A stretch of 64,000 nt of DNA from Enterococcus innesii. Its GTDB lineage: Bacteria; Bacillota; Bacilli; Lactobacillales; Enterococcaceae. The notes under the pieces are model-generated. The model saw only the letters and a program-made list of their open reading frames with translations. It was not told where the DNA came from and searched no databases. Below are positions 1-64,000 of the stretch, in pieces; positions within the stretch are counted from its first letter, which is position 1, and each line of letters opens with the position of its first letter. A program made the position numbers and the translations under genes. Where the stretch lies: the NCBI GenBank assembly GCA_018982785.1, contig JAHHEN010000006.1, positions 124,001-188,000 on the forward strand, given 5' to 3'.

Positions 1-466
1 ATAAGCCATAAAAAATCGATAGCGATACATCGATCCCAAAGAAATTCAGTACATCCGCATTGCCTTCAGATCGGAAAACAAAGTAAAAGACGAGTCCGCC
101 TAAAATCTGTCCAATCAGTTTTTGCAGCGAGTTTAAGCCCATATTTCTTTTGCGGAAAATCTTGATGAAGTCATCAAGAAATCCTAATGCACCATAAACC
201 AAGGTAATGAACAAAAGAATGAACAATGAAGCAGTCAATTGATTTTGCCATGCTCCTACCCAGATGGCAGTGATCATTGCAGAAATCAAAAATACAAACC
301 CACCCATCGTTGGTGTTCCGGCCTTTACATTGTGCCATTTGGGACCGTCACCACGTATTTCCTGTCCGTATTTCTTCATTTGAAAATAGCCGATAAACAA
401 AGGCATTGTGGCTGTTACGATCGCAAAGCCACTTGCCAAAGGTAATATCATCTCTGTCCATTCCAT
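1..466 (-). CDS. mraY: MraY, phospho-N-acetylmuramoyl-pentapeptide transferase (N-terminal 155 residues, cut by window edge)
   Basis: MraY joins UDP-MurNAc-pentapeptide to undecaprenyl phosphate, making lipid I at the inner face of the membrane. The reading frame starts at the ATG at 466 with GGAGAG just upstream and stays open to position 1, so the C-terminal half lies outside the window. Visible are a hydrophobic N-terminus, the segment GDGPKWHNVKAGTPTMGG and the aspartate pair in LGFLDDFIK, both family signatures. It follows the class B PBP gene by 15 bases on the same strand, the standard order in the division and cell-wall cluster, so it should be co-transcribed from the mraZ side. The assignment is secure; only the edge truncation limits it. 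Confidence 0.95.
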   Translation of the reverse strand, partial: MEWTEMILPLASGFAIVTATMPLFIGYFQMKKYGQEIRGDGPKWHNVKAGTPTMGGFVFLISAMITAIWVGAWQNQLTASLFILLFITLVYGALGFLDDFIKIFRKRNMGLNSLQKLIGQILGGLVFYFVFRSEGNADVLNFFGIDVSLSIFYGL

Positions 467-481
467 ATTGTTCTCTCCTAT

Positions 482-2677
482 TTATTCGTTTTCACTTAGT
501 GTAAACTTGATCGATTGCCCCGATAATTCGGTGTAAGGCTCAACGCTTTGTTTGGTACAATAGCCGTCTCCTTCAAAACTAACATCTACATTTAGTAGAC
601 TGCCAAATTTAATCAAATCTGCTTTTGACCAGGAAGTTGTATCCGGCATATAGTACTTATCGCTATCGGTAACGAGCAGTACTCGTTCTCCTGGCATGAT
701 CGAAGTTCCACTGTCAACCGATTGGGCAATGACTTTTTCACCATCCCCGATGACTATTGGAATCAACCCAGCTTTTTGAACGTCGGTTGCAGCAGATTCT
801 GTATCGAGATTGCGATAATCCCCCACAGTCGTTTCGCTACCAGATGTTGTGCTTTCTTCTAATGCAGAGTTTTTCAGATCCATGACCCGTTTCATCAATG
901 GATTGGCAATCTCACCTAACACGGTACTTTCATGCTTCTCTGGTAGTTTAATGGTCAAATACAAAATATATTCTGGTTCTTCTGAAGGAAACATCAAAAC
1001 GACAGAATACAGATAATTGGTGCCTCCAGACAAATACTTGCCGGTTGTTGGATCAGCTACTTGGGCCGTCCCGGTTTTCGCAGAAATGTTGTAGCCAGGT
1101 AATTCATAAACGCCATAGGCACTTCCGTAATTTTCACTTTCGACAACATCACGCATATATTCGCGAACCTTCGCTGCCGCTTCTTCTGTGATGGGGTGTC
1201 CCACCTCTTCAGGTTGCGTGACCGTTTCTTCTCCAGTATTGCCATCAACGATTTTACTAATAAATTGTGGTTTCAGCATCGTTCCATTATTGGCGACTGA
1301 TGTAAAAGCCTGCATCATTTGGAAATTCGTCACACCAATCGCTTGACCAAAAGAAGTCATCGCCTGGCTGACAGGATTATCTTCTGGGGTGATTCCCGTA
1401 TTTTCGTTAGGCAATCCTGAATAGGTGCTACGACCAAAGCCAAATTCTTTTAAGTATTGTTGCCAGCGGTCAGCCATTCGCTGTTCCAAGGTCACCATTC
1501 CAATATTACTGGACCACGAAAGAGCTTGGCGCATCGTCAAGGTTCCTTTTTGACCAAAGTCCCAGTCATTGATGGTGGCATCATAAAGTTTCAATCCATC
1601 AGGGCTTGGGGTAAAAGTTTCGTTCTCATTGAAGATACCTTGATCGATGGCAGCTGCCGTCGTTAAGATTTTCATGGTGGATCCTGGCTCATAGTTGTCT
1701 TCAACCAATAGATTTTGCCAATCATTGATTGAATCCAAATTTTCTGGATTGTAGGTTGGTCGTTGTGCCATCGCTATGATTTCGCCGGTTTTGGCATCCA
1801 TTAAATTGGCTGTTAAGTTTTCTGGTTTGTTTTCTTTAAAGACACTGTCCATCAGCGTTTCCAAATAGCTTTGGATCCGACTATCGATGGTTGTATAGAC
1901 GTCTTTTCCATCCACCGCTGCGACGGTTTCGGCAACTGTTCCTGGTAGCGGGTTTTGATTGTTATCTTTTTGATAAACAATCTCGCCATCAGTTCCCGAT
2001 AACACATCATTGTAGGCAGCTTCTAACCCGGTTTTACCGACTAGACCAGTATCGTCGTCATTGGCAACCGCATAGCCGATAAAGTGAGAAGAAAAGACCC
2101 CATTCGGATAAAGGCGAGCTGGATGGCTATCAAAATGGAAGCCAGCAATATCTTCTTGTTCCATCGCATCTTCAATCGCATTTTTTTGTTCTAATGTAAT
2201 ATTATTTCCCTTACTCCCAAAAGACACTCGCCACAATTGTTGCTCAAGTCCATCCTCTAACGTATTGACTGCTGTCTCTTGATCAATGGACAAGACATCT
2301 GACAAGATTTTGGCCAACTTATTGAAGTTTGCTTTTTCTGCAAAGAGATTCTTGTTACCATCTTTGTAATTTTGATTTAAAACAGCGTAAATAGAGTATG
2401 AGGTCACGTCCTCAGCAATCGGGATTCCATTGCGGTCATAGATCGTTCCTCGTTTCGCCTTGATGACTTCACTGCCCTCATAGAGATTTTTGGTTTTTTC
2501 TGCTAATGAAGTCCCCGCAACATCTCCGACAATGACGATATAGCTCAAACGCGTGACAAACAAAAAGAACAATCCAATACTCGTAGCAAACAGAATAATA
2601 CCTACTTTTTTGCGATTGTTCGTTGTAGTTTGATTGTTCTTTTTTAAGTATTGCTTGAATTTATCTGTTAACTTCAT
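482..2677 (-). CDS. ftsI: Class B penicillin-binding protein, PBP2x/FtsI type, with C-terminal PASTA
   Basis: This is the division transpeptidase that cross-links septal peptidoglycan. The 731 residues contain a cytoplasmic start, one membrane span at about 25-50, a PBP dimerisation domain at about 70-250 and a transpeptidase domain at about 290-610. The active-site motifs are S333-T-M-K336, S389-S-N391 and K534-T-G536. The C-terminus from about 640 carries PASTA-like sequence (VQKAGLIPIVIGDG, SGTSIMPGERVLLV), as in PBP2x and enterococcal PbpC. Its ATG at 2677 directly abuts the ftsL stop, so translation is probably coupled. I use ftsI for the functional class; enterococcal papers often call the orthologue pbpC. 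Confidence 0.93.
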   Translation of the reverse strand: MKLTDKFKQYLKKNNQTTTNNRKKVGIILFATSIGLFFLFVTRLSYIVIVGDVAGTSLAEKTKNLYEGSEVIKAKRGTIYDRNGIPIAEDVTSYSIYAVLNQNYKDGNKNLFAEKANFNKLAKILSDVLSIDQETAVNTLEDGLEQQLWRVSFGSKGNNITLEQKNAIEDAMEQEDIAGFHFDSHPARLYPNGVFSSHFIGYAVANDDDTGLVGKTGLEAAYNDVLSGTDGEIVYQKDNNQNPLPGTVAETVAAVDGKDVYTTIDSRIQSYLETLMDSVFKENKPENLTANLMDAKTGEIIAMAQRPTYNPENLDSINDWQNLLVEDNYEPGSTMKILTTAAAIDQGIFNENETFTPSPDGLKLYDATINDWDFGQKGTLTMRQALSWSSNIGMVTLEQRMADRWQQYLKEFGFGRSTYSGLPNENTGITPEDNPVSQAMTSFGQAIGVTNFQMMQAFTSVANNGTMLKPQFISKIVDGNTGEETVTQPEEVGHPITEEAAAKVREYMRDVVESENYGSAYGVYELPGYNISAKTGTAQVADPTTGKYLSGGTNYLYSVVLMFPSEEPEYILYLTIKLPEKHESTVLGEIANPLMKRVMDLKNSALEESTTSGSETTVGDYRNLDTESAATDVQKAGLIPIVIGDGEKVIAQSVDSGTSIMPGERVLLVTDSDKYYMPDTTSWSKADLIKFGSLLNVDVSFEGDGYCTKQSVEPYTELSGQSIKFTLSENE

Positions 2678-3097
2678 TTAGTCCACTTTCCTTAAATTGC
2701 CATCATCGATCGACAATCCATTATCCTCAGCAATCTTTTGGATCCGTTCGGTTTTAGAAAGCTCATTTTTCTCTTGTTCCAACTGTTCTGCTTGTGTCGT
2801 TTTTTCACTGATATCCGATTGGATAAGAGAAATATCATGTTCGACTTGGCTGATATTGGTCCGAATATTGATGGTCAAGATCGCCAACGTCAATACAGCG
2901 ATGATCACAAAGGCAGCAATCAGTTTTTCTAGAGTAGAAATACTTTTTAACCGACGAGCCGGAGATGCTGGTACACGGATGACCTCAGGACGCTGGGGAT
3001 CAGTAGGCAGTTTTTCAGTTGTCGGTTCAGAGTGATCCAAAGGTTGTGATTCAAGTGGTTCTCTGAATTCATAGTCATGAACTTTTAGTTCTGCCAT
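2678..3097 (-). CDS. ftsL: FtsL, cell division protein
   Basis: FtsL is a bitopic divisome protein that, with DivIC and FtsQ/DivIB, links the Z-ring to septal wall synthesis. The 139 residues have a charged, proline-rich cytoplasmic part (1-55), one membrane span at about 57-80 and an extracellular coiled coil (ISQVEHDISLIQSDISEKT) rich in Gln, Glu and Lys. It lies between rsmH and the class B PBP, the conserved position in Firmicutes. The ATG at 3097 has GAAGGG nine bases upstream. FtsL sequences diverge strongly, so the call rests on topology and position as well as sequence. Confidence 0.9.
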   Translation of the reverse strand: MAELKVHDYEFREPLESQPLDHSEPTTEKLPTDPQRPEVIRVPASPARRLKSISTLEKLIAAFVIIAVLTLAILTINIRTNISQVEHDISLIQSDISEKTTQAEQLEQEKNELSKTERIQKIAEDNGLSIDDGNLRKVD

Positions 3098-3102
3098 AGT
3101 TG

Positions 3103-4062
3103 TTACCCTTCGCTTTCCTTGATTTTTTCCGCGATTCGTAGTTTCGCACTACGAGAACGATTATTTTCAGCTACTTCTTCCTCAGTAGGAAGCAGTGGTT
3201 TTCTTGTTATAAGTTTTAGTGTTGGTTGAAATTCTTCTGGTATCATCGGCAGACCTGGCGGCATGTCCTTCGATGTACTGTATTCCTTGAACATCGATTT
3301 CACGATTCGATCTTCTAAAGAGTGGAACGTGATCACACTGATACGTCCGTTAACTGATAAAAGATGAATTGCTTGTTCAAGAGATTCTTCAATTACACCT
3401 AGCTCATCATTGACTGCAATTCGAATGGCTTGGAAAATCCGTTTTGCTGGGTGACCGCCCTTTCTTCTTGCTGGAGCTGGAATGGCTGCTTTGATGATAT
3501 CGACCAATTCCCCCGTTGTTTCGATGGGATGATCTTGTCTCACCCGCTCGATTTCACGAGCGATTTGTTTTGAGAATTTTTCTTCTCCATAGCGGAAGAA
3601 GATTTTGACTAATTGATGGTAGTCGAATTGATTGACCACTTCATAGGCAGTCAATGCTGCAGTTTGATCCATCCGCATATCTAGCGGTGCATCTTGGTGG
3701 TAGCTAAAGCCACGTTCGGCTTCATCTAATTGGGGTGAGGAAACACCTAAATCGTACAAAATCCCATCGACTCGGCTCACACCGTGTTGATGCAATGCTT
3801 CCTTTAAATAGCGAAAATTACTTTTAATAAACGTGACCATCCCTTTAGCAACATATGGCGCTAAACGTTCTTTAGCATGGTCGATGGCGGTTTGGTCTTG
3901 ATCAAAGGCAAAGAGATGTCCCTCTTCAGATAGTTGTGACAATAGATATTCACTATGACCGGCTCCACCTAATGTACAATCGACATAGACGCCTTCTGGA
4001 CGAATCTTTAACCCATCAACGGTCTCCTGTAGCATAACGGTGTAGTGTTGAAAATCTGCCAT
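3103..4062 (-). CDS. rsmH: RsmH (MraW), 16S rRNA N4-methylcytidine-1402 methyltransferase
   Basis: This SAM-dependent enzyme methylates N4 of C1402 in the 16S rRNA decoding centre. I start it at the ATG at 4062 ([10 protein letters not shown]), which has AGGAAGAGG about eight bases upstream; the frame is open 12 codons further but without family similarity. That gives 319 residues, the usual size. The SAM-binding loop is seen in [14 protein letters not shown], followed by [10 protein letters not shown] and [11 protein letters not shown]. The C-terminal ITFHSLEDR and [10 protein letters not shown] motifs are characteristic. It sits 25 bases after mraZ and 5 before ftsL. Confidence 0.96.
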
Positions 4063-4087
4063 GTGTTTTTTCCTCTTCCTATCAAGC

Positions 4088-4519
4088 CTATAAGCCAAAG
4101 TCGATCATTGTTTCAGCAATTTCATCAAAGTTTTCTTCTGCTTCTTCAGAGAATGCTTGCCAACGCGTTTCATCCCAAATCTCAATCCGGTTTGAAACCC
4201 CGATGATCACGCAGCTTTTAGTAAGGCCTGCATGATTTCTCAATGTAACAGGGATATTGATCCGACCTTGTTTATCGATCTCGCACTCTGTTGCAGCAGA
4301 ATAAAAGAAGCGGACAAATGTCCGAGCATCCTTTTTCGCTAAAGGCATTTCGTTTAGTTTTTCTTCAAGTTTTTCCCATTCAGATAAGGGGTAGCCAAAT
4401 AAACAGCCATCTAATCCACGTGTCACCACAAATTTTTCTCCGAGTTTTTCTCGTAGTTTTGAAGGGACGATTAGTCGGCCTTTTGCATCTATCGAATGTT
4501 GAAATTCTCCCATAAACAT
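4088..4519 (-). CDS. mraZ: MraZ, transcriptional regulator of the division and cell-wall cluster
   Basis: MraZ is an AbrB-like DNA-binding protein at the head of dcw clusters, binding direct repeats in its own promoter. The 143-residue form starting at 4519 ([16 protein letters not shown]) matches the family length. GGGGG lies ten bases upstream of that ATG, so I discard the 15-codon extension in the open frame. Two internal half-domain repeats are visible, each with a D-x-K/Q-GR core (DAKGRLIVP and DKQGRINIP). It is the first gene of the rsmH-ftsL-PBP-mraY run. Confidence 0.95.
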
Positions 4520-4655
4520 CGATAAATAACCCCCGATCTCCACCTGATATTCACAGTCTACCACAATCCCCCACTTTCTACCACAAATTATATGAAATTT
4601 GAAAGGGAAGTTGTTTGACTTTTCTTTACCAAATGAACAAAAAGGGAGAAAAAGA

Positions 4656-4686
4656 CTTCTTAGAGTTTTTAAAAAAACTCTAAGAG
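4656..4686 (-). terminator. AT-rich hairpin terminator between the DUF3397 gene and mraZ
   Basis: CTTAGAGTTTTT (4659-4670) pairs perfectly with 4673-4684 across a two-base loop. On the minus strand it is followed by T-rich sequence. It would separate the DUF3397 gene from mraZ, or act as a weak attenuator. Its low GC stem makes termination efficiency uncertain. Confidence 0.5.
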
Positions 4687-4717
4687 AAAAAATGGACGTT
4701 TATCAATGGTCAAACTA

Positions 4718-5086
4718 CTATAAGTAACTTACAATATTTAAAATGATCAAAACGATATGAAAGATGATCGTAAAGAGGAAAATACTGCGCCAATACATTT
4801 TAAAATAGCGACTATATTGGATTTCTTCATAGTAGTACGCCTGAAAGACGGCCAGTAGAATGCCTAATAGAAAAATGGAGATCAAATAGTACAATGTGAT
4901 TGCTTGATCAAAAGTATATTTTGATAATTGGTGAATCCCCACCATTAAAAATGGTACCGCTAAATCCGGTGCCTTTACATGGAAACGATCACTCAACGAA
5001 AGTGCAGAAACGATAAAACGACAAGCAAAATAAACGAGCACAGGAAAAATATACCAAAACAAAACGATTGGATTAAATCCAGACAT
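4718..5086 (-). CDS. DUF3397 family membrane protein
   Basis: This 122-residue, very hydrophobic protein has four likely membrane helices (about 7-25, 41-58, 61-82 and 98-120) and a short aromatic, charged loop (YYEEIQYSRYFKMYWR) between the last two. It belongs to the DUF3397 family, which is usually found immediately upstream of mraZ in lactobacilli and enterococci, exactly as here. No function has been established. Position suggests a cell-envelope role, but that is inference. Confidence 0.8.
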   Translation of the reverse strand: MSGFNPIVLFWYIFPVLVYFACRFIVSALSLSDRFHVKAPDLAVPFLMVGIHQLSKYTFDQAITLYYLISIFLLGILLAVFQAYYYEEIQYSRYFKMYWRSIFLFTIIFHIVLIILNIVSYL

Positions 5087-5418
5087 ACAGCAAAATCCTT
5101 TCTAACAACTAGTGTCACTATACTTTATTTTCTTTACATCCATGTTTCAGTTCTTTTAAAAATCTAAGCCGGAATAAGACAGCCATGAAATTTTTTAAGG
5201 AGGCTCTTATTTCAGCAACTAACTTTTGAAAGTTTTAAAGAATGTATTTCTTTACCTATTAAAGCAGAAGGGCGTAGCTTCAACAAGCCTATCTTGCCAT
5301 TCTAACGAATTTTTTTATGGTGAAATTGAAATTTTCTTAATTTCTCCTTGGATCAACTTGAGTTCTTGAGAAATTGAGGGTAAACTGTCACTAGAATAAC
5401 TCTAAAAGGTGGATTAGA
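5087..5418. other. Intergenic region, 332 bases, no gene seen
   Basis: The region separates the divergent DUF3397 gene (minus) and the DUF4044 miniprotein (plus), so it should carry both promoters. TAGAAT around 5392 is a possible -10 for the plus-strand gene, without a convincing -35. No convincing ORF, repeat or structured RNA was recognised. Confidence 0.4.
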
Positions 5419-5538
5419 ATGAACGAGAAAAAACCAAAAAGTACCTTTGCAAAAATCACACAAGTCGTGATCTGGACCATGCTTATTCTCACTGTCGGCT
5501 CGATTTTCTTAGCAGCATACACAAGTATTATGGGTTAA
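5419..5538 (+). CDS. DUF4044 family single-span miniprotein (39 residues)
   Basis: A small ORF with AAGGTGG seven bases upstream of the ATG at 5419. The peptide has a lysine-rich start (MNEKKPKSTFAKITQ) and one membrane helix, WTMLILTVGSIFLAA. This is the pattern of DUF4044 proteins, short membrane peptides conserved in Lactobacillales and commonly near cell-wall genes. The ORF is followed seven bases later by a strong bidirectional terminator, which supports a genuine transcription unit. Function is unknown. Confidence 0.75.
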   Translation: MNEKKPKSTFAKITQVVIWTMLILTVGSIFLAAYTSIMG

Positions 5539-5545
5539 TCCTATT

Positions 5546-5601
5546 AAAAAGTGCCCTTGTCCAAAATGATGGCTTCCATCTTTTGGACAAGGGCACTTTT
5601 T
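5546..5601. terminator. Strong bidirectional terminator
   Basis: A 21-bp perfect stem (5546-5566 with 5581-5601) carries A and T runs on both sides. Its loop itself folds as GATGG-ctt-CCATC. It closes the DUF4044 gene on plus and the cls gene on minus. Confidence 0.9.
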
Positions 5602-7044
5602 ATAGTAACGGTGACACAAGACGTGCCAAACCTTCTTTGATTTTGATCGTCAACTTTCTTTGTTGATATGCTTCGATCGTTAGCGGCTTCGAATCGATCG
5701 AATCTGCTAGAAACGCTTCTTTCGTTTTGGTCGCTAGCTGCGCATCATAGATGATTGTATTAACTTCAAAATCTAGGCGAAAAGATCGGACATCAATATT
5801 TGCCGAACCAATCGATACAAGTCCACTGTCAATGATCATCGTTTTTGCATGCATAAACCCTTTTTCATAAGTCTCGATGATTGCGCCAAAGCGGAGCAAT
5901 TCAGCCGCAAATGAATAGGTCGCCCAGTAAACCAAGGGGTGATCAGGTTTGTTCGGAATTTGTATATGAACTTTCACCCCAGAGAGCAGGGCTAACTTTA
6001 AGGCATTATGAATGGCTTCATCCGGAATATAGTACGGCGTTTGGATTAGGATCTCTTTTTTAGCTAAATTGATCATTTTCAAATAAGTCATTTTGATTTC
6101 TTCATGTTCCGTATCAGGACCACTAGTGATGACTTGGGCAGCGACTGTCCCCGTTTGTTTGATCTCAGGAAACAATGCCGGATCATATTTGATCTCCAAG
6201 GCATGCTGTGAGTTCCAGTCCATTAGAAACCGATTTTGCAGCGAATAGACTGCTGAGCCGGCAATTCGCAAGTGATTATCTCGCCAATAACCGAATTTTT
6301 CCACTTGTCCTAGATACTCGTCTCCCACATTAAATCCACCTGTATAACCAATCTCACCATCAATCACCACGATTTTGCGATGATTCCGATAATTGATTCG
6401 CGGATTGACATAAGGAACGAACAAAGGAAAAAAAAGGCAATTTGCCCGCCATGTAGACGCAACTCATCAAAAAACTTCAAGGATACTTGGGTACTGCCCC
6501 AAGCATCTAATAAGACTCTTACTTTCACACCTCGCTTTGCCGCTCGTACCAATGCTTCTTTGACTTCATTCCCTAATGCATCGCTGCGATAAATATAATA
6601 TTCCATATGAATATGATTTTTTGCCTGTTCGATATCAGCAATCAAAGCATCAAATTTCTGCCGTCCATCGGTATAAAGCGTCATGCTATTGGCTGTCGTA
6701 TAGAGAGATTGACCAAAGACCGTCAACAGATAGACTAACTGCTGGACTTCTACTTGAGCAGTCGGCGGATGCGGAAACAAATGACGCGAAAGTGCTTGTT
6801 TTTGCTCTTCTAGTTCAACATTTAGACCAATCTTTGCTTGCGAGCGCATATCAAAGATCTTTTCCTTGGAGATCCCTCTTCCGAAGAAAAAGTAAAGAAC
6901 AAAACCAACAATAGGAATAAACATCAAGACCAAAAGCCAGGCCCATGTTTGAGCAGTCTGCCGCCTTTCTCTGAAAATGATAATAATTGATAACAAAATA
7001 TTGACTATAAACAAAATGGTTACTAGATTGTCCATTACAACCAT
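5600..7044 (-). pseudogene. cls: Cls, cardiolipin synthase, frame broken at an A8 run
   Basis: Cardiolipin synthase condenses two phosphatidylglycerols. Read with one extra base at the A8 run 6428-6435 the gene encodes 481 residues, the usual length. As written it splits into an N-terminal 226-codon frame and a C-terminal frame starting in FVPYVNPRINYRNHRK. There are two N-terminal membrane spans, then PLD-type domains with HRKIVVIDG and HAKTMIIDSG motifs. The start at 7044 has GAGGTG seven bases upstream. All active-site parts are intact on either side of the break, so this is probably a homopolymer sequencing error or a reversible slippage site rather than a decayed gene. Confidence 0.85.
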
Positions 7045-7130
7045 TTTTTCACCTCTTCCCCGATTTCCCGCTACTAAAGCATATCAAAAAATAGTACCTA
7101 AAGTAAAGAAACACTGTGAGGAAACAAAAA

Positions 7131-7152
7131 AAGCCGATCTGACGATCGACTT
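7131..7152 (-). terminator. Terminator after ftsX
   Basis: AAGCCGATC and GATCGACTT (7131-7139, 7144-7152) form a short stem with one G-U position. On the minus strand it is followed by seven T. It ends the prfB-ftsE-ftsX unit. Confidence 0.8.
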
Positions 7153-7166
7153 AAGAAAACATCGGT

Positions 7167-8051
7167 TTAGAATTTTAAGAATCGGCGCATCGATAAGACG
7201 GAACCAAGTGAACCGATCACGATCCCAATCAACGCCATCACACCACATACTTGAATCAAGAACAGATTTGGTGCAATTAGACTGTAATTTGAACGTAGCA
7301 AGGATGGATTGACCATTGCATAAACTTGATGATACCCGAAGTACATCAACGCAATTGGGACGATTGATCCTAAGAGTCCGATCCAGCCACCTTCAAGAAA
7401 GAATGGCCAACGAATGTAGCCGTTTTTCGCCCCTACCAGACGCATGATTTGAATTTCTCTTTGACGAGACAAAATCGTGATCCGAATCGTATTGGAGATC
7501 AAAAACATTGCTACAAAAATCAGTAAGACTGCCGCCGCTAAGCCCCAAGTCCGCACAGCCGCAGATAATTCAAAGATTCGGTCAGAAGAATCTCCGCCGT
7601 AATCGGCTTTGAAAACATTTGGCAATTCGCCCGCTTGTTCAGCGATCTCTGTCGTATACTCTGGATCTGTTGCACTGACGACAAACACGTTATAGAGCGG
7701 ATTGCTGTCGCCTTCGAACAAGTTCCATGAATCTCCCATGGCATCTTGGATCTTCTGCAATTCTTCGTCTCGACTAGAAAATTTCACTTCCGAAACGTTA
7801 GGTAGATCGTTTAAGGATTGTTCTAAAGCATCCATATCTTCTTGTTCCGTACCAATATCAACGAAAACCGAAACATCCACATTCTCACGAATGTCTTCGG
7901 CCAATTTTGTTGCATTTAAGATTACACCTAGAAAAATACCGACTAATGTCAGTGTGATCGTTACCGCACTCAACGACGCGATGGTCATCCAGCCGTTACG
8001 CTTTAAACTTTTGATACTCTCCAGGAGATGACGGAAAAATGTTCTAATCAT
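7167..8051 (-). CDS. ftsX: FtsX, cell-division ABC-type membrane subunit
   Basis: FtsX pairs with FtsE to control extracellular peptidoglycan hydrolases at the septum. I start at the ATG at 8051 (MIRTFFRHLLESIKS), which overlaps the ftsE stop by eight bases and gives 294 residues. Its GGAG lies 12 bases upstream, inside ftsE. One N-terminal span is followed by a large extracellular domain (about 45-165) and then three C-terminal spans. The conserved SRQREIQIMRLVGA coupling loop lies before the second span. A PcsB-like hydrolase, the partner class known in streptococci, is encoded at 43144-44520 in this window. Confidence 0.95.
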   Translation of the reverse strand: MIRTFFRHLLESIKSLKRNGWMTIASLSAVTITLTLVGIFLGVILNATKLAEDIRENVDVSVFVDIGTEQEDMDALEQSLNDLPNVSEVKFSSRDEELQKIQDAMGDSWNLFEGDSNPLYNVFVVSATDPEYTTEIAEQAGELPNVFKADYGGDSSDRIFELSAAVRTWGLAAAVLLIFVAMFLISNTIRITILSRQREIQIMRLVGAKNGYIRWPFFLEGGWIGLLGSIVPIALMYFGYHQVYAMVNPSLLRSNYSLIAPNLFLIQVCGVMALIGIVIGSLGSVLSMRRFLKF

Positions 8052-8730
8052 CGTAACCATATTCTCCTTCCGCTTGGTCGCGAATAATGCGGCCATTCTC
8101 AATCGCGATCACGCGATGACGAATCGTATTTACGATCGTACTATTATGGGTCGCCATAACGACCGTTGTTCCTTGGGCATTGATCCGATCAAGCAATTTC
8201 ATGATTTCCCATGAGTTTTCAGGATCTAGATTCCCCGTTGGTTCATCCGCAATCAATACTTTCGGCGTATTTACGATGGCACGAGCGATTGACACACGTT
8301 GTTGTTCCCCACCGGAAAGCTCACTCGGAAATACCCGTACTTTATGTTTCAGTCCGACTAAATCCAGAACTTCCATCACCCGTTTTTTGATATCACGGGG
8401 TTTGCGTCCGATAACTTGCATTGCATAAGCAACATTTTCAAAGACCGTTTTCCGCGGTAAAAGTTTGTAGTCTTGGAAGACCACGCCGATTTCTCGGCGC
8501 ATCAAAGGGATCTCACGGTTTTTCATGCCGACCAAATCATATCCTGCGACATTCAAAACGCCTTTTGTTGCTCTTTCTTCTCGATACATCAATTTGATAA
8601 AGGTTGATTTTCCGGCACCGGATGGTCCAACGACATAGACAAACTCCCCTTGATCAATTGAAATCGAAAGGTTGCGGATAGCAGTCGTACCATTAGAGTA
8701 CTTTTTCATTATATCTTTCATTTCTATCAT
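8044..8730 (-). CDS. ftsE: FtsE, cell-division ATP-binding protein
   Basis: FtsE is the ATPase of the FtsEX complex. The ATG at 8730 (MIEMKDIMKKY) has GGAGA nine bases upstream and gives 228 residues; a 20-codon upstream extension of the frame is not family sequence. The Walker A is GPSGAGKST (35-43), the Q-loop lies in GVVFQDYKLL, the signature is LSGGEQQR and the Walker B is VLIADEP. It overlaps ftsX by eight bases and follows prfB. Confidence 0.96.
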   Translation of the reverse strand: MIEMKDIMKKYSNGTTAIRNLSISIDQGEFVYVVGPSGAGKSTFIKLMYREERATKGVLNVAGYDLVGMKNREIPLMRREIGVVFQDYKLLPRKTVFENVAYAMQVIGRKPRDIKKRVMEVLDLVGLKHKVRVFPSELSGGEQQRVSIARAIVNTPKVLIADEPTGNLDPENSWEIMKLLDRINAQGTTVVMATHNSTIVNTIRHRVIAIENGRIIRDQAEGEYGYDD

Positions 8731-8842
8731 ACAGCTATCTCTCCATCTCAAATTTTCATTCTGGCTTATTATAGCATGAATATATTTCACCTTGCTTGCA
8801 ACAGATTACAATTATGTTTCAATCTGTTTAAGTCATAATAGG

Positions 8843-9950
8843 TTATTTTTGATTCAGTTTTAGCTTCAAATACGCATCGATAAAGCCATCCAAATCGCCA
8901 TCCATGACAGCCTGTACATTCCCAGTTTCGAAATTTGTCCGGTGATCTTTGACCATCGAATAGGGATGGAAGACATAGGAACGGATTTGCGAGCCCCATC
9001 CAATTTCTAACTGTTCGCCTCGCAAAGCTGCTGCTTCTTGTTCTTTCTTTTCCACTTCTAATTGATACAGCTTGGCTTTCAACATCCCCATCGCTTGCTC
9101 ACGGTTTTTCAATTGTGAGCGCTGGGCTTGGCTAGCAACTACCGTACCTGTCGGGATATGGGTGATCCGCACAGCAGATTCGGTTTTGTTGATGTGCTGT
9201 CCACCAGCGCCGCTTGCGCGGTACGTATCGATCTTCAAATCATCTGAGTTGATCTCCACATCGATCGCCCCATCTAATTCTGGCATCACATCCACCGAAC
9301 AAAATGACGTATGCCGTCTCTTAGCAGAATCAAAAGGTGAAATACGGACCAAGCGATGCACGCCTTTTTCCGACTTCAAATAGCCATAGGCGTTGTGCCC
9401 TTTCACAAGTAATGTGACACTTTTGATCCCCGCTTCATCACCGGCTTGATAGTCCAAGGTTTCCACCTGATATCCATGTTGTTCGCAAAAACGAGTATAC
9501 ATCCGTAACAGCATGCTGCCCCAGTCTTGCGACTCGGTACCGCCTGCGCCCGGATGAAGCTCGATGATCGCATTGTTCCGATCATAGGGTTCATCTAACA
9601 ACATCGACAATTCATAAGAAGCCATTTTCTCATTTAACTTACCGATTCGTGCTTCAAGTTCTGCTTCCATTTCCGGATCAGCTTCTTCTTGAATCATTTC
9701 TAGCATCACTTCGAGCTCTTCCAATTCTTCTGCTAGCTGATTGAATTGATCGTAGGTCTCTTTGTTGGCATTGTTGGCGTTAATGACTTGTTGGGCTTTT
9801 TCCGAGTCATCCCAAAAGGTGGGATCTGCCATTTGGTGCTCCGCTTCCGCAATGTCCTCTTCTAACTGATCTAAGTCAAAGAGACCCCCTAAAACTGATT
9901 ATTTTTTCATTCATCTGGGTCAATTGATTCCGAATATCTGCGATTTCCAT
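8843..9950 (-). CDS. prfB: PrfB, peptide chain release factor 2, made by programmed +1 frameshift
   Basis: RF2 recognises UGA and UAA stop codons. The start is the ATG at 9950 ([10 protein letters not shown]) with AAGGA upstream. After about two dozen codons the zero frame meets an in-frame TGA at 9878-9876, directly after CTT and preceded by the Shine-Dalgarno-like AGGGGG (9890-9885). This is the classical RF2 autoregulatory shift site CUU UGA C. The main frame resumes as [15 protein letters not shown]. The full product is 368 residues, with [11 protein letters not shown] (the SPF stop-codon loop) and GAGGQHIN (the GGQ hydrolysis loop). It sits between secA and ftsE on the same strand. Confidence 0.97.
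9876..9890 (-). promoter_or_regulatory. RF2 programmed +1 frameshift element
   Basis: On the minus strand AGGGGG, then TCTCTT, then TGA followed by C. Low RF2 slows reading of the UGA, so ribosomes slip +1 on CUU and make RF2; high RF2 terminates. All elements of the known mechanism are present. Confidence 0.96.
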
Positions 9951-10039
9951 TAAAATTCCTTCTTTCTTTTTTTTCTTACAAACGAAAGTAGACTGGACAA
10001 AAACGTCTGCCAGCCTACTCTCACCTTTTTCAAAACTTG

Positions 10040-12544
10040 TTACATATTTTTCCCGTGGCAATTCTTGAATTTTTTCCCGCTTCCGCATGGACAAGGATCA
10101 TTGCGACCCACGTTTTTGAAACTTGGCGCTTGGGCAGCCGGTGCTTCTTCTACCCCTTGTGCTTCTCCTTGGGCTACTTGTTCCCGTTGAACGTTTTGAC
10201 GAATCTCTGCCTTCATAAACAGACGCGTTACTTCATACTCGATGGCTCCAACCATGTTTTCAAACATATTGAATCCTTCTGTTTGGTACTCAACTAATGG
10301 ATTGTTTTGTCCATAAGCCCGTAACCCAACCGATTGACGCAACTGATCCATAGCATCGATGTGGTCGGTCCACTTCGTATCAACGACTCGTAAAATCACT
10401 ACTTTTTCAAATTCCAGTAATTGTTCTGGACTATTAAGTTGTGTTTTCTTTTGTTCAAAGACTTCTTCTGCCCGTTGGTTTAGATAATCTTTGATCTCTT
10501 GAGCTGATTTGCCCTTGATGTCTTCAATACTGATGGTATCTTCATGAACAAGTGCATTGGCCGCAAAATCAACGATTCCTTCATAATTCCAATTGCTTTC
10601 TTCTAATTGCGTATGACTGTCAACGACCCGGCTGATGGAGCGTTTCACCATATTCATTAATTGTGGTGAAAGATCCGTTTCTTCCATGATCACTTCTTGA
10701 CGTTGTCCGTAAATAACTTCCCGCTGTTCTCGCATTACGTCATCGTATTGCAAGACGTTTTTCCGGGTATCGTAGTTATTCCCTTCCACACGTCTTTGGG
10801 CAGATTCTACTTGTTTTGAAAGCATCTTGCTTTGGATCACGGCATCGCCTTCATCGATTTTCATCCGATCCAAGAACACTTTGATTCGTTCAGAACCAAA
10901 ACGCTTCATTAAATCATCTTCTAGCGATAAGTAAAATTGCGACATCCCTGGATCTCCTTGACGTCCCGCACGTCCCCTCAACTGATTATCGATCCGTCGT
11001 GATTCATGACGCTCAGTACCGATAACTGCCAAGCCGCCTAGTTCAGCAACACCAAGACCTAACTTGATGTCCGTTCCCCGACCAGCCATATTGGTCGCGA
11101 TCGTTACAGCGCCTTTTTGTCCCGCATTCAAAATGATTTCTGCTTCTTTAAAGTGATTCTTGGCATTCAATACTTCATGAGGAACTTTCTCACGATCAAG
11201 CATTGATGACAATAATTCAGACGTCTCAACAGCGACCGTCCCTACAAGCACGGGTTGACCTTTACGGTGACGCTCTTTGATGTCTTGAACGACTGCTTGG
11301 AATTTGCTCGTAAGCGTTGGATAAAGCAAGTCCGCACGATCATCCCGTAAAATTGGTTTGTTTGTAGGAATCTGAATGACTTGCATGTTATAGATTTCTC
11401 GAAACTCTTCTTCTTCTGTTTTCGCTGTACCGGTCATCCCAGACAGTTTTTTGTACATCCGGAAGTAGTTCTGGAATGTGATCGTCGCCATCGTTTTGGT
11501 TTCATCTTCGATCTCGACACTTTCTTTTGCTTCGATCGCTTGATGGAGCCCGTCAGAATAGCGGCGGCCATCCATGATCCGACCTGTAAATTGGTCAACG
11601 ATCATTACTTTCCCATCTTGCACCACGTAATCAATGTCGCGAATCATAATGTAATTCGCTCGTAGCGCTTGGTCCAAGTGATGGGTCAATGCCGTGTTTT
11701 CAATATCATACAAGTTTTCTAAGCCGAAAGTCTCTTCCGCTTTTTCGATCCCACGCTCTGTCAAACCGATCGTTTTTGATTGGATATCGATTTTGTAGTC
11801 TTCTTCTTCCGTCAAGCGTTTGACGAAATTGTCGACTCGATTGTATAGCGCGGTCGATTTTTCTGCTTGTCCTGAAATGATCAATGGCGTTCTCGCTTCA
11901 TCGATCAAGATTGAATCGACCTCATCGACGATGGCATAGTTTAATGGACGTTGTACCATTTGATGACGGTAAACCACCATGTTGTCCCGCAAATAGTCAA
12001 ACCCTAATTCATTGTTCGTACTGTAAGTGATGTCACAAGCATACGCCGCACGTTTTTCTTCTGCTGATTTTGAGTTGATGTTCAATCCGACCGTCAAGCC
12101 TAAAAAGTTGTACAGCTCTCCCATCTCAGTCGAGTCACGAGTTGCCAAGTATTCATTGACGGTTACGACGTGGACGCCTTGACCACTCAAGGCATTCAAA
12201 TAAACAGGTAATGTCGCCGTCAAGGTTTTCCCTTCACCGGTACGCATCTCTGGAATATTCCCATCATGTAAGACGATCCCACCCATTAATTGGACGTGGT
12301 AAGGATACAGGCCCAAAACGCGTTTTGCAGCTTCTCGTACCACTGCAAAGGCTTCAGGCAATAGTTTATCCAAAGTCTCTCCCTCTTGGAAACGACGACG
12401 AAATTCATCGGTTTTCCCGCGTAATTGTTCATCAGATAAAGCGGCCATTTCATCCGCATGTGATTCAACTTGATTCGCAATATGGTCAAGACGTTTTAAT
12501 TCTTTTTTGTCGTTTTCGATTAATTTTCTAAAAAAATTGGCCAT
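10040..12544 (-). CDS. secA: SecA, preprotein translocase ATPase
   Basis: SecA drives proteins through SecYEG. The 834 residues begin [15 protein letters not shown] at 12544 and carry Walker A RTGEGKTL (101-108), the DEAD-type [12 protein letters not shown] and the [10 protein letters not shown] helicase motif. The C-terminal zinc-binding SEC-C tail is [14 protein letters not shown]. The length fits Firmicute SecA1. It lies 89 bases upstream of prfB, a neighbour pair conserved from Bacillus to Enterococcus. Confidence 0.98.
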
Positions 12545-12720
12545 ACCTTAATAATTCTCCTTTTACTTCTACATTATCCTAGCTGGAAACTCTCCTAACT
12601 ATTTTAGCACTAGTTCACCATAAATGAAATATTTTTCGATAGAACTATCGCATCAATCTTGCGTGATAAACGGATTCTTAACCTTTTTTCACAGATTTTA
12701 AAGAAACGAAGGAAAAAATA

Positions 12721-12778
12721 CGCAACAAGCCATTGATCGGCGCCAAAAGTCCAGCGCACGTCCAAATGACTTGTTGCG
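12721..12778 (-). terminator. Terminator of the maltodextrin operon
   Basis: CGCAACAAG (12721-12729) pairs with CTTGTTGCG (12770-12778), continued inward by CATT/AATG, with a 30-base interior. On the minus strand a T-rich run follows. It lies just after the DUF1189 gene. Confidence 0.75.
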
Positions 12779-12790
12779 AATGTTTGCAAA

Positions 12791-13606
12791 TTAGGCCGTT
12801 TTAAAACGGGTTTTTAAGAAAGCTAAGAAAAGCATCAGCAGCATGCCTAAAGACTGAATCCCGATCATCAAGATGATATCAGCGCCAATAAATCCTGCCA
12901 ACATTGCCACCAGAGAGCCTACCCCCAATGCATTTAAAATCACGTTCGTGCTTTCTTTGAAGCTGCCGATTGTCGACAGCCGTGATTTTTTCGTCAACCA
13001 GAGGAAAAATGCTGCGCCTATGACGAGAATACTATTCATTGCCACCAATAAAAATGCCACTGTGATCGTCTGACTGAAGAAAATCGCCGTCTCGTTGTTG
13101 CGATAGAAGCCGTCTTCGATCACTTTCTGAAACGAAGTCGCATCATGCACTTGATCAGGCATCATTTCCGCCGTGTAACGCATTTCATAGTGATAGGTTT
13201 GTCCATCGATTTCTTCTTTGATGGTCCAGTCTGTTTCTCGGAAATTGATGGCATATTTGGCTTCCTCAAGGTCCGCTTCTGAAAGCCCAACGCCTATAAT
13301 GCCCGTTTCTGTTTGCGAAAAGACTTGTGACTCATCCGTTAAAAGTTTGCCATCTTCCAGCTGCAGTTCACTGTATTTGGCTGCTGTTTCAGCAGTCATG
13401 AGTGTTTTTGCATGGGGGAAAAATGCTGCAAAGGCTTGATCCGTTTGCTTGCTGATCATCAAGGTCAGCGGGACCATCAGCAAGGACATCAAGAAAATAT
13501 AGACAAACACTTGCTGCCAGCAATTTAATTTTTTACGCCATGCATAGACTTTTGTTGGAGAAAAAATGGCCCCAAAGTATGTTAAGGGAAATCGTTGTTC
13601 AGACAT
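12791..13606 (-). CDS. DUF1189 family membrane protein of the maltodextrin operon
   Basis: 271 residues with one N-terminal membrane span (about 31-50), an extracellular domain of about 130 residues and a C-terminal group of three spans (about 178-265). This is the layout of DUF1189 proteins, such as YvdJ of B. subtilis, found in maltose/maltodextrin operons. It follows the permease gene by ten bases and is the last gene before a terminator. No biochemical role is known; the context suggests support of the importer. Confidence 0.8.
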   Translation of the reverse strand: MSEQRFPLTYFGAIFSPTKVYAWRKKLNCWQQVFVYIFLMSLLMVPLTLMISKQTDQAFAAFFPHAKTLMTAETAAKYSELQLEDGKLLTDESQVFSQTETGIIGVGLSEADLEEAKYAINFRETDWTIKEEIDGQTYHYEMRYTAEMMPDQVHDATSFQKVIEDGFYRNNETAIFFSQTITVAFLLVAMNSILVIGAAFFLWLTKKSRLSTIGSFKESTNVILNALGVGSLVAMLAGFIGADIILMIGIQSLGMLLMLFLAFLKTRFKTA

Positions 13607-13616
13607 CCTATCATTC

Positions 13617-14450
13617 CTATCCTTTTGTTCCGCCCGAGGTCAAACCTGAAACAAAGTATTTTTGTAAGAAGAAAAACAGTGCAGCGATCGGTACGGCGAT
13701 CAAAATCGCCCCAGCCGCAAAAAGTGCTACCCGTTGGTTACGGGCATCGTTGATAAAAGTCTGCAGACCGACTGCGACAGTCAAACGCTCTTGTGAGCGA
13801 AGCAAGAACCGCGCTAGCAAGAATTCGCCGAATGGTCCCATAAAGGCCCATAATGCTTGCACGGCGACCATTGGTTTTACGAGGGGCAAAACGATTTGCC
13901 AAAAGATGCGAAAATGCCCTGCACCATCAAGTTTTGCTGATTCATCCAAGTCAATCGGTACCGTATCAAAGTACCCTTTCATCAGCCAAGTATTCATGGG
14001 AATCCCACCACCGATATAGATCAGTGTCAAAAACCAGAAACTATCTAGACCGTTTGCTAATAAGCCCATGACATAAAAAGCGGTCAACGCCGACATCGTT
14101 GGCACCATCTGAACGATCAAGAACACCATCAAACTGCTCTTACGACCGGCAAAGCGATAACGACTGTAAGTATACCCTGCCAGCGTTACGATCATTACTT
14201 GGATCACCATCGTGGAAACGGCCACGATCAAGGTGTTTTTATACCATGTCAAATAGGGGGTTTCATTGAATAAACGTCGAAAGTTGTTCAATGTCCAATC
14301 CGCATCAAAATCTAAGCGAAAAGCGATCATGTTCCCTGCCTTGAAGGCTGAGGTTGCGGTAATCAACAAGGGATAGATGATAATGATCGATAAAGCGATC
14401 ATAAACAAGTAGGTAAATAATTTGCTGAAAGAAAACTTTTTCTTTTTCAT
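13617..14450 (-). CDS. mdxG: Maltodextrin ABC transporter permease, MalG/MdxG type
   Basis: This is one of two membrane subunits of a carbohydrate importer. The 277 residues have six predicted spans and the EAA-type coupling loop [22 protein letters not shown], which touches the ATPase. The gene lies two bases after the MdxF gene stop. No ATPase gene is present in this operon, which is normal: such importers usually share an MsmX-type ATPase encoded elsewhere. Similarity to maltodextrin permeases and the downstream DUF1189 gene favour maltodextrin as substrate. Confidence 0.9.
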
Positions 14451-14452
14451 CC

Positions 14453-15742
14453 TCAGTCCTCCATATTAAATGCATTCGTCTTTTTAAACACCAGTAATGA
14501 AATGGAGATCACCACAAAGGAAATGATCAAGGTCAATGCAGATGCGATCGAATATTGTGGCGAGCCACCCGTCGTCAATTTGTAGATCCATGAAATCAAA
14601 ATATCTGTCGAACCGGCATTTCCACCTAAACTTCCTGGACCACCTTCGTTAAAGAGATAGATCATGGAGAAGTTATTAAAGTTCCCTGTGTATTGCGTAA
14701 CGAAGGTTGGTGCTGCCACCAAAAAGATCGCCGGCAACGTAATATTGCGAAAACGCTGAATCGCATTTGCCCCATCCATTTTGGCTGCTTCGTATAAATC
14801 TTCAGAAATGGATTGTAAAATCCCTGAGACCATGACATAAATATATGGAAAACCTAACCACCCTTGAATCAAAATAATCGCGGTCTTTGTCCAAAACGGG
14901 TCGGTTTTCCAAGCAATATTGCCAATATCAACAAAAGGCAAATTGTTCAATAGCGGGATCACCTGAGTATTGATTGCTCCAGCGGTATCATTAAACATGT
15001 TCGAAAAACTCATGATCGTGATGAACGCTGGCACCGCCCAAGGAAGTAAGAAAATCACCCCGAAGACCCGACGGAACTTTACAAATTTTTGATTGGCAAC
15101 AACTGCTGTCAGTATTCCTAAGGTAATTTGCAAAGTAGTTGCTAAAACGGTCCAAATCACCGTCCAACTAAACACTTTTACAAAGGTGTCGCGGTAAGAA
15201 CTTAAGGTGAAGATATTCGTAAAATTCGAAAAACCGATCCAGTCGATTAAGTTTGCTGGCGGAATATGTCGAAAATCATAGTTGGTAAACGCCATGAAGA
15301 GTGTCACCATTACCGGAAAAATAATTGCTACGATCATCACCAGATAGGCTGGGATCGTCAATAGATAAGCGAAACCATCCTCATACAATTTATTGAAAAA
15401 CTCTTTTCTCGTAACTGCCACCGGGAACCCTTTTTCAATACTTTGGCGAACTTGATAGGCATCTTTGATATTTAAAACCCAAAAGATAATGAAAATAACG
15501 GTAACGATGACCTGTAGCGTTCCTTCGATCAACAAGAACAAAGAATTGTGTTCCATCGGTACGGATCCCAGTGTGACAAAATTATATAATGCTTGTCCAC
15601 CGAACAAAAGCATTTCGCCAAGAAAAATTAGAAAGACCGCAAAAAAGAGTCCCGCTTTAAATTTCTGACCATTTTTGAATTGTCCCACCCCAGGGATGAT
15701 TGAAAGAAGCGCTGTCTGCATGGCTTTTGAATTCGTCCTCAT
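14453..15742 (-). CDS. mdxF: Maltodextrin ABC transporter permease, MalF/MdxF type
   Basis: The second membrane subunit of the importer. The start is the ATG at 15742 ([13 protein letters not shown]), which has a perfect AAGGAGG upstream; the longer open frame is ignored. It has 429 residues and about eight spans, with the extra N-terminal helices typical of MalF. The EAA loop is [20 protein letters not shown]. It lies 160 bases after the binding-protein gene and directly before mdxG. Confidence 0.9.
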
Positions 15743-15902
15743 ATGTATCCTCCTTAAAATCGAAAGTCTGCCAAGCGGCCGACGATCCATAGAAATCAAT
15801 CTCATCAAGCAATTTCTTGCGTGCTACGTTGCAAGGAATCCTTTTGACAAACATCCTCTATAGAATCGTCGACATGAATGACAGACCGTAATCGGCTATT
15901 TA

Positions 15903-17168
15903 TTAATATTTCTGCTCAATCGCTTCTTCGATTGTTTTGGCAGCATTATCCGCTGCTTCTTGAGGAGTCATATTACCTGAACCTGCATCAAATAGCATGT
16001 TTTCAGCCCCTACCCAAACCTCAGACATTTCAGGGATATTTGGCATTGGTTGTGAAACACTGTATTGCTCGATTACTGCTTTTGCTACTGGATCATCAGA
16101 AGCAGCGACTGTTTCTTGAGCCATAATGTTTGCTGGAATATCATGACGCATTTCATACAATTTCTCTTGATTGGCTTCGTTGGTCAAATACTCGACAAAT
16201 TGTTGAGAAACGTCTTTGTTTTGTGAGTAGTTGGAAACAACCCACGCTTTTCCTCCGCCAAATGTTTCATAATCATTGCCATTGCTCAATGTTGGGATTT
16301 TCGCTACGCCATAGTTGATCCCTGCTTCTTCAAAGCCGTTCACGCCCCATGGTCCGTAGATGATAGCTGCTGTTTTGCCTTGGTTGAAGTAATCCAACAT
16401 CAAGTTTTCGTTGGCTGATACGTCCAGCATTCCTTGTGGCCAAACATTTTGGAACCAATCTGTTGCATAGGAGATCGCTTCAACAGAACCTTCATTGTTG
16501 ATCCCTAAATCAGATGGATCTGTTCCTTCATCCCCAAAGACATAACCACCATAACCAGCTAATAGACCATACGTATAATAAAAGTCTGTCCAGCGAGCTA
16601 AGAAGCCAACATTGTCATCGCCTTCTGCAAAACGATCATCTTTTGCTAGTTCTTCTAAATCAGAAAATGTTGCTGGCGCTTCATCGATCAAATCTTTGTT
16701 ATAAAACATGACAACCGCTTCAATCATTGCTGGTGCGCCATAGATTTTATCATCGATCGTCACTTGTTGCTTGTCTGTATCGCTGTAACGGCCATCATCT
16801 GGCAAAGTCATCTCTGCCAAATGCCCTTGCGATCCTACTTGACCCACGCGGTCATAAGGAGACATCGTAACGTCGGGTCCTTTGCCAGCAGGTCCGTCTA
16901 ATTGAAGCGCATCCATTTGATCGAACATGTCCATTTCTACAACGTTGATGGTCACATCATTTTCAGATTCAAAGTCAGATTTCACTTCATTGATATAATC
17001 AATATAGTCTGCGCCTACAGAGACCGTGATCGTTTTTTCATCGCTACCTGAACCTGCATCTGCATTGCTACCATCGGTACTACCGCTGTTGCCACCACAT
17101 GCCGCAAGCGCTAACAATGCGCTTCCTGAAACTAATCCTAAAGCTGCCTTTTTCCAATTCACTTTCAT
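15903..17168 (-). CDS. mdxE: Maltodextrin-binding lipoprotein, MalE/MdxE type
   Basis: This lipoprotein captures maltodextrin for the MdxFG importer. The ATG at 17168 (MKVNWKKAALG) has GGAGGT upstream. A lipoprotein signal peptide ends at ALAACGG, with Cys about residue 29. The body is a family-1 solute-binding fold with DVTMSPYDRVGQ, IIYGPWGVNGF and ETFGGGKAWVVS. The total is 421 residues, the usual length. It is the first importer gene after the LacI-type regulator and has its own promoter, so it should be the most abundant product. Confidence 0.93.
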   Translation of the reverse strand: MKVNWKKAALGLVSGSALLALAACGGNSGSTDGSNADAGSGSDEKTITVSVGADYIDYINEVKSDFESENDVTINVVEMDMFDQMDALQLDGPAGKGPDVTMSPYDRVGQVGSQGHLAEMTLPDDGRYSDTDKQQVTIDDKIYGAPAMIEAVVMFYNKDLIDEAPATFSDLEELAKDDRFAEGDDNVGFLARWTDFYYTYGLLAGYGGYVFGDEGTDPSDLGINNEGSVEAISYATDWFQNVWPQGMLDVSANENLMLDYFNQGKTAAIIYGPWGVNGFEEAGINYGVAKIPTLSNGNDYETFGGGKAWVVSNYSQNKDVSQQFVEYLTNEANQEKLYEMRHDIPANIMAQETVAASDDPVAKAVIEQYSVSQPMPNIPEMSEVWVGAENMLFDAGSGNMTPQEAADNAAKTIEEAIEQKY

Positions 17169-17197
17169 CCTCTTTACCTCCTGCAATTTGTAACTCC

Positions 17198-17226
17198 ATT
17201 ATGCAACCGGTTTCTTAAAATGGCAA
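17198..17226 (-). promoter_or_regulatory. mdxE promoter with MalR-like operator in its spacer
   Basis: On the minus strand TTGCCA (17226-17221), 17 bases, then CATAAT (17203-17198). The near-palindrome GAAACCGGTTGC (17214-17203) occupies the end of the spacer and touches the -10. It has the form of a LacI-family operator, so bound MalR would block RNA polymerase. Confidence 0.7.
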
Positions 17227-17238
17227 ACCTTTTCTAAA

Positions 17239-17252
17239 TGTTAGCGATAACA
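17239..17252. promoter_or_regulatory. Candidate cre site upstream of mdxE
   Basis: TGTTAGCGATAACA, a near-palindrome differing at one fixed position from the CcpA consensus TGNAANCGNWNNCA. It lies just upstream of the mdxE -35, a position suited to carbon-catabolite control. Confidence 0.55.
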
Positions 17253-17304
17253 AAAATAGAAAAAGCCTTTAAATTAAGATATCGAGGAATCAAAAAGAAA
17301 TTGC

Positions 17305-17316
17305 GCAACCATTTGC
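17305..17316. promoter_or_regulatory. Second MalR-like operator
   Basis: GCAACCATTTGC, a dyad with the same GCAA half-site as the operator at 17203-17214 and about 100 bases from it, just after the end of malR. Paired sites permit looping by a LacI-type repressor. Confidence 0.5.
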
Positions 17317-17323
17317 TTAATTT

Positions 17324-18271
17324 TCACCTTGTGGATTCACGAACCACCAGTTGAGGTAAAAAGCGCTGTTGTCGCTGGCTTGTATCATTATGTTCGATTT
17401 TTTGGATCAATAATTCGCCGCAAGCTTCCCCCATTTCCACGATGGCTTGCTTCATCGTTGTCAATTTTGGCGAACTTACCTGATCAAGGAATACGCCATC
17501 ATAGCCGATGATCCCAAAATCAGCTGGCACCTCCACTCCGATCGACTGCAAGCCTTGATTAATGCCTAAGGCTAAACGATCCGTAGCACAGATAAAACAA
17601 GTGTTTTTCACTAAATGCTCATTCTGCGTTTGGATAAACTTGCGGGCAGCGGAAGAGCGATTGTCAAAACGATAGATTTTTGGTGCTTGTCCCGCTTTTG
17701 TGACTGTATCTATGTATCCTTTTTCTCGGCTTTTTGTAAACGCTTCTTCCAATTCTAAACCAATATAGACCAATTGTTGATAGCCGGCGTCGATAGCATG
17801 TTTGCATGCAGAAACGATTCCCTGGTAGTTGTCACTGTCGACAAAACTGAACCCAGCTTCATTTTCACCAAACAACACCACAGGCTTCCTTAAATTTCTT
17901 ATCCAGTCCATGTCAGCCTGCCGAAAGCCCGTAATGATACTGCCATCTGCTGGGCCACGATCCACCCCGTCAGTCGTAACCAGCTGCAAAGAATAGTGTG
18001 CTTTACCGATAGAACGAGCGATCCCAACCAATAAGTTCATATAGTAAGGTTCTGTCGTATCCATCTCCTCTAAGATATACACTTTGATGATATGGGAACG
18101 CTTGGAAACTAATGATTTGGCAGCAATGTTCGGCTGATAATCCAATTCAAGCATCGCTTGATGAACTAATTGCTTTAACTCTTCAGTTACTTTGTCCGGA
18201 TGATTGATCACTCGAGAAACGGTCATTGCGGAAACATTTGCTTTTTTAGCAACATCTGCTAGCGTAGTCAT
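17324..18271 (-). CDS. malR: MalR-like LacI family transcriptional regulator
   Basis: 315 residues. The N-terminal helix-turn-helix is TLADVAKKANVSAMTVSRVI, followed by the hinge helix YQPNIAAKSLVSKRS and a periplasmic-binding-like effector domain with the GYDGVFLDQVSSPKLTT region. It lies 155 bases upstream of mdxE on the same strand. Two operator-like dyads lie between them, so it is very likely the maltose-responsive repressor of the operon. The specific effector is inferred from context. Confidence 0.85.
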   Translation of the reverse strand: MTTLADVAKKANVSAMTVSRVINHPDKVTEELKQLVHQAMLELDYQPNIAAKSLVSKRSHIIKVYILEEMDTTEPYYMNLLVGIARSIGKAHYSLQLVTTDGVDRGPADGSIITGFRQADMDWIRNLRKPVVLFGENEAGFSFVDSDNYQGIVSACKHAIDAGYQQLVYIGLELEEAFTKSREKGYIDTVTKAGQAPKIYRFDNRSSAARKFIQTQNEHLVKNTCFICATDRLALGINQGLQSIGVEVPADFGIIGYDGVFLDQVSSPKLTTMKQAIVEMGEACGELLIQKIEHNDTSQRQQRFLPQLVVRESTR

Positions 18272-18383
18272 GATTCACTCTCCTTGTATTATTTCATCTA
18301 TAGTATAACACATTAACTTAAAAGATAACTTGAAAGGATTTAGATATAAAAAGAATTTCTCCCTTTATAGACAATATAAAAAA

Positions 18384-18409
18384 ACAGAGTAGCTTCTCAG
18401 CTACTCTGT
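18384..18409 (-). terminator. Terminator downstream of hpf
   Basis: ACAGAGTAGCT and its complement (18384-18394, 18399-18409) form an 11-bp stem with a four-base loop. Seven T follow on the minus strand. Confidence 0.85.
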
Positions 18410-18453
18410 CAAAAAAGACTTTTTGGGGTGTCGAGAAAAAGACTCAACACTTG

Positions 18454-19011
18454 TTAATCTGTTTCGATCAACCCGTATTTGCCATCTTTTCGACGATACA
18501 CAATGCTCGTTCCATTCGTTTCCGCATCTTCAAAGATAAAGAAGTTGTGTCCAAGCATGTTCATTTGTAAAACAGCTTCTTCACTGTCCATTGGTTTTAA
18601 AGACAAACGTTTTGTACGTACGATGTCTAATTCAGAACCATTGTTTTCTTCATCATTTGCTTCAGTTGTGAACAAATCACCATCTGTTGGCGGAACCAAC
18701 GCTGTCTCACGAGATTTGCGGTTGATTTTTGTTTTAAATTTGCGGATTTGGCGTTCCAATTTGTCAACAACCAAATCGATACTAGCATATAGATCAGGTG
18801 AGGTTTCTTCCGCACGCAGAACTAAGAATGGTAAAGGAATCGTTACTTCTACTTTTGCTGTTTTTTCAGTATATACTTTCAAATTAACATGTGCTGTTGC
18901 TTCCGGCACATCATTAAAATAACGTTCTAATTTACCTACTTTTTTCTCGACGTAATCACGGATCGCTTCTGTTACCTCGATATTTTCGCCGCGCACATTA
19001 TATCTAAACAT
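18454..19011 (-). CDS. hpf: Long-form ribosome hibernation promoting factor
   Basis: Long HPF pairs 70S ribosomes into inactive 100S dimers in stationary phase or stress. The 185 residues have the N-terminal YfiA-type ribosome-binding domain (1-105), an acidic linker ([13 protein letters not shown]) and the C-terminal dimerisation domain ([21 protein letters not shown] onward). Full length rules out the short gammaproteobacterial form. It lies just downstream of comFC, as in many Firmicutes, and is followed by a terminator. Confidence 0.95.
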
Positions 19012-19135
19012 AAAAATTACCCCTTTCGTCTACCAGTAAAGAAGGAAAAGGACCACTCTTTTCTTCTTCTTAACTCTATTATATCGAACTCTTGGTCATT
19101 TGCCTAGTAAATCGAACAATTTTCTTTAAGCGTTT

Positions 19136-19831
19136 TCAAAATAACGATTCAACGGGCAAAGGAAAAGGATCGAATCGACTGGGGGCAAAGGTCTGCAATG
19201 CTTCAGCTGCGTGATATAACGTTCTACCGGTAGTGTAAACATCATCGATCAACAATAATTTTTTCCCTTTGATTTCACATGCTACATCCGGCTTCACCGC
19301 AAAAGGTTGGGCCTCCTCTAATCGTTGCTTGCGAGAACGTTGAGCTTGTGGTGCGGTATCAACCACTTTATCCAGCCATTCTTGCGACTTGACTCCGGCT
19401 GCGTCCAGCACAGCGGTCACTTGATTAAACCCTCGCTGCTGGTAACGTTCTGCCGATAGCGGGATGGGTATCAAACAATCGTATTCAAAGTTGTTGATCT
19501 TTTGTCTGATGGCCGCAGCAAAGGTCTCCCGCAACTGATAGTTTCCCATTAATTTGTATTCGTGAATCCACGCCTTCATCCCTTGATCGTAAGCGAACAG
19601 TGCCCGATGCTGCAAATGGATCATGGGACAGGTTTTCGCCCAAAAGAGACAGTCACTGCAGGAAATGGTATCCTTTTTGCCACATGTTGGGCAGCAGCTT
19701 TGCCAATCGATCACGGTAAATCGCTGAGCGCATTGTGGACATAATTCTTTTTCGGGGATGCGCCAAGGAGCCAACAGCTCAATGATCGTTACCTCTCTTG
19801 GAAAAAATATTTGGCACCAACTACACTCCAT
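19136..19831 (-). CDS. comFC: ComFC, phosphoribosyltransferase-like competence protein
   Basis: ComFC is needed for DNA uptake in naturally competent Firmicutes and probably works with ComFA. The 231 residues start with zinc-binding cysteine pairs (CSWC, CPQC, CPTC, CSDC). The C-terminal phosphoribosyltransferase fold has the PRPP loop KLLLIDDVYTTGRTL. Its ATG overlaps the end of comFA by 11 bases, so the two are translationally coupled. Confidence 0.92.
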   Translation of the reverse strand: MECSWCQIFFPREVTIIELLAPWRIPEKELCPQCAQRFTVIDWQSCCPTCGKKDTISCSDCLFWAKTCPMIHLQHRALFAYDQGMKAWIHEYKLMGNYQLRETFAAAIRQKINNFEYDCLIPIPLSAERYQQRGFNQVTAVLDAAGVKSQEWLDKVVDTAPQAQRSRKQRLEEAQPFAVKPDVACEIKGKKLLLIDDVYTTGRTLYHAAEALQTFAPSRFDPFPLPVESLF

Positions 19832-21130
19832 CGGTCAACCAGCTCCTTGCTAATTGGTTCATCTCATTGAGTTCTTTAATTGCTTGACGGATCGCTTCTG
19901 TCATTTGGTCGTAGAAAAAAATGACTTCCCCTTCTGTAAACGCACCTTTGCGATCGACACGGCCAGCGATTTGTACTAACGCCGATTTTGTAAAGACCGG
20001 GTGATTGGCTCCTAGTACCACCACTGAGACATTTTCAAACGTTACGCCTCGTTCTAAAATCATCGTTGTAAACAACACCTTGTACATTTGGCTGCGCGCC
20101 GATTGGACTTTTTCCCTCCGTTTTTCATCTTGTGAAGAAACACTAGTGATGAGCCATGATGCTTCTTGCCTGCGGACAGCCCCTTCCATTTCCTTCATCA
20201 GCTGAATACTTGGACAAAATACCAAGACAAAGTTTTTTTAACCAACCGCTGCAAGTGCTGTAGCAATGGTCGCAGCCAACGTTTTTTGCGATAAGCCTGC
20301 GCCCAGCGACTATAATGAATAGGTTTGGGAACGATCAGCGGACGCTGATGAAACCGCAACGGCATTTTCAACACAGCGAATTTTCCACGAATTTCTTGCA
20401 GCAGCCGTTCTGAAGGCGTCGCACTTAAATAGATCAGACACCCGTTTTCTGCCAAGGCATTGTATAATCCGTAACGCAGCTGCGTATCGCCCTCGTAGGG
20501 AAATGCATCTACCTCATCTACCACGATCAGTTGAAAGCTGCGATAAAAATGCAGTAGCTGATGAGTGGTGGCAATAAGGATCGTTGTATAACGATAAGGT
20601 TCTTCTGATTCCCCATAAAGGAGCAGGCTTTCCTCTTGTGGGAACGCTTGTTGAATCCGGGGGAACAGTTCACGGCAGACATCGATCCGTGGCGAGACGA
20701 TCGCCACACGACCACCTTCTTGCCGTACGTGGCGGATCGTTTCAAAGATCATCTCGGTCTTCCCTGAACCCGTGACTGACCAAACAAGAGACGATTTCTT
20801 TTGTCGACAATTTGCTACTAGTTGCTGAGAAATTTTTTGCTGAAACGAAGTCAACACTCCTGGCCAAACGATCTTGTGATCAAAGGCTGGAAGATCCGTT
20901 TGTTGAATTACAAGTTGGCCACCTGATGTGATCCGACCATAGCGAATACAAGTTGGACAGTAATAGCTGCCTATCGGTAATTGCACCGACGGCTTGTGGT
21001 GGGAAGATCCGCAACGCTGACAAACGATTCTCTTCCCCTGCTCGAGCATTGCCGGTCGAGAATCAAAGGGTTTTCCTACACTCATTGTTTCATCTAAAAC
21101 AAAATATTGTTTTCCTTTTTGACGATTCAT
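19821..21130 (-). pseudogene. comFA: ComFA, DNA-uptake helicase, frame broken at a T7 run
   Basis: ComFA is a DEAD-box-like ATPase that pulls transforming DNA inside. Adding one base at the run 20233-20239 restores one frame of 436 residues from the ATG at 21130 (CTGAGGTG upstream). As written the frame leaves at LVKK and re-enters as NFVLVFCPSIQLMKE. It has an N-terminal four-cysteine zinc site (CQRCGSS and CPTC), Walker A VTGSGKTEM, DEVD in VVDEVDAFPY and a C-terminal helicase domain with VQIAGRVDRKG. All motifs survive on both sides of the break. Confidence 0.85.
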
Positions 21131-21161
21131 AAAATACACCTCAGTTTTAAGTACGCAAAAA

Positions 21162-21201
21162 AACCGGTTCAAGTACTTTTCAAAAAGTACTTGAACCGGT
21201 T
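21162..21201 (-). terminator. Terminator after the PTS IIB gene
   Basis: A 19-bp perfect stem (AACCGGTTCAAGTACTTTT and its complement, 21162-21180 and 21183-21201) with a short loop. Six T follow on the minus strand. Confidence 0.85.
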
Positions 21202-21236
21202 ACAGAATCTATCGTTCATTTAACAGCAGGTCTTGC

Positions 21237-21557
21237 TTATTCGCCGATCAATGTCAAGGCTTGATCTAAGACTTTTTCGCCGTTCATCATGCCGTAATCT
21301 GCCATGTTGATTACTTCTAATGGAATTCCTTTTGGCGCTAGACGTTTCTCAAAATCGCCTTTCATGAAACGAACTTGTGGTCCTAATAATAAAACATTTA
21401 CGTCTTTGCTTTCTAAATGTTGATCTGCTTCTGATGCGGAAACTGCAAAAATATCTGCTTCTAATCCTTTTGCTTCAGCTGCTTTTTGCATTTTTGTTAC
21501 TAATAAGCTTGTACTCATTCCTGCAGAACAAACTAACATAATTGTTTTTTTCGCCAT
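21237..21557 (-). CDS. PTS lactose/cellobiose-type IIB component
   Basis: A 106-residue stand-alone IIB of the lac/cel family, accepting phosphate from a IIA protein on Cys10 in LVCSAGMSTSLLV. The ATG at 21557 has AAGGAG nine bases upstream; 20 upstream codons in the open frame are ignored. No IIA or IIC gene adjoins it, so it must pair with distant components or act in signalling. It is followed by a strong terminator. Confidence 0.88.
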   Translation of the reverse strand: MAKKTIMLVCSAGMSTSLLVTKMQKAAEAKGLEADIFAVSASEADQHLESKDVNVLLLGPQVRFMKGDFEKRLAPKGIPLEVINMADYGMMNGEKVLDQALTLIGE

Positions 21558-21629
21558 ATCGAACACTCCTTGAATTTTAAGAATAAGATAACATTTCCTA
21601 TCTCTAGTATAGAACAAGTTTGAAATTTG

Positions 21630-21923
21630 TCAACGCTTTCTATCCAGCAACCAGTTTGATTTTACTAAACGATTAAAAACGACATACTCTTTTTTTAAAT
21701 TGACGAGGACTACCTCGTAGCCGGCATTCAGCCACGCATACGCCCCATTTTCTGGATGGCGGTAATCATTCGCCCACCAATCGCTACTGGTGCGGGCACT
21801 TTTGGGCAAACCGGATGCGGGGAAAAGAAATTCATCAAACTGCGTAAACGTTAAGGTGATTTGCGAACCGCCGTTGTTCTTTAAATAGTGAGTGATCGTA
21901 TCGTACTTTTTGCGTCTACCCAA
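21630..21923 (-). CDS. Small DUF7662-like protein
   Basis: 97 residues, basic at both ends. The core contains ITLTFTQFDEFLFPASGLPKSAR and a tryptophan-rich part with WWAND and YAWLNAGYEV. This resembles DUF7662, a small domain of unknown role sometimes near restriction or DNA-binding genes. It lies 72 bases upstream of the PTS IIB gene on the same strand and divergent from yigZ. Family assignment is from memory of the motif and should be treated as tentative. Confidence 0.55.
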   Translation of the reverse strand: MGRRKKYDTITHYLKNNGGSQITLTFTQFDEFLFPASGLPKSARTSSDWWANDYRHPENGAYAWLNAGYEVVLVNLKKEYVVFNRLVKSNWLLDRKR

Positions 21924-22033
21924 AGCAAATGCCTCCTCTTTTTAGGGTCTATGTTCGTACCTGTTTCTTTCTTCTATTTGTAACTTTCCTTCCGATTGCC
22001 TATACTAGAAACATAAAGGAGGCGATCGTACGC

Positions 22034-22675
22034 GTGACTTATCGAACGATTCGACAAGACGGAGAAACAGAAATAGAAATCAAAAAATCGCGTTTCCTCT
22101 GTTCATTAAAACGAATTCAATCAGAAGACGAAGCCAAAGCGTTTATTCAAGCCCTCAAGAAAGAGCATTGGAAGGCAAATCATCATTGCAGCGCCTATGT
22201 ATTGGGTGAAAACCATGAGATCCAACGCAGCAGTGATGATGGTGAACCTAGCGGCACCGCTGGGGTACCGATTTTAGAAGTGTTAAAGAAAAACGAACTG
22301 ATCAATGTGATCGCCGTTGTTACCCGCTACTTCGGTGGAACGAAACTGGGTGCTGGTGGATTGATTCGCGCTTATTCAAGTTCGGCCTCTGCTGGAATCA
22401 AAGAGGTAGGAATCGTCGAGGGTATTTTGCATCAAGAACTTGCCTTGACCATCGAGTATCCCCTTTTAGGCAAGCTCCAAAACTACTTAGACCTGCAGAA
22501 TATCTATATAAAAGATATTGCTTATACGGAGAAAATCGTTGTCACCTTAATGATTCCTGAAGCAGTACTTGCTGACCAAGAAGCCGCTCTGATCGATTTG
22601 CTACAAGGTCAAGTGCAATTGACCAGAGGGACTACCGAATATGTAGAACGCTTGATCGAGCAGTCAACAGAGTAA
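22034..22675 (+). CDS. yigZ: YigZ/IMPACT family protein
   Basis: 213 residues beginning at the GTG at 22034, placed after GGAGG with 11 bases of spacing. The open frame reaches 35 codons further upstream but that part is hydrophobic and unlike the family. The N-terminal UPF0029 domain has the diagnostic EPSGTAGVPILEV and RYFGGTKLGAGGLIRAYS motifs. The C-terminal DUF1949 domain follows. The family is related to eukaryotic IMPACT, a translation regulator; its bacterial role is not settled. Confidence 0.92.
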   Translation: MTYRTIRQDGETEIEIKKSRFLCSLKRIQSEDEAKAFIQALKKEHWKANHHCSAYVLGENHEIQRSSDDGEPSGTAGVPILEVLKKNELINVIAVVTRYFGGTKLGAGGLIRAYSSSASAGIKEVGIVEGILHQELALTIEYPLLGKLQNYLDLQNIYIKDIAYTEKIVVTLMIPEAVLADQEAALIDLLQGQVQLTRGTTEYVERLIEQSTE

Positions 22676-22769
22676 GCCAGCTTACTAAAGACCTTCCAGT
22701 GTGTGCTCTTTTCCTCAAGGAGGACGCTGCCAAGTTTGCTACAACCAATGCAGGAAGCCCAAATATTTG

Positions 22770-22842
22770 AAAAGCCGAAACGGTCATACACCCAGCGACG
22801 CTAAGCAACAGCAGATACGCTCGTAAGGTCCTTTCGGCTTTT
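22770..22842 (+). terminator. Terminator-like stem after yigZ with a 51-base interior
   Basis: AAAAGCCGAAA (22770-22780) pairs with TTTCGGCTTTT (22832-22842), followed by a T-rich run on plus. The interior is unusually long and has no ORF. Confidence 0.55.
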
Positions 22843-22875
22843 TTGGTCTTTTTGTTGCCAATTGGAATAGACAGG

Positions 22876-23583
22876 TTATTTTTCCATATAAAATTCAAAA
22901 CGATTACCAACATATTGGGTGCGCACGTATTCAAATGGTTGACCATCTTCAAATGAAGTGATTTGCCGCATACGTAAAATCGCATCGCCGCGTTTGATTT
23001 GTAAGTAATCAGCAATTTGCTCGGAAGCGACCATGGCTGAGATCGTTTGCGAAGCGCCGCCAATTTTCCGCTGTCCTTTTTCTTCCAACACTTTATAGAG
23101 GGAAGAGATGATCTCCTCCTTGCTAAAGTCATGAATAAACTTTTCAGGGATACTCGCGACTTCAAAACAGATCGGCACATCATCCGCATACCGAATCCGC
23201 TCCATCCGTAAAATCGTTTCGTGACCTTCTAATTGCAGCTTTTCCATTTCACTGGAGCTAGGTGCAGTTAAGAAATAAGCGACCGCTTTGCTAGAAGGCT
23301 TACGACCAAGAGAATTCATAATTTCGGTAAAACTCGTCGTGCCCGTCATTTTTTCCTGTACTTTTTGGCGAGCCACATAAGTGCCGGAACCGATTTTACG
23401 CTCAAGAATCCCCTCATCTGCTAAGGTTTGGATCGCTTGTCGCAACGTCATGCGACTCACGCCGAATTGTTTCGACAACTCCCGTTCTGAAGGCAGACGA
23501 TCCCCGATTTTGTATGTATTGTTTTCAATATTGGCTTTAATTTGATCATGAATCTGGATATAAACAGGTAATTTTTCCACCAC
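22876..23583 (-). CDS. GntR family (HutC/UTRA) transcriptional regulator
   Basis: 235 residues. The N-terminal winged helix-turn-helix contains PSERELSKQFGVSRMTLRQA, and the UTRA effector domain follows (about 90-230; FEVASIPEKF and FEYVRTQYVGNRFEFY). Members of this group sense sugar phosphates or amino sugars. No metabolic gene shares its operon. A palindrome GGTATATACC sits in its own promoter, so autoregulation is likely. The start at 23583 is preceded by GGAGG. Confidence 0.88.
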   Translation of the reverse strand: MVEKLPVYIQIHDQIKANIENNTYKIGDRLPSERELSKQFGVSRMTLRQAIQTLADEGILERKIGSGTYVARQKVQEKMTGTTSFTEIMNSLGRKPSSKAVAYFLTAPSSSEMEKLQLEGHETILRMERIRYADDVPICFEVASIPEKFIHDFSKEEIISSLYKVLEEKGQRKIGGASQTISAMVASEQIADYLQIKRGDAILRMRQITSFEDGQPFEYVRTQYVGNRFEFYMEK

Positions 23584-23604
23584 TACACATTCCTCCGTTC
23601 CCCT

Positions 23605-23628
23605 CCTATTATAACTGGTATATACCTA
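23605..23628 (-). promoter_or_regulatory. gntR-type promoter with GGTATATACC operator
   Basis: On the minus strand the dyad GGTATATACC (23617-23626) lies immediately upstream of a perfect TATAAT. The dyad shape resembles YvoA/NagR-type HutC operators. A -35 is not convincing. Confidence 0.6.
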
Positions 23629-23641
23629 AATAGCTAATAAA

Positions 23642-23753
23642 AAAAGCAAAAACTGCTCTGTTTTTCTCAATTTGTGCGAATTCTTTCCCGATTTTATAGG
23701 CAGAAAAAGAAGTTATCACAAATTGTCCAAACAAGAGCAGTTTCTTTGCTTTT
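23642..23753 (-). terminator. Very long imperfect hairpin after the dehydratase gene
   Basis: Successive matching blocks: AAAAGCAAA 23642-23650 with 23745-23753, ACTGCTCT 23652-23659 with 23734-23741, CAATTTGTG 23668-23676 with 23717-23725. A seven-T run follows on the minus strand, fitting a terminator, although the length is unusual. Confidence 0.65.
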
Positions 23754-23781
23754 AAATTGGTTCGGTCGCTGACTTGGGAAT

Positions 23782-26700
23782 TTATTCAGCCAGCGCTTTA
23801 TTAGCAGTGGCCATCAGCAAGCGGATACGATTCAATTGATTGACGATCGAGACACCTGGATCGTAATCAATCGCTGCAATGTTCGCCTGTGGGTATTGAC
23901 GACGTAATTCTTTCATAACACCTTTTCCTACTACATGGTTAGGCAGGCAGCCAAATGGTTGCAGACAAATGATATTGTTGACATCATTTTCCAACAGATC
24001 AATCATCTCACCGGTCAAGAACCAGCCTTCTCCCGTATGATTGCCGATGGAAACAATCTCGCTCGCTTGCTCCGCAAGCTGATGGATCGAATGGATACCA
24101 TCAAAACGCGTTGACGCCCGCAGTGCTTTATCCATCGGTTTTTGGAGCCTTTCAATCGCCATGATCGCAAAATCAGCGATCATTTTACTTTTCTTCGCCA
24201 TCCCCAAATGCTCGTAGCGCCAAATCTGATTGTAAAGGGAATAATTCATAAAGCCGACAATATCCGGTACGACCGCTTCCGCTCCTTCTGCTTCTAACAG
24301 GCGAACGACATCGTTATTAGCTGTCGGTGAATATTTCACTAAAATCTCTCCCACGACTCCGACACGCGGCTTCTTGATATCTGTTAGGGGAACTTGATCA
24401 AAGGCTTGAATGATTTTTTTCATATTGCGATTAAACAGACTGAAGGAGCCATTACGAACGTTTTTGGCAATTTTTTCCAGCCATTCTTGATGGAGCCGAT
24501 CGACAGCCCCTGCTTCTTGCTCATACGGACGGGTGCGATAAACGACCCGTTCAAAGAGATCTCCGTATAAAAATGCCACCGCCAAACGCTTCATCATCGG
24601 TAAGGTAAAGCGAAAGCCCGGATTTGATTCAACCCCGGTGTTGCCCATCGAAATAGATACCACCGGCACTTGTGGGAATCCTGCATCGTTCAGTGCTTTA
24701 CGTAACAAAGGAATATAGTTCGTTGCACGACACCCGCCGCCCGTCTGGGTCATCAAAACACTGGTATTTTCAACATCATATTTTCCGCTTTGCAATGCTT
24801 CCACTAGCTGTCCAATGGAAATGATCGCCGGATAACACGCATCATTATTGACAAAGCGTAAACCGACATTGACCGCCTCACGATCTTCACTAGGTAGACA
24901 GACCACTTGATACCCAGAAGCTTGCAAAGCCAAATCGACTAACCCGCTTTGATGGATGGGACTCAACATCGGCAATAAGAGCGTGTGCTGCTTGCGCATC
25001 TCTTTGGTAAAAATAATCTTTGCCGGTTCCTCGTATTGCTTTTTAGGAACAAAGTGCTGTTTGTCCCGTTCGTTGACTGCTGCTTTCAAGGAACGCAACC
25101 GAATCCGGATTGCCCCAAGGTTCGCTCCCTCATCGATTTTCAACACCGTATATAACTTCCCATACTGCGCCATAATCTCTTCGACTTGATCAGTAGTGAC
25201 TGCGTCGATCCCGCAACCGAATGAGTTTAATTGAACCAGTTCTAATTGTTTGTTTTTCGCGACCACTCGAGCTGCCGCATACAATCGCGAATGATAGACC
25301 CATTGATCCACAACCCGCAGAGCGCCGACATTTGCTAAATGAGCAATACTGTCCTCAGTCAATACATGGAAGCCTTCTTGGGTAATGACTTCTGCAATCC
25401 CATGGTTGATTTCAGGGTCCAAATGATACGGTCTTCCAGATAAAACGATCCCTTTTTGATTGGTCGTCATCAGCATACGTAGCGTTTCTTCTCCCCGTTG
25501 CGCAATATCTGCCTTGAACTGGTCCAGCTCCTCGAAACCGCTGCGTAGGGCTTGGGCAATTTCTTCTTCTACAAAACCAAAATCTTGAAAAGTACTCGTT
25601 AAAGTTTTGACCATTGAGGCTTCATCCGCCAAATTCAAAAACGGACAGCGGTAGTCAACCGCCCCTTCACGAATCGCATCGACGTTGTTACGAATCACTT
25701 CTGGATAGCTTTGCACAATCGGACAGTTAAAATGATTCTCAGCGGCAGTGTTCTCTAATCGCTCAAAAATGACCCCTGGATAAAATATCAACGGTACGTT
25801 TTGATCGATCAGTGCTTGGATGTGTCCATGGGCTAGTTTGGCTGGGTAACAAACCGTATCACTAGGAATCGTTTCGATCCCTTGCTCATATAGTTCTTTG
25901 TTGGAACGTGGCGACAAGCTTACTCGAAACCCTAACTTGGTGAAAAAGGTATGCCAAAGCGGATAATTTTCATAAAGATTCAATACTCTTGGTAGACCGA
26001 TTTCGCCATGGACGGCCTCTTTTTTACGTAAGGAACGGTACTTAAACAAGCGGCGATATTTTTCATCTACAAGATTGATTCTGCGGTCTTCTTTCTTGAT
26101 TTTGATTCGCGCACCACGTTCACAGCGATTCCCGGTTATGAATTTTCGACCGTCAGAAAAGAGGGTCACCGTCAACAAGCAATTGTTTTCGCATAGACCG
26201 CAATTCGTAAATTCTTTTTCTGCTTGGAAATCGGCCATTTCTGCCTGAGACAACAACGTACTAACATCGTCAAGGGCTGCTTCTTCTAAAGCGATCAAAG
26301 CAGCTCCATATGCCCCCATCAAACCGGCGATCGATGGTCGAACGACTTCACGGCCGCTGATCAATTCAAACGCGCGCAGAACCGCTTCGTTATAGAAAGT
26401 CCCTCCTTGGCAGACGATTTTCTCGCCGAGGTCTTCAGGTCGCCGAACCTTGATCACTTTATAAATAGCATTTTTTATGACCGAGTAAGACAAGCCGGCT
26501 GAAATGTCGCCAACAGAAGCCCCTTCTTTTTGGACCTGTTTCACTTTTGAGTTCATAAAGACGGTACAACGCGAACCAAGGTCAACCGGTGCTTGGGCTT
26601 TTGTCGCTGCCAACGCAAATTCTTTGACATCCTGATTCATAGATTTGGCAAAGGTCTCAATGAAGGAGCCGCATCCTGAGGAACAGGCTTCATTCAATTG

Positions 26701-28008
26701 AATCGAAGATAACGCGCCATCTTTGACCGTCATCGCCTTCATGTCTTGCCCACCAATATCGAGGATAAAATCAACCCCCGGCTGGAAATGTTCGGCAGCT
26801 TTGTAATGGGCCATCGTTTCCACTTCACCGATATCGACTTTCAGTGCATGTTTGATCAAATGCTCGCCGTAACCTGTGATCGTTGACTTTGCGATGTAAA
26901 CATCAGAAGGCATCTGACAATAAAGCTCTTGTAAAACCGCCATCGTTGTCGCTAACGGTTCGCCTTCATTATTGCCATAAAAAGAAAACAATAATTCCCC
27001 TGCATCATTGATCAAAACCACTTTCGTTGTGGTTGATCCTGCATCGATGCCTAGATATGTAGCGCCTGTATGCTCAGACAACGCTTTTTCTGTGGCCACC
27101 GCTTGAGCATGGCGAGCACGAAAAGCAGTCAATTCCTCCTCGTCTTTAAACAATGGGGCTAATGTATCAGTTGGCGCGAGTTTGCCATCTTCTCCGTTGG
27201 CTAAGCGGGCTAATAGCACGGAAAGCTGTTGCTCTTCTTCTGCATATAGTGCAGCCCCCATCGCCACAAACAGTTCTGGGTTCTCGGGAAAAATGATATC
27301 TGCTTCTTGCAGGTTCAACGTATCGATAAATCGTTGACGCAATTCCGACATAAACGTCAACGGTCCACCTAGAAAGGCTACCTTGCCTTTGATTTTACGA
27401 CCAGCAGCCAAGCCAGCAATCGTTTGATTGACCACCGCTTGAAAGATACTCGCCGCAATGTCTGCTTTTGCCGCTCCTTCATTGATCAGCGGCTGCACAT
27501 CGGTTTTGGCAAAGACCCCGCAGCGTGAGGCAATCGGATAAAGAGTTTGATAATCTTTGGCTAGTTCATTGACCCCATTGGCATCCGTTTTCAATAAAAC
27601 CGCCATCTGATCAATAAACGCACCCGTTCCACCGGCACAACTGCCGTTCATTCGCTGCTCCAATGCCCCTTCAAAAAAGGTGATCTTCGCATCTTCGCCG
27701 CCTAACTCGATAGCCACATCGGTTTCGGGAATCATTGTCTCAACTGTTTTGGTACAAGCGATGACCTCTTGGACAAATGGGATCCGCAAAACTTCCGCCA
27801 GACCCATCCCACCCGATCCGGTAATCGCCAGCGCCAGCGGCTGATCTTCGATCACTTCTTGCGCTTCTCTAATGATTTTTTCCGCTGCCTTCTGGATATC
27901 TGCATAGTGCCGTTCATACCTTGAAAAACACGTTTGATTGCCTTCATCTAACAGAACCATCTTGACTGTTGTCGACCCGACATCGATACCCGCTTTATAT
28001 TTTTTCAT
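23782..28008 (-). CDS. 2-hydroxyacyl-CoA dehydratase / activase fusion protein, 1408 residues
   Basis: A giant protein of the BadF/BadG/HgdC activase superfamily fused to HgdB-like dehydratase sequence. I start at the ATG at 28008 (MKKYKAGIDVGSTT), with GGAGG upstream. Two ASKHA ATPase domains are visible, starting near residues 3 and 320, each with GIDxGSTTxK and with SCAGGTGAFIDQ or CSSGCGSFIE cysteine motifs that ligate a 4Fe-4S cluster in activases. A cysteine motif CGLCENNCLLTV...NRCERG follows near 600. The rest matches the DUF2229 and HgdB-type regions, with further cysteines (GGGCRATNY, QPFGCLPNH). The classical pathway dehydrates 2-hydroxyacyl-CoA by ATP-driven one-electron transfer. 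The substrate here is unknown, and no CoA-transferase gene adjoins it. Confidence 0.88.
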   Translation of the reverse strand: MKKYKAGIDVGSTTVKMVLLDEGNQTCFSRYERHYADIQKAAEKIIREAQEVIEDQPLALAITGSGGMGLAEVLRIPFVQEVIACTKTVETMIPETDVAIELGGEDAKITFFEGALEQRMNGSCAGGTGAFIDQMAVLLKTDANGVNELAKDYQTLYPIASRCGVFAKTDVQPLINEGAAKADIAASIFQAVVNQTIAGLAAGRKIKGKVAFLGGPLTFMSELRQRFIDTLNLQEADIIFPENPELFVAMGAALYAEEEQQLSVLLARLANGEDGKLAPTDTLAPLFKDEEELTAFRARHAQAVATEKALSEHTGATYLGIDAGSTTTKVVLINDAGELLFSFYGNNEGEPLATTMAVLQELYCQMPSDVYIAKSTITGYGEHLIKHALKVDIGEVETMAHYKAAEHFQPGVDFILDIGGQDMKAMTVKDGALSSIQLNEACSSGCGSFIETFAKSMNQDVKEFALAATKAQAPVDLGSRCTVFMNSKVKQVQKEGASVGDISAGLSYSVIKNAIYKVIKVRRPEDLGEKIVCQGGTFYNEAVLRAFELISGREVVRPSIAGLMGAYGAALIALEEAALDDVSTLLSQAEMADFQAEKEFTNCGLCENNCLLTVTLFSDGRKFITGNRCERGARIKIKKEDRRINLVDEKYRRLFKYRSLRKKEAVHGEIGLPRVLNLYENYPLWHTFFTKLGFRVSLSPRSNKELYEQGIETIPSDTVCYPAKLAHGHIQALIDQNVPLIFYPGVIFERLENTAAENHFNCPIVQSYPEVIRNNVDAIREGAVDYRCPFLNLADEASMVKTLTSTFQDFGFVEEEIAQALRSGFEELDQFKADIAQRGEETLRMLMTTNQKGIVLSGRPYHLDPEINHGIAEVITQEGFHVLTEDSIAHLANVGALRVVDQWVYHSRLYAAARVVAKNKQLELVQLNSFGCGIDAVTTDQVEEIMAQYGKLYTVLKIDEGANLGAIRIRLRSLKAAVNERDKQHFVPKKQYEEPAKIIFTKEMRKQHTLLLPMLSPIHQSGLVDLALQASGYQVVCLPSEDREAVNVGLRFVNNDACYPAIISIGQLVEALQSGKYDVENTSVLMTQTGGGCRATNYIPLLRKALNDAGFPQVPVVSISMGNTGVESNPGFRFTLPMMKRLAVAFLYGDLFERVVYRTRPYEQEAGAVDRLHQEWLEKIAKNVRNGSFSLFNRNMKKIIQAFDQVPLTDIKKPRVGVVGEILVKYSPTANNDVVRLLEAEGAEAVVPDIVGFMNYSLYNQIWRYEHLGMAKKSKMIADFAIMAIERLQKPMDKALRASTRFDGIHSIHQLAEQASEIVSIGNHTGEGWFLTGEMIDLLENDVNNIICLQPFGCLPNHVVGKGVMKELRRQYPQANIAAIDYDPGVSIVNQLNRIRLLMATANKALAE

Positions 28009-28045
28009 TTGTTGCCTCCATCTAAACAACACTTTGTTGATTATC

Positions 28046-28062
28046 TAACAAGCCGTTTGTTA
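28046..28062. promoter_or_regulatory. Candidate TetR operator, TAACAA-N5-TTGTTA
   Basis: A dyad with perfect six-base arms (28046-28051, 28057-28062), 38 bases upstream of the dehydratase start and in the divergent region with the TetR gene. TTGTTATAAT overlaps it on plus, so it lies in promoter sequence. Confidence 0.55.
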
Positions 28063-28130
28063 TAATACTTATGTTCATTGTAATTCTTTTGATTGATAAT
28101 TCAACAAACAATTCTAAGGAAGGTGTGGGA

Positions 28131-28161
28131 TAAACAACAATTACCCGTTTTTTGTTGTTTA
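28131..28161. promoter_or_regulatory. Perfect 10-bp inverted repeat upstream of the TetR gene
   Basis: TAAACAACAA (28131-28140) and TTGTTGTTTA (28152-28161) with 11 bases between, ending 21 bases before the TetR start codon. It shares the AACAA/TTGTT core with the dyad at 28046-28062, so it is either a second operator or a leader hairpin. Confidence 0.55.
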
Positions 28162-28182
28162 TTTTGAAAGGAAATTCACAAT

Positions 28183-28787
28183 ATGAAAAAATTGGATTTA
28201 CGTGTCAAACGAACCAATAAGTACATTATTGAAGCTTTTATCCGCTTAGTGGAAGAAAAAGGCTTCGAGCAAGTGACTGTCCAAAATATCGCCGATGAAG
28301 CCATGATCAACCGTGCAACCTTTTATGCCCATTACAAAGACAAACAAGACTTGTATGAAAAGATATTTGACTTGGCTGTCGAATCATTTACCGCGATTCT
28401 TGATTTTGAAGATTTTGTTCAAGGCAATCGCATCAAAATCCGCAAAATCGAAGCGGCCATGACCGAACTTTTTTACACATTCAAAACAATCGTTCCTTTT
28501 ATTTGACGATCATGGATGCCTCTGCCATTGAGATCATCCGTAAAAAGTTGGGCCTGATTTTGACTGAACGTTACCAAGAGATCTTTTCAACGTTAAGAAT
28601 CACCGAAGGAGACATTGAAGTGCCCTTAGACTTCATCATTGACTATATGACCTCGATATTTGTTGGTACCTTGCATTGGTGGCTAACGGCAGAAACAACG
28701 ATGACACCCGACCATCTAGCAAAACTTGTCATCAAACTGGTGGCAAACGGCCACCTGACTGTCTTGGGGATTGAGATTGAGGAATAA
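28183..28787 (+). pseudogene. TetR/AcrR family regulator divergent from the dehydratase, frame broken
   Basis: With one base added in the T-rich stretch 28497-28504 the gene encodes 201 residues. The helix-turn-helix is FEQVTVQNIADEAMINRATFYAHY, the standard TetR signature, and the C-terminal half (IEIIRKKLGLILTERYQEIF) is a helical ligand domain. As written the first frame stops at IVPFI and the rest re-enters as LTIMDASA. RBS AAAGGA precedes the ATG at 28183. The head-to-head layout with shared dyads makes it the likely local regulator of the dehydratase. Confidence 0.8.
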
Positions 28788-28821
28788 AAAAAGAAGCTGC
28801 GAATATGCAGTTTCTTTTTTA
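28786..28821. terminator. Bidirectional terminator after the TetR gene
   Basis: AAAAAAGAAgCTGC and GCAGtTTCTTTTTT flank a short loop. It serves the TetR gene on plus and the 55-residue ORF on minus. Confidence 0.8.
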
Positions 28822-28829
28822 TTCCTCAA

Positions 28830-28997
28830 TTAGTGATTCTTTGAACGCCATTTGATCGTGTCTTTCGTCTTGCGCTGTTTCGTTACTTTGATTCCTTTTG
28901 GAGCCACACGAATCGCATAATCTTCCTTTTTCACCACATCATAGACATGCTCTGCAACTTCCGTTACTTTTTCTTTTAGATTCAATTTAAATTTCAT
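28830..28997 (-). CDS. Small basic protein, 55 residues, unknown
   Basis: An ORF from the ATG at 28997 with GGGAG ten bases upstream, ending inside the arm of the shared terminator. The peptide is highly charged: a helical acidic/basic first half (LKEKVTEVAEHVYDVVKKED) and a Lys/Arg-rich end (TKQRKTKDTIKWRSK). No membrane span or known domain is recognised. A proper RBS, lysine-rich codon pattern and terminator support expression. Confidence 0.6.
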   Translation of the reverse strand: MKFKLNLKEKVTEVAEHVYDVVKKEDYAIRVAPKGIKVTKQRKTKDTIKWRSKNH

Positions 28998-29299
28998 GTG
29001 TTTTCATCTCCCGAATGCTTTACTAATAGCCTATCGCAAATAAAAAAAATCTTCAACTTATAGCCCTTCATAAAAAAGGATTTTTAGGGTTTTCGTTCCT
29101 CTTTATTGGACAAGCGATTTAGACACAACCAATACTTCGTAATGCTGAACTGTTTTTCTAGGTTTAAAGGATTTGTTCAACAGATTGCCTCCAGTTAGAC
29201 GCACTTATTTTCTATTTTCAATAAAAAAGTGTCAGTAGAAAATCCAACGATTTCCCACCAACACAAAATAGTGTAGTTTCCAACTACCACGAAGTTCGA
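28998..29299. other. Intergenic region, 302 bases, no gene seen
   Basis: AT-rich sequence between two minus-strand units. It should contain the promoter of the 55-residue ORF and possibly a terminator of the NusG-II gene. I see no ORF with an RBS and no strong hairpin. Confidence 0.35.
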
Positions 29300-29707
29300 T
29301 TAATAAATCAAATAGTCAGAAGCACCGGCTTGCTTGATCTCGATCACCAGCTTATGAGGCAGGCAAATGCTCGTCTGCCCATTGCGATAGATCCAGCTGG
29401 TTTTGACAGCAATTTGGTCGGGGCTATTGTCTTCACGCACTCGGATCGCACCATCTTTGATCTCGACGATATTGTACTGACCTTCTGCTGGATAATACGT
29501 TTTTTCCATCGCATCGATTTCTTCCAAGTTGAAACGGTCAACCTCTTCCCCATTGATTCGCACGATCGCATAACGATCCCCAGTATCACTTTGGGCTTGC
29601 GCTTCAAATAGAAAAAGCGGTAAAAAAGAGCCAACAACTAATAGAACAAACAATAGATAATCATAGGGCTTTAATAGTTTTAAAAATGGCTGGATCGTCT
29701 TTTTCAT
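29300..29707 (-). CDS. NusG domain II-containing membrane-anchored protein
   Basis: 135 residues from the ATG at 29707 (AAAGG ten bases upstream). A single N-terminal span (PYDYLLFVLLVVGSFLPLFLF) is followed by an extracellular NusG_II (PF07009) domain: YAIVRINGEEVDRFNL, YNIVEIKDGAIRV and CLPHKLVIEIK. Many relatives have CPDKIC where this one has SPDQIA, so a possible metal or disulphide cysteine is missing. It lies one gene after the zinc-independent ribosomal proteins. The frame overlaps the end of the preceding ORF if an upstream GTG is used, but the ATG fits better. Confidence 0.75.
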   Translation of the reverse strand: MKKTIQPFLKLLKPYDYLLFVLLVVGSFLPLFLFEAQAQSDTGDRYAIVRINGEEVDRFNLEEIDAMEKTYYPAEGQYNIVEIKDGAIRVREDNSPDQIAVKTSWIYRNGQTSICLPHKLVIEIKQAGASDYLIY

Positions 29708-29721
29708 CACATGTACGCCTT

Positions 29722-30117
29722 TCACTGTTCATTTTCGGAAGGTAATCGCTCTTCAAAAAAGGCAGTTAAATCAATGATCTCTTCCTCTGTGAAGGTTTCT
29801 TGCTCCCATTGGTCAAGAATTTTTTCTTGCAAAGCCAAATCCATTTCCCAAAAATGATTGATTTTTTTGAAATGCTTTGGATCAAAGGACCGAAAAACCG
29901 GATAGATCGCTAAAAACGCTTCAAAGGTAAGATCCCAGTCCTCAGTATAATCTTTAACGACCCCTTCTGACAAGGCTTTTTCCGTCGGATCGCCGTTTTC
30001 TTTGATCAAGCCGGCTTCGTAAAAATGGCGATAGATGGCCTCTTTGGTGATCTCAGGATGAAATTTTTTACTATGATGGTAGGCTTCTTCAATCAATGAC
30101 GGATAGATGATCTCCAT
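29722..30117 (-). CDS. Hypothetical acidic protein, 131 residues
   Basis: A soluble, acidic and aromatic-rich protein (PSLIEEAYHHSKKFHPEI, WDLTFEAFLAIYPVFRSFDP) with a C-terminal acidic tail (EEEIIDLTAFFEERLP). I do not recognise the family. It sits between rpmF and the NusG-II gene, on the same strand with small gaps, so it is probably part of the zinc-responsive transcript. It has no cysteine and a few histidines near the start. Function is not assigned. Confidence 0.6.
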   Translation of the reverse strand: MEIIYPSLIEEAYHHSKKFHPEITKEAIYRHFYEAGLIKENGDPTEKALSEGVVKDYTEDWDLTFEAFLAIYPVFRSFDPKHFKKINHFWEMDLALQEKILDQWEQETFTEEEIIDLTAFFEERLPSENEQ

Positions 30118-30154
30118 TTTCCCCCTGCTTTCTGGACGGCGTCATAAGACGGCG

Positions 30155-30325
30155 CTAGTTCTTTTCAATTGGGTGGTGTTCTTTATATTCTGCTAAAGAT
30201 ACATGGTGGCTGCGCTTGAAGGTTCCTGTTGTCCCATCAAACGAAATCGCTGGTGCTTTGACACCATAGTGGGTCCGACGCTTATTCTTTTTTGCTTTTG
30301 ATGTTTTTCTTGCAGGTACTGCCAT
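30155..30325 (-). CDS. rpmF: Ribosomal protein L32, cysteine-free form
   Basis: 56 residues beginning [17 protein letters not shown], the universal L32 start. The zinc-ribbon cysteines present in C+ forms are absent. A cysteine-free L32 beside cysteine-poor L33 and S14 fits the zinc-sparing paralogue set, made when zinc is scarce. It lies about 30 bases after the 44-residue ORF. Confidence 0.93.
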
Positions 30326-30354
30326 GTCATTTCCAACTTTCTTTCACTTTTTCA

Positions 30355-30489
30355 TTATGCACGCAGCTGCAATGCATTCTTTCGTTTGTTTCGTTTAAAT
30401 TCATGAATGATTTTTAATGCGCGTTTCCTTGTTTTGATGTTCGGGCTCTTTAAACGTCGATACGCACTAGACAAGTCCGTTTTTTCCAT
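30355..30489 (-). CDS. 44-residue basic protein, putative metal homeostasis family
   Basis: An ORF with a perfect AAAGGAG eight bases upstream of the ATG at 30489. The peptide (MEKTDLSSAYRRLKSPNIKT, then arginine/lysine-rich helices) resembles the short enterococcal family annotated as putative metal homeostasis protein, though I rely on recall for that name. It is embedded between rpsN and rpmF, which supports a link to zinc stress. High basicity suggests RNA or ribosome contact. Confidence 0.65.
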   Translation of the reverse strand: MEKTDLSSAYRRLKSPNIKTRKRALKIIHEFKRNKRKNALQLRA

Positions 30490-30504
30490 ATTGACTCCTT
30501 TCTG

Positions 30505-30774
30505 TTACCAGCTTGCTTTTGTAACGCCGGGAATTTCTCCGAGATGTGCATGCTTACGGAAATTGATCCGTGACATGCCGAATTTATTCATGTAGCCGCG
30601 CGGACGACCATCGATCATATCCCGTTTTTTCAAACGAGTCGGATTCGAATCCTTCGGTAGTTTGGCCAATGCTTGGGTATCTCCTTGCGCTTTTAGTTCT
30701 TGACGTACTGCTCGGTATTGTTCGATCAGTTGTACTTGTTTTTTGTATTTTGCAATTTTTGATTTTTTTGCCAT
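30505..30774 (-). CDS. rpsN: Ribosomal protein S14, zinc-independent form
   Basis: 89 residues ([20 protein letters not shown]), the long S14 type that lacks the CxxC...CxxC zinc ribbon of the 61-residue S14p/S29e type. The conserved C-terminus contains [20 protein letters not shown] and [11 protein letters not shown]. Such a second S14 (rpsN2/yhzA) replaces the zinc-binding copy under zinc limitation in Firmicutes. It lies 17 bases after the L33 stop, and the Zur-like box precedes the pair. Confidence 0.96.
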
Positions 30775-30790
30775 TCAGTTATTTTCCTTC

Positions 30791-30943
30791 CTATTTCTTG
30801 ATTTCACGAAAAATCGCTCTGCGCCGCAACTTTGGTGAATATTTTTTTAATTCTAAACGTTCCGGCGTATTGCGCTGGTTCTTATTGGTCAAATAAAGTC
30901 TTTCCCCTGTCTCCACACATGCCAAAATAATATTGTTTCTCAT
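30791..30943 (-). CDS. rpmG: Ribosomal protein L33, zinc-independent form
   Basis: 50 residues ([20 protein letters not shown], then [19 protein letters not shown]). Only one cysteine remains, so the four-cysteine zinc site of C+ L33 is not possible. It is the first gene of the zinc-sparing cluster. AAAGGAG precedes the ATG at 30943, and the leader starts at a Zur-like box about 45 bases upstream. Confidence 0.93.
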
Positions 30944-30984
30944 AATAACCAGCTCCTTTCTCTTGCGTCACACCAAAAAAAGTT

Positions 30985-31005
30985 AAAGTGTAACGATTAC
31001 GTTTT
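30985..31005. promoter_or_regulatory. Zur-like box in the rpmG-rpsN-rpmF promoter
   Basis: GTAACGATTAC (30990-31000), within an extended GTGTAACGATTACGTTTT, closely resembles the Firmicute Zur consensus around TCGTAATNATTACGA. It lies 3' of the candidate -10 TATGAT (31013-31008 on minus), so it covers the start site. Zinc-loaded Zur would repress the cluster. Confidence 0.75.
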
Positions 31006-31158
31006 GTATCATATCACACTAAAACACAGGAAGCAAGCAAAACTATTTCTTCTTTTTGTTATTTAACAAGTGAAGAAAACGTCATATGAATTTGGTTTCA
31101 ATCGTCGCTGTTATTGGCGGCAAGATAACAGGAACCTGCAACTTTTGATCGCGCAAAA

Positions 31159-31234
31159 AAATCACCTGATCTTTAAGGAATCATTGGTCGGGCTTTTCAA
31201 GAAGCCCAAGTCGTGATCCTTTATCAGGTGATTT
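31159..31234 (-). terminator. Three-tier hairpin terminator after the S9 peptidase
   Basis: AAATCACCTGAT pairs with ATCAGGTGATTT (31159-31170, 31223-31234). Inside it AAGGAATCA pairs with TGATCCTT, and inside that GGGCTT pairs with AAGCCC. Seven T follow on minus. Confidence 0.75.
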
Positions 31235-31241
31235 CATTCGG

Positions 31242-33219
31242 TTAATTTACTGATTTGTTCTCATGTGATGCAAGCCATTCACTGATCGCCTGCAAGCGTT
31301 CTATCCGCAGGTTTGGCAAGCCATTGCGTGATAAGCCATGAGAGGATTGAGGAAACAGCATCAGCTTCGTATCGACGCCTTGACGTTGCAACGCCATGTA
31401 AAACTGCTGACCTTGTTCTTGCGGACACCGCAAATCATTTTCCCCATGGAGGACTAGTGTAGGTGTCTTGACTTGGCTGGCATAGGCCAAAGGCGACATC
31501 TTCCAAAGTCCTTCGATCGCATCAAGTTCCCGCAACAATTGGAATTTGACAAAGCAGGTCCAATGTCGCTCGTCCCATAAAAGCTGATCCAATTTGAGAT
31601 CGAGCGTTGCGTAACTGCTGCACAAAAACGATCGGTATGGCCAACGATCCAGTTGGTCATAAAGCCACCATAGCTGCCGCCAGCTACATGGATCGTGTTC
31701 GTATCAATTTCTGGATGGTTTGCCACCACGGCATCAACCCCCAACAATAGGTCTTGATAATCTTTATTGCCATAATCACCTAAAATCGATTTGACAAACG
31801 TCTGCCCGTACCCTTGCCCGCCACGAGGGTTCAACAAGATGACCCCATAGCCGTTAGCGGCATGGACTTGCATCTCGTGGAAAAATGTTTCGCCGTAGCA
31901 GACTTGCGGACCGCCATGGATGTACAAAATTGCTGGATGACTTTCTTGTGTTTCGGTCGGGGGTAAATACCAGCCTTGAATTTGCCAACCATCTGCTCCT
32001 TCGTACCAAAATGCTTCGGGTTTACTGATCGCTAACTGTGACATAACTGCTTGGTTGGGATCGTATAGATCGGTTACTTCGCCACTTGTTAAGTCAATCA
32101 AGCCTAAACGACTAGGGATCGTTGGCGTCGCATAAGCAACAGCAAGTTTGGCTTCCGAATAGATCGCCGCATCAAGGATATCCATTTTTTCATCAAGCAG
32201 TTTGGTCCATTCTCCTTGGATCGAGGCGCGGTACAATTGTAGCTTGCCATGCTCCGTTACGGGAACAAGGAATGTGTCATCCGTCAACCAGGTGATCGCT
32301 ACGCCGCGATTTTTTTGTTGAAAATCACTGATGATCGCATTGCCAAAAGCGATGTCAAGATCTTGGGAAAGATTTTTGACCGCTTTTGTTTTTAAGTCGA
32401 CCAAAAACAAATCATCCAAGGTCACAAAACCATAGGAAAGATCATTGCCTAATAGTAATAGCTGATCATTGCGCGCTGCAGCAAAAGCATACGTTCCTTC
32501 TGGCAGGATGTTTTCTAAACTTTCTGTCTTTTTCGTCTGGCTATCAAGGAGACAAACCTTCGAGCCATAGTCCCATTCATCTTCTTCCTCTTTGTCAAAG
32601 GTGAGGAACAACGTCTTCTGATCATCCGCGATGCCAGAAAAAACAAAGGGAGAATCATGCTCAAAAATCAGTTCCGTTTCTTGTGTCACAATCGTTTTTT
32701 TGACGATGGCATGTTTTTTTCTTTTAAAAAGCCGACGCCATCCGCCAAGTAATTGACTTTCGTAGTAACTTTTACTTGTGGAAATTCCTTTTGCTTGTCC
32801 GTCTTTTCTTTGTCAGCTTGATCCTCTGAGACTGTCTCTTCTTGTGCCAGCTGGTAATAGATAGCCGTTGCGTCTTGCTTCCAAAAATAGTCCCCCAGAC
32901 CCTTCTCAGTGACAAGTGCTTGGGGCTTGCCGCCTGACACTGGCATCGTCCATAACGTACTTTCACCTTTTTTTGGATCGGTCGTCACAAAACTGAGCCT
33001 TTGCTCATCTGGCGAGACCTTTAGGTTGTTGTGGGTTGTCGCTTCTGTGCCCCACTCACGCCGTTCGTTGGTCTTTGCGTCAATACTATAAATCGCTGAA
33101 TCATACGTATTGGTCTCTTGGTTGACTGCCGTTTCCAAGTAAAAAACCTGATTTTGCCCCACTGCAGGCTGCGCAATCGTTTTCAGTTCAAACAGTGTCT
33201 CATTCGTTATTTTTTCCAT
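31242..33219 (-). pseudogene. S9 family peptidase (acylaminoacyl-peptidase like), frame broken twice
   Basis: With one base added at the T7 run 32714-32720 and one at AAA 31551-31553 the gene encodes 659 residues, the normal size of bacterial S9C peptidases. The N-terminal part is a WD40-like beta propeller and the C-terminal part an alpha/beta hydrolase. The nucleophile is in GGSYGGFMTNW, the aspartate in LHGENDLRCP and the histidine in SSHGLSRNG, so the triad is complete. As written it falls into three frames. Cytoplasmic peptide turnover is the likely role. No neighbour shares its operon. Confidence 0.85.
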
Positions 33220-33297
33220 TCATTTCCCTCCAAATATACGTATTTTCGCAGTAACTATCTACTAGTATATCAAAAGAAACCAATTTTTCTGCATTTT

Positions 33298-34242
33298 TTA
33301 ATAGTGAAATCCTCGCAAATTCGCTACTTCTTCAAAACCAGCCGACTTCCCTGTCTGCCTTAAGATCTCTTGCCCATTTTCTAAAAGGGTCAAGGTGATT
33401 TCCGTACTGGCGCTTTCGCGAATGATCCGATTCATTTGTCCAATAGAAGGTGCTAACAACGAATGGCCTTCTTTCGTCAAAACTTCGATCGTCAGCAGCC
33501 ACTGTTTTTGTTTGAGATGGATCACTAAACGGTCTTCCGTGCGTTTGACATCATGAATCTTTGCACCATGATAAGTAGCAAAACGATATTCTTGGCTGCC
33601 GACTTGCAGAACACAAATCGTTCCCAAAAAAGCAAAACCAGCAAAGGGAATGTCGGCTGCGGAGAAAAAGAACCGAACATCTGGCGCATCAAAGCTGTTG
33701 CACTGAACCCAAATATAAGCTGCTGGAAAGGAGGTTCCCCAATCTTTTTCCAAATAACCGATCCCGTTCGTAAAATCGATTGGTTCTTCGTTCCAGTACA
33801 GCGTACCTTCTAAGGTATGACTCATGCTCAAGACACCGTGGTAGCACTCCATAAATGACAGATACGAAAAAGGCCCCATGATACTCGGCGCATAACGTGT
33901 CCGCTGAATCGGTTTGTGGTCGTTATACTTTACTGACCCTTGTACTTGAAGTTCGTTATTTTTTAAAGAGACTTGGATGCCTGCTTCACTAAAGATATTG
34001 TCACCAATCGTTACTTTTCGCTCCTCTTCTGAAACCTGAAAATCAGTTTCTGGAAAGGAAAAGTAATGCGCCCCTTCGTGATTGATCACTTGAATGAACA
34101 CTTCTTTGGTCCCGTCTTCTTGAATCGAAAGACCTGGAATAAAAGCATAGACTTCTTCACCGATTTGGTGCTTATGGTACCAGCCTTCAAAAAAAGCGGT
34201 CTGCTTGTCGTGGCCGTGAAAGAACCGATCTGTTGTCAACAT
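33298..34242 (-). CDS. Tocopherol cyclase family protein
   Basis: 314 residues, soluble and rich in aromatic residues (FFEGWYHKHQIGEEVYAFIPG, YAPSIMGPFSYLSFMECYHG, GYLEKDWGTSFPAAYIWVQC). These match the bacterial branch of the tocopherol_cycl family (PF14249), a lipocalin-like double beta-barrel. Enterococci make no tocopherol, so the substrate is probably another lipid or isoprenoid, which is inference. The gene lies 78 bases upstream of the S9 peptidase. Confidence 0.8.
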   Translation of the reverse strand: MLTTDRFFHGHDKQTAFFEGWYHKHQIGEEVYAFIPGLSIQEDGTKEVFIQVINHEGAHYFSFPETDFQVSEEERKVTIGDNIFSEAGIQVSLKNNELQVQGSVKYNDHKPIQRTRYAPSIMGPFSYLSFMECYHGVLSMSHTLEGTLYWNEEPIDFTNGIGYLEKDWGTSFPAAYIWVQCNSFDAPDVRFFFSAADIPFAGFAFLGTICVLQVGSQEYRFATYHGAKIHDVKRTEDRLVIHLKQKQWLLTIEVLTKEGHSLLAPSIGQMNRIIRESASTEITLTLLENGQEILRQTGKSAGFEEVANLRGFHY

Positions 34243-34321
34243 CTTGATTTCCCTCCGTTTCTTTTTTAGTGTAGCATGAAGCAGAAAGATTCCTCAGGAT
34301 AATGCTTTTGTCCATGTAAAA

Positions 34322-34356
34322 AAGCCAGAAACAAGCAAGACACTTGTTTCTGGCTT
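34322..34356 (-). terminator. Terminator after the PadR-linked membrane gene
   Basis: AAGCCAGAAACAAG and its complement (34322-34335, 34343-34356), a 14-bp stem followed by six T on minus. Confidence 0.88.
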
Positions 34357-34359
34357 TGC

Positions 34360-35193
34360 TTATTGCTCTTTCATCACTCGACGGGTCCACCAGAGAAAAA
34401 TTAGAAACCCTACAACGAGCAGTGTCAAACATCCGCCGGTCATCCAGGATGGATCACCAATGTGATAAAATGCCATGGTTTTTTGCAGGCAACCAAGCAA
34501 CACAAATACCCCCAGTAGAAAAACGATCGGATAAAAAGCTTTTTCTTTGCGTGATACAACAAAAACGATTGCCGCTACCAGCAAACTGCCCACCAATACT
34601 ACATCAAAAGGAAATACGATCGTCAGGAGCCACCAGTTTGGGGTCAGCAGATTGATCAACAGTGAAAGACCAATCCAGCCACTCACAACGAGCCAAAGGG
34701 AGCCGAAACGAATCACCTTGCTTGTGCCCTTCTTTTGATAGATGGTTTTGCTGATGATCGCAAAAATCCCGATGACCGCTAACACAGTTACCAATCCTGT
34801 CAAAAGATAATCCAGCAGGTTGAGAACCAGTGGCCCTTGTTTCGTAAAATCAGCTATAAACTTGATGCCCCAACTGATGCCAACCGCTAGATACGCCAAT
34901 TTGAGACGCTCTTTGAGATTACTCTTTGGCGTGTTTGCCAATAGTTCATCTGCCACCCCTTTCGGATCATTGCCAAAATAGTGTTGCGCCTCTTCTCCAT
35001 GAGTTTGTGCTTCTAATAAATCCATTGCAATCGCGTATACCTGCTCTGTGACTTTATGCTCATCGTAAAAAAGGCTGGAAAGTAAGAGGTAGCTTCGAAA
35101 ATCATCAAAAAATTGGCGATTTTTCTCATTGAATTGTTGCTCGATCAGATTGGTTTGCTCTCGCCAATAGGTCGTCTCTTGTTTATTTGCCAT
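34360..35193 (-). CDS. DUF1129-like membrane protein coupled to PadR
   Basis: 277 residues. The first 95 are soluble (FFDDFRSYLLLSSLFYDEHK, then a DUF1129/DUF1048-like YAIAMDLLEAQTHG motif). About six hydrophobic segments follow (about 95-112, 122-146, 160-180, 183-212, 218-235, 252-270). It starts six bases after the padR stop with GGAG upstream. Paired PadR plus helical membrane protein units are common in Firmicutes; this one lacks an ABC ATPase. The domain name is tentative. Confidence 0.65.
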   Translation of the reverse strand: MANKQETTYWREQTNLIEQQFNEKNRQFFDDFRSYLLLSSLFYDEHKVTEQVYAIAMDLLEAQTHGEEAQHYFGNDPKGVADELLANTPKSNLKERLKLAYLAVGISWGIKFIADFTKQGPLVLNLLDYLLTGLVTVLAVIGIFAIISKTIYQKKGTSKVIRFGSLWLVVSGWIGLSLLINLLTPNWWLLTIVFPFDVVLVGSLLVAAIVFVVSRKEKAFYPIVFLLGVFVLLGCLQKTMAFYHIGDPSWMTGGCLTLLVVGFLIFLWWTRRVMKEQ

Positions 35194-35199
35194 GTTTCC

Positions 35200-35517
35200 T
35201 CACTCCTTAAATAATCCTTCGACTTTCTTCATTAGGTTCGTCCATTGTTCTCTAAATTGTGCCAAATAGTCTATGCCTTTCGGGGTGATCGAGAAATACT
35301 TGCGATCAGGTCCTTCAGGTGATTTTTTCATCTCAGAGGTAATAAGTTCTTGTTTTTCCAACTTCTGCAGCAAAGGATAGATCGTGCCGCCAACGATCGT
35401 TTCAAAGCCTCTTTGCTTCAGTTCCTGTACCAGTTCATAACCATAAATCTCTTTTTGAGCAATCACTTGCAAAACACACCCTTCCAAAACCCCTTTTAGC
35501 AATTGCGTCTCTTTCAC
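35200..35517 (-). CDS. PadR family transcriptional regulator
   Basis: 105 residues from the GTG at 35517, which has AGGAGGG six bases upstream and gives the normal PadR-s1 length. The winged helix is LLKGVLEGCVLQVIAQ with YGYELVQELKQRGF and the wing GTIYPLLQKLEKQELI. It is co-transcribed with the membrane protein gene that follows and is preceded by a promoter dense in ACTAGT half-sites, so it probably represses itself. Confidence 0.9.
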   Translation of the reverse strand: MKETQLLKGVLEGCVLQVIAQKEIYGYELVQELKQRGFETIVGGTIYPLLQKLEKQELITSEMKKSPEGPDRKYFSITPKGIDYLAQFREQWTNLMKKVEGLFKE

Positions 35518-35549
35518 GATTTCCCTCCTTTGGTTCCCTTTATCTAGTT

Positions 35550-35613
35550 TGTTATACAAACTAGTGTTGTACCTAGTATACGTATTTGTCACTAGTTTGT
35601 AAAGCATACTAGT
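35550..35613 (-). promoter_or_regulatory. padR promoter with three ACTAGT half-sites
   Basis: On minus TTTACA (35603-35598), 17 bases, TATACT (35580-35575). ACTAGT occurs at 35550-35555, 35591-35596 and 35608-35613, flanking and filling the promoter. These are the natural candidates for PadR binding. Confidence 0.65.
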
Positions 35614-35625
35614 AGTGAAAATAAA

Positions 35626-35655
35626 AACGGCCTTTTAAATAAGACCGTTTTTGAC
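35626..35655 (-). terminator. Terminator of the fructose PTS/DeoR unit
   Basis: AAAACGG and CCGTTTT arms with a partly paired CTT/AAG interior, followed by T-rich sequence on minus. It lies between the DeoR gene stop and the padR promoter. Confidence 0.7.
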
Positions 35656-35672
35656 AAACTCGATGCTTTTTT

Positions 35673-36377
35673 CTAGATGACAATATCGATATCCTCGGGT
35701 AAGAGGCTCTTGTAAAAATATACTTTATTCCGCTTTGATTCTAAAACCATTAGAATAATTTTTTCGGTGCAGTCTTTCAATACCTGTTTAAATACTGCTT
35801 CCCCTTCAGTATTCTCAGTGGCTCCTTTTTCTTCATCGTATCCCCTACAAGAGAGAAGCGCAAGATCAAAATGATAGGTCCTGAGCTGGTTGACTGCTGT
35901 AACTGAATTAACGGTAAACTTTTTGTTCGTTACCGTCCCGCCAACGATGGTCACCTCAGCAGCAGTATGTTCCGATAGTAGTGCGGCAGTTAGCACACTA
36001 TTGGTTACCACTCGTAACCCATGAATTTTTTTCAGGTAAGGGATCAGGTGCAAAGCTGTGCTAGAACTGTCTACGAAAATGGTCATATCGTCCTCAATAT
36101 ACGTCACTGCACGTTCTGCAATTCTGCGTTTTTCTTCATCATTGACATAATTCCCCACTTTTGTCAGATAAGCCGCATCGACCTTCTCTGAATCGATCAG
36201 CATAGCACCACCTCGGGTACGTCTGATTTGTTCTTCGTTTTCCAGTTCAATCAGATCGCGTTTGACCGTAGCATCACTATAATGTAAGAATTCAACTAAT
36301 TCCCCCAGAGAAGCAAATTTCGTTTCATTTAAATACATCATGATTTTCTGCTTACGCTCATCTTTTGCTTTCCCCAT
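35673..36377 (-). CDS. DeoR family sugar-operon regulator
   Basis: 234 residues. The N-terminal helix-turn-helix is LGELVEFLHYSDATVKRDL, with the RRTRGGAML wing. The DeoR sensor domain carries DSSSTALHLIPYL (phosphosugar-binding loop), VVTNS and IVGGTV. It is the last gene of the IIA-IIBC-aldolase-regulator set. The ligand is presumably the phosphorylated sugar handled by the aldolase. Slightly short at the C-terminus but without a sign of decay. Confidence 0.88.
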   Translation of the reverse strand: MGKAKDERKQKIMMYLNETKFASLGELVEFLHYSDATVKRDLIELENEEQIRRTRGGAMLIDSEKVDAAYLTKVGNYVNDEEKRRIAERAVTYIEDDMTIFVDSSSTALHLIPYLKKIHGLRVVTNSVLTAALLSEHTAAEVTIVGGTVTNKKFTVNSVTAVNQLRTYHFDLALLSCRGYDEEKGATENTEGEAVFKQVLKDCTEKIILMVLESKRNKVYFYKSLLPEDIDIVI

Positions 36378-36444
36378 ACATAAACTCCTTTAAAAAAAGA
36401 AATTCCCAACAATTTAATCCTGTGCCAATCAATCATTTCCTTTA

Positions 36445-37311
36445 TTATCTCTGATAAAAACTTGCTTTGTCAACCGTATTCAGCAGTGTCAATTTATGGC
36501 GTACAACAGCTTTCACATCTTCTATTGGTTGTACATATACTTGATTTGGTTCATACATAGCAGGGTTTTCCGTCAATACGTTTCTGACTGAATCAAAAAA
36601 TACGGATTTCAAATCAGAACTAAGATTTACTTTGCATACGCCATATTTTACAGACTCTCGCACTTCATGATCTGGGTTTCCTGACCCACCATGCAATACA
36701 AATGGTAAAGCAATACGATCGTTCAACTTTTTCAACAAATCGATGTTCAGTTTAGGGGTGATATTTTTTGGATACAACCCATGAGCCGTTCCGATCGCAA
36801 TGGCAAGGGTGTCAATGCCGGTAGCGCGTACAAAGTCTTCGGCTTGGTCGACATCTGTGTAAATAATTTCTGCAGCTCCCCCTTCTGCGGAGCCGTTGTT
36901 CCCAATCGTACCAATTTCTGCTTCAACGCTGACACCAACCGTATGTGCCAGTTCAACAACTTCTTTCGTGATTTTTTTATTTTCTTCGTAATCGGCTAAT
37001 GATGCATCGATCATCACCGAGGTATAGCCATTACGGATCGCGCGCATGACATCGTAGATTGATCCCCCGTGATCCAAATGAATAACGACTGGTACCTTAC
37101 TTTTTAATGCGTACTCCCGCACTGTCGCTATGAAACAATCTCCTAAGTATTCGATCTCATCAGGATGAATTTCTAAAATGACTGGTGCATCCTGTGCCTC
37201 AACTTCTTCCATGATTGCTTTTAACATATCAAAATTGCAAATATTAAATGCTGGAACAGCAAATTTATGTTCTTTTGCTACAGCAAGTAATTCTTTCATT
37301 GTCATTAACAT
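36445..37311 (-). CDS. Class II ketose-bisphosphate aldolase (fructose/tagatose type)
   Basis: 288 residues from the ATG at 37311 (MLMTMKELLAVAKEH; AGAGGAA upstream). The zinc-binding and catalytic regions are HLDHGGSIYDV, EAEIGTIGNN, GTAHGLYP and LHGGSGNPDHE. It resembles GatY/KbaY-like aldolases rather than the housekeeping FbaA. It would split the bisphosphate made from the sugar phosphate imported by the adjacent PTS. Lack of a 1-phosphofructokinase gene here means the intermediate kinase lies elsewhere or the substrate differs from fructose. Confidence 0.88.
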   Translation of the reverse strand: MLMTMKELLAVAKEHKFAVPAFNICNFDMLKAIMEEVEAQDAPVILEIHPDEIEYLGDCFIATVREYALKSKVPVVIHLDHGGSIYDVMRAIRNGYTSVMIDASLADYEENKKITKEVVELAHTVGVSVEAEIGTIGNNGSAEGGAAEIIYTDVDQAEDFVRATGIDTLAIAIGTAHGLYPKNITPKLNIDLLKKLNDRIALPFVLHGGSGNPDHEVRESVKYGVCKVNLSSDLKSVFFDSVRNVLTENPAMYEPNQVYVQPIEDVKAVVRHKLTLLNTVDKASFYQR

Positions 37312-37364
37312 TGTGACATTCCTCTTTTCTTTTGATTCGTTTCGCTTCAACCTATAAATAGTTT

Positions 37365-38767
37365 CTAAATCAGTTTTCCTTCATCGGTTGGTTGGTGTTC
37401 CATTTCAGTTCTAGATTTTTTCAAAAACCCTAACATCAATGCTGTAACCACCGTTCCAGAAACGATTGCCACGACATACATCAACGGATTGTTCAATACA
37501 TTGGGAATCGGTAAGATCCAGATACCACCATGTGGAGCTAATGAAGTTACGCCGACACCCATTGATATTGCAGCAGCGGTTGCTGAACCTGCCATCAAAC
37601 TAGGTATTACTCGTAATGGGTCAGCGACAGCAAATGGAATCGCACCTTCAGTAATATAAGATAATCCCAAAACCCAGCAAGACTGAGCAGAAGTTCGTTC
37701 TTCTTGAGTAAATTTTTGCTTAAACAAGATAGAAGCCAAGGCAATGCCTAGAGGAGGTGTCATCCCGGCAGCCATACAAGCCGCAATTGGTGCATTAACT
37801 CCTGCCGACATCAAACCAATACTAAAGGTTGAAATCGATTTATTGATGGGACCGCCCATATCAGCTGCCATCATAATGCCTATCAGTAAGCCGAATACCA
37901 CACCACTCGTAGAACCAAGTCCATTAAGCCAATTCGTCAAAGCATCCAATACATAAGAGATTGGTTTATCAATGAAATAAAACATGGCAAAGCCAGTCAC
38001 AGCAACTGAGATCAAAGGAACAATAATCAACTGATAGAGTGCCGCAAATGATTTTGCTACTGTTACTTTATTCGCTAAATAATCCGTAGCATACCCAGCG
38101 AGTAAACCACCAACCATTCCACCTAAAAAACCAGATCCTCCACTTGCCGCCATCGTTCCCGCAACCAAACCAGCGGCAAAGCCCGGTCTACCTGCAACGG
38201 AAGTGGCAATTCCTGCTGCAAGTGCAGGAACCATCAATGCAAAAGCCGTATTCCCACCAATCGTGCTTAAAACTTCGGCAATTTGATTGTATGAAGGATC
38301 GCTAGGATCAGCTGCATTGATCCCAAAAGCAAAACTAAACGCAATTAAAATTCCACCGGCAATAACCAAAGGCAACATGTAATTAACGCCATTCATGAAA
38401 TGATTATAAATGCCAGCTTTCTTTCCAGATTCGTTTGAAGCATGTTCGGCTTGGGCAATCGTGGTCACTTCTACCCCATCAATTGCCTCTTGAATTACTT
38501 TTTCTGGTTCTCTGATTGCTCTTGCGGTTGACACTCTTTTAACTTTTTTCCAGCAAATCGGTCGGTCTGTACTTCTTTGTCAACCGCTAAAATGACAACC
38601 TCTGCCTGTTGAATTTCTTCTGTACTCAAAATGTTTTCGACTTTTACACCTTGTGTCTCGATTTTGATTGTATATCCCAATGATTTTGCCGTTTTTTCCA
38701 GTTTTTCAGCAGCCATATACGTATGCGCAATTCCAGTCGGACAAGCAGAAATACCGACAATTTTCAT
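37365..38767 (-). pseudogene. Fructose-family PTS IIBC fusion, frame broken at a T6 run
   Basis: The IIB domain (MKIVGISACPTGIAHTYMAAE, phosphorylated Cys9) and the IIC membrane domain are in different frames as written and overlap by 40 bases. One extra base at 38544-38549 joins them as DRFAGKKVKRVSTARAIREP, exactly the linker seen in fused IIBC proteins, giving 467 residues. IIC has about eight to ten spans and FGINAADPSDPSYNQIAEVL. Since a single indel restores a standard protein, a true two-gene split is unlikely. Confidence 0.82.
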
Positions 38768-39252
38768 ACAGGTTCCCTCTTTTCTGATTGATTTGATTGA
38801 ATATTATTAATAATATCTGAGGCGTCTTTTGCCTTCTTTACTGCATTTCGAAATCCTTCGTGCATCAACAATCGTGCGAGATTGCTTAAGATGATTAAAT
38901 GATCGTCAGTACTCTTTTCAGGTACTGCGATGACAAAAGAATAGGTGACTGCCGTTCCGTCAATTGCTTGATAATCAGTAATTGGACTCGACTTTACGAA
39001 GGCGATTGCAGGCCTTAGTACTGCCTTACTTTTTGCATGAGGAATACCAAAATGATCTTCAATCCCAGTAGAGGTTTGTTTCTCGCGACGAAATAAATCG
39101 TTTTTGTACTTCTTTATATTACTGATAACTCCTGAGGACTCGAATAAAACAGATGCTTGAGTAAACAATTCTTCTTTTGTCCGAATTTGCTCATCAAATA
39201 AAATGAATCGTTCATTAATCAGTTGACCGATATCCAATTTCAACACCTCCAT
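38764..39252 (-). CDS. Fructose-family PTS IIA component
   Basis: Up to 162 residues of the PTS_EIIA_2 family. The phosphorylated histidine is in GIEDHFGIPHAKSKAV and the second conserved region is FVIAVPEKSTDDHLIILSNLA. The open frame starts at the ATG at 39252, but GGAGG lies inside it, eight bases before a TTG at 39237. A TTG start (LDIGQLINERF) is therefore quite possible. It overlaps the IIBC gene by four bases and heads the operon. Confidence 0.88.
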   Translation of the reverse strand: MEVLKLDIGQLINERFILFDEQIRTKEELFTQASVLFESSGVISNIKKYKNDLFRREKQTSTGIEDHFGIPHAKSKAVLRPAIAFVKSSPITDYQAIDGTAVTYSFVIAVPEKSTDDHLIILSNLARLLMHEGFRNAVKKAKDASDIINNIQSNQSEKREPV

Positions 39253-39256
39253 TTTT

Positions 39257-39272
39257 TGTAATCGTTTTCGAA
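39257..39272. promoter_or_regulatory. Candidate cre site for the fructose PTS operon
   Basis: TGTAATCGTTTTCGAA, on minus TTCGAAAACGATTACA, matches the CcpA cre consensus TGNAANCGNWNNCA closely. It lies directly upstream of the IIA start, in the position for catabolite repression. Confidence 0.65.
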
Positions 39273-39564
39273 AACTTGCCTAAACTATACCATCGTGAAC
39301 TAAACAGTTCAATACTATGAGCTATTTAATGCAAATAGACGAAAAAAAGTGGAATACGTTCATAAAAATGATCTATAAAAGTCAAAAAAAGAACAAAGAA
39401 CGACAAATCATCGTCCATTGTTCTCTTATTTCGATTAATACCTAACCTATACTAAAAAATTTTTAAAAGAAGAACCGTAAGTAAATCTCTACTTTTCTTC
39501 CATTCCCGATCTCTACACTTACAAGTCATTCTTTCGAATCAACGCTCATGTAATAAAACATATA
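39273..39564. other. Intergenic region, about 290 bases
   Basis: It holds the upstream sequence of the fructose PTS operon and the end of the OYE gene unit. A weak stem is present (AGAACA near 39394 with TGTTCT near 39419). No ORF was accepted. Confidence 0.35.
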
Positions 39565-40602
39565 TCAACGTTTCACCCCGCGTTGATAGGAATCATTGTA
39601 CGCTTGAAAGGACTTATCGTGAAGTTTAGCCGCTGCATCTGCCAACCAGTTGACATTTCTGATCAACGCGCGGCCTTGTAAAACCAAATCCACTTGATTG
39701 GTTTGCAAAAGATATTCGCAAAGATCAGGATTATCCAATAAACCGACTGCTGCTACGGGAATATCAACCACTTGCTTGATAGCTGCAGCAAAGGGCACTT
39801 GGTAGCCATCATAGATCGGAATATTAGGCTTTTTATCCACCACACCGCCTGTGGAACAGTCAAGACAATCAATGCCATCTGCTTGAAGCCATTGGGCTAC
39901 TTGCTGCCAATCTTCCAACGAATTTTGGCGACCTGGTTCTTCATAGTCTGTCAATGACAAGCGCATCCACAAGGACCCAGAAAAGACCATCCGAACTGCT
40001 TGTACCGTTTCTTTTACAAAGCGATAGCGATTCTCTAAAGAACCACCATACTGGTCGGTGCGTTGATTGACGAAAGGCGAAAGAAATTGGTCCATCAAGT
40101 AGCCATGAGCCCCATGAAGTTCGATCATCGTGACACCCGCATTGGCTGCTCGTTGGGCAGCCTGAACAAAACTATCTTGCACCCGTTTGATCTCCGACAG
40201 GGTCATTTCTGACGGTAACGGGTAGCGTTCGTTAAAGGCAACGGCACTTGGTGCCAAAGGATTGCTGGCATCAACTGCTTTTCGTCCTGCATGGCTTAGT
40301 TGGATGCCTACTTGCGCATCGAACCCATGCAGCAGTTCCACCAATTTCGTCAGCTCTGTTTGCTGTTCTTCATTCCATAGCCCTAGATCATTGTTTGTGA
40401 TTCGTCCGTCTGGTTCAACGGCAGTCGCTTCAATAATGATCAAGCCGACTTTGCTTAATGCTCGCGCCCCATAGTGAACAAAATGAAAGGGTTCCGCAAC
40501 ACCGTCTTCTTTTTTTACTTCATACATACACATCGGCGACATAACGACGCGGTTGGCCAATGTTAAATTCGCTAGCTTCACTGGTGACAATAGTTTGGAC
40601 AT
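39565..40602 (-). CDS. namA: NADPH dehydrogenase, old yellow enzyme family (NamA/YqjM)
   Basis: 345 residues, an FMN-dependent ene-reductase of the YqjM class. Signatures are MSPMCMYEV (the cysteine that tunes FMN), QLSHAGRK, ELHGAHGYLMDQFLSP, NQRTDQYGGSLENR and the phosphate-binding end of the barrel GLLDNPDLCEYLL with QGRALIRN. It detoxifies electrophiles and reduces enones. It stands alone, convergent with nothing and divergent from the helicase gene. Confidence 0.93.
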   Translation of the reverse strand: MSKLLSPVKLANLTLANRVVMSPMCMYEVKKEDGVAEPFHFVHYGARALSKVGLIIIEATAVEPDGRITNNDLGLWNEEQQTELTKLVELLHGFDAQVGIQLSHAGRKAVDASNPLAPSAVAFNERYPLPSEMTLSEIKRVQDSFVQAAQRAANAGVTMIELHGAHGYLMDQFLSPFVNQRTDQYGGSLENRYRFVKETVQAVRMVFSGSLWMRLSLTDYEEPGRQNSLEDWQQVAQWLQADGIDCLDCSTGGVVDKKPNIPIYDGYQVPFAAAIKQVVDIPVAAVGLLDNPDLCEYLLQTNQVDLVLQGRALIRNVNWLADAAAKLHDKSFQAYNDSYQRGVKR

Positions 40603-40865
40603 GTTGACACTCCCTCAACGATTTTTCGCTTTGTATTTTTCTCTATATTCAGTATAAACAGCCCCTTCAAAAACACAAGCAATGACCCTTTTTCCCATTT
40701 TTAAAACAAAAAAATAGACGCATTCTGCTTGCTCCCATGACATTGGAACAATCAGCTGCCTCTTCCCACTATTATTATACCGCATCCAGAGTCAAAAAAA
40801 TAGACTAGTATTTTTGGTGAATGCTCGTATAATTGAGATACTTTGGAGAATGGATGTGAGTCTGA

Positions 40866-43001
40866 ATGAACGACCTAAAGGCTGAAAAGAAGCGTCTCGC
40901 AGACACGTACCAGCAATTGCTGACACGAAAGACAGTGCTGAGCAGTTTCTTGACTGAAGACAGAAAAAAGATCGCCTTGCGATGCAAAGCATCGGCGAAG
41001 AGATTCGCTTAAACTTTGATAATTTTGCTGACCGCCTAGATACTTTTGCTGCCATCGAAAGTAAGAACCGTGAGATCGACCAAATGAACGCCGCTCTTCA
41101 ATCTGCTGAACGTGAATTAGCTGCCATCGACCGTCTACTAGATAGTCCCTACTTTGGTAAAATCTCCCTACAGTTTGAAGATGAAGAAACGATAGAAGAT
41201 TTTTACATTGGGATCAATGGTTTTGTTAATGAAAATAAGGAAGGGCTGATCTATGATTGGCGCTCCCCAATTGCCGAATTGTTCTATGCCAAACGCTTGG
41301 GCCCGGTCTCTTATCAAGTGAACAATCAGAAGATTTCTGCCGCTCTTGAACATCGCCGACAATTTATTATCGAAAAAGATCACTTGAAGCAAGCCTTTGA
41401 TACCTCAGTGGCGATTCAAGATGAAGTGTTACTGGCAGCCCTTGAAGCCAATAATAGCCCAAAAATGCAAGATATCACTGCTTCGATCCAACACGAACAA
41501 AACGTCATCATCCGTGACTTAGCGCATAAAAACCTACTGGTCAACGGTGTTGCTGGAAGCGGAAAAACGTCTGCTGTCATGCAGCGGATTGCCTTTTGCT
41601 GTACCATTTTCGTGAAGAGATGACCGCAGAGAATGTCTTGATTCTCTCCCCGAATTCTCGGTTTATTGATTATATTTCGCAAGTGCTGCCTTCCCTCGGG
41701 GAAAAAATCCATTGACGCTGACCATGCGGCAGTTTTGCCAAACATTTCCTAGCGTTGACTTAGAATCGGAAGAGGCTTATTTTGACCGCATCCAGCAAGC
41801 CCCCTGTGAAGCAATCGACCTTTTGCGCAGCGCGGACTTCAGTCGCTTTCTTCAATCCTTGAGCAAACAGCTGCCAGAAGAACTTGTGCTTCAGTTTAAA
41901 CCAATCAAAAGAAAAAATGTCGTCCTTTTTTCTGAAGAAACGATCGAGACTTTCTTTCAAGAGACACCGAAGCAGGCATCCTTGCGCGATCGCATACAAG
42001 CAGTCAAAAAGAAATTGGCTTACGCTTGGGAGGAACGACTGCAAAAAAATGCCTTAGCAGCGAATGTTCACGACCAAGTTCGTTCTTTGACTGAAGACGA
42101 ACAGCGCTCCCTATTAGGGACAGTTTTAAAGGATGATTCAGAAAAAACAATTCAGAAAGCAGCCATTCGCCTCCTGAAGAAAAAATACGCAACGATTTCC
42201 AAACAAATCAAAGACCTTAATTGGTTTGATACGAAACGATTGTTAGCAGACAGTGCCGACTATTTTACTCATGGACAGATCACTTTGACACAAACAACAG
42301 CTAGTTTGGATTATACCGTTTGTCTATTGCTGATTCGTCATTTGCTTGCCGAAAAACAACCTGTCCCTGCGTTGCGCTATCTGTTTATTGATGAAGTCCA
42401 AGATTATACGCCAGCACAAATTCAGTTTCTATTATGTCTTTTTCCTATGACCGCTTTTACCCTCGTGGGGGATCAGCAACAGGCGATCTTTACAAGTGCC
42501 ATCACCGTATCAGAAATCCAAACGTTGTTTCAACAACAGGCGAAATCCCTCGAAACGTATCAGCTGACTACGAGTTATCGGTCTAGCGGTGCAATCACAC
42601 AGTTATTTGCCCAAATGCTGCCAAAAGAAACCAATTTAAACATCTCTGCCGTTCGACCAGCAGGAAAGTTGCCACAGTTTTATGCCAATCTGACTGACGT
42701 TGCCTTGGTAGACATAGTAAAGGAACTTAAGCAGCCAGTAACGATCATCACCAAAGATAGTCGATCTAGTGAGGAGCTCAAACAGTTCTTCGATAAACAG
42801 GCCGTGTCATTTCATGGAACGGTTTTACCGATTCATCTTGCCAAAGGATTGGAATTTAAGCAGGTTCTTTTATATGATGTTTCAGAAGAAAATTATCATA
42901 CCGATCAAGATAGACGGATTCTCTATACGGCGATTTCTCGGGCAATGGAAGAACTGGTGGTAACTTCAAAAGGAACCTTTTCGCCGTTTCTCACTCCTTG
43001 A
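40866..43001 (+). pseudogene. helD: HelD-like UvrD-family ATPase/helicase, frame broken three times
   Basis: Adding one base at A6 40964-40969, T4 41594-41597 and A6 41702-41707 yields one 712-residue protein from the ATG at 40866. HelD binds RNA polymerase and recycles stalled complexes. The start is coiled coil (MNDLKAEKKRLADTYQQLL). Walker A is NGVAGSGKTSAVMQR, the helicase motif II LFIDEVQDYTP, motif III LVGDQQQAIF and motif VI YTAISRAMEEL. All motifs are intact, so decay is not obvious. Three indels in one gene argue strongly for base-calling errors. Confidence 0.82.
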
Positions 43002-43101
43002 ATAGTAGCTTGATTAGATTTGAGAGAACCCTATCTTGTTTCTCCGGGTAGTTCTCTCACCTAACTGATCAAGAAGTGAAAAAGCTATCGATCAAATAAA
43101 A

Positions 43102-43129
43102 AAGCATCAACGCGATTGCGTTGATGCTT
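43102..43129 (-). terminator. Terminator after the PcsB-like gene
   Basis: AAGCATCAACGC and GCGTTGATGCTT (43102-43113, 43118-43129), a 12-bp perfect stem with six T after it on minus. Confidence 0.9.
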
Positions 43130-43143
43130 TGCTTTTGATTTGA

Positions 43144-44520
43144 TTAGCGATGGATGTAAGTATATCCAGATGCGCTCAATGTTGCAGTGTTTGGTCCACC
43201 AGGACTGTCAAAGCCCATTCCGCCTTGAGAGATCGTGATCGTATTGTTTGATGGGTTGTATGATTCAACATAGGCTACGTGACCATAAGTTGGATCAGCA
43301 GTCCAAACGCCACCAACTGATTGACCAGCGGCAAAGACTACAACGGCACCGGCTGCTGGTGTACCATTGACAGTGTATCCATCAGCTGCAGCTGACGCAC
43401 CCCATTGTGCACCATTCCCCCAGTAAGTACCTACCCAAGGAGCACGGCTTTTCACGTACCAAGTACATTGACCCCAAGCATACATGTTCCCTGAGCTTGA
43501 ATGATCTTTTCCGCCGCCAGTAGAAGTACTTCCGGTAGAATCATTGTTTGATGAAGAATTTGAACCTGAGTTATTTGAACTTGAATTGCTTGAACCAGTG
43601 TTTGAAGAGCCTGCGTTCGATGAACTTGAGCTATTAGAACTGCTGGTATTGCTGCTTGAGCTTGTGTTGCTTGAAGAACTACTTGTTGCTGTTTCAGTAG
43701 AAGCAGTTGTATTCTCTGTTGTGCTCTCCGTTGATTGAGCAGCAGCTTCTTGCGCTTCTTTCAAAGCAGCGGCTTGTCTTTCTTCTTCTGCTTTTTGAGC
43801 AGCAGCAGCTTCTTGTTGTTCTTTCAAGACACGGGCTTTTTCAGCTTCTGCTTCTTGTTTTTTCTTGTTCAATGCATCTTTGTCTTTTTCAGCAGTTGCT
43901 TGTTCAGCTGCTAAGTTTGCTTTCAAGACATTTAAATCAGCTTGTTTTGCTGCAATGGCATCTTTTTGTTGGCTAAGTTCTGCTTGGTTTGCAGCAACTT
44001 CTTGGATCTTGCTTTCGTTTTCTTTGACTTTGTCTTCAACATCTTGTTTGTCTTGTTTTTGTTGTTCAACTAAATCATTGTTCGCATTGACGATCGTTGT
44101 CATCGCTTGTACGCGACCGATAACATCCGTTAAAGAGTCTGCTTCTAAAACAGCATCAATGAAATTGGTGCTTTGACCGTTAACTTGTACATCACGGGCT
44201 TGCTTTTGGATTGCTTCTTCACGTTTGGCAATACGCAATTTCAATGTTGCGATTTTGTCTTGCAATTTCTCAGCTTCTTGACCTAACTCAACTTGTTTTG
44301 CTTCTAATGAAGCAACTTTTGCACTCACTGTTTCAATTTCTGCTTCTAGAGAATCGATCTGTGATTGGGCGTCAGCTTGCTGACCTTTAAGAGAATTGAT
44401 TTTTTGGTCTTGCTGCTCGATTTGATCATCAATGGAATCTGCAAATGCTAATGCAGGTGCTGCAACTGCGGTTAATGTTAGTGAACACACCATTAATGCT
44501 GATAACAAACTATTCTTCAC
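43144..44520 (-). CDS. PcsB-like secreted peptidoglycan hydrolase with CHAP domain
   Basis: 458 residues: signal peptide (1-28, ending ALAFADS), a long coiled coil (about 30-250, DQIEQQDQKINSLKGQQADA), a Ser/Asn/Thr-rich linker (about 260-350) and a C-terminal CHAP domain. The catalytic cysteine is in YAWGQCTWYVKSRAPW and the histidine in YGHVAYVESYNP. This architecture is that of streptococcal PcsB, which is activated by FtsEX during division; ftsEX is in this window. Enterococcal SagA/SalB share the coiled coil but SagA ends in NlpC/P60 instead. GGAGG precedes the start at 44520. Confidence 0.9.
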   Translation of the reverse strand: MKNSLLSALMVCSLTLTAVAAPALAFADSIDDQIEQQDQKINSLKGQQADAQSQIDSLEAEIETVSAKVASLEAKQVELGQEAEKLQDKIATLKLRIAKREEAIQKQARDVQVNGQSTNFIDAVLEADSLTDVIGRVQAMTTIVNANNDLVEQQKQDKQDVEDKVKENESKIQEVAANQAELSQQKDAIAAKQADLNVLKANLAAEQATAEKDKDALNKKKQEAEAEKARVLKEQQEAAAAQKAEEERQAAALKEAQEAAAQSTESTTENTTASTETATSSSSSNTSSSSNTSSSNSSSSSNAGSSNTGSSNSSSNNSGSNSSSNNDSTGSTSTGGGKDHSSSGNMYAWGQCTWYVKSRAPWVGTYWGNGAQWGASAAADGYTVNGTPAAGAVVVFAAGQSVGGVWTADPTYGHVAYVESYNPSNNTITISQGGMGFDSPGGPNTATLSASGYTYIHR

Positions 44521-44911
44521 TCGTTTTTCCTCCGACTAGCTGGTTGATTTGACAGATGAACTGCCTTTATAAAAACTTAATTTTGTCTAAGAAAGTTTAA
44601 TGTTCGATTTAACGACAAATGAATTCTACCATAATGATATGACACACAGATAAAGGAAATGTTACAAAAATGTTTCAATCTAACACTCCCTTTATCTCAG
44701 CGATAAATAACAGGACAATTAAAGACCGTTAAATCAACGTTTCTGAATAAATCACCGCGTTTCTTTTTCATTTTCAAAAAGTGACGTTCTTTCCATTTTA
44801 GTTATTTTTACCCTATAAAAACACCTAATTAATAGCATTTATAGTTTTTTCGGAATTATCTTAAAAGAAAAACTATGAAACCAAGAAATCATTCAAAAAA
44901 AGACCATTTAT
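44521..44911. other. Divergent promoter region of the PcsB-like and metallophosphoesterase genes
   Basis: AT-rich. TAGAAT on minus (44628-44623) is a possible -10 for the PcsB-like gene. TGTTACAAAAATGTTTC (44660-44676) resembles the WalR direct repeat TGTWAH-N5-TGTWAH with one mismatch, which would suit a cell-wall hydrolase. No ORF was accepted. Confidence 0.45.
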
Positions 44912-44940
44912 GTGACAAGATCCCTATTCCTTTCTATAAT
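44912..44940 (+). promoter_or_regulatory. Promoter of the metallophosphoesterase gene
   Basis: GTGACA (44912-44917), 17 bases, perfect TATAAT (44935-44940). Predicted transcription starts near 44947, only about 22 bases before the AGGAGG-positioned start codon. This excludes the GTG at 44912 as initiation codon. Confidence 0.8.
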
Positions 44941-44968
44941 AAATAAAACAAGCGAGGAGGGAATCGCG

Positions 44969-46312
44969 ATTCGTACACACAAAAAATGGTTTTGGCCATT
45001 GGCACTTCTTACACTTTTAGTCACATGTTTCCTGTTATTCTTTCAATTTCGTAAGGTGCATGAAGCCGATACTCCATTGCAACAGGCAAGCAACAGTGAG
45101 TTTTGGCTCTTAAGTGATATTCATTTTCTTTCCTCCACGCTTCATGATAATGGCGAAGCCTTTCAGACCTTCACACAAGGAGCTGCTGGCAAAGAGATGA
45201 CGTATCAAGAACAATCAATCGAGGCCTTCACCGCTCAAGCCTTAAAAGAGAAACCCACGGGAATTATTTTGACTGGTGATATGACGCTCAATGGCGAGAA
45301 AGCAAGTGCTCAAGAGTTGGCAAGATTGCTTGCACCATTGCAAGAAGCTGACATTATGGTTTTCGCATTACCTGGCAACCACGAGATTTACAATGGTTGG
45401 GCGCGAGCATTTCAAGGTGAAAAGGAATACTATGCCGATCAAATCAGTCCTGAGGATTTTCAAACGATTTTTGCTGAAGGTTACGAAAAAGCCAACAGTA
45501 TCGACAAGTCTTCCCTTAGCTACAGCATTCAGTTAAATGACAAGTATCGCCTCTTTTTGCTCGATTCATGTATCTACGATTCTGAGGTTAATTGGGATGA
45601 TCCTACAACGAATGGTGAGTTGAAACCAGCTACTCTAACTTGGTTGGAGGAGCAATTAACCCTGACAAAAGAAGCAGAGCAAGTACCACTGGTCTTTTTA
45701 CACCATAACTTGTTCAGTCATAATGAGTTGTTACAAGACGGTTATGTTCTCGACAATGCCTCCGAAACTGTCACTTTGTTGGACCGTTTCAACGTGCCAG
45801 CCGTTTTCTCTGGTCATATCCACATTCAAGACATTAACGAAGGGAATGATTCGCTTTATGAAGCAGTCACTGGGTCTTATTCAACAGCAGAATTAGGCTA
45901 CGGCGTCCTTTCTCTTTCTGAAAAGGAAATCGACTATGAAGCTCGTCAAATTGATCTCGATGCTTGGGCGGCTGAAACGAAGCAAACTGATGAACAGTTG
46001 CTGGACTATCAAAACTACCAGAAGAGTGTTTTTGAAAATGATACCGACCAACTGGTTCGCGACCAATTGTCCGCCGTGTCTGAACTGTCAGATACCCAGA
46101 TCACACAACTTTGCACGTTTGTCACGAAGCTGAACACTGCCCTTTTTACTGGCAATGATACTTACTCAGCCGAGAAAATAGCTGCCATCAAAGATTCCGA
46201 GGAGTATCAGTGGTTAGCGACCTATTCTTACTTTTTGAAGCAATATGTCGATTCAATGCTGGACGATCAAACCGATGATCGCAAGCTGACGATCCCCCTC
46301 ACAGCAGAATAA
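44969..46312 (+). CDS. Membrane-anchored metallophosphoesterase, probable ATT start
   Basis: A calcineurin-like phosphoesterase of about 447 residues held by one N-terminal span (WFWPLALLTLLVTCFLLFF). Metal-binding motifs are LLSDIHFLS, ILTGDMTLNG, LPGNHEIY, FLHHNLFSH and FSGHIHIQD. The frame contains no ATG or GTG with an RBS. AGGAGG (44955-44960) is spaced eight bases from an ATT at 44969 (IRTHKKWFW), while the promoter occupies the upstream part of the frame. ATT (or ATC at 44963) is thus the likely start. Substrate is unknown; relatives act on cell-surface or nucleotide phosphates. Confidence 0.82.
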   Translation: MRTHKKWFWPLALLTLLVTCFLLFFQFRKVHEADTPLQQASNSEFWLLSDIHFLSSTLHDNGEAFQTFTQGAAGKEMTYQEQSIEAFTAQALKEKPTGIILTGDMTLNGEKASAQELARLLAPLQEADIMVFALPGNHEIYNGWARAFQGEKEYYADQISPEDFQTIFAEGYEKANSIDKSSLSYSIQLNDKYRLFLLDSCIYDSEVNWDDPTTNGELKPATLTWLEEQLTLTKEAEQVPLVFLHHNLFSHNELLQDGYVLDNASETVTLLDRFNVPAVFSGHIHIQDINEGNDSLYEAVTGSYSTAELGYGVLSLSEKEIDYEARQIDLDAWAAETKQTDEQLLDYQNYQKSVFENDTDQLVRDQLSAVSELSDTQITQLCTFVTKLNTALFTGNDTYSAEKIAAIKDSEEYQWLATYSYFLKQYVDSMLDDQTDDRKLTIPLTAE

Positions 46313-46316
46313 AGCC

Positions 46317-46366
46317 AAAAAGTGTCTTCTTCCTTTCTTTTAGGAAAAAGACACTTTTCTTTTCTA
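46317..46366. terminator. Terminator after the metallophosphoesterase gene
   Basis: AAAAAGTGTCTT with a nested CTTCCT pairs with AGGAAA-AAGACACTTTT, followed by T-rich sequence on plus. Confidence 0.8.
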
Positions 46367-46372
46367 ATGAAC

Positions 46373-46408
46373 GATAGCCCTCTCGTTTGGGTAAACGAGA
46401 AGGCTATC
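46373..46408. other. Strong 15-bp hairpin without a T tract
   Basis: GATAGCC-c-TCTCGTTT and AAACGAGA-a-GGCTATC close on a gggt loop, with one mismatch. It follows the previous terminator by six bases but has no T run, so it may be a small RNA structure, an operator or a repeat remnant. Confidence 0.5.
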
Positions 46409-46760
46409 TGACGAGTCAATATTTATTCTTTGAAAGTGCAGCATACTATTACTACTATTATTTATTTCTCATTTAAACGATACAATCCCTAACCTCTATT
46501 GTATCCTTGTAACTCTGAAGTTACGCCAGGTTTGAATAAATTTCTTCAAAACAAGTAACGTGTGGTACAAAAATATTTGTCGCTTATCAATAACTATACC
46601 ATGAGACAGAGTGCAAATGGAAGAAAACGTACTTATTCTTAAACATTACTTAAACAAAAAGCTTTGTTTTCATACAGTGTTGCCCTTTAAGAATTTTACG
46701 TGAAGCGATTAACCTTCCTGTCATGCATATCTGCTAACCATTCGTATAAAGGAATTCCTT
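46409..46760. other. Intergenic region, about 350 bases, no gene seen
   Basis: AT-rich, with no ORF carrying an RBS and no strong hairpin. It separates the convergent metallophosphoesterase and SnoaL-like genes. Confidence 0.35.
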
Positions 46761-47114
46761 TTATTCAATAGGTAAGTCGTGCTGTTTTAAAAAAGATAAT
46801 TTATCCCAGTAGCCTCTTTGAAATAAAATTTTATCATTTACTATTTGAAAAAAACCGCAGCCTCTCAAACCTAAAGGGTCACGCCACTCTAAAATTGCCC
46901 ATTGTCCATCTTCGAAAATATTCTCCACGATACAAACCATTTTTGCGTTAGAAAAATCTTGCTCAAACATCTGCTTTATCGCTTCTTTCCCAATAACTGG
47001 CTCATTGGCAACCTGATGATTGATTGCATTGTCATCATATAATTCTGAAATACTTTCTACATCTGCCTGATTAAACACATCAACCCATTGGCAAAGTATT
47101 TCTTTTGGCTTCAT
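46761..47114 (-). CDS. SnoaL-like/NTF2-fold protein
   Basis: 117 residues from the ATG at 47114 (MKPKEILCQWVDVFNQADVE) with GAGGGGG upstream. The pattern is that of the SnoaL-like domain: N-terminal helices, VESISELYDDNAINHQV, GKEAIKQMF and a beta sheet ending FQRGYWDKLSF. These proteins fold into a cone with a ligand pocket and may be isomerases, hydrolases or binding proteins. No function can be assigned; it stands alone. Confidence 0.75.
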   Translation of the reverse strand: MKPKEILCQWVDVFNQADVESISELYDDNAINHQVANEPVIGKEAIKQMFEQDFSNAKMVCIVENIFEDGQWAILEWRDPLGLRGCGFFQIVNDKILFQRGYWDKLSFLKQHDLPIE

Positions 47115-47700
47115 ATAAATCCCCCTCGAAATGTAATCATCTTTGTTCCAATCGCAATAAAAAAAGTAGCTAATTTGTATCAATATATTCTACTTTTACA
47201 ATTCATTCAAGACAATATCGATGAAACGAATAAGAATGATCGATCTTTCACATCGATTACTCTTGTATAAGTACGGGGGACCATATATTGAATCGTGGCA
47301 TTTTCCATTGTACCTGTTTCTTTATTCCATTCAAATGAGACATGCCATTTGAATCACGAGCGATCATTGCTTTTATTGATAGCGATGTTCCTAAACCTAT
47401 TCAATCACTTTTTCATTTACTTTGAACGGCATTTATTTATTGAATACGGTATAGCGCCCTCTTTCTCTTTTCCTCTTTTGATACGCTTATCATCGAATGA
47501 GAAATCATGGGTAAGATTAACACAACGCTTAGGGCTAGTTGAATAGTGAAATCAAAGATGTACTATTTACCATGTCAGGTACTCAAAACCTGCAACTATT
47601 CTCTTGTAGCAGGTCATCAAAACCCGATCCATTTCAATATTTATATAAAATAAAACAAAAAAAAGCGAGAACCCAATGGATTCTCGCTTGTTAACGTCAA
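47115..47700. other. Intergenic region, 586 bases, with a short imperfect direct repeat
   Basis: AT-rich, no accepted gene. CAGGTACTCAAAACC (47576-47590) and CAGGTCATCAAAACC (47610-47624) form an imperfect direct repeat. An 83-codon open frame at 47295-47546 lacks an RBS and family resemblance. Confidence 0.35.
47663..47689 (-). terminator. Terminator after the cold-shock gene
   Basis: AAGCGAGAA and TTCTCGCTT arms (47663-47671, 47681-47689), with eight T following on minus. Confidence 0.85.
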
Positions 47701-47901
47701 TTAACCTTTAACGATGTTTGTTGCTTGTAAGCCACGTTGGCCTTCTTCAACGTCGAAAGTCACTGCTTGACCTTCTTCTAAAGTTTTGAAGCCGTCGCCT
47801 TGGATAGCTGAGAAGTGAGCAAATACATCATTGCCGTCTTCACCTGTAATAAATCCAAAACCTTTATCTGCATTAAACCATTTTACTGTACCGTTATTCA
47901 T
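47701..47901 (-). CDS. cspA: Cold-shock protein, CspA/CspB family
   Basis: 66 residues from the ATG at 47901 (GGAGG upstream), [20 protein letters not shown] with [20 protein letters not shown]. The RNP1 (KGFGFI) and RNP2 (VFAHF) nucleic-acid motifs are intact. It acts as a single-strand RNA chaperone. A long 5' leader contains a pairable element (47919-47927 with 47958-47966), typical for thermoregulated csp genes. The exact csp letter cannot be set from sequence alone. Confidence 0.93.
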
Positions 47902-47918
47902 AAACGTATACCTCCATA

Positions 47919-47966
47919 TTACACATCGACTGTGTTTATTTGTTTGTAATAGAAAATGATGTGTAA
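47919..47966 (-). promoter_or_regulatory. Candidate leader stem next to the csp ribosome binding site
   Basis: GATGTGTAA (47927-47919 on minus) pairs perfectly with TTACACATC (47966-47958 on minus). The proximal arm ends three bases before GGAGG, so melting or refolding could expose the RBS in the cold. Confidence 0.5.
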
Positions 47967-48148
47967 TTGAAGTGTGTATCAATAGAAAAGATAAACAAGT
48001 ATTAACATATCAGAACTTTACCTATTCATCATAGCACGGTTAAAATAAAATAGCAAATAAAGTTGGGCTTTTTTCTTGATAAAAAGCGAAATTGTTAAGA
48101 AACCTTATGATTAAGCCTAGCAATTGCTTTATCTGGAAGAATCAAAAA

Positions 48149-52919
<4,771 letters not shown>

Positions 52920-52934
52920 TCCCGTGTTTGATTT

Positions 52935-52948
52935 ATAAAGCGCTTTAT
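52935..52948. promoter_or_regulatory. 14-base perfect palindrome in the bgl promoter
   Basis: ATAAAGCGCTTTAT lies directly after TATAGT on minus, a possible -10 of bglP. The core AAAGCGCTTT resembles a cre site and would also serve as a regulator operator. Confidence 0.6.
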
Positions 52949-52978
52949 GGCGTTACTATAGCAGATTTTTTTCTCACC

Positions 52979-52992
52979 TGCGAAAGTTCGCA
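52979..52992. promoter_or_regulatory. Second dyad in the bgl/rpiR intergenic region
   Basis: TGCGAAAGTTCGCA has perfect six-base arms with a two-base centre. It lies between the divergent genes and is the best candidate for an RpiR site. Confidence 0.5.
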
Positions 52993-53024
52993 ATTTGGAA
53001 ACTGCTTACAAGAAAGGAAAGAAA

Positions 53025-53834
53025 ATGGGCCTCTTAATCATTCGTTTATTGAATCTTTTAAATAATGCACCCACTGATTCCACCAACTACTATATCGGTT
53101 TGACTATGATCAACCATTATGATCAGATTCAAACTCTAAGTATTGGTGAATTCGCCGCTCTTTGCCATGTGTCAAAGTCAACCGTTTCAAAATTCGCCCG
53201 TACCTTAGGCTTTGATGACTATGGTGATTTAAAAGACAACGCAGCTTTCATCGAGAACCGCTTCAACAATCCGCTAAATTATCGCTCGAATATTTTGTCT
53301 GCTTTGGAGCAAGAAGGCGTAGACTCCTATTTTGACGCAGTGATACAAGACATCGATTATCTGCGGCATCATCTTGATCTGCCAGCCATCGAACGGGTCG
53401 CACAAGCAATTGTTTCACATAAAAATGTCTTTGCTTTTGGAATTTTATTCTCAGAATCGGCTGCTATTGATTTCCAGATCAAACTAGCTTACAACGGCAA
53501 GTTCATTCGGACCTTCCAAGACGATCTCGTACAGGAAGAAATCATCAAATCTGCCGATGAAGAATCGCTTTTTATTATTTTTACCAATTCCGGTGACTAC
53601 TTGACCAAGCAACAAATTCGAAATGGAACGCCACGGAAAGATTTCTTCGATCGAACCAAAGCCAAAGTCATCGTGATCACCGCCAACCCACAGATCTCGG
53701 AACTTCCTTTTGTCCAAGAAGCAATCATCTTCCCTCATCAAACCCATTTCCAAACTCATGCCTTTATGTATCAGTTCATCATGGATTTGATCGTATCGAA
53801 GTTCAAGCAGTTGACGGATCGAAAGCGCATGTAA
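53025..53834 (+). CDS. RpiR family phosphosugar-binding regulator
   Basis: 269 residues from the ATG at 53025 (AAAGGAAAG upstream); a TTG start ten codons earlier is less likely. The N-terminal RpiR helix-turn-helix is FAALCHVSKSTVSKFARTLG. The SIS domain follows (about 120-260) with FAFGILFSESAAIDFQIKL and IIFTNSGDYLTK. It should sense a phosphorylated beta-glucoside and control the divergent bgl operon. Unlike many beta-glucoside operons, no BglG/LicT antiterminator or RAT hairpin is seen. Confidence 0.9.
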   Translation: MGLLIIRLLNLLNNAPTDSTNYYIGLTMINHYDQIQTLSIGEFAALCHVSKSTVSKFARTLGFDDYGDLKDNAAFIENRFNNPLNYRSNILSALEQEGVDSYFDAVIQDIDYLRHHLDLPAIERVAQAIVSHKNVFAFGILFSESAAIDFQIKLAYNGKFIRTFQDDLVQEEIIKSADEESLFIIFTNSGDYLTKQQIRNGTPRKDFFDRTKAKVIVITANPQISELPFVQEAIIFPHQTHFQTHAFMYQFIMDLIVSKFKQLTDRKRM

Positions 53835-54079
53835 TAATGACCCTCCATTATAGAAGAAGTGCATTTCTTCCATAATGGAGGGTTCTTTGTGAATGAGATG
53901 TCTCATTCATTCGTAAGCCTCACTCATTTATTCTTAGTTTCTTTGAAGATTTTTTAATCCTAGGCTGCTATTTATTAAATTTCTCCTCATTTATGTTTTT
54001 TGTTTCACAAACTTCACTTCGGTATGGTATAATCATTTTGTTTTTAAGAAAACTATGGGAATACAAAGGAGAAGGAAAC

Positions 54080-54664
54080 ATGAAAAAAACTAAAATCACT
54101 TTAATCGCTGCATCATTGCTTATGGGAGGCACTCTTTTAGCTGCATGTAGTTCAGATAACGACACAGCTGCAAGCTCATCATCATCAACAGCAGCTTCAA
54201 CTGCTGCATCAACTGAATCATCAGATGACGTTGTTTCAACTGCTTCTATCAGTGATCAAACTTCAGTCATTGAAAAAGCATTGAGCGCAGATGGTAACTG
54301 GATCGTTGCTGTAACTGGCGACATGACATTTGATAACGATGTAACCGTTGATGGCGAATTCCACGACAAAGGTGACGACTCTGCTGATATCTACCGTAAA
54401 TTTGCATTGTACTCACAAGATGAAGACCGCAACGTAACAGCTGAATACACAGTAACTGTTCCTAAATTGATCGTTAACTCAGAAAACTTCAACATCGTTC
54501 ACGGTGTAATCAAAGGTGACGTTGAAGTGAATGCTAACGGCTTTGTATTGAACGGTGCAAAAGTTGAAGGTAACGTAACATTCACTTCAAAAGAATTCCA
54601 AGATTCAGCAACACTTGACGAAGATGGCGCTTCTGTAACAGGCGACGTAACAGTTAGCGAATAA
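54080..54664 (+). CDS. Secreted lipoprotein of unknown function
   Basis: 194 residues with a lipoprotein signal (MKKTKITLIAASLLMGG, lipobox LLAACSS). A Ser/Thr/Ala linker of about 30 residues is followed by a beta-rich domain with repeated turns (GDMTFDNDVTVDGEF, IKGDVEVNANGFVLNGAKVEGNVTFT). The recurrent V-x-G-D/N-V-x-V rhythm suggests a beta-helix similar to bactofilin or polymer-forming cytoskeletal domains. AAAGGAGAAGG precedes the ATG, and an extended TGGTATAAT promoter lies near 54026-54034. It ends at a strong terminator. Confidence 0.75.
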   Translation: MKKTKITLIAASLLMGGTLLAACSSDNDTAASSSSSTAASTAASTESSDDVVSTASISDQTSVIEKALSADGNWIVAVTGDMTFDNDVTVDGEFHDKGDDSADIYRKFALYSQDEDRNVTAEYTVTVPKLIVNSENFNIVHGVIKGDVEVNANGFVLNGAKVEGNVTFTSKEFQDSATLDEDGASVTGDVTVSE

Positions 54665-54706
54665 TCTTTCACTGGATTTCTGTGAAATAGATGAATAAAA
54701 AACGAG

Positions 54707-54745
54707 GTTGGCAAGTTGATCATTGATCCCTTGCCAACTTTTTTT
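54707..54745 (+). terminator. Terminator after the lipoprotein gene
   Basis: GTTGGCAAG and CTTGCCAAC (54707-54715, 54730-54738) with an inner GATC pair, followed by seven T. Confidence 0.9.
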
Positions 54746-54817
54746 GTTTTTTTATAAACAATTGCATCCGCTCTCATTACTAACATTGTGTAAGTAAGAA
54801 CAAAGCACAAGAAAAAA

Positions 54818-54842
54818 ACTGGCTTGCTTACGCAAAACCAGC
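54818..54842 (-). terminator. Terminator after the peptide-binding protein gene
   Basis: CTGG-TTGC and GCAA-CCAG arms with a short loop, followed by seven T on minus. Confidence 0.75.
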
Positions 54843-54857
54843 TTCTTCTTTAGGCGC

Positions 54858-56522
54858 TTATTCTTCAATAACTGCCCACTTGTAATCGTATTGCGCACCG
54901 GCACCGTGAGAAACGACCCCTTTTACTTTTGGTGCACGTAAATGAGCTTCAACGTTTTGGTACACAGGGATGACCCCTTGTTGATCCATAATGATTTTCT
55001 CTGCATCCAACAAATCCTGCCAGCGGGCATCTGGATTGCCAGCGTTTGTCGTGGCAGACGATTTCACTGCTGCATCGTACTCCTCACTTGTCCAACGACC
55101 GCGGTTGTATGAATTATCGGTTACAAATAGATCTGTAAAACTGCTGGCATCCGCATAGTCAGCACCCCAACCACCCATAACGACATCAAAATCACCTGAG
55201 TTTGAACGATCAAGACGAACAGAGAAAGGTACGGGACTTAGGCTAACTTTCACCCCATCAAGCGTATCTTGAATCGCACTTTGAATATATTCAATGGCTT
55301 TTTTGGTTGAGTCTGTGTCAGAGGCCAAAATTTCAAAACTTAAAGAATCGATTCCCAAAGCCTCTTTGGCTTTTTCCCAATGTTCTTTGGCTTTTTCTTG
55401 ATCGTATTCAATGACACTTTCCGCTTCATCGACAAAATCAGTATTATCAGTTGGGTTAAAGGTCATTCCTTTTGGTATCAATCCTGTGGAAGCCAATGAG
55501 CCATCACCTAAAATCGATGTCACTAATGCATCACGATCGATGGCATAAGAGATTGCTTTACGCAGATCCTCATTGCGGAATGGCGAATCTTCTTCTCGCT
55601 GATTCAACTCGATATAGGAAGTACGGGCTAATGGTTCTGACACAAATGCTTCATCATTGGCCATTTGCTGCGCCAATTCTCCTGTTAAGATGACGTCGTC
55701 CGCTTGCCCATCCTGGAATAGATTCAAGGAGGTCGATGATTCTTTTACGACACTGACATTGATCGTATCAAGTTTCACTGTATCTTTATCCCAATATTGG
55801 TCGTTCTTTTCATATGACCATTCTGTATCGGTTCCTGGACCATCAAAGCCAGCTAACACAAACGGTCCATTGTAAACGGCATTGTCGCTTGTTGAAGCAT
55901 ATTGATCGCCGTTGTCTTCTACGACTGCTTGGCTTTGTGGGAAGAAGGATGGAAATGCCAATAAGTATTGGAAGTATGGCGTAGGTGTCGTCAGCGTTAT
56001 TTCTAATTCATAGTCACTGACTGCTTTGATCCCCAATTCTGAGGCATCTTTTTCACCTGCAGTTATCGCTTCGGCATTGGTTACGGGCGCAAATAAGTAC
56101 GCATATTCAGAACCTGTTTCCGCACTTACGGTGCGTTGCCAGCCAAAGACATAATCCGCTGCTGTTACTGGTTCTCCATTTGACCATTTGGCATCTTCCC
56201 GTAATTTCAATTTATAGGTCAGACCATCTTCACTGACTTCCGCTAATTCGGCGGCACCTGCTGGTTCGGGCTTACTCTCAGCATCTAAGCGGTACAACCC
56301 TTCATACACATTATTTAAAGCACTAAAACTGATCGTATCGGTGGCTAAGGATAGATCGGCACTAGGCATTTCTTGTTGAACCACAACATTAAAAATTTGT
56401 TCGGCAGCTGCTGTCCCACTACCACTTGAACTTTCACCTGTACTTGATGTCCCTCCTGTTGAGCAACCTGCTAATACGATTCCACAAACAGCGACGACAC
56501 CATATCCCCATTTTTTCTTCAT
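54858..56522 (-). CDS. oppA: Oligopeptide ABC transporter substrate-binding lipoprotein (OppA family)
   Basis: 554 residues, family-5 extracellular binding protein. The lipobox is IVLAGCSTGG. The family core appears in LYRLDAESKPEPAGAAELAE, KLREDAKWSNGEPVTAADY and FRNEDLRKAISYAIDRDALV, with MGGWGADYADASSFTDLF near the C-terminus. No permease or ATPase genes adjoin, so it serves a distant Opp system, a pattern common for pheromone or peptide-binding paralogues in enterococci. The specific paralogue cannot be named. Confidence 0.9.
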   Translation of the reverse strand: MKKKWGYGVVAVCGIVLAGCSTGGTSSTGESSSGSGTAAAEQIFNVVVQQEMPSADLSLATDTISFSALNNVYEGLYRLDAESKPEPAGAAELAEVSEDGLTYKLKLREDAKWSNGEPVTAADYVFGWQRTVSAETGSEYAYLFAPVTNAEAITAGEKDASELGIKAVSDYELEITLTTPTPYFQYLLAFPSFFPQSQAVVEDNGDQYASTSDNAVYNGPFVLAGFDGPGTDTEWSYEKNDQYWDKDTVKLDTINVSVVKESSTSLNLFQDGQADDVILTGELAQQMANDEAFVSEPLARTSYIELNQREEDSPFRNEDLRKAISYAIDRDALVTSILGDGSLASTGLIPKGMTFNPTDNTDFVDEAESVIEYDQEKAKEHWEKAKEALGIDSLSFEILASDTDSTKKAIEYIQSAIQDTLDGVKVSLSPVPFSVRLDRSNSGDFDVVMGGWGADYADASSFTDLFVTDNSYNRGRWTSEEYDAAVKSSATTNAGNPDARWQDLLDAEKIIMDQQGVIPVYQNVEAHLRAPKVKGVVSHGAGAQYDYKWAVIEE

Positions 56523-56691
56523 CTTACCTACCCCTTATGAAAATCCAAAATTTTCAGAATTATTACAAAAATCTGAATGTAAATAAGATTTTAATAAATA
56601 TTAATTATAAAAGCAAGCTATTTTTCTCATTTTATTATTATTTATTTTTTATGTTAACACTGCATGTTATTATTTATGACACAAAAACAAA

Positions 56692-56727
56692 AAACACAAA
56701 GCGAAAGAGATCTCGCATTGTGTTTTT
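56692..56727 (-). terminator. Terminator after the zinc-ribbon membrane protein
   Basis: AAACACAA-GCGA and TCGC-TTGTGTTT arms with an eight-base loop, followed by T-rich sequence on minus. Confidence 0.8.
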
Positions 56728-56750
56728 TTATCTTTGGATAGAAAAGTGGA

Positions 56751-57697
56751 TTACTCCATTTTGTAGCTTTGACGCGTCACTTTACCCTCTCGTACCGCAG
56801 CGATAATAGTTGGCACCGCCCCAATCGCCGTAAAGAGATAGATCAGACCTAAGTTCCCGTAATATTGACTCGCTTCCAAATACCCTTCACGAATCAAATC
56901 AGGTAAAATACGGAAAGCATAGAAGACATCAACGTCCGTGTAATAATTCGCTACACTGATCGACCAGTCAATACGATTCCCGACATAGACCATGATGATC
57001 ATGACGATAATACTACTAATAATACCTTTTGTGCTGAGTTTTCCACCTAGTAATTCATACCCTTTGATGGCACAGATCGCCATCGCGATCCCAGACAATG
57101 CAGCAACATACCCCAGTTGTCCTAATAAAATAATTGCGCCAGCACCAATCAGTGAGCCAAGAAACGCACCCACGGTTCCAGCTAACCAATTTTCTTTTTT
57201 CTGCCCTTTTTCCCGTTCTTGCGCAAGGACTGCTTCTTGTTGTTTCTTAAAGCAAGCTTCACAGGCAATGACGGGAGCGCCGCCAATCGCATACAGCGAA
57301 ACCGGCTCAGTGACCGCGCCGCAGAAGGTACAAGCATTTTGGAAACCTTTGGTCTTCAAAAAATTCGTCAACTGGTCCAACGCAGTACGTAACTTGTCCA
57401 CGGTTTTCCCTGCAGTCATCGCTCCGCGTAATGTATAGGCAACTTGATATCCTTGGATCACACAGTCGATGATCTCTTTTGACTCACTTAAAACTTCTTT
57501 GACTTCTTCTTGGTTGGGAAGTTCGCCATCTTTGCTAAGTGAAAAATGGGCCACTAGCGAATAACTATTGTTATTCTCTTGAACTAAAAAAGTTTATAAC
57601 TATGATACGTTCCATAAATCACCCCGGTGGAAGTATCAACTGAGAGCCTCAACGACTCGGCAAATTTGGTCAATGTCTTCTCGATCTTCTTATTCAT
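56751..57697 (-). CDS. Zinc-ribbon membrane protein, frame break at A6 hides the true start
   Basis: The long open frame would start at a GTG at 57554 without any RBS. Immediately upstream, the ATG at 57697 has a strong AAGGAG and opens a 37-codon frame (MNKKIEKTLTKFAESLRLSV). One extra base at 57586-57591 fuses both into 315 residues. The first third is soluble, the middle contains a zinc ribbon CTFCGA...CEAC, and about four membrane spans follow. The family is unknown. The four cysteines form a rubredoxin-like knuckle, pointing to a small envelope protein with a cytoplasmic zinc domain. Confidence 0.7.
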
Positions 57698-57805
57698 TTT
57701 TCTCCTTCTTTCCAACAAACACTTACCTTTTTAGGTATAGCTAAAAGTTTAAGGAGAGTAGAAATGAAAGTCAATCAATTTGTTCAAAAAACCTAGTTTT
57801 TTTAT

Positions 57806-58720
57806 CTATTCTGTGACAAATCGCCGCAACGCATCAGCAACCCCATGGTCTGTACTGCTAGTCGTCACAAAATCAGCTTTTGCTTTGACCAATTCGGGCG
57901 CATTCTCCATCGCAACACCAATACCAGCTGAAGCAATCATTGGCAGGTCGTTAAAATTATCGCCGATCGCTAAGGTTTGCGCCAGCGGCACTTGAAAATA
58001 GGCCGCCAATTCATTTAGCGCCTTATCTTTTCCCACAGCTTGATGAGTGACTTCCAAATAATTCTCTTTGGATAAGTAAAAGGCGCTTTCTAAAAATCCA
58101 GCGTTCTGGCAGGCAGCATGAAGCGCTTGGATTTCTGCTGTTGTGCCGATCAAAAGAAACTTATGAACCTCAAAAGCTTCTTGTGCCAACAGTTGTTCTA
58201 ATGAAGTTTCTACAGGAGTCTCTTTGGTGATCGCCGCTTCTGCTCGTGCCCATTGGTCCACTCTTTCGCAATACCACTGATCACCAGAGTAGACATTGAT
58301 GGAAACACCAGGAAAATCAGCTTTGATGCGCGCAACCAAAGTTTTTGCTTCTGCTTTTTTGACCTCATGACTGAAAATCGGTACCAGTGTGCCCTGTTGA
58401 TCGTATCGTCCAATCAGGGCACCGTTGTAACAAGCCAAGGGCCAGTCTTCTATCCCTAACTCTTGAGCTATCGGTAGCATTCCTTTCGGGGAGCGAGCGG
58501 AAGCCAAAACAAAAGGAATCGCTTGCTGCTTCAATCGTTTGATTTCTTCAATCAAATCCAGATCGATTTGATGCTTATGATCCAAGATCGTCCCATCAAT
58601 ATCACTTAAAATAAACCCTATCTGCTTTTTTTCCAAATAAACCATCCTTTCCCATTCCCCATCCTTTTTACGAAAGCGGATCGAGCCATCGCTTTCGACC
58701 AAAATAAGCGCCGTTTCCAT
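57806..58720 (-). CDS. HAD superfamily phosphatase, Cof/IIB type
   Basis: Up to 304 residues. Motif I is SDIDGTILDHKHQ, motif II LASARSP, and motifs III/IV are GKDKALNELAAYF and AIGDNFNDLPMIASAGIGVAM. This is the Cof-type sugar-phosphate phosphatase group. The first 25 residues before MVYLEKKQIGF are not family sequence but contain an open frame; start at METAL has AAGGAA some 15 bases upstream, while MVYL has GGGG 11 bases upstream. The start is therefore uncertain. Substrate is not predictable. Confidence 0.88.
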   Translation of the reverse strand: METALILVESDGSIRFRKKDGEWERMVYLEKKQIGFILSDIDGTILDHKHQIDLDLIEEIKRLKQQAIPFVLASARSPKGMLPIAQELGIEDWPLACYNGALIGRYDQQGTLVPIFSHEVKKAEAKTLVARIKADFPGVSINVYSGDQWYCERVDQWARAEAAITKETPVETSLEQLLAQEAFEVHKFLLIGTTAEIQALHAACQNAGFLESAFYLSKENYLEVTHQAVGKDKALNELAAYFQVPLAQTLAIGDNFNDLPMIASAGIGVAMENAPELVKAKADFVTTSSTDHGVADALRRFVTE

Positions 58721-58782
58721 AAAACGAAAACAGCTTCCTTGACCTTCTTTGCTTCCAGTTTACCATACTAGCCAATGAAAAA

Positions 58783-58802
58783 AGAGTGCATCGCTGCACT
58801 CT
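58783..58802 (-). terminator. Terminator after the GNAT gene
   Basis: AGAGTGCA and TGCACTCT with a four-base loop, followed by six T on minus. It abuts the stop codon. Confidence 0.85.
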
Positions 58803-59425
58803 TAGGAAGTATAGATATAAAACTCGATTTCCTTCTTAATCGGTTTTTTGATCCAGCGTTTCACAGCAGCTGCCCGCTTCAAGCCCATATGCTCATAAAA
58901 ACCGTAATTACAGGTGGTATCGGTATAAAGGAAAAACGGAGCCGTTTTTTCCTGCTGGACCATCGCTAAAAAGGAAGTAAAGAGCTGCTTGCCTACACCC
59001 AATCCTTGTGTTTTGGGACTAACGGCAAACAAACCAACTTCGGTCTGAAAAGGAGTTTGTAAATCTTTCAACATCGCTTGATTTAACTCAGCCACCTCTT
59101 TGGCATAATGCAACAGCGTGTTTCTCCCTTCTTTCGTAAGCAGTAAGCAGCCAGCATGCCAAATCGTTTTCCCCCAATAGTGCATTGGATGAAGCTTCTT
59201 CCCTCTTTTACTGTCTGCTAATAAGATACCGACAGCTTCACCATTTAAAAGAGCCACACGTGAATAGGTCGCACGGGCAAGTTCATAACACAAAAAGACA
59301 TGAGCAAAGTGCTTGGCGGTCATCTTGTCAAATTGCTTGTCGTAGTTCCAGCTATCAATAATTACTTGCACAAGCGCAGACAGATCTTCTCGTTTAAATG
59401 GTCGATATGTTACTTGTTTATTCAT
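58802..59425 (-). CDS. GNAT family N-acetyltransferase
   Basis: 207 residues from the ATG at 59425 (GGGAGGAAG upstream); 41 upstream codons of the open frame lie inside the MerR gene promoter. The acetyl-CoA loop is VSPKTQGLGVGKQLF, followed by FFLYTDTTCNYGFYEHMGLKR. The gene is divergent from a MerR-type activator with a 19-bp-spacer promoter, so it is probably the induced target, for instance of a toxic amine or drug. The acceptor is unknown. Confidence 0.85.
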   Translation of the reverse strand: MNKQVTYRPFKREDLSALVQVIIDSWNYDKQFDKMTAKHFAHVFLCYELARATYSRVALLNGEAVGILLADSKRGKKLHPMHYWGKTIWHAGCLLLTKEGRNTLLHYAKEVAELNQAMLKDLQTPFQTEVGLFAVSPKTQGLGVGKQLFTSFLAMVQQEKTAPFFLYTDTTCNYGFYEHMGLKRAAAVKRWIKKPIKKEIEFYIYTS

Positions 59426-59456
59426 TCTATCTTCCTCCCAGTAGTTGACTATCCTT

Positions 59457-59487
59457 AGTATAAAGTTTACAGTAACTGTAAAGTCAA
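59457..59487 (-). promoter_or_regulatory. MerR-type promoter of the GNAT gene
   Basis: On minus TTGACT (59487-59482), 19 bases, TATACT (59462-59457). The over-long spacer contains the dyad TTTACAG-N3-CTGTAAA (59466-59482 overlapping its ends), the exact architecture that MerR proteins untwist to activate transcription. Confidence 0.85.
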
Positions 59488-59498
59488 GGAGGAACGCC

Positions 59499-60286
59499 AT
59501 GAAAACCAAATTAAAAGTATCGGAAATGGCACGCTTAGCGCGGATCAATCCTCGGACACTCCACTATTATGACGAGATTGGGCTATTTCAACCAAACAGC
59601 AAAGACGAGCACGGGTATCGGTATTATTCCCTTGATCAACTATTGGATCTCGGATTGATCCTATCACTGAAAGAATTATCGATGCCCTTAAAAGAGATCC
59701 AAACAGCGTTGCAGGGGGATGCCGAGACCATGAGAAACTTATTGGAAGCCAAGCGGCAAACCATCGATGAAAAAATTCAGCAGTTGAGCAACATCAAAAA
59801 AATCATCGAACGAAAAGCGGCGGATTTGCGCCTAGCTGCAGAAAAAACTTCCCCTTCACCTTGAAGGAACAGCCAGAGGAATATTTCTCCCTTAGTCCTA
59901 GATTAAACGGTAGCTCCATCCCAGAGATGATCACCCAAGCCTACGACCTTTTGATGGCACAGCCTTATCTTTTCTCAAATAACGAATATGGTTTTATGAT
60001 TCGGACGAACAAAGACGATACGCAAGACATCGACTACGTTTACGTGCGGCAAGAAGAACCACAACGTGCTTCCTTCGTGAAACCGGCAGGATACTATTTA
60101 ACCGCCATTTATCAGGGGGATGACGAAGGATTGAAGCAGTTCTATCAAAAACTCAAGCAGCTGATTGCGACGCACCAATGGCAAATCGATGACTACTTCT
60201 ATGAACGATCGATCCACGAAACGACCCTTAGCAACGAGCAAGCTTATTTGACAGAGATCCAAGTACGGATTTTATCTGAGGAATAA
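59499..60286 (+). pseudogene. MerR regulator with GyrI-like effector domain, frame broken at an A6 run
   Basis: MKTKLKVSEMARLARINPRT starts at 59499 with AAGGAGG upstream. The MerR wing is LHYYDEIGLFQPNSKDEHGYRYY, and the dimer helix follows. One extra base at 59842-59847 joins the C-terminal GyrI/effector-binding domain (LKEQPEEYFSLSPRLN), giving 262 residues of the BmrR class. Such proteins sense cationic or amphipathic drugs. The divergent GNAT gene carries the matching promoter. Confidence 0.85.
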
Positions 60287-60313
60287 GGATCGTTCAAACA
60301 GCGTTGGAAAAGT

Positions 60314-60374
60314 AAATAAAAGACGCAACGACCACGAGCAGTTTCTTTCGCCTCGTTGTCGTTGCGCTTTATTT
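60314..60374. terminator. Bidirectional terminator between merR-type gene and ohyA
   Basis: AAATAAA-GaCGCAACGAC pairs with GTCGTTGCG-TTTATTT (60314-60332, 60358-60374), with a further CGAG/CTCG pair inside. Confidence 0.8.
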
Positions 60375-62145
60375 AAATCAAATGGTTTTCTTTCAACAGA
60401 TCGCCAATGTAGGTATGTTCGGTTTTCTTAACGAAGCCCTCCAAGAGTTTCCGTTCGATAAACGGCAGCTCCATTTCCGTGATTTTTTTCTTATCGGTCA
60501 GATAATAGACAGCTTTGGCCAAAGTACGTAGATCATAAGCGGAAGCAAACACTTCTGGTACCCCGCGTTCCACAGCTAATAGCTGATAAACAGCCTCCAT
60601 GGCGGTCCGAACGGAATATTCTGTTGTAAATACAGTGTCTCGTTCAGTCTCTGCGAAATTACCGATAAAGGCTAAGTTTTTGGAGCCATTTGGAATAACT
60701 AATGGCCGATCACCTGGTTCACGCAGCATGAAGTAAGAAGTGATAAACGGCATGTATACTGGAACTGCCACACTTGATTCTTTTGAAATGCGTTGGATTT
60801 CTGCTTCCGGCACGCCTAAATGGTAAAGCAGTTCTTGCACGATTTCTTGTCCAGAGCATTGTTCAATTGGTTTTTTGATGTAGTTTCCTGGCGTATTTGA
60901 CAACAATCCATACACCCATGTGATCGTTTGTTGGTCTTTTTGTTCTTTAAAGTGCGGTTGGCGATGGGTCGCAAAGCTCATCATCCAATTGGAATCTTTG
61001 ATGGTGATGATCCCGCCAGTGACGATTCTGCCTGTTCGTAACTTGCGATGGGTCAATTTTTCTAAATAAGGTTCCACATCAAAATTCTGCCAAGTAACAG
61101 TTGCCGAAACAAACCAGCTTTCTTCAGGTAAGTTTTCATAAAAGACTTCTGGATGACCAAACTCAGGCGATTGCGCCGCCAAGTTTTTCCATAAACGCCA
61201 GCTGCCACCAGGTGCTTTTGAGATAGGCGCTGGGGTATAATGGTCCCCTTGCGTGGAACTTTCAGTGATCGATCCGTTGGTAACAAAGACCAAGTCATCT
61301 TCTGACAAAGGAATTTCTTCGATTGCTCCCGCTTTTTCTAGCACAAGTTTTTGAGCAACTTTTTCCTCGCCCACGATCCGAACATCGATATTGCTGACGG
61401 TGCATTCATATTGGAAGTCAACTCCTTGTTCTTCCAAATAAGCAAGTAGTGGTTTGACCAATGACTCATATTGGTTGTAACGGGTAAATTTTAACGCAGT
61501 AAAATCAGGCAAGCCATCGATATGGTGCACAAAACGCAACACATAGCGGCGCATTTCAATCGCCGAATGCCATTTTTCAAAGGCGAACATCGTACACCAG
61601 TATAGCCAAAAATTAGATTCAAAGAATTCTTCGCCAAAAACATCTTCGATTTTTTTCCCGATCAATTGATCTTCTGAAGTCATAAATAATTGGGTCAATT
61701 CTTTTTGTGCTGTAGCAGACAACGTAAATTCTCCATCATCTGCTGCTCGTTGACCGCGATTGTGGATAATCCGACAGTTAGACGAATTTGGATCATCGTG
61801 ATCCAACCAGTAAAACTCATCTAACACCGAAGCATCTTCCACCTCCAAGGATGGAATCGAGCGAAATAGATCCCACAGGCACTCAAAATGATTTTCCATT
61901 TCGCGACCGCCGCGGGTCACAAATCCATCATGGGGAATGAATTTTCCGTCTAATGAACCGCCTGATAAAGAAAGTTCTTCAAGGACGTGGATTTTCTCAC
62001 CCGCCATATGGCCGTCACGGATCAAGAAGACTGCCGCAGCAAGTCCTGCTAATCCCCCACCAACAATATAGGCTTCTTTCTTTTCGACATCTTTCGGTTT
62101 TCTGCTTCTTGCAAAAGCTTCGTAATTTCCGTTCGTATATCTCAT
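60373..62145 (-). CDS. ohyA: Oleate hydratase
   Basis: 590 residues of the FAD-dependent fatty-acid double-bond hydratase family (formerly myosin-cross-reactive antigen), converting oleic acid to 10-hydroxystearic acid. The FAD site is [20 protein letters not shown], and catalytic-region signatures are [16 protein letters not shown] and [17 protein letters not shown]. It helps Gram-positive cells detoxify unsaturated fatty acids. GGAGG precedes the start. It forms its own unit, with a dyad at 62234-62257 upstream. Confidence 0.96.
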
Positions 62146-62233
62146 GTAGATCCCTCCTAATATTGGTACGTTTTTATGGTATCAGTAACTTTTTTTTTTT
62201 GACAAAAATTTGTACTAGTAAAAACAAGATATT

Positions 62234-62257
62234 TTGACAAATCGGCCTTTTTGTCAA
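62234..62257. promoter_or_regulatory. Dyad upstream of ohyA
   Basis: TTGACAAA (62234-62241) and TTTGTCAA (62250-62257). TTGACA on minus could also be a -35. A related TTGACAAA occurs near 62199. This may be a fatty-acid-responsive repressor site. Confidence 0.45.
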
Positions 62258-62311
62258 AAAAAACAAGGGCAATGTCCCATCTTTTAGAAGATCTGCGCCC
62301 AGCACAAAAAG

Positions 62312-62349
62312 CGCCCCTAAGAAAACTGATTGCAGCTTTCTTAGGGGCG
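62312..62349 (-). terminator. Terminator after the NlpC/P60 gene
   Basis: CGCCCCTAAGAAA and its complement (62312-62324, 62337-62349), a 13-bp stem, followed by five T on minus. Confidence 0.88.
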
Positions 62350-62391
62350 TTTCTAACAAAGGACAAACCCTTTGCCTTTTCAATGAAATAT

Positions 62392-64000
62392 TTATTTCAC
62401 ACGTAGAGCGAAGCTAGCAGTCGAAAAGCCTGATTGTGCTTCGGTGACTGTATAACCCGTGCTTGGCGCATGGATATAGCTTGTATTACTTGTAGCGATC
62501 GCTACGTGGTAGGTATTCCCTTTTTGACCCCAGAACAGCAAGTCGCCAGCTTGTGCTTGCGAGACAGGAATGATCGTCCCTGCGCTTTCTTGTGGGACTG
62601 TCCAATCACCGATGTTTTTGCCCGTCACTTTTAAGAAGACGTAGCGTGTAAACCCAGAACAGTCGAAGACATCTGGTCCTTTGCCTCCCCATTGATAAGG
62701 AGTGCCGATATGTTTTCTAGCTTCTGCAACGATCGCTGCTCCATCCACGCTCATTGGAACATTGGTATTGCCTGCGTTGTTATTGTTGCCAGGAGTCGTT
62801 GCACTGACTTCTTTGACATATGCTGCAGATACCCAGCCACCCGTTGATAACTTATACCAAGTGGTATTGCCATTGACTGACGTGCCTTGTTTTTGAGCAA
62901 CTGCTTTGAAGGTCGCATTGCTGCCCAAACTGCTGACTACACTTGCAGAAGTTGATGCATTTGAGCGGACATTCATACCAGTGGTTGTTTGGAACGTCTT
63001 ATTGATGGCTTGCTCACTCGCATTGCTTGAGCCGTTTGATGAGCCAGTATTGTTTGAACCTGTGTTTGAATTATTATTATTACTTGTATTTCCAGAACTA
63101 GACGTGACATCACGCACATATGCCGCTGTGATCCAGCCACCGGTCGATACTTTGTACCAAACATTGGTGCCGCCAACGGATGTGCCATTTTTCTGGGCAA
63201 CGACCTTCACCGTCGTGCTGTTGCTTAGGCTGCCAACGACACTGCCGCTTGTTGAGGCACTCGAACGAACATTTAATGCCGCTGTTGTTTTCACGTTCTT
63301 GCTGATAGCCGTTTCTGCAGAAACACTTGTATTGCCGCCAGAAGAACTATTGCCTGTGGAGCTACTGGACACATCTTTGACATAGGCTGCCGTGATCCAA
63401 CCGCCTGTGGACAATTTGTACCAAGTGGTCGTGCCATTCACCGATGTACCACTCTTTTGTGCAACGACTTGTACTGTCGCATTACTGCTCAAACCGCGTA
63501 CGACACTAGAACTTGTCGTTGCATTTGAACGGACGTTCAATGCAGTAGTCGTTTTCACTGATTTCGAAATTGCTTTTTCCGATGAAGAAGACGACGAATT
63601 GGACGAGCCTGTATTGGCAGAAGAGGAGCCTGAGGTGCTCTTCACATAAGCCCCTGAGATCCAGCCGCCTGTTGATAGCTTATACCATGTTGTATTGCCA
63701 TTCACTGAGGTACCGTTCTTTTGAGCCACCGCAGTGATTGTTGTATTTGCTCCTACACCACTTACGATAGAGGCACTTGTTGAAGCATTTGAACGAACAT
63801 TCAGTGAAGCTGTTGTTTTAAATTGTCGATTGATCGCCGTTTCAGCTGACGATCTGGCAAGAGTAGCAGTTGTGTTGGTTGATGACGAAGCGTTCGTCGT
63901 TTCGGTCGCATGAGCAAGAGACGTAAAGACACCTGATGTTGATGCTAACGCTGCTGTGATACCCAATCCTTTTTGTACGAAAAGGGACCGTTTTTGTTTC
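62392..64000 (-). CDS. Secreted SH3b4-NlpC/P60 peptidoglycan hydrolase (start beyond right edge)
   Basis: The frame is open to position 64000, where it encodes the positively charged start of a signal peptide (KQKRSLFVQKGLG then ITAALASTSG, cleavage near LAHA), so only the first few codons are missing. Four SH3b repeats follow, each about 65 residues with LNVRS and WYKLSTGGW motifs, separated by Ser/Asn linkers. The C-terminal NlpC/P60 domain has DCSGFTRYVF (nucleophile), YHVAIATS and YIHAPS. It is a wall endopeptidase of the D,L type. The repeats probably bind peptidoglycan cross-bridges. Confidence 0.92.
   Translation of the reverse strand, partial: KQKRSLFVQKGLGITAALASTSGVFTSLAHATETTNASSSTNTTATLARSSAETAINRQFKTTASLNVRSNASTSASIVSGVGANTTITAVAQKNGTSVNGNTTWYKLSTGGWISGAYVKSTSGSSSANTGSSNSSSSSSEKAISKSVKTTTALNVRSNATTSSSVVRGLSSNATVQVVAQKSGTSVNGTTTWYKLSTGGWITAAYVKDVSSSSTGNSSSGGNTSVSAETAISKNVKTTAALNVRSSASTSGSVVGSLSNSTTVKVVAQKNGTSVGGTNVWYKVSTGGWITAAYVRDVTSSSGNTSNNNNSNTGSNNTGSSNGSSNASEQAINKTFQTTTGMNVRSNASTSASVVSSLGSNATFKAVAQKQGTSVNGNTTWYKLSTGGWVSAAYVKEVSATTPGNNNNAGNTNVPMSVDGAAIVAEARKHIGTPYQWGGKGPDVFDCSGFTRYVFLKVTGKNIGDWTVPQESAGTIIPVSQAQAGDLLFWGQKGNTYHVAIATSNTSYIHAPSTGYTVTEAQSGFSTASFALRVK
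62809..63834 (-). repeat. Four tandem SH3b-coding repeats
   Basis: Units at 63834-63640, 63570-63373, 63309-63109 and 63009-62809, spaced 264, 261 and 300 bases. Each codes an SH3b domain with the shared VRSxAxTSxSVV and STGGW cores. Confidence 0.9.

What the first reader, a model, noticed from the sequence alone, without database searches (positions are those of the whole stretch)
5600..60286. Thirteen single-base losses at homopolymers break ten genes
Each broken gene is restored by adding one base to a run: 6428-6435, 20233-20239, 28497-28504, 31551-31553, 32714-32720, 38544-38549, 40964-40969, 41594-41597, 41702-41707, 49572-49577, 49694-49698, 57586-57591 and 59842-59847. All need +1 and none needs -1; all motifs on both sides are intact. 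A biased sequencing artefact (homopolymer under-calling) explains this better than ten independent pseudogenes. The alternative, genuine slippage in a mutator or phase-variable strain, would be remarkable.
Basis: partly seen in the sequence, partly recalled or inferred. Interest (0 to 1): 0.75.

Follow-up and report, generated by a model that had tools for sequence, protein, structure and literature searches.

The report
Nanopore run-length errors, not pseudogenes
The broken genes in this stretch of an Enterococcus genome are very probably sequencing mistakes, because the genome appears to come from older nanopore data that under-counts runs of one letter, and the same one-letter losses turn up in the other parts of the genome that were sampled.

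Summary
Against the closest relative held (G001), coding single-base gaps are 17 window-short and 1 window-long; that one and one of the 17 cancel each other, leaving 15 v 0 under stricter bounds. Eleven of the 13 listed sites lie at or beside a frame break, one of them judged from frames alone; two are misplaced within the right gene. A comFC-end break was missed. The bias recurs in five other sampled regions: 79 short, 13 long over 350,855 aligned bases, with balanced control pairs. The loss rate climbs with run length. Coding runs of 7-9 are not spared, although runs of 4-6 are. The most conserved quarter of genes is hit as often as its runs predict. One 23S rRNA copy, at a contig end, is short at six places. 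Size, contig number and closest relative fit Enterococcus innesii GAL7T, published from R9.4.1 nanopore reads with Racon polishing (PMC8744253). Essential genes in the window hold few long runs, so their integrity says little. Some breaks may be real. This is mainly an assembly artefact, not biology.

The parts
5600..7044 (-). cardiolipin-synthase-like (PLD domains) gene, split in two frames near 6.43 kb
   Evidence: single frame in G001 and G004; G003 has its own break elsewhere in the gene
19821..21172 (-). comFA-like DEAD helicase gene (gene name recalled), split near 20.24 kb
   Evidence: intact in G001, G003 and G004
28183..28784 (+).
   Evidence: intact in G001, G003 and G004
31242..33219 (-). 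prolyl-oligopeptidase family (S9) gene, split twice
   Evidence: single frame in G001, L002, L003, L007 and L010; L011 shows one stop
37365..38770 (-). PTS EIIBC gene (EIIC by Pfam; EIIB read from the translation), parts in different frames near 38.54 kb
40889..43001 (+). UvrD/HelD-like helicase gene, split three times
   Evidence: single frame in G001, L002 and L010
48149..49597 (-). glycoside hydrolase family 1 gene, N-terminal end shifted near 49.57 kb
   Evidence: intact in G001, L107 and L108
49666..51051 (-). second glycoside hydrolase family 1 gene, C-terminal end shifted near 49.70 kb
56751..57718 (-). gene of a protein of 322 aa in G001 without a Pfam match, split near 57.59 kb
59445..60286 (+).
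482..4564 (-). mraZ-rsmH-ftsL-pbp cluster, intact contrast genes (names recalled from translations)
7167..12544 (-). ftsX, ftsE, prfB, secA, intact contrast genes (names recalled); with the previous cluster 0.77 breaks expected by the run model

Best explanation
The window comes from a nanopore assembly without short-read polishing, most likely Enterococcus innesii GAL7T (R9.4.1 pore, Guppy 3.6.0 high-accuracy calls, Unicycler with Racon). During a run of identical bases the pore signal hardly changes, so the base caller tends to report too few bases, and polishing with the same reads keeps the shared error (mechanism from general knowledge and PMC12007338). Each such loss inside a gene shifts its frame and splits it. 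Shown here: one-sided coding losses, dependence on run length, presence in all six regions sampled, similar losses in one rRNA copy, and the published method for a matching assembly. Inferred: that this genome is that assembly, and that the real DNA has the longer run at the listed sites.
For: Direction: coding single-base gaps 17 short / 1 long in the window, 79 / 13 over 350,855 aligned bases in six regions. Controls G004 v G003 17/21 and G001 v G003 66/75. Run length: share one base short of G001 for A/T runs of 5, 6, 7, 8 = 1.1, 2.5, 8.7, 37.5%; G/C runs of 5 and 6 = 4 of 78 and 4 of 6; in all 61 runs one shorter and 16 one longer; in the controls 1 of 342 A/T runs of 5-8 is one shorter. 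Coding A/T runs of 7-9: 18 of 107 short; non-coding 10 of 89, p 0.31. Most conserved quarter of 298 genes: 11 losses, 13.5 expected from run content. A Clp-type ATPase gene (829 aa; ClpC by recall, best NCBIfam models below their cut-offs) at 99.9% amino-acid identity is broken twice. 23S copy at C11:77-2986: six places short, one long inside the gene, where G004 agrees with G001 throughout. Identity: 3,687,248 bp in 14 contigs against 3,692,254 bp in 14 contigs for GAL7T, R9.4.1 MinION, Racon (PMC8744253, section 5 read). 65 of 298 genes (22%) carry a loss, close to 23.3% pseudogenes in an uncorrected long-read draft in PMC12007338 (passages read).
Against: No reads and no second E. innesii chromosome were on hand. 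A/T runs of 4-6 are shortened less often in coding (11 of 3,311) than in non-coding sequence (14 of 698), p 1.4e-5, which a uniform error would not give. Non-coding single-base gaps lean only 76 to 57, p 0.12. Contig C13 against the PacBio plasmid of strain CR-Ec1 gives 16 short / 9 long over 46,085 aligned bases, p 0.23. The two least conserved quarters of genes carry 52 losses against 29.2 expected, and the window 15 against 7.7. Broken genes have a somewhat higher nonsynonymous/synonymous ratio, 0.232 v 0.179. Against the distant G003 the bias is small, 76/60. The 23S copy with losses lies at a contig end, several of its six places are at short runs, and another copy is clean over its 5' half. 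The genome is 5,006 bases shorter than the published one; C11 is held as exactly 400,000 bases, so a cut is likely but not shown.
Confidence: 0.93

Rival explanations
1. A mutator strain (for example without mismatch repair) has truly lost one base at many runs, and the genes are recent real pseudogenes.
For: Run-length dependence is also expected of slippage; short runs (4-6) are shortened less often in genes than between them, as selection would do; less conserved genes carry an excess of losses; none of the broken window genes is known to me as essential (recall).
Against: Coding runs of 7-9 and the most conserved quarter of genes are not spared. Slippage should give gains too; coding losses exceed gains 79 to 13. 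A 23S copy carries six one-base losses. The eight intact contrast genes of the window are expected to hold only 0.77 breaks by run content.
Confidence: 0.03
2. A few of the sites are phase-variable switches in a normal strain, the rest being errors.
For: Runs of 7-8 bases inside regulator and transport genes are a usual substrate of phase variation (general knowledge).
Against: The genes hit have mixed functions; several breaks lie at runs of 4-6 or beside a run; the window behaves like the five other regions.
Confidence: 0.05
3. A minority of the breaks are ordinary real indels or pseudogenes fixed in the species.
For: Excess in poorly conserved genes (52 v 29.2), gaps not tied to runs, lower rate of short-run loss in genes, and a frame break in the cls gene of congener G003 at another place.
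Against: Of the 13 listed sites most sit at or beside runs, and all that were aligned go in the error direction.
Confidence: 0.2
4. Programmed ribosomal frameshifting joins the parts.
For: The window does hold one prfB-type programmed site near 9,881, found likewise in G001 and G003.
Against: Where relatives could be tested the broken genes are mostly single-frame (exceptions: cls in G003, one stop in S9 of L011), so no conserved signal is seen there.
Confidence: 0.01

Closest known systems
Homopolymer under-calling in uncorrected R9.4 nanopore assemblies (PMC12007338, passages read)
   Same: One-base deletions after long runs, A/T runs most common, about a fifth of genes fragmented
   Different: Here inferred from a related species and control pairs, without reads; the window assembly has extra losses in non-coding short runs that may be real
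Phase-variable contingency loci
   Same: Length changes in runs inside genes
   Different: Mixed gene functions, few gains; mixed run lengths within a clone could not be tested
Pseudogene decay in host-adapted bacteria (general knowledge)
   Same: Many split genes
   Different: The most conserved quarter of genes is hit as often as run content predicts, and a 23S copy shows similar losses

Membership tests
Nanopore homopolymer under-calling artefact | Losses far outnumber gains | tested here: met
   Coding 79 v 13, controls 17 v 21 and 66 v 75; non-coding only 76 v 57, p 0.12
Nanopore homopolymer under-calling artefact | Rate rises with run length | tested here: met
   controls 1 of 342 A/T runs of 5-8
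Nanopore homopolymer under-calling artefact | Independent of coding status and conservation after allowing for run content | tested here: inconclusive
   Runs of 7-9: coding 18 of 107, non-coding 10 of 89; runs of 4-6: coding 11 of 3,311, non-coding 14 of 698, p 1.4e-5; most conserved quarter 11 v 13.5, two least conserved 52 v 29.2
Nanopore homopolymer under-calling artefact | Also hits RNA genes | tested here: met
   One 23S copy at the C11 end, six short, one long; another copy is clean over its 5' half; the C1 copy has a 26-base gap and a few others near the contig end
Nanopore homopolymer under-calling artefact | Source data are nanopore without short-read polishing | tested here: inconclusive
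   Stated for GAL7T; that this genome is GAL7T is inferred
Nanopore homopolymer under-calling artefact | Accurate reads show longer runs | not testable with these tools
   no reads held
Mutator strain | Defective mutS/mutL or similar | not tested
   not examined
Mutator strain | Selection keeps conserved genes and rRNA intact | tested here: not met
Phase-variable locus | Mixed run lengths within a clone | not testable with these tools
   no reads held
Phase-variable locus | Enrichment in surface or regulatory genes | not tested
   29 of 81 hit genes were scanned, 23 matched a family, functions mixed; no enrichment test was made

The most novel reading that the evidence does not exclude
The strain really is a run-contracting mutator whose fragmented genes are biological, with about one gene in five broken.
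Probability: 0.03. Interest if true: 0.7.

Novelty: not a real feature. Interest (0 to 1): 0.07.

Why it matters
The genome appears to be the type-strain assembly of a species. Taken at face value it suggests extra or lost genes: 3,866 predicted coding sequences in 3.69 Mb against 3,339 in 3.50 Mb for E. casseliflavus (PMC8744253). Gene-content, pseudogene and phase-variation claims from it should wait for a polished sequence. The case also shows how far a relative, control pairs, run-length statistics and rRNA can diagnose such errors without reads, and where they fall short (short runs).

Tried and rejected
Mapping with the more distant G003 alone is too noisy: at 78-80% identity G000 v G003 coding single-base gaps are 76 short / 60 long against 66/75 for G001 v G003. 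The count of runs by length, without alignment, differs mainly at A/T 8 (32 v 47) and G/C 6 (9 v 13). PLSDB searches with stretches of four small contigs and one of the window found no record covering 80% of the query; one same-species plasmid was used, with the weak 16/9 result (four aligned pieces under 95% identity were dropped before that count). The idea that intact essential genes argue for selection was tested and dropped: open frames of full length were found at the rpoB match and at the four best-covered aminoacyl-tRNA synthetase genes (939, 890, 807 and 674 codons; names ileS, valS, leuS, metG recalled), but the run content, computed for rpoB, ileS and metG, predicts only 0.07-0.27 breaks each. 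A first script for the prfB site printed nothing because its filter was too narrow; one search replaced it. Of 81 genes with an uncompensated gap, 29 were scanned against a family library and 23 matched (the 30th protein was a window piece); the other 52 were not named. Of 17 stretches of this genome fetched, five were mapped to G001, all five entered the census, and the rest were not aligned in it (C13 was used for the plasmid count). Of eight 23S matches in this genome, five loci were compared.

Full report
What the window is. It is bases 124001-188000 of contig C11 of a 3,687,248-bp genome in 14 contigs, completeness 96.3, contamination 4.4; the five congeners held are at 99-100 and 1-3, and the genus search returned six genomes, this one included. 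The closest, G001 (3.5 Mb, about 50 contigs), is 91-97% identical over most of the window. The description of Enterococcus innesii GAL7T gives 3,692,254 bp in 14 contigs and E. casseliflavus NBRC 100478T (3,498,264 bp, 54 contigs) as closest neighbour at 94.5% identity; of its four strains only GAL7T has 14 contigs (PMC8744253, section 5 read). The 5,006-base difference may be a cut of C11, which is held as exactly 400,000 bases; that is inference. The paper says the genomes were sequenced on MinION with the R9.4.1 high-accuracy model, assembled with Unicycler and polished with Racon. The word Illumina occurs once in its main text, in the name of the library kit.

The observation. All gaps between window and G001 were listed from BLASTN alignments. 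In coding sequence 17 single-base gaps shorten the window and one lengthens it; the latter and one of the 17 lie four bases apart and cancel. With stricter gene bounds 15 uncompensated single-base losses, two two-base losses and no gains remain. The PTS site has no counterpart in the G001 stretches, but its two domains lie in different frames, and a 70% identical relative has one long frame. A comFC break was missed. Single-frame homologues exist outside G001 for cls (G004, not G003), comFA and tetR (G003, G004), S9 (four of five loci with a match; the fifth shows one stop), HelD (L002, L010) and the first GH1 gene (L107, L108). For merR and the 57-kb gene no match but the window itself was found in the stretches searched, so G001 is their only witness.

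Sampled genome. Five more regions on contigs C1, C7, C8, C12 and C10 were aligned to G001. With the window, over 350,855 aligned bases, coding single-base gaps are 79 short / 13 long and non-coding 76 / 57. Without the window the coding count is 63 / 12, p 1.7e-9; the non-coding lean has p 0.12. Control pairs are balanced: G004 v G003 17/21, G001 v G003 66/75. So the coding shortness belongs to this genome, not to the reference.

Run length. For runs with matching flanks the share one base shorter than in G001 is 0.05% at A/T 3, 0.08% at 4, 1.1% at 5, 2.5% at 6, 8.7% at 7 and 37.5% at 8; at 9, four of six differ by two or more; G/C 5 gives 4 of 78 and G/C 6 gives 4 of 6; in all, 61 one shorter and 16 one longer. 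In the controls 1 of 342 A/T runs of 5-8 is one shorter. Choosing runs by the reference length favours shortening somewhat; binned by the longer allele, coding runs are 44 short / 6 long and non-coding 34 / 19.

Selection test, mixed. Real frameshifts should be rarer in genes. For A/T runs of 7-9 they are not (18 of 107 coding, 10 of 89 non-coding, p 0.31), but for runs of 4-6 they are (11 of 3,311 against 14 of 698, p 1.4e-5). I read this as real indels between genes on top of errors in long runs; it is also what selection on real slippage in short runs would give. Among 298 genes at least 95% aligned, 65 carry a loss (76 losses, 8 gains; 54.6 losses expected from run content). The quarters from most to least conserved show 11, 13, 26 and 26 losses against 13.5, 12.0, 15.7 and 13.5 expected. 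The excess in the lower half may be real indels, losses outside runs, or alignment noise. A Clp-type ATPase gene that is 99.9% identical in protein is broken twice. The eight intact contrast genes of the window hold so few long runs that 0.77 breaks are expected, so their survival says little.

RNA genes. The 23S copy at C11:77-2986, at a contig end, is one base short at six places and long at one inside the gene, while G004 agrees with G001 over the whole gene and the G003 pieces over the part they cover; several of the six are at short runs. Another C11 copy is clean over its 5' half; the C1 copy has a 26-base gap and a few small ones near the contig end. The 4,774-bp contig C6 carries a 23S copy with 42 shorter and 32 longer places over the 3.3-kb alignment, as barely polished reads would.

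Weak or contrary results. Contig C13 against the PacBio plasmid pCREc1 of strain CR-Ec1 gives 16 short / 9 long, p 0.23; four pieces under 95% identity were left out. CR-Ec1 was sequenced by PacBio (PMC5814486, whole text read) and its species named as E. innesii in PMC10434003 (passages); PacBio can also lose run bases (PMC12007338, passage). Broken genes show a nonsynonymous/synonymous ratio of 0.232 against 0.179. No reads were available.

Literature. PMC12007338 (passages) reports pseudogenes falling from 23.3 to 5.6% on correction of a long-read draft, with deletions after long A/T runs most common; here 65 of 298 genes (22%) carry a loss. The main text of PMC8744253 does not hold the words frameshift, pseudogene or homopolymer. 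Of 18 papers holding the word innesii (17 listed) I opened three (PMC8744253, PMC11316570, PMC10434003, passages and one section) and saw no mention of the problem in what I read; the others were seen as listings only.

Verdict. Very probably an artefact of nanopore base calling, seen through its effect on genes, with some real indels likely mixed in. Useful for data quality, not new biology.

Noticed in passing
window 9881 (-): A programmed +1 frameshift site of prfB type (stop after a CTTT slip, as recalled for release factor 2), same in G001 and G003; the script gave no line for G004. The frame break in the window that is surely biological.
   Followed up: yes
G000 contig C6, 1-4774 (L179): An rRNA-bearing contig at 93.5% identity to G001 with 42 shorter and 32 longer places, looking like barely polished reads.
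   Followed up: partly
L097 10511-11993: Congener G003 has its own frame break in the cls gene at a different place from the window; real or an error of that genome is open.
   Followed up: no
window 35628-39563: A stretch with PTS, DeoR-type regulator and aldolase-like genes (names recalled from translations) is missing between the flanking genes in G001 contig C21.
   Followed up: no
window 46467-46555 (+): Rfam match to the small RNA BsrC, 56.6 bits against a cut-off of 38.
   Followed up: partly
window 47661-48030 (-): Rfam match to the cspA thermoregulator, 86.9 bits against a cut-off of 78.
   Followed up: partly
G000:C11:247744-248832 and G001:C15:51454-52542: A PTS EIIC-like match with one in-frame TAA in both genomes at the same query span, a possible shared real disruption or two-part gene.
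   Followed up: no
A/T runs of 4-6, six sampled regions: Short runs are shortened about six times more often between genes than inside them, unlike long runs.
   Followed up: partly
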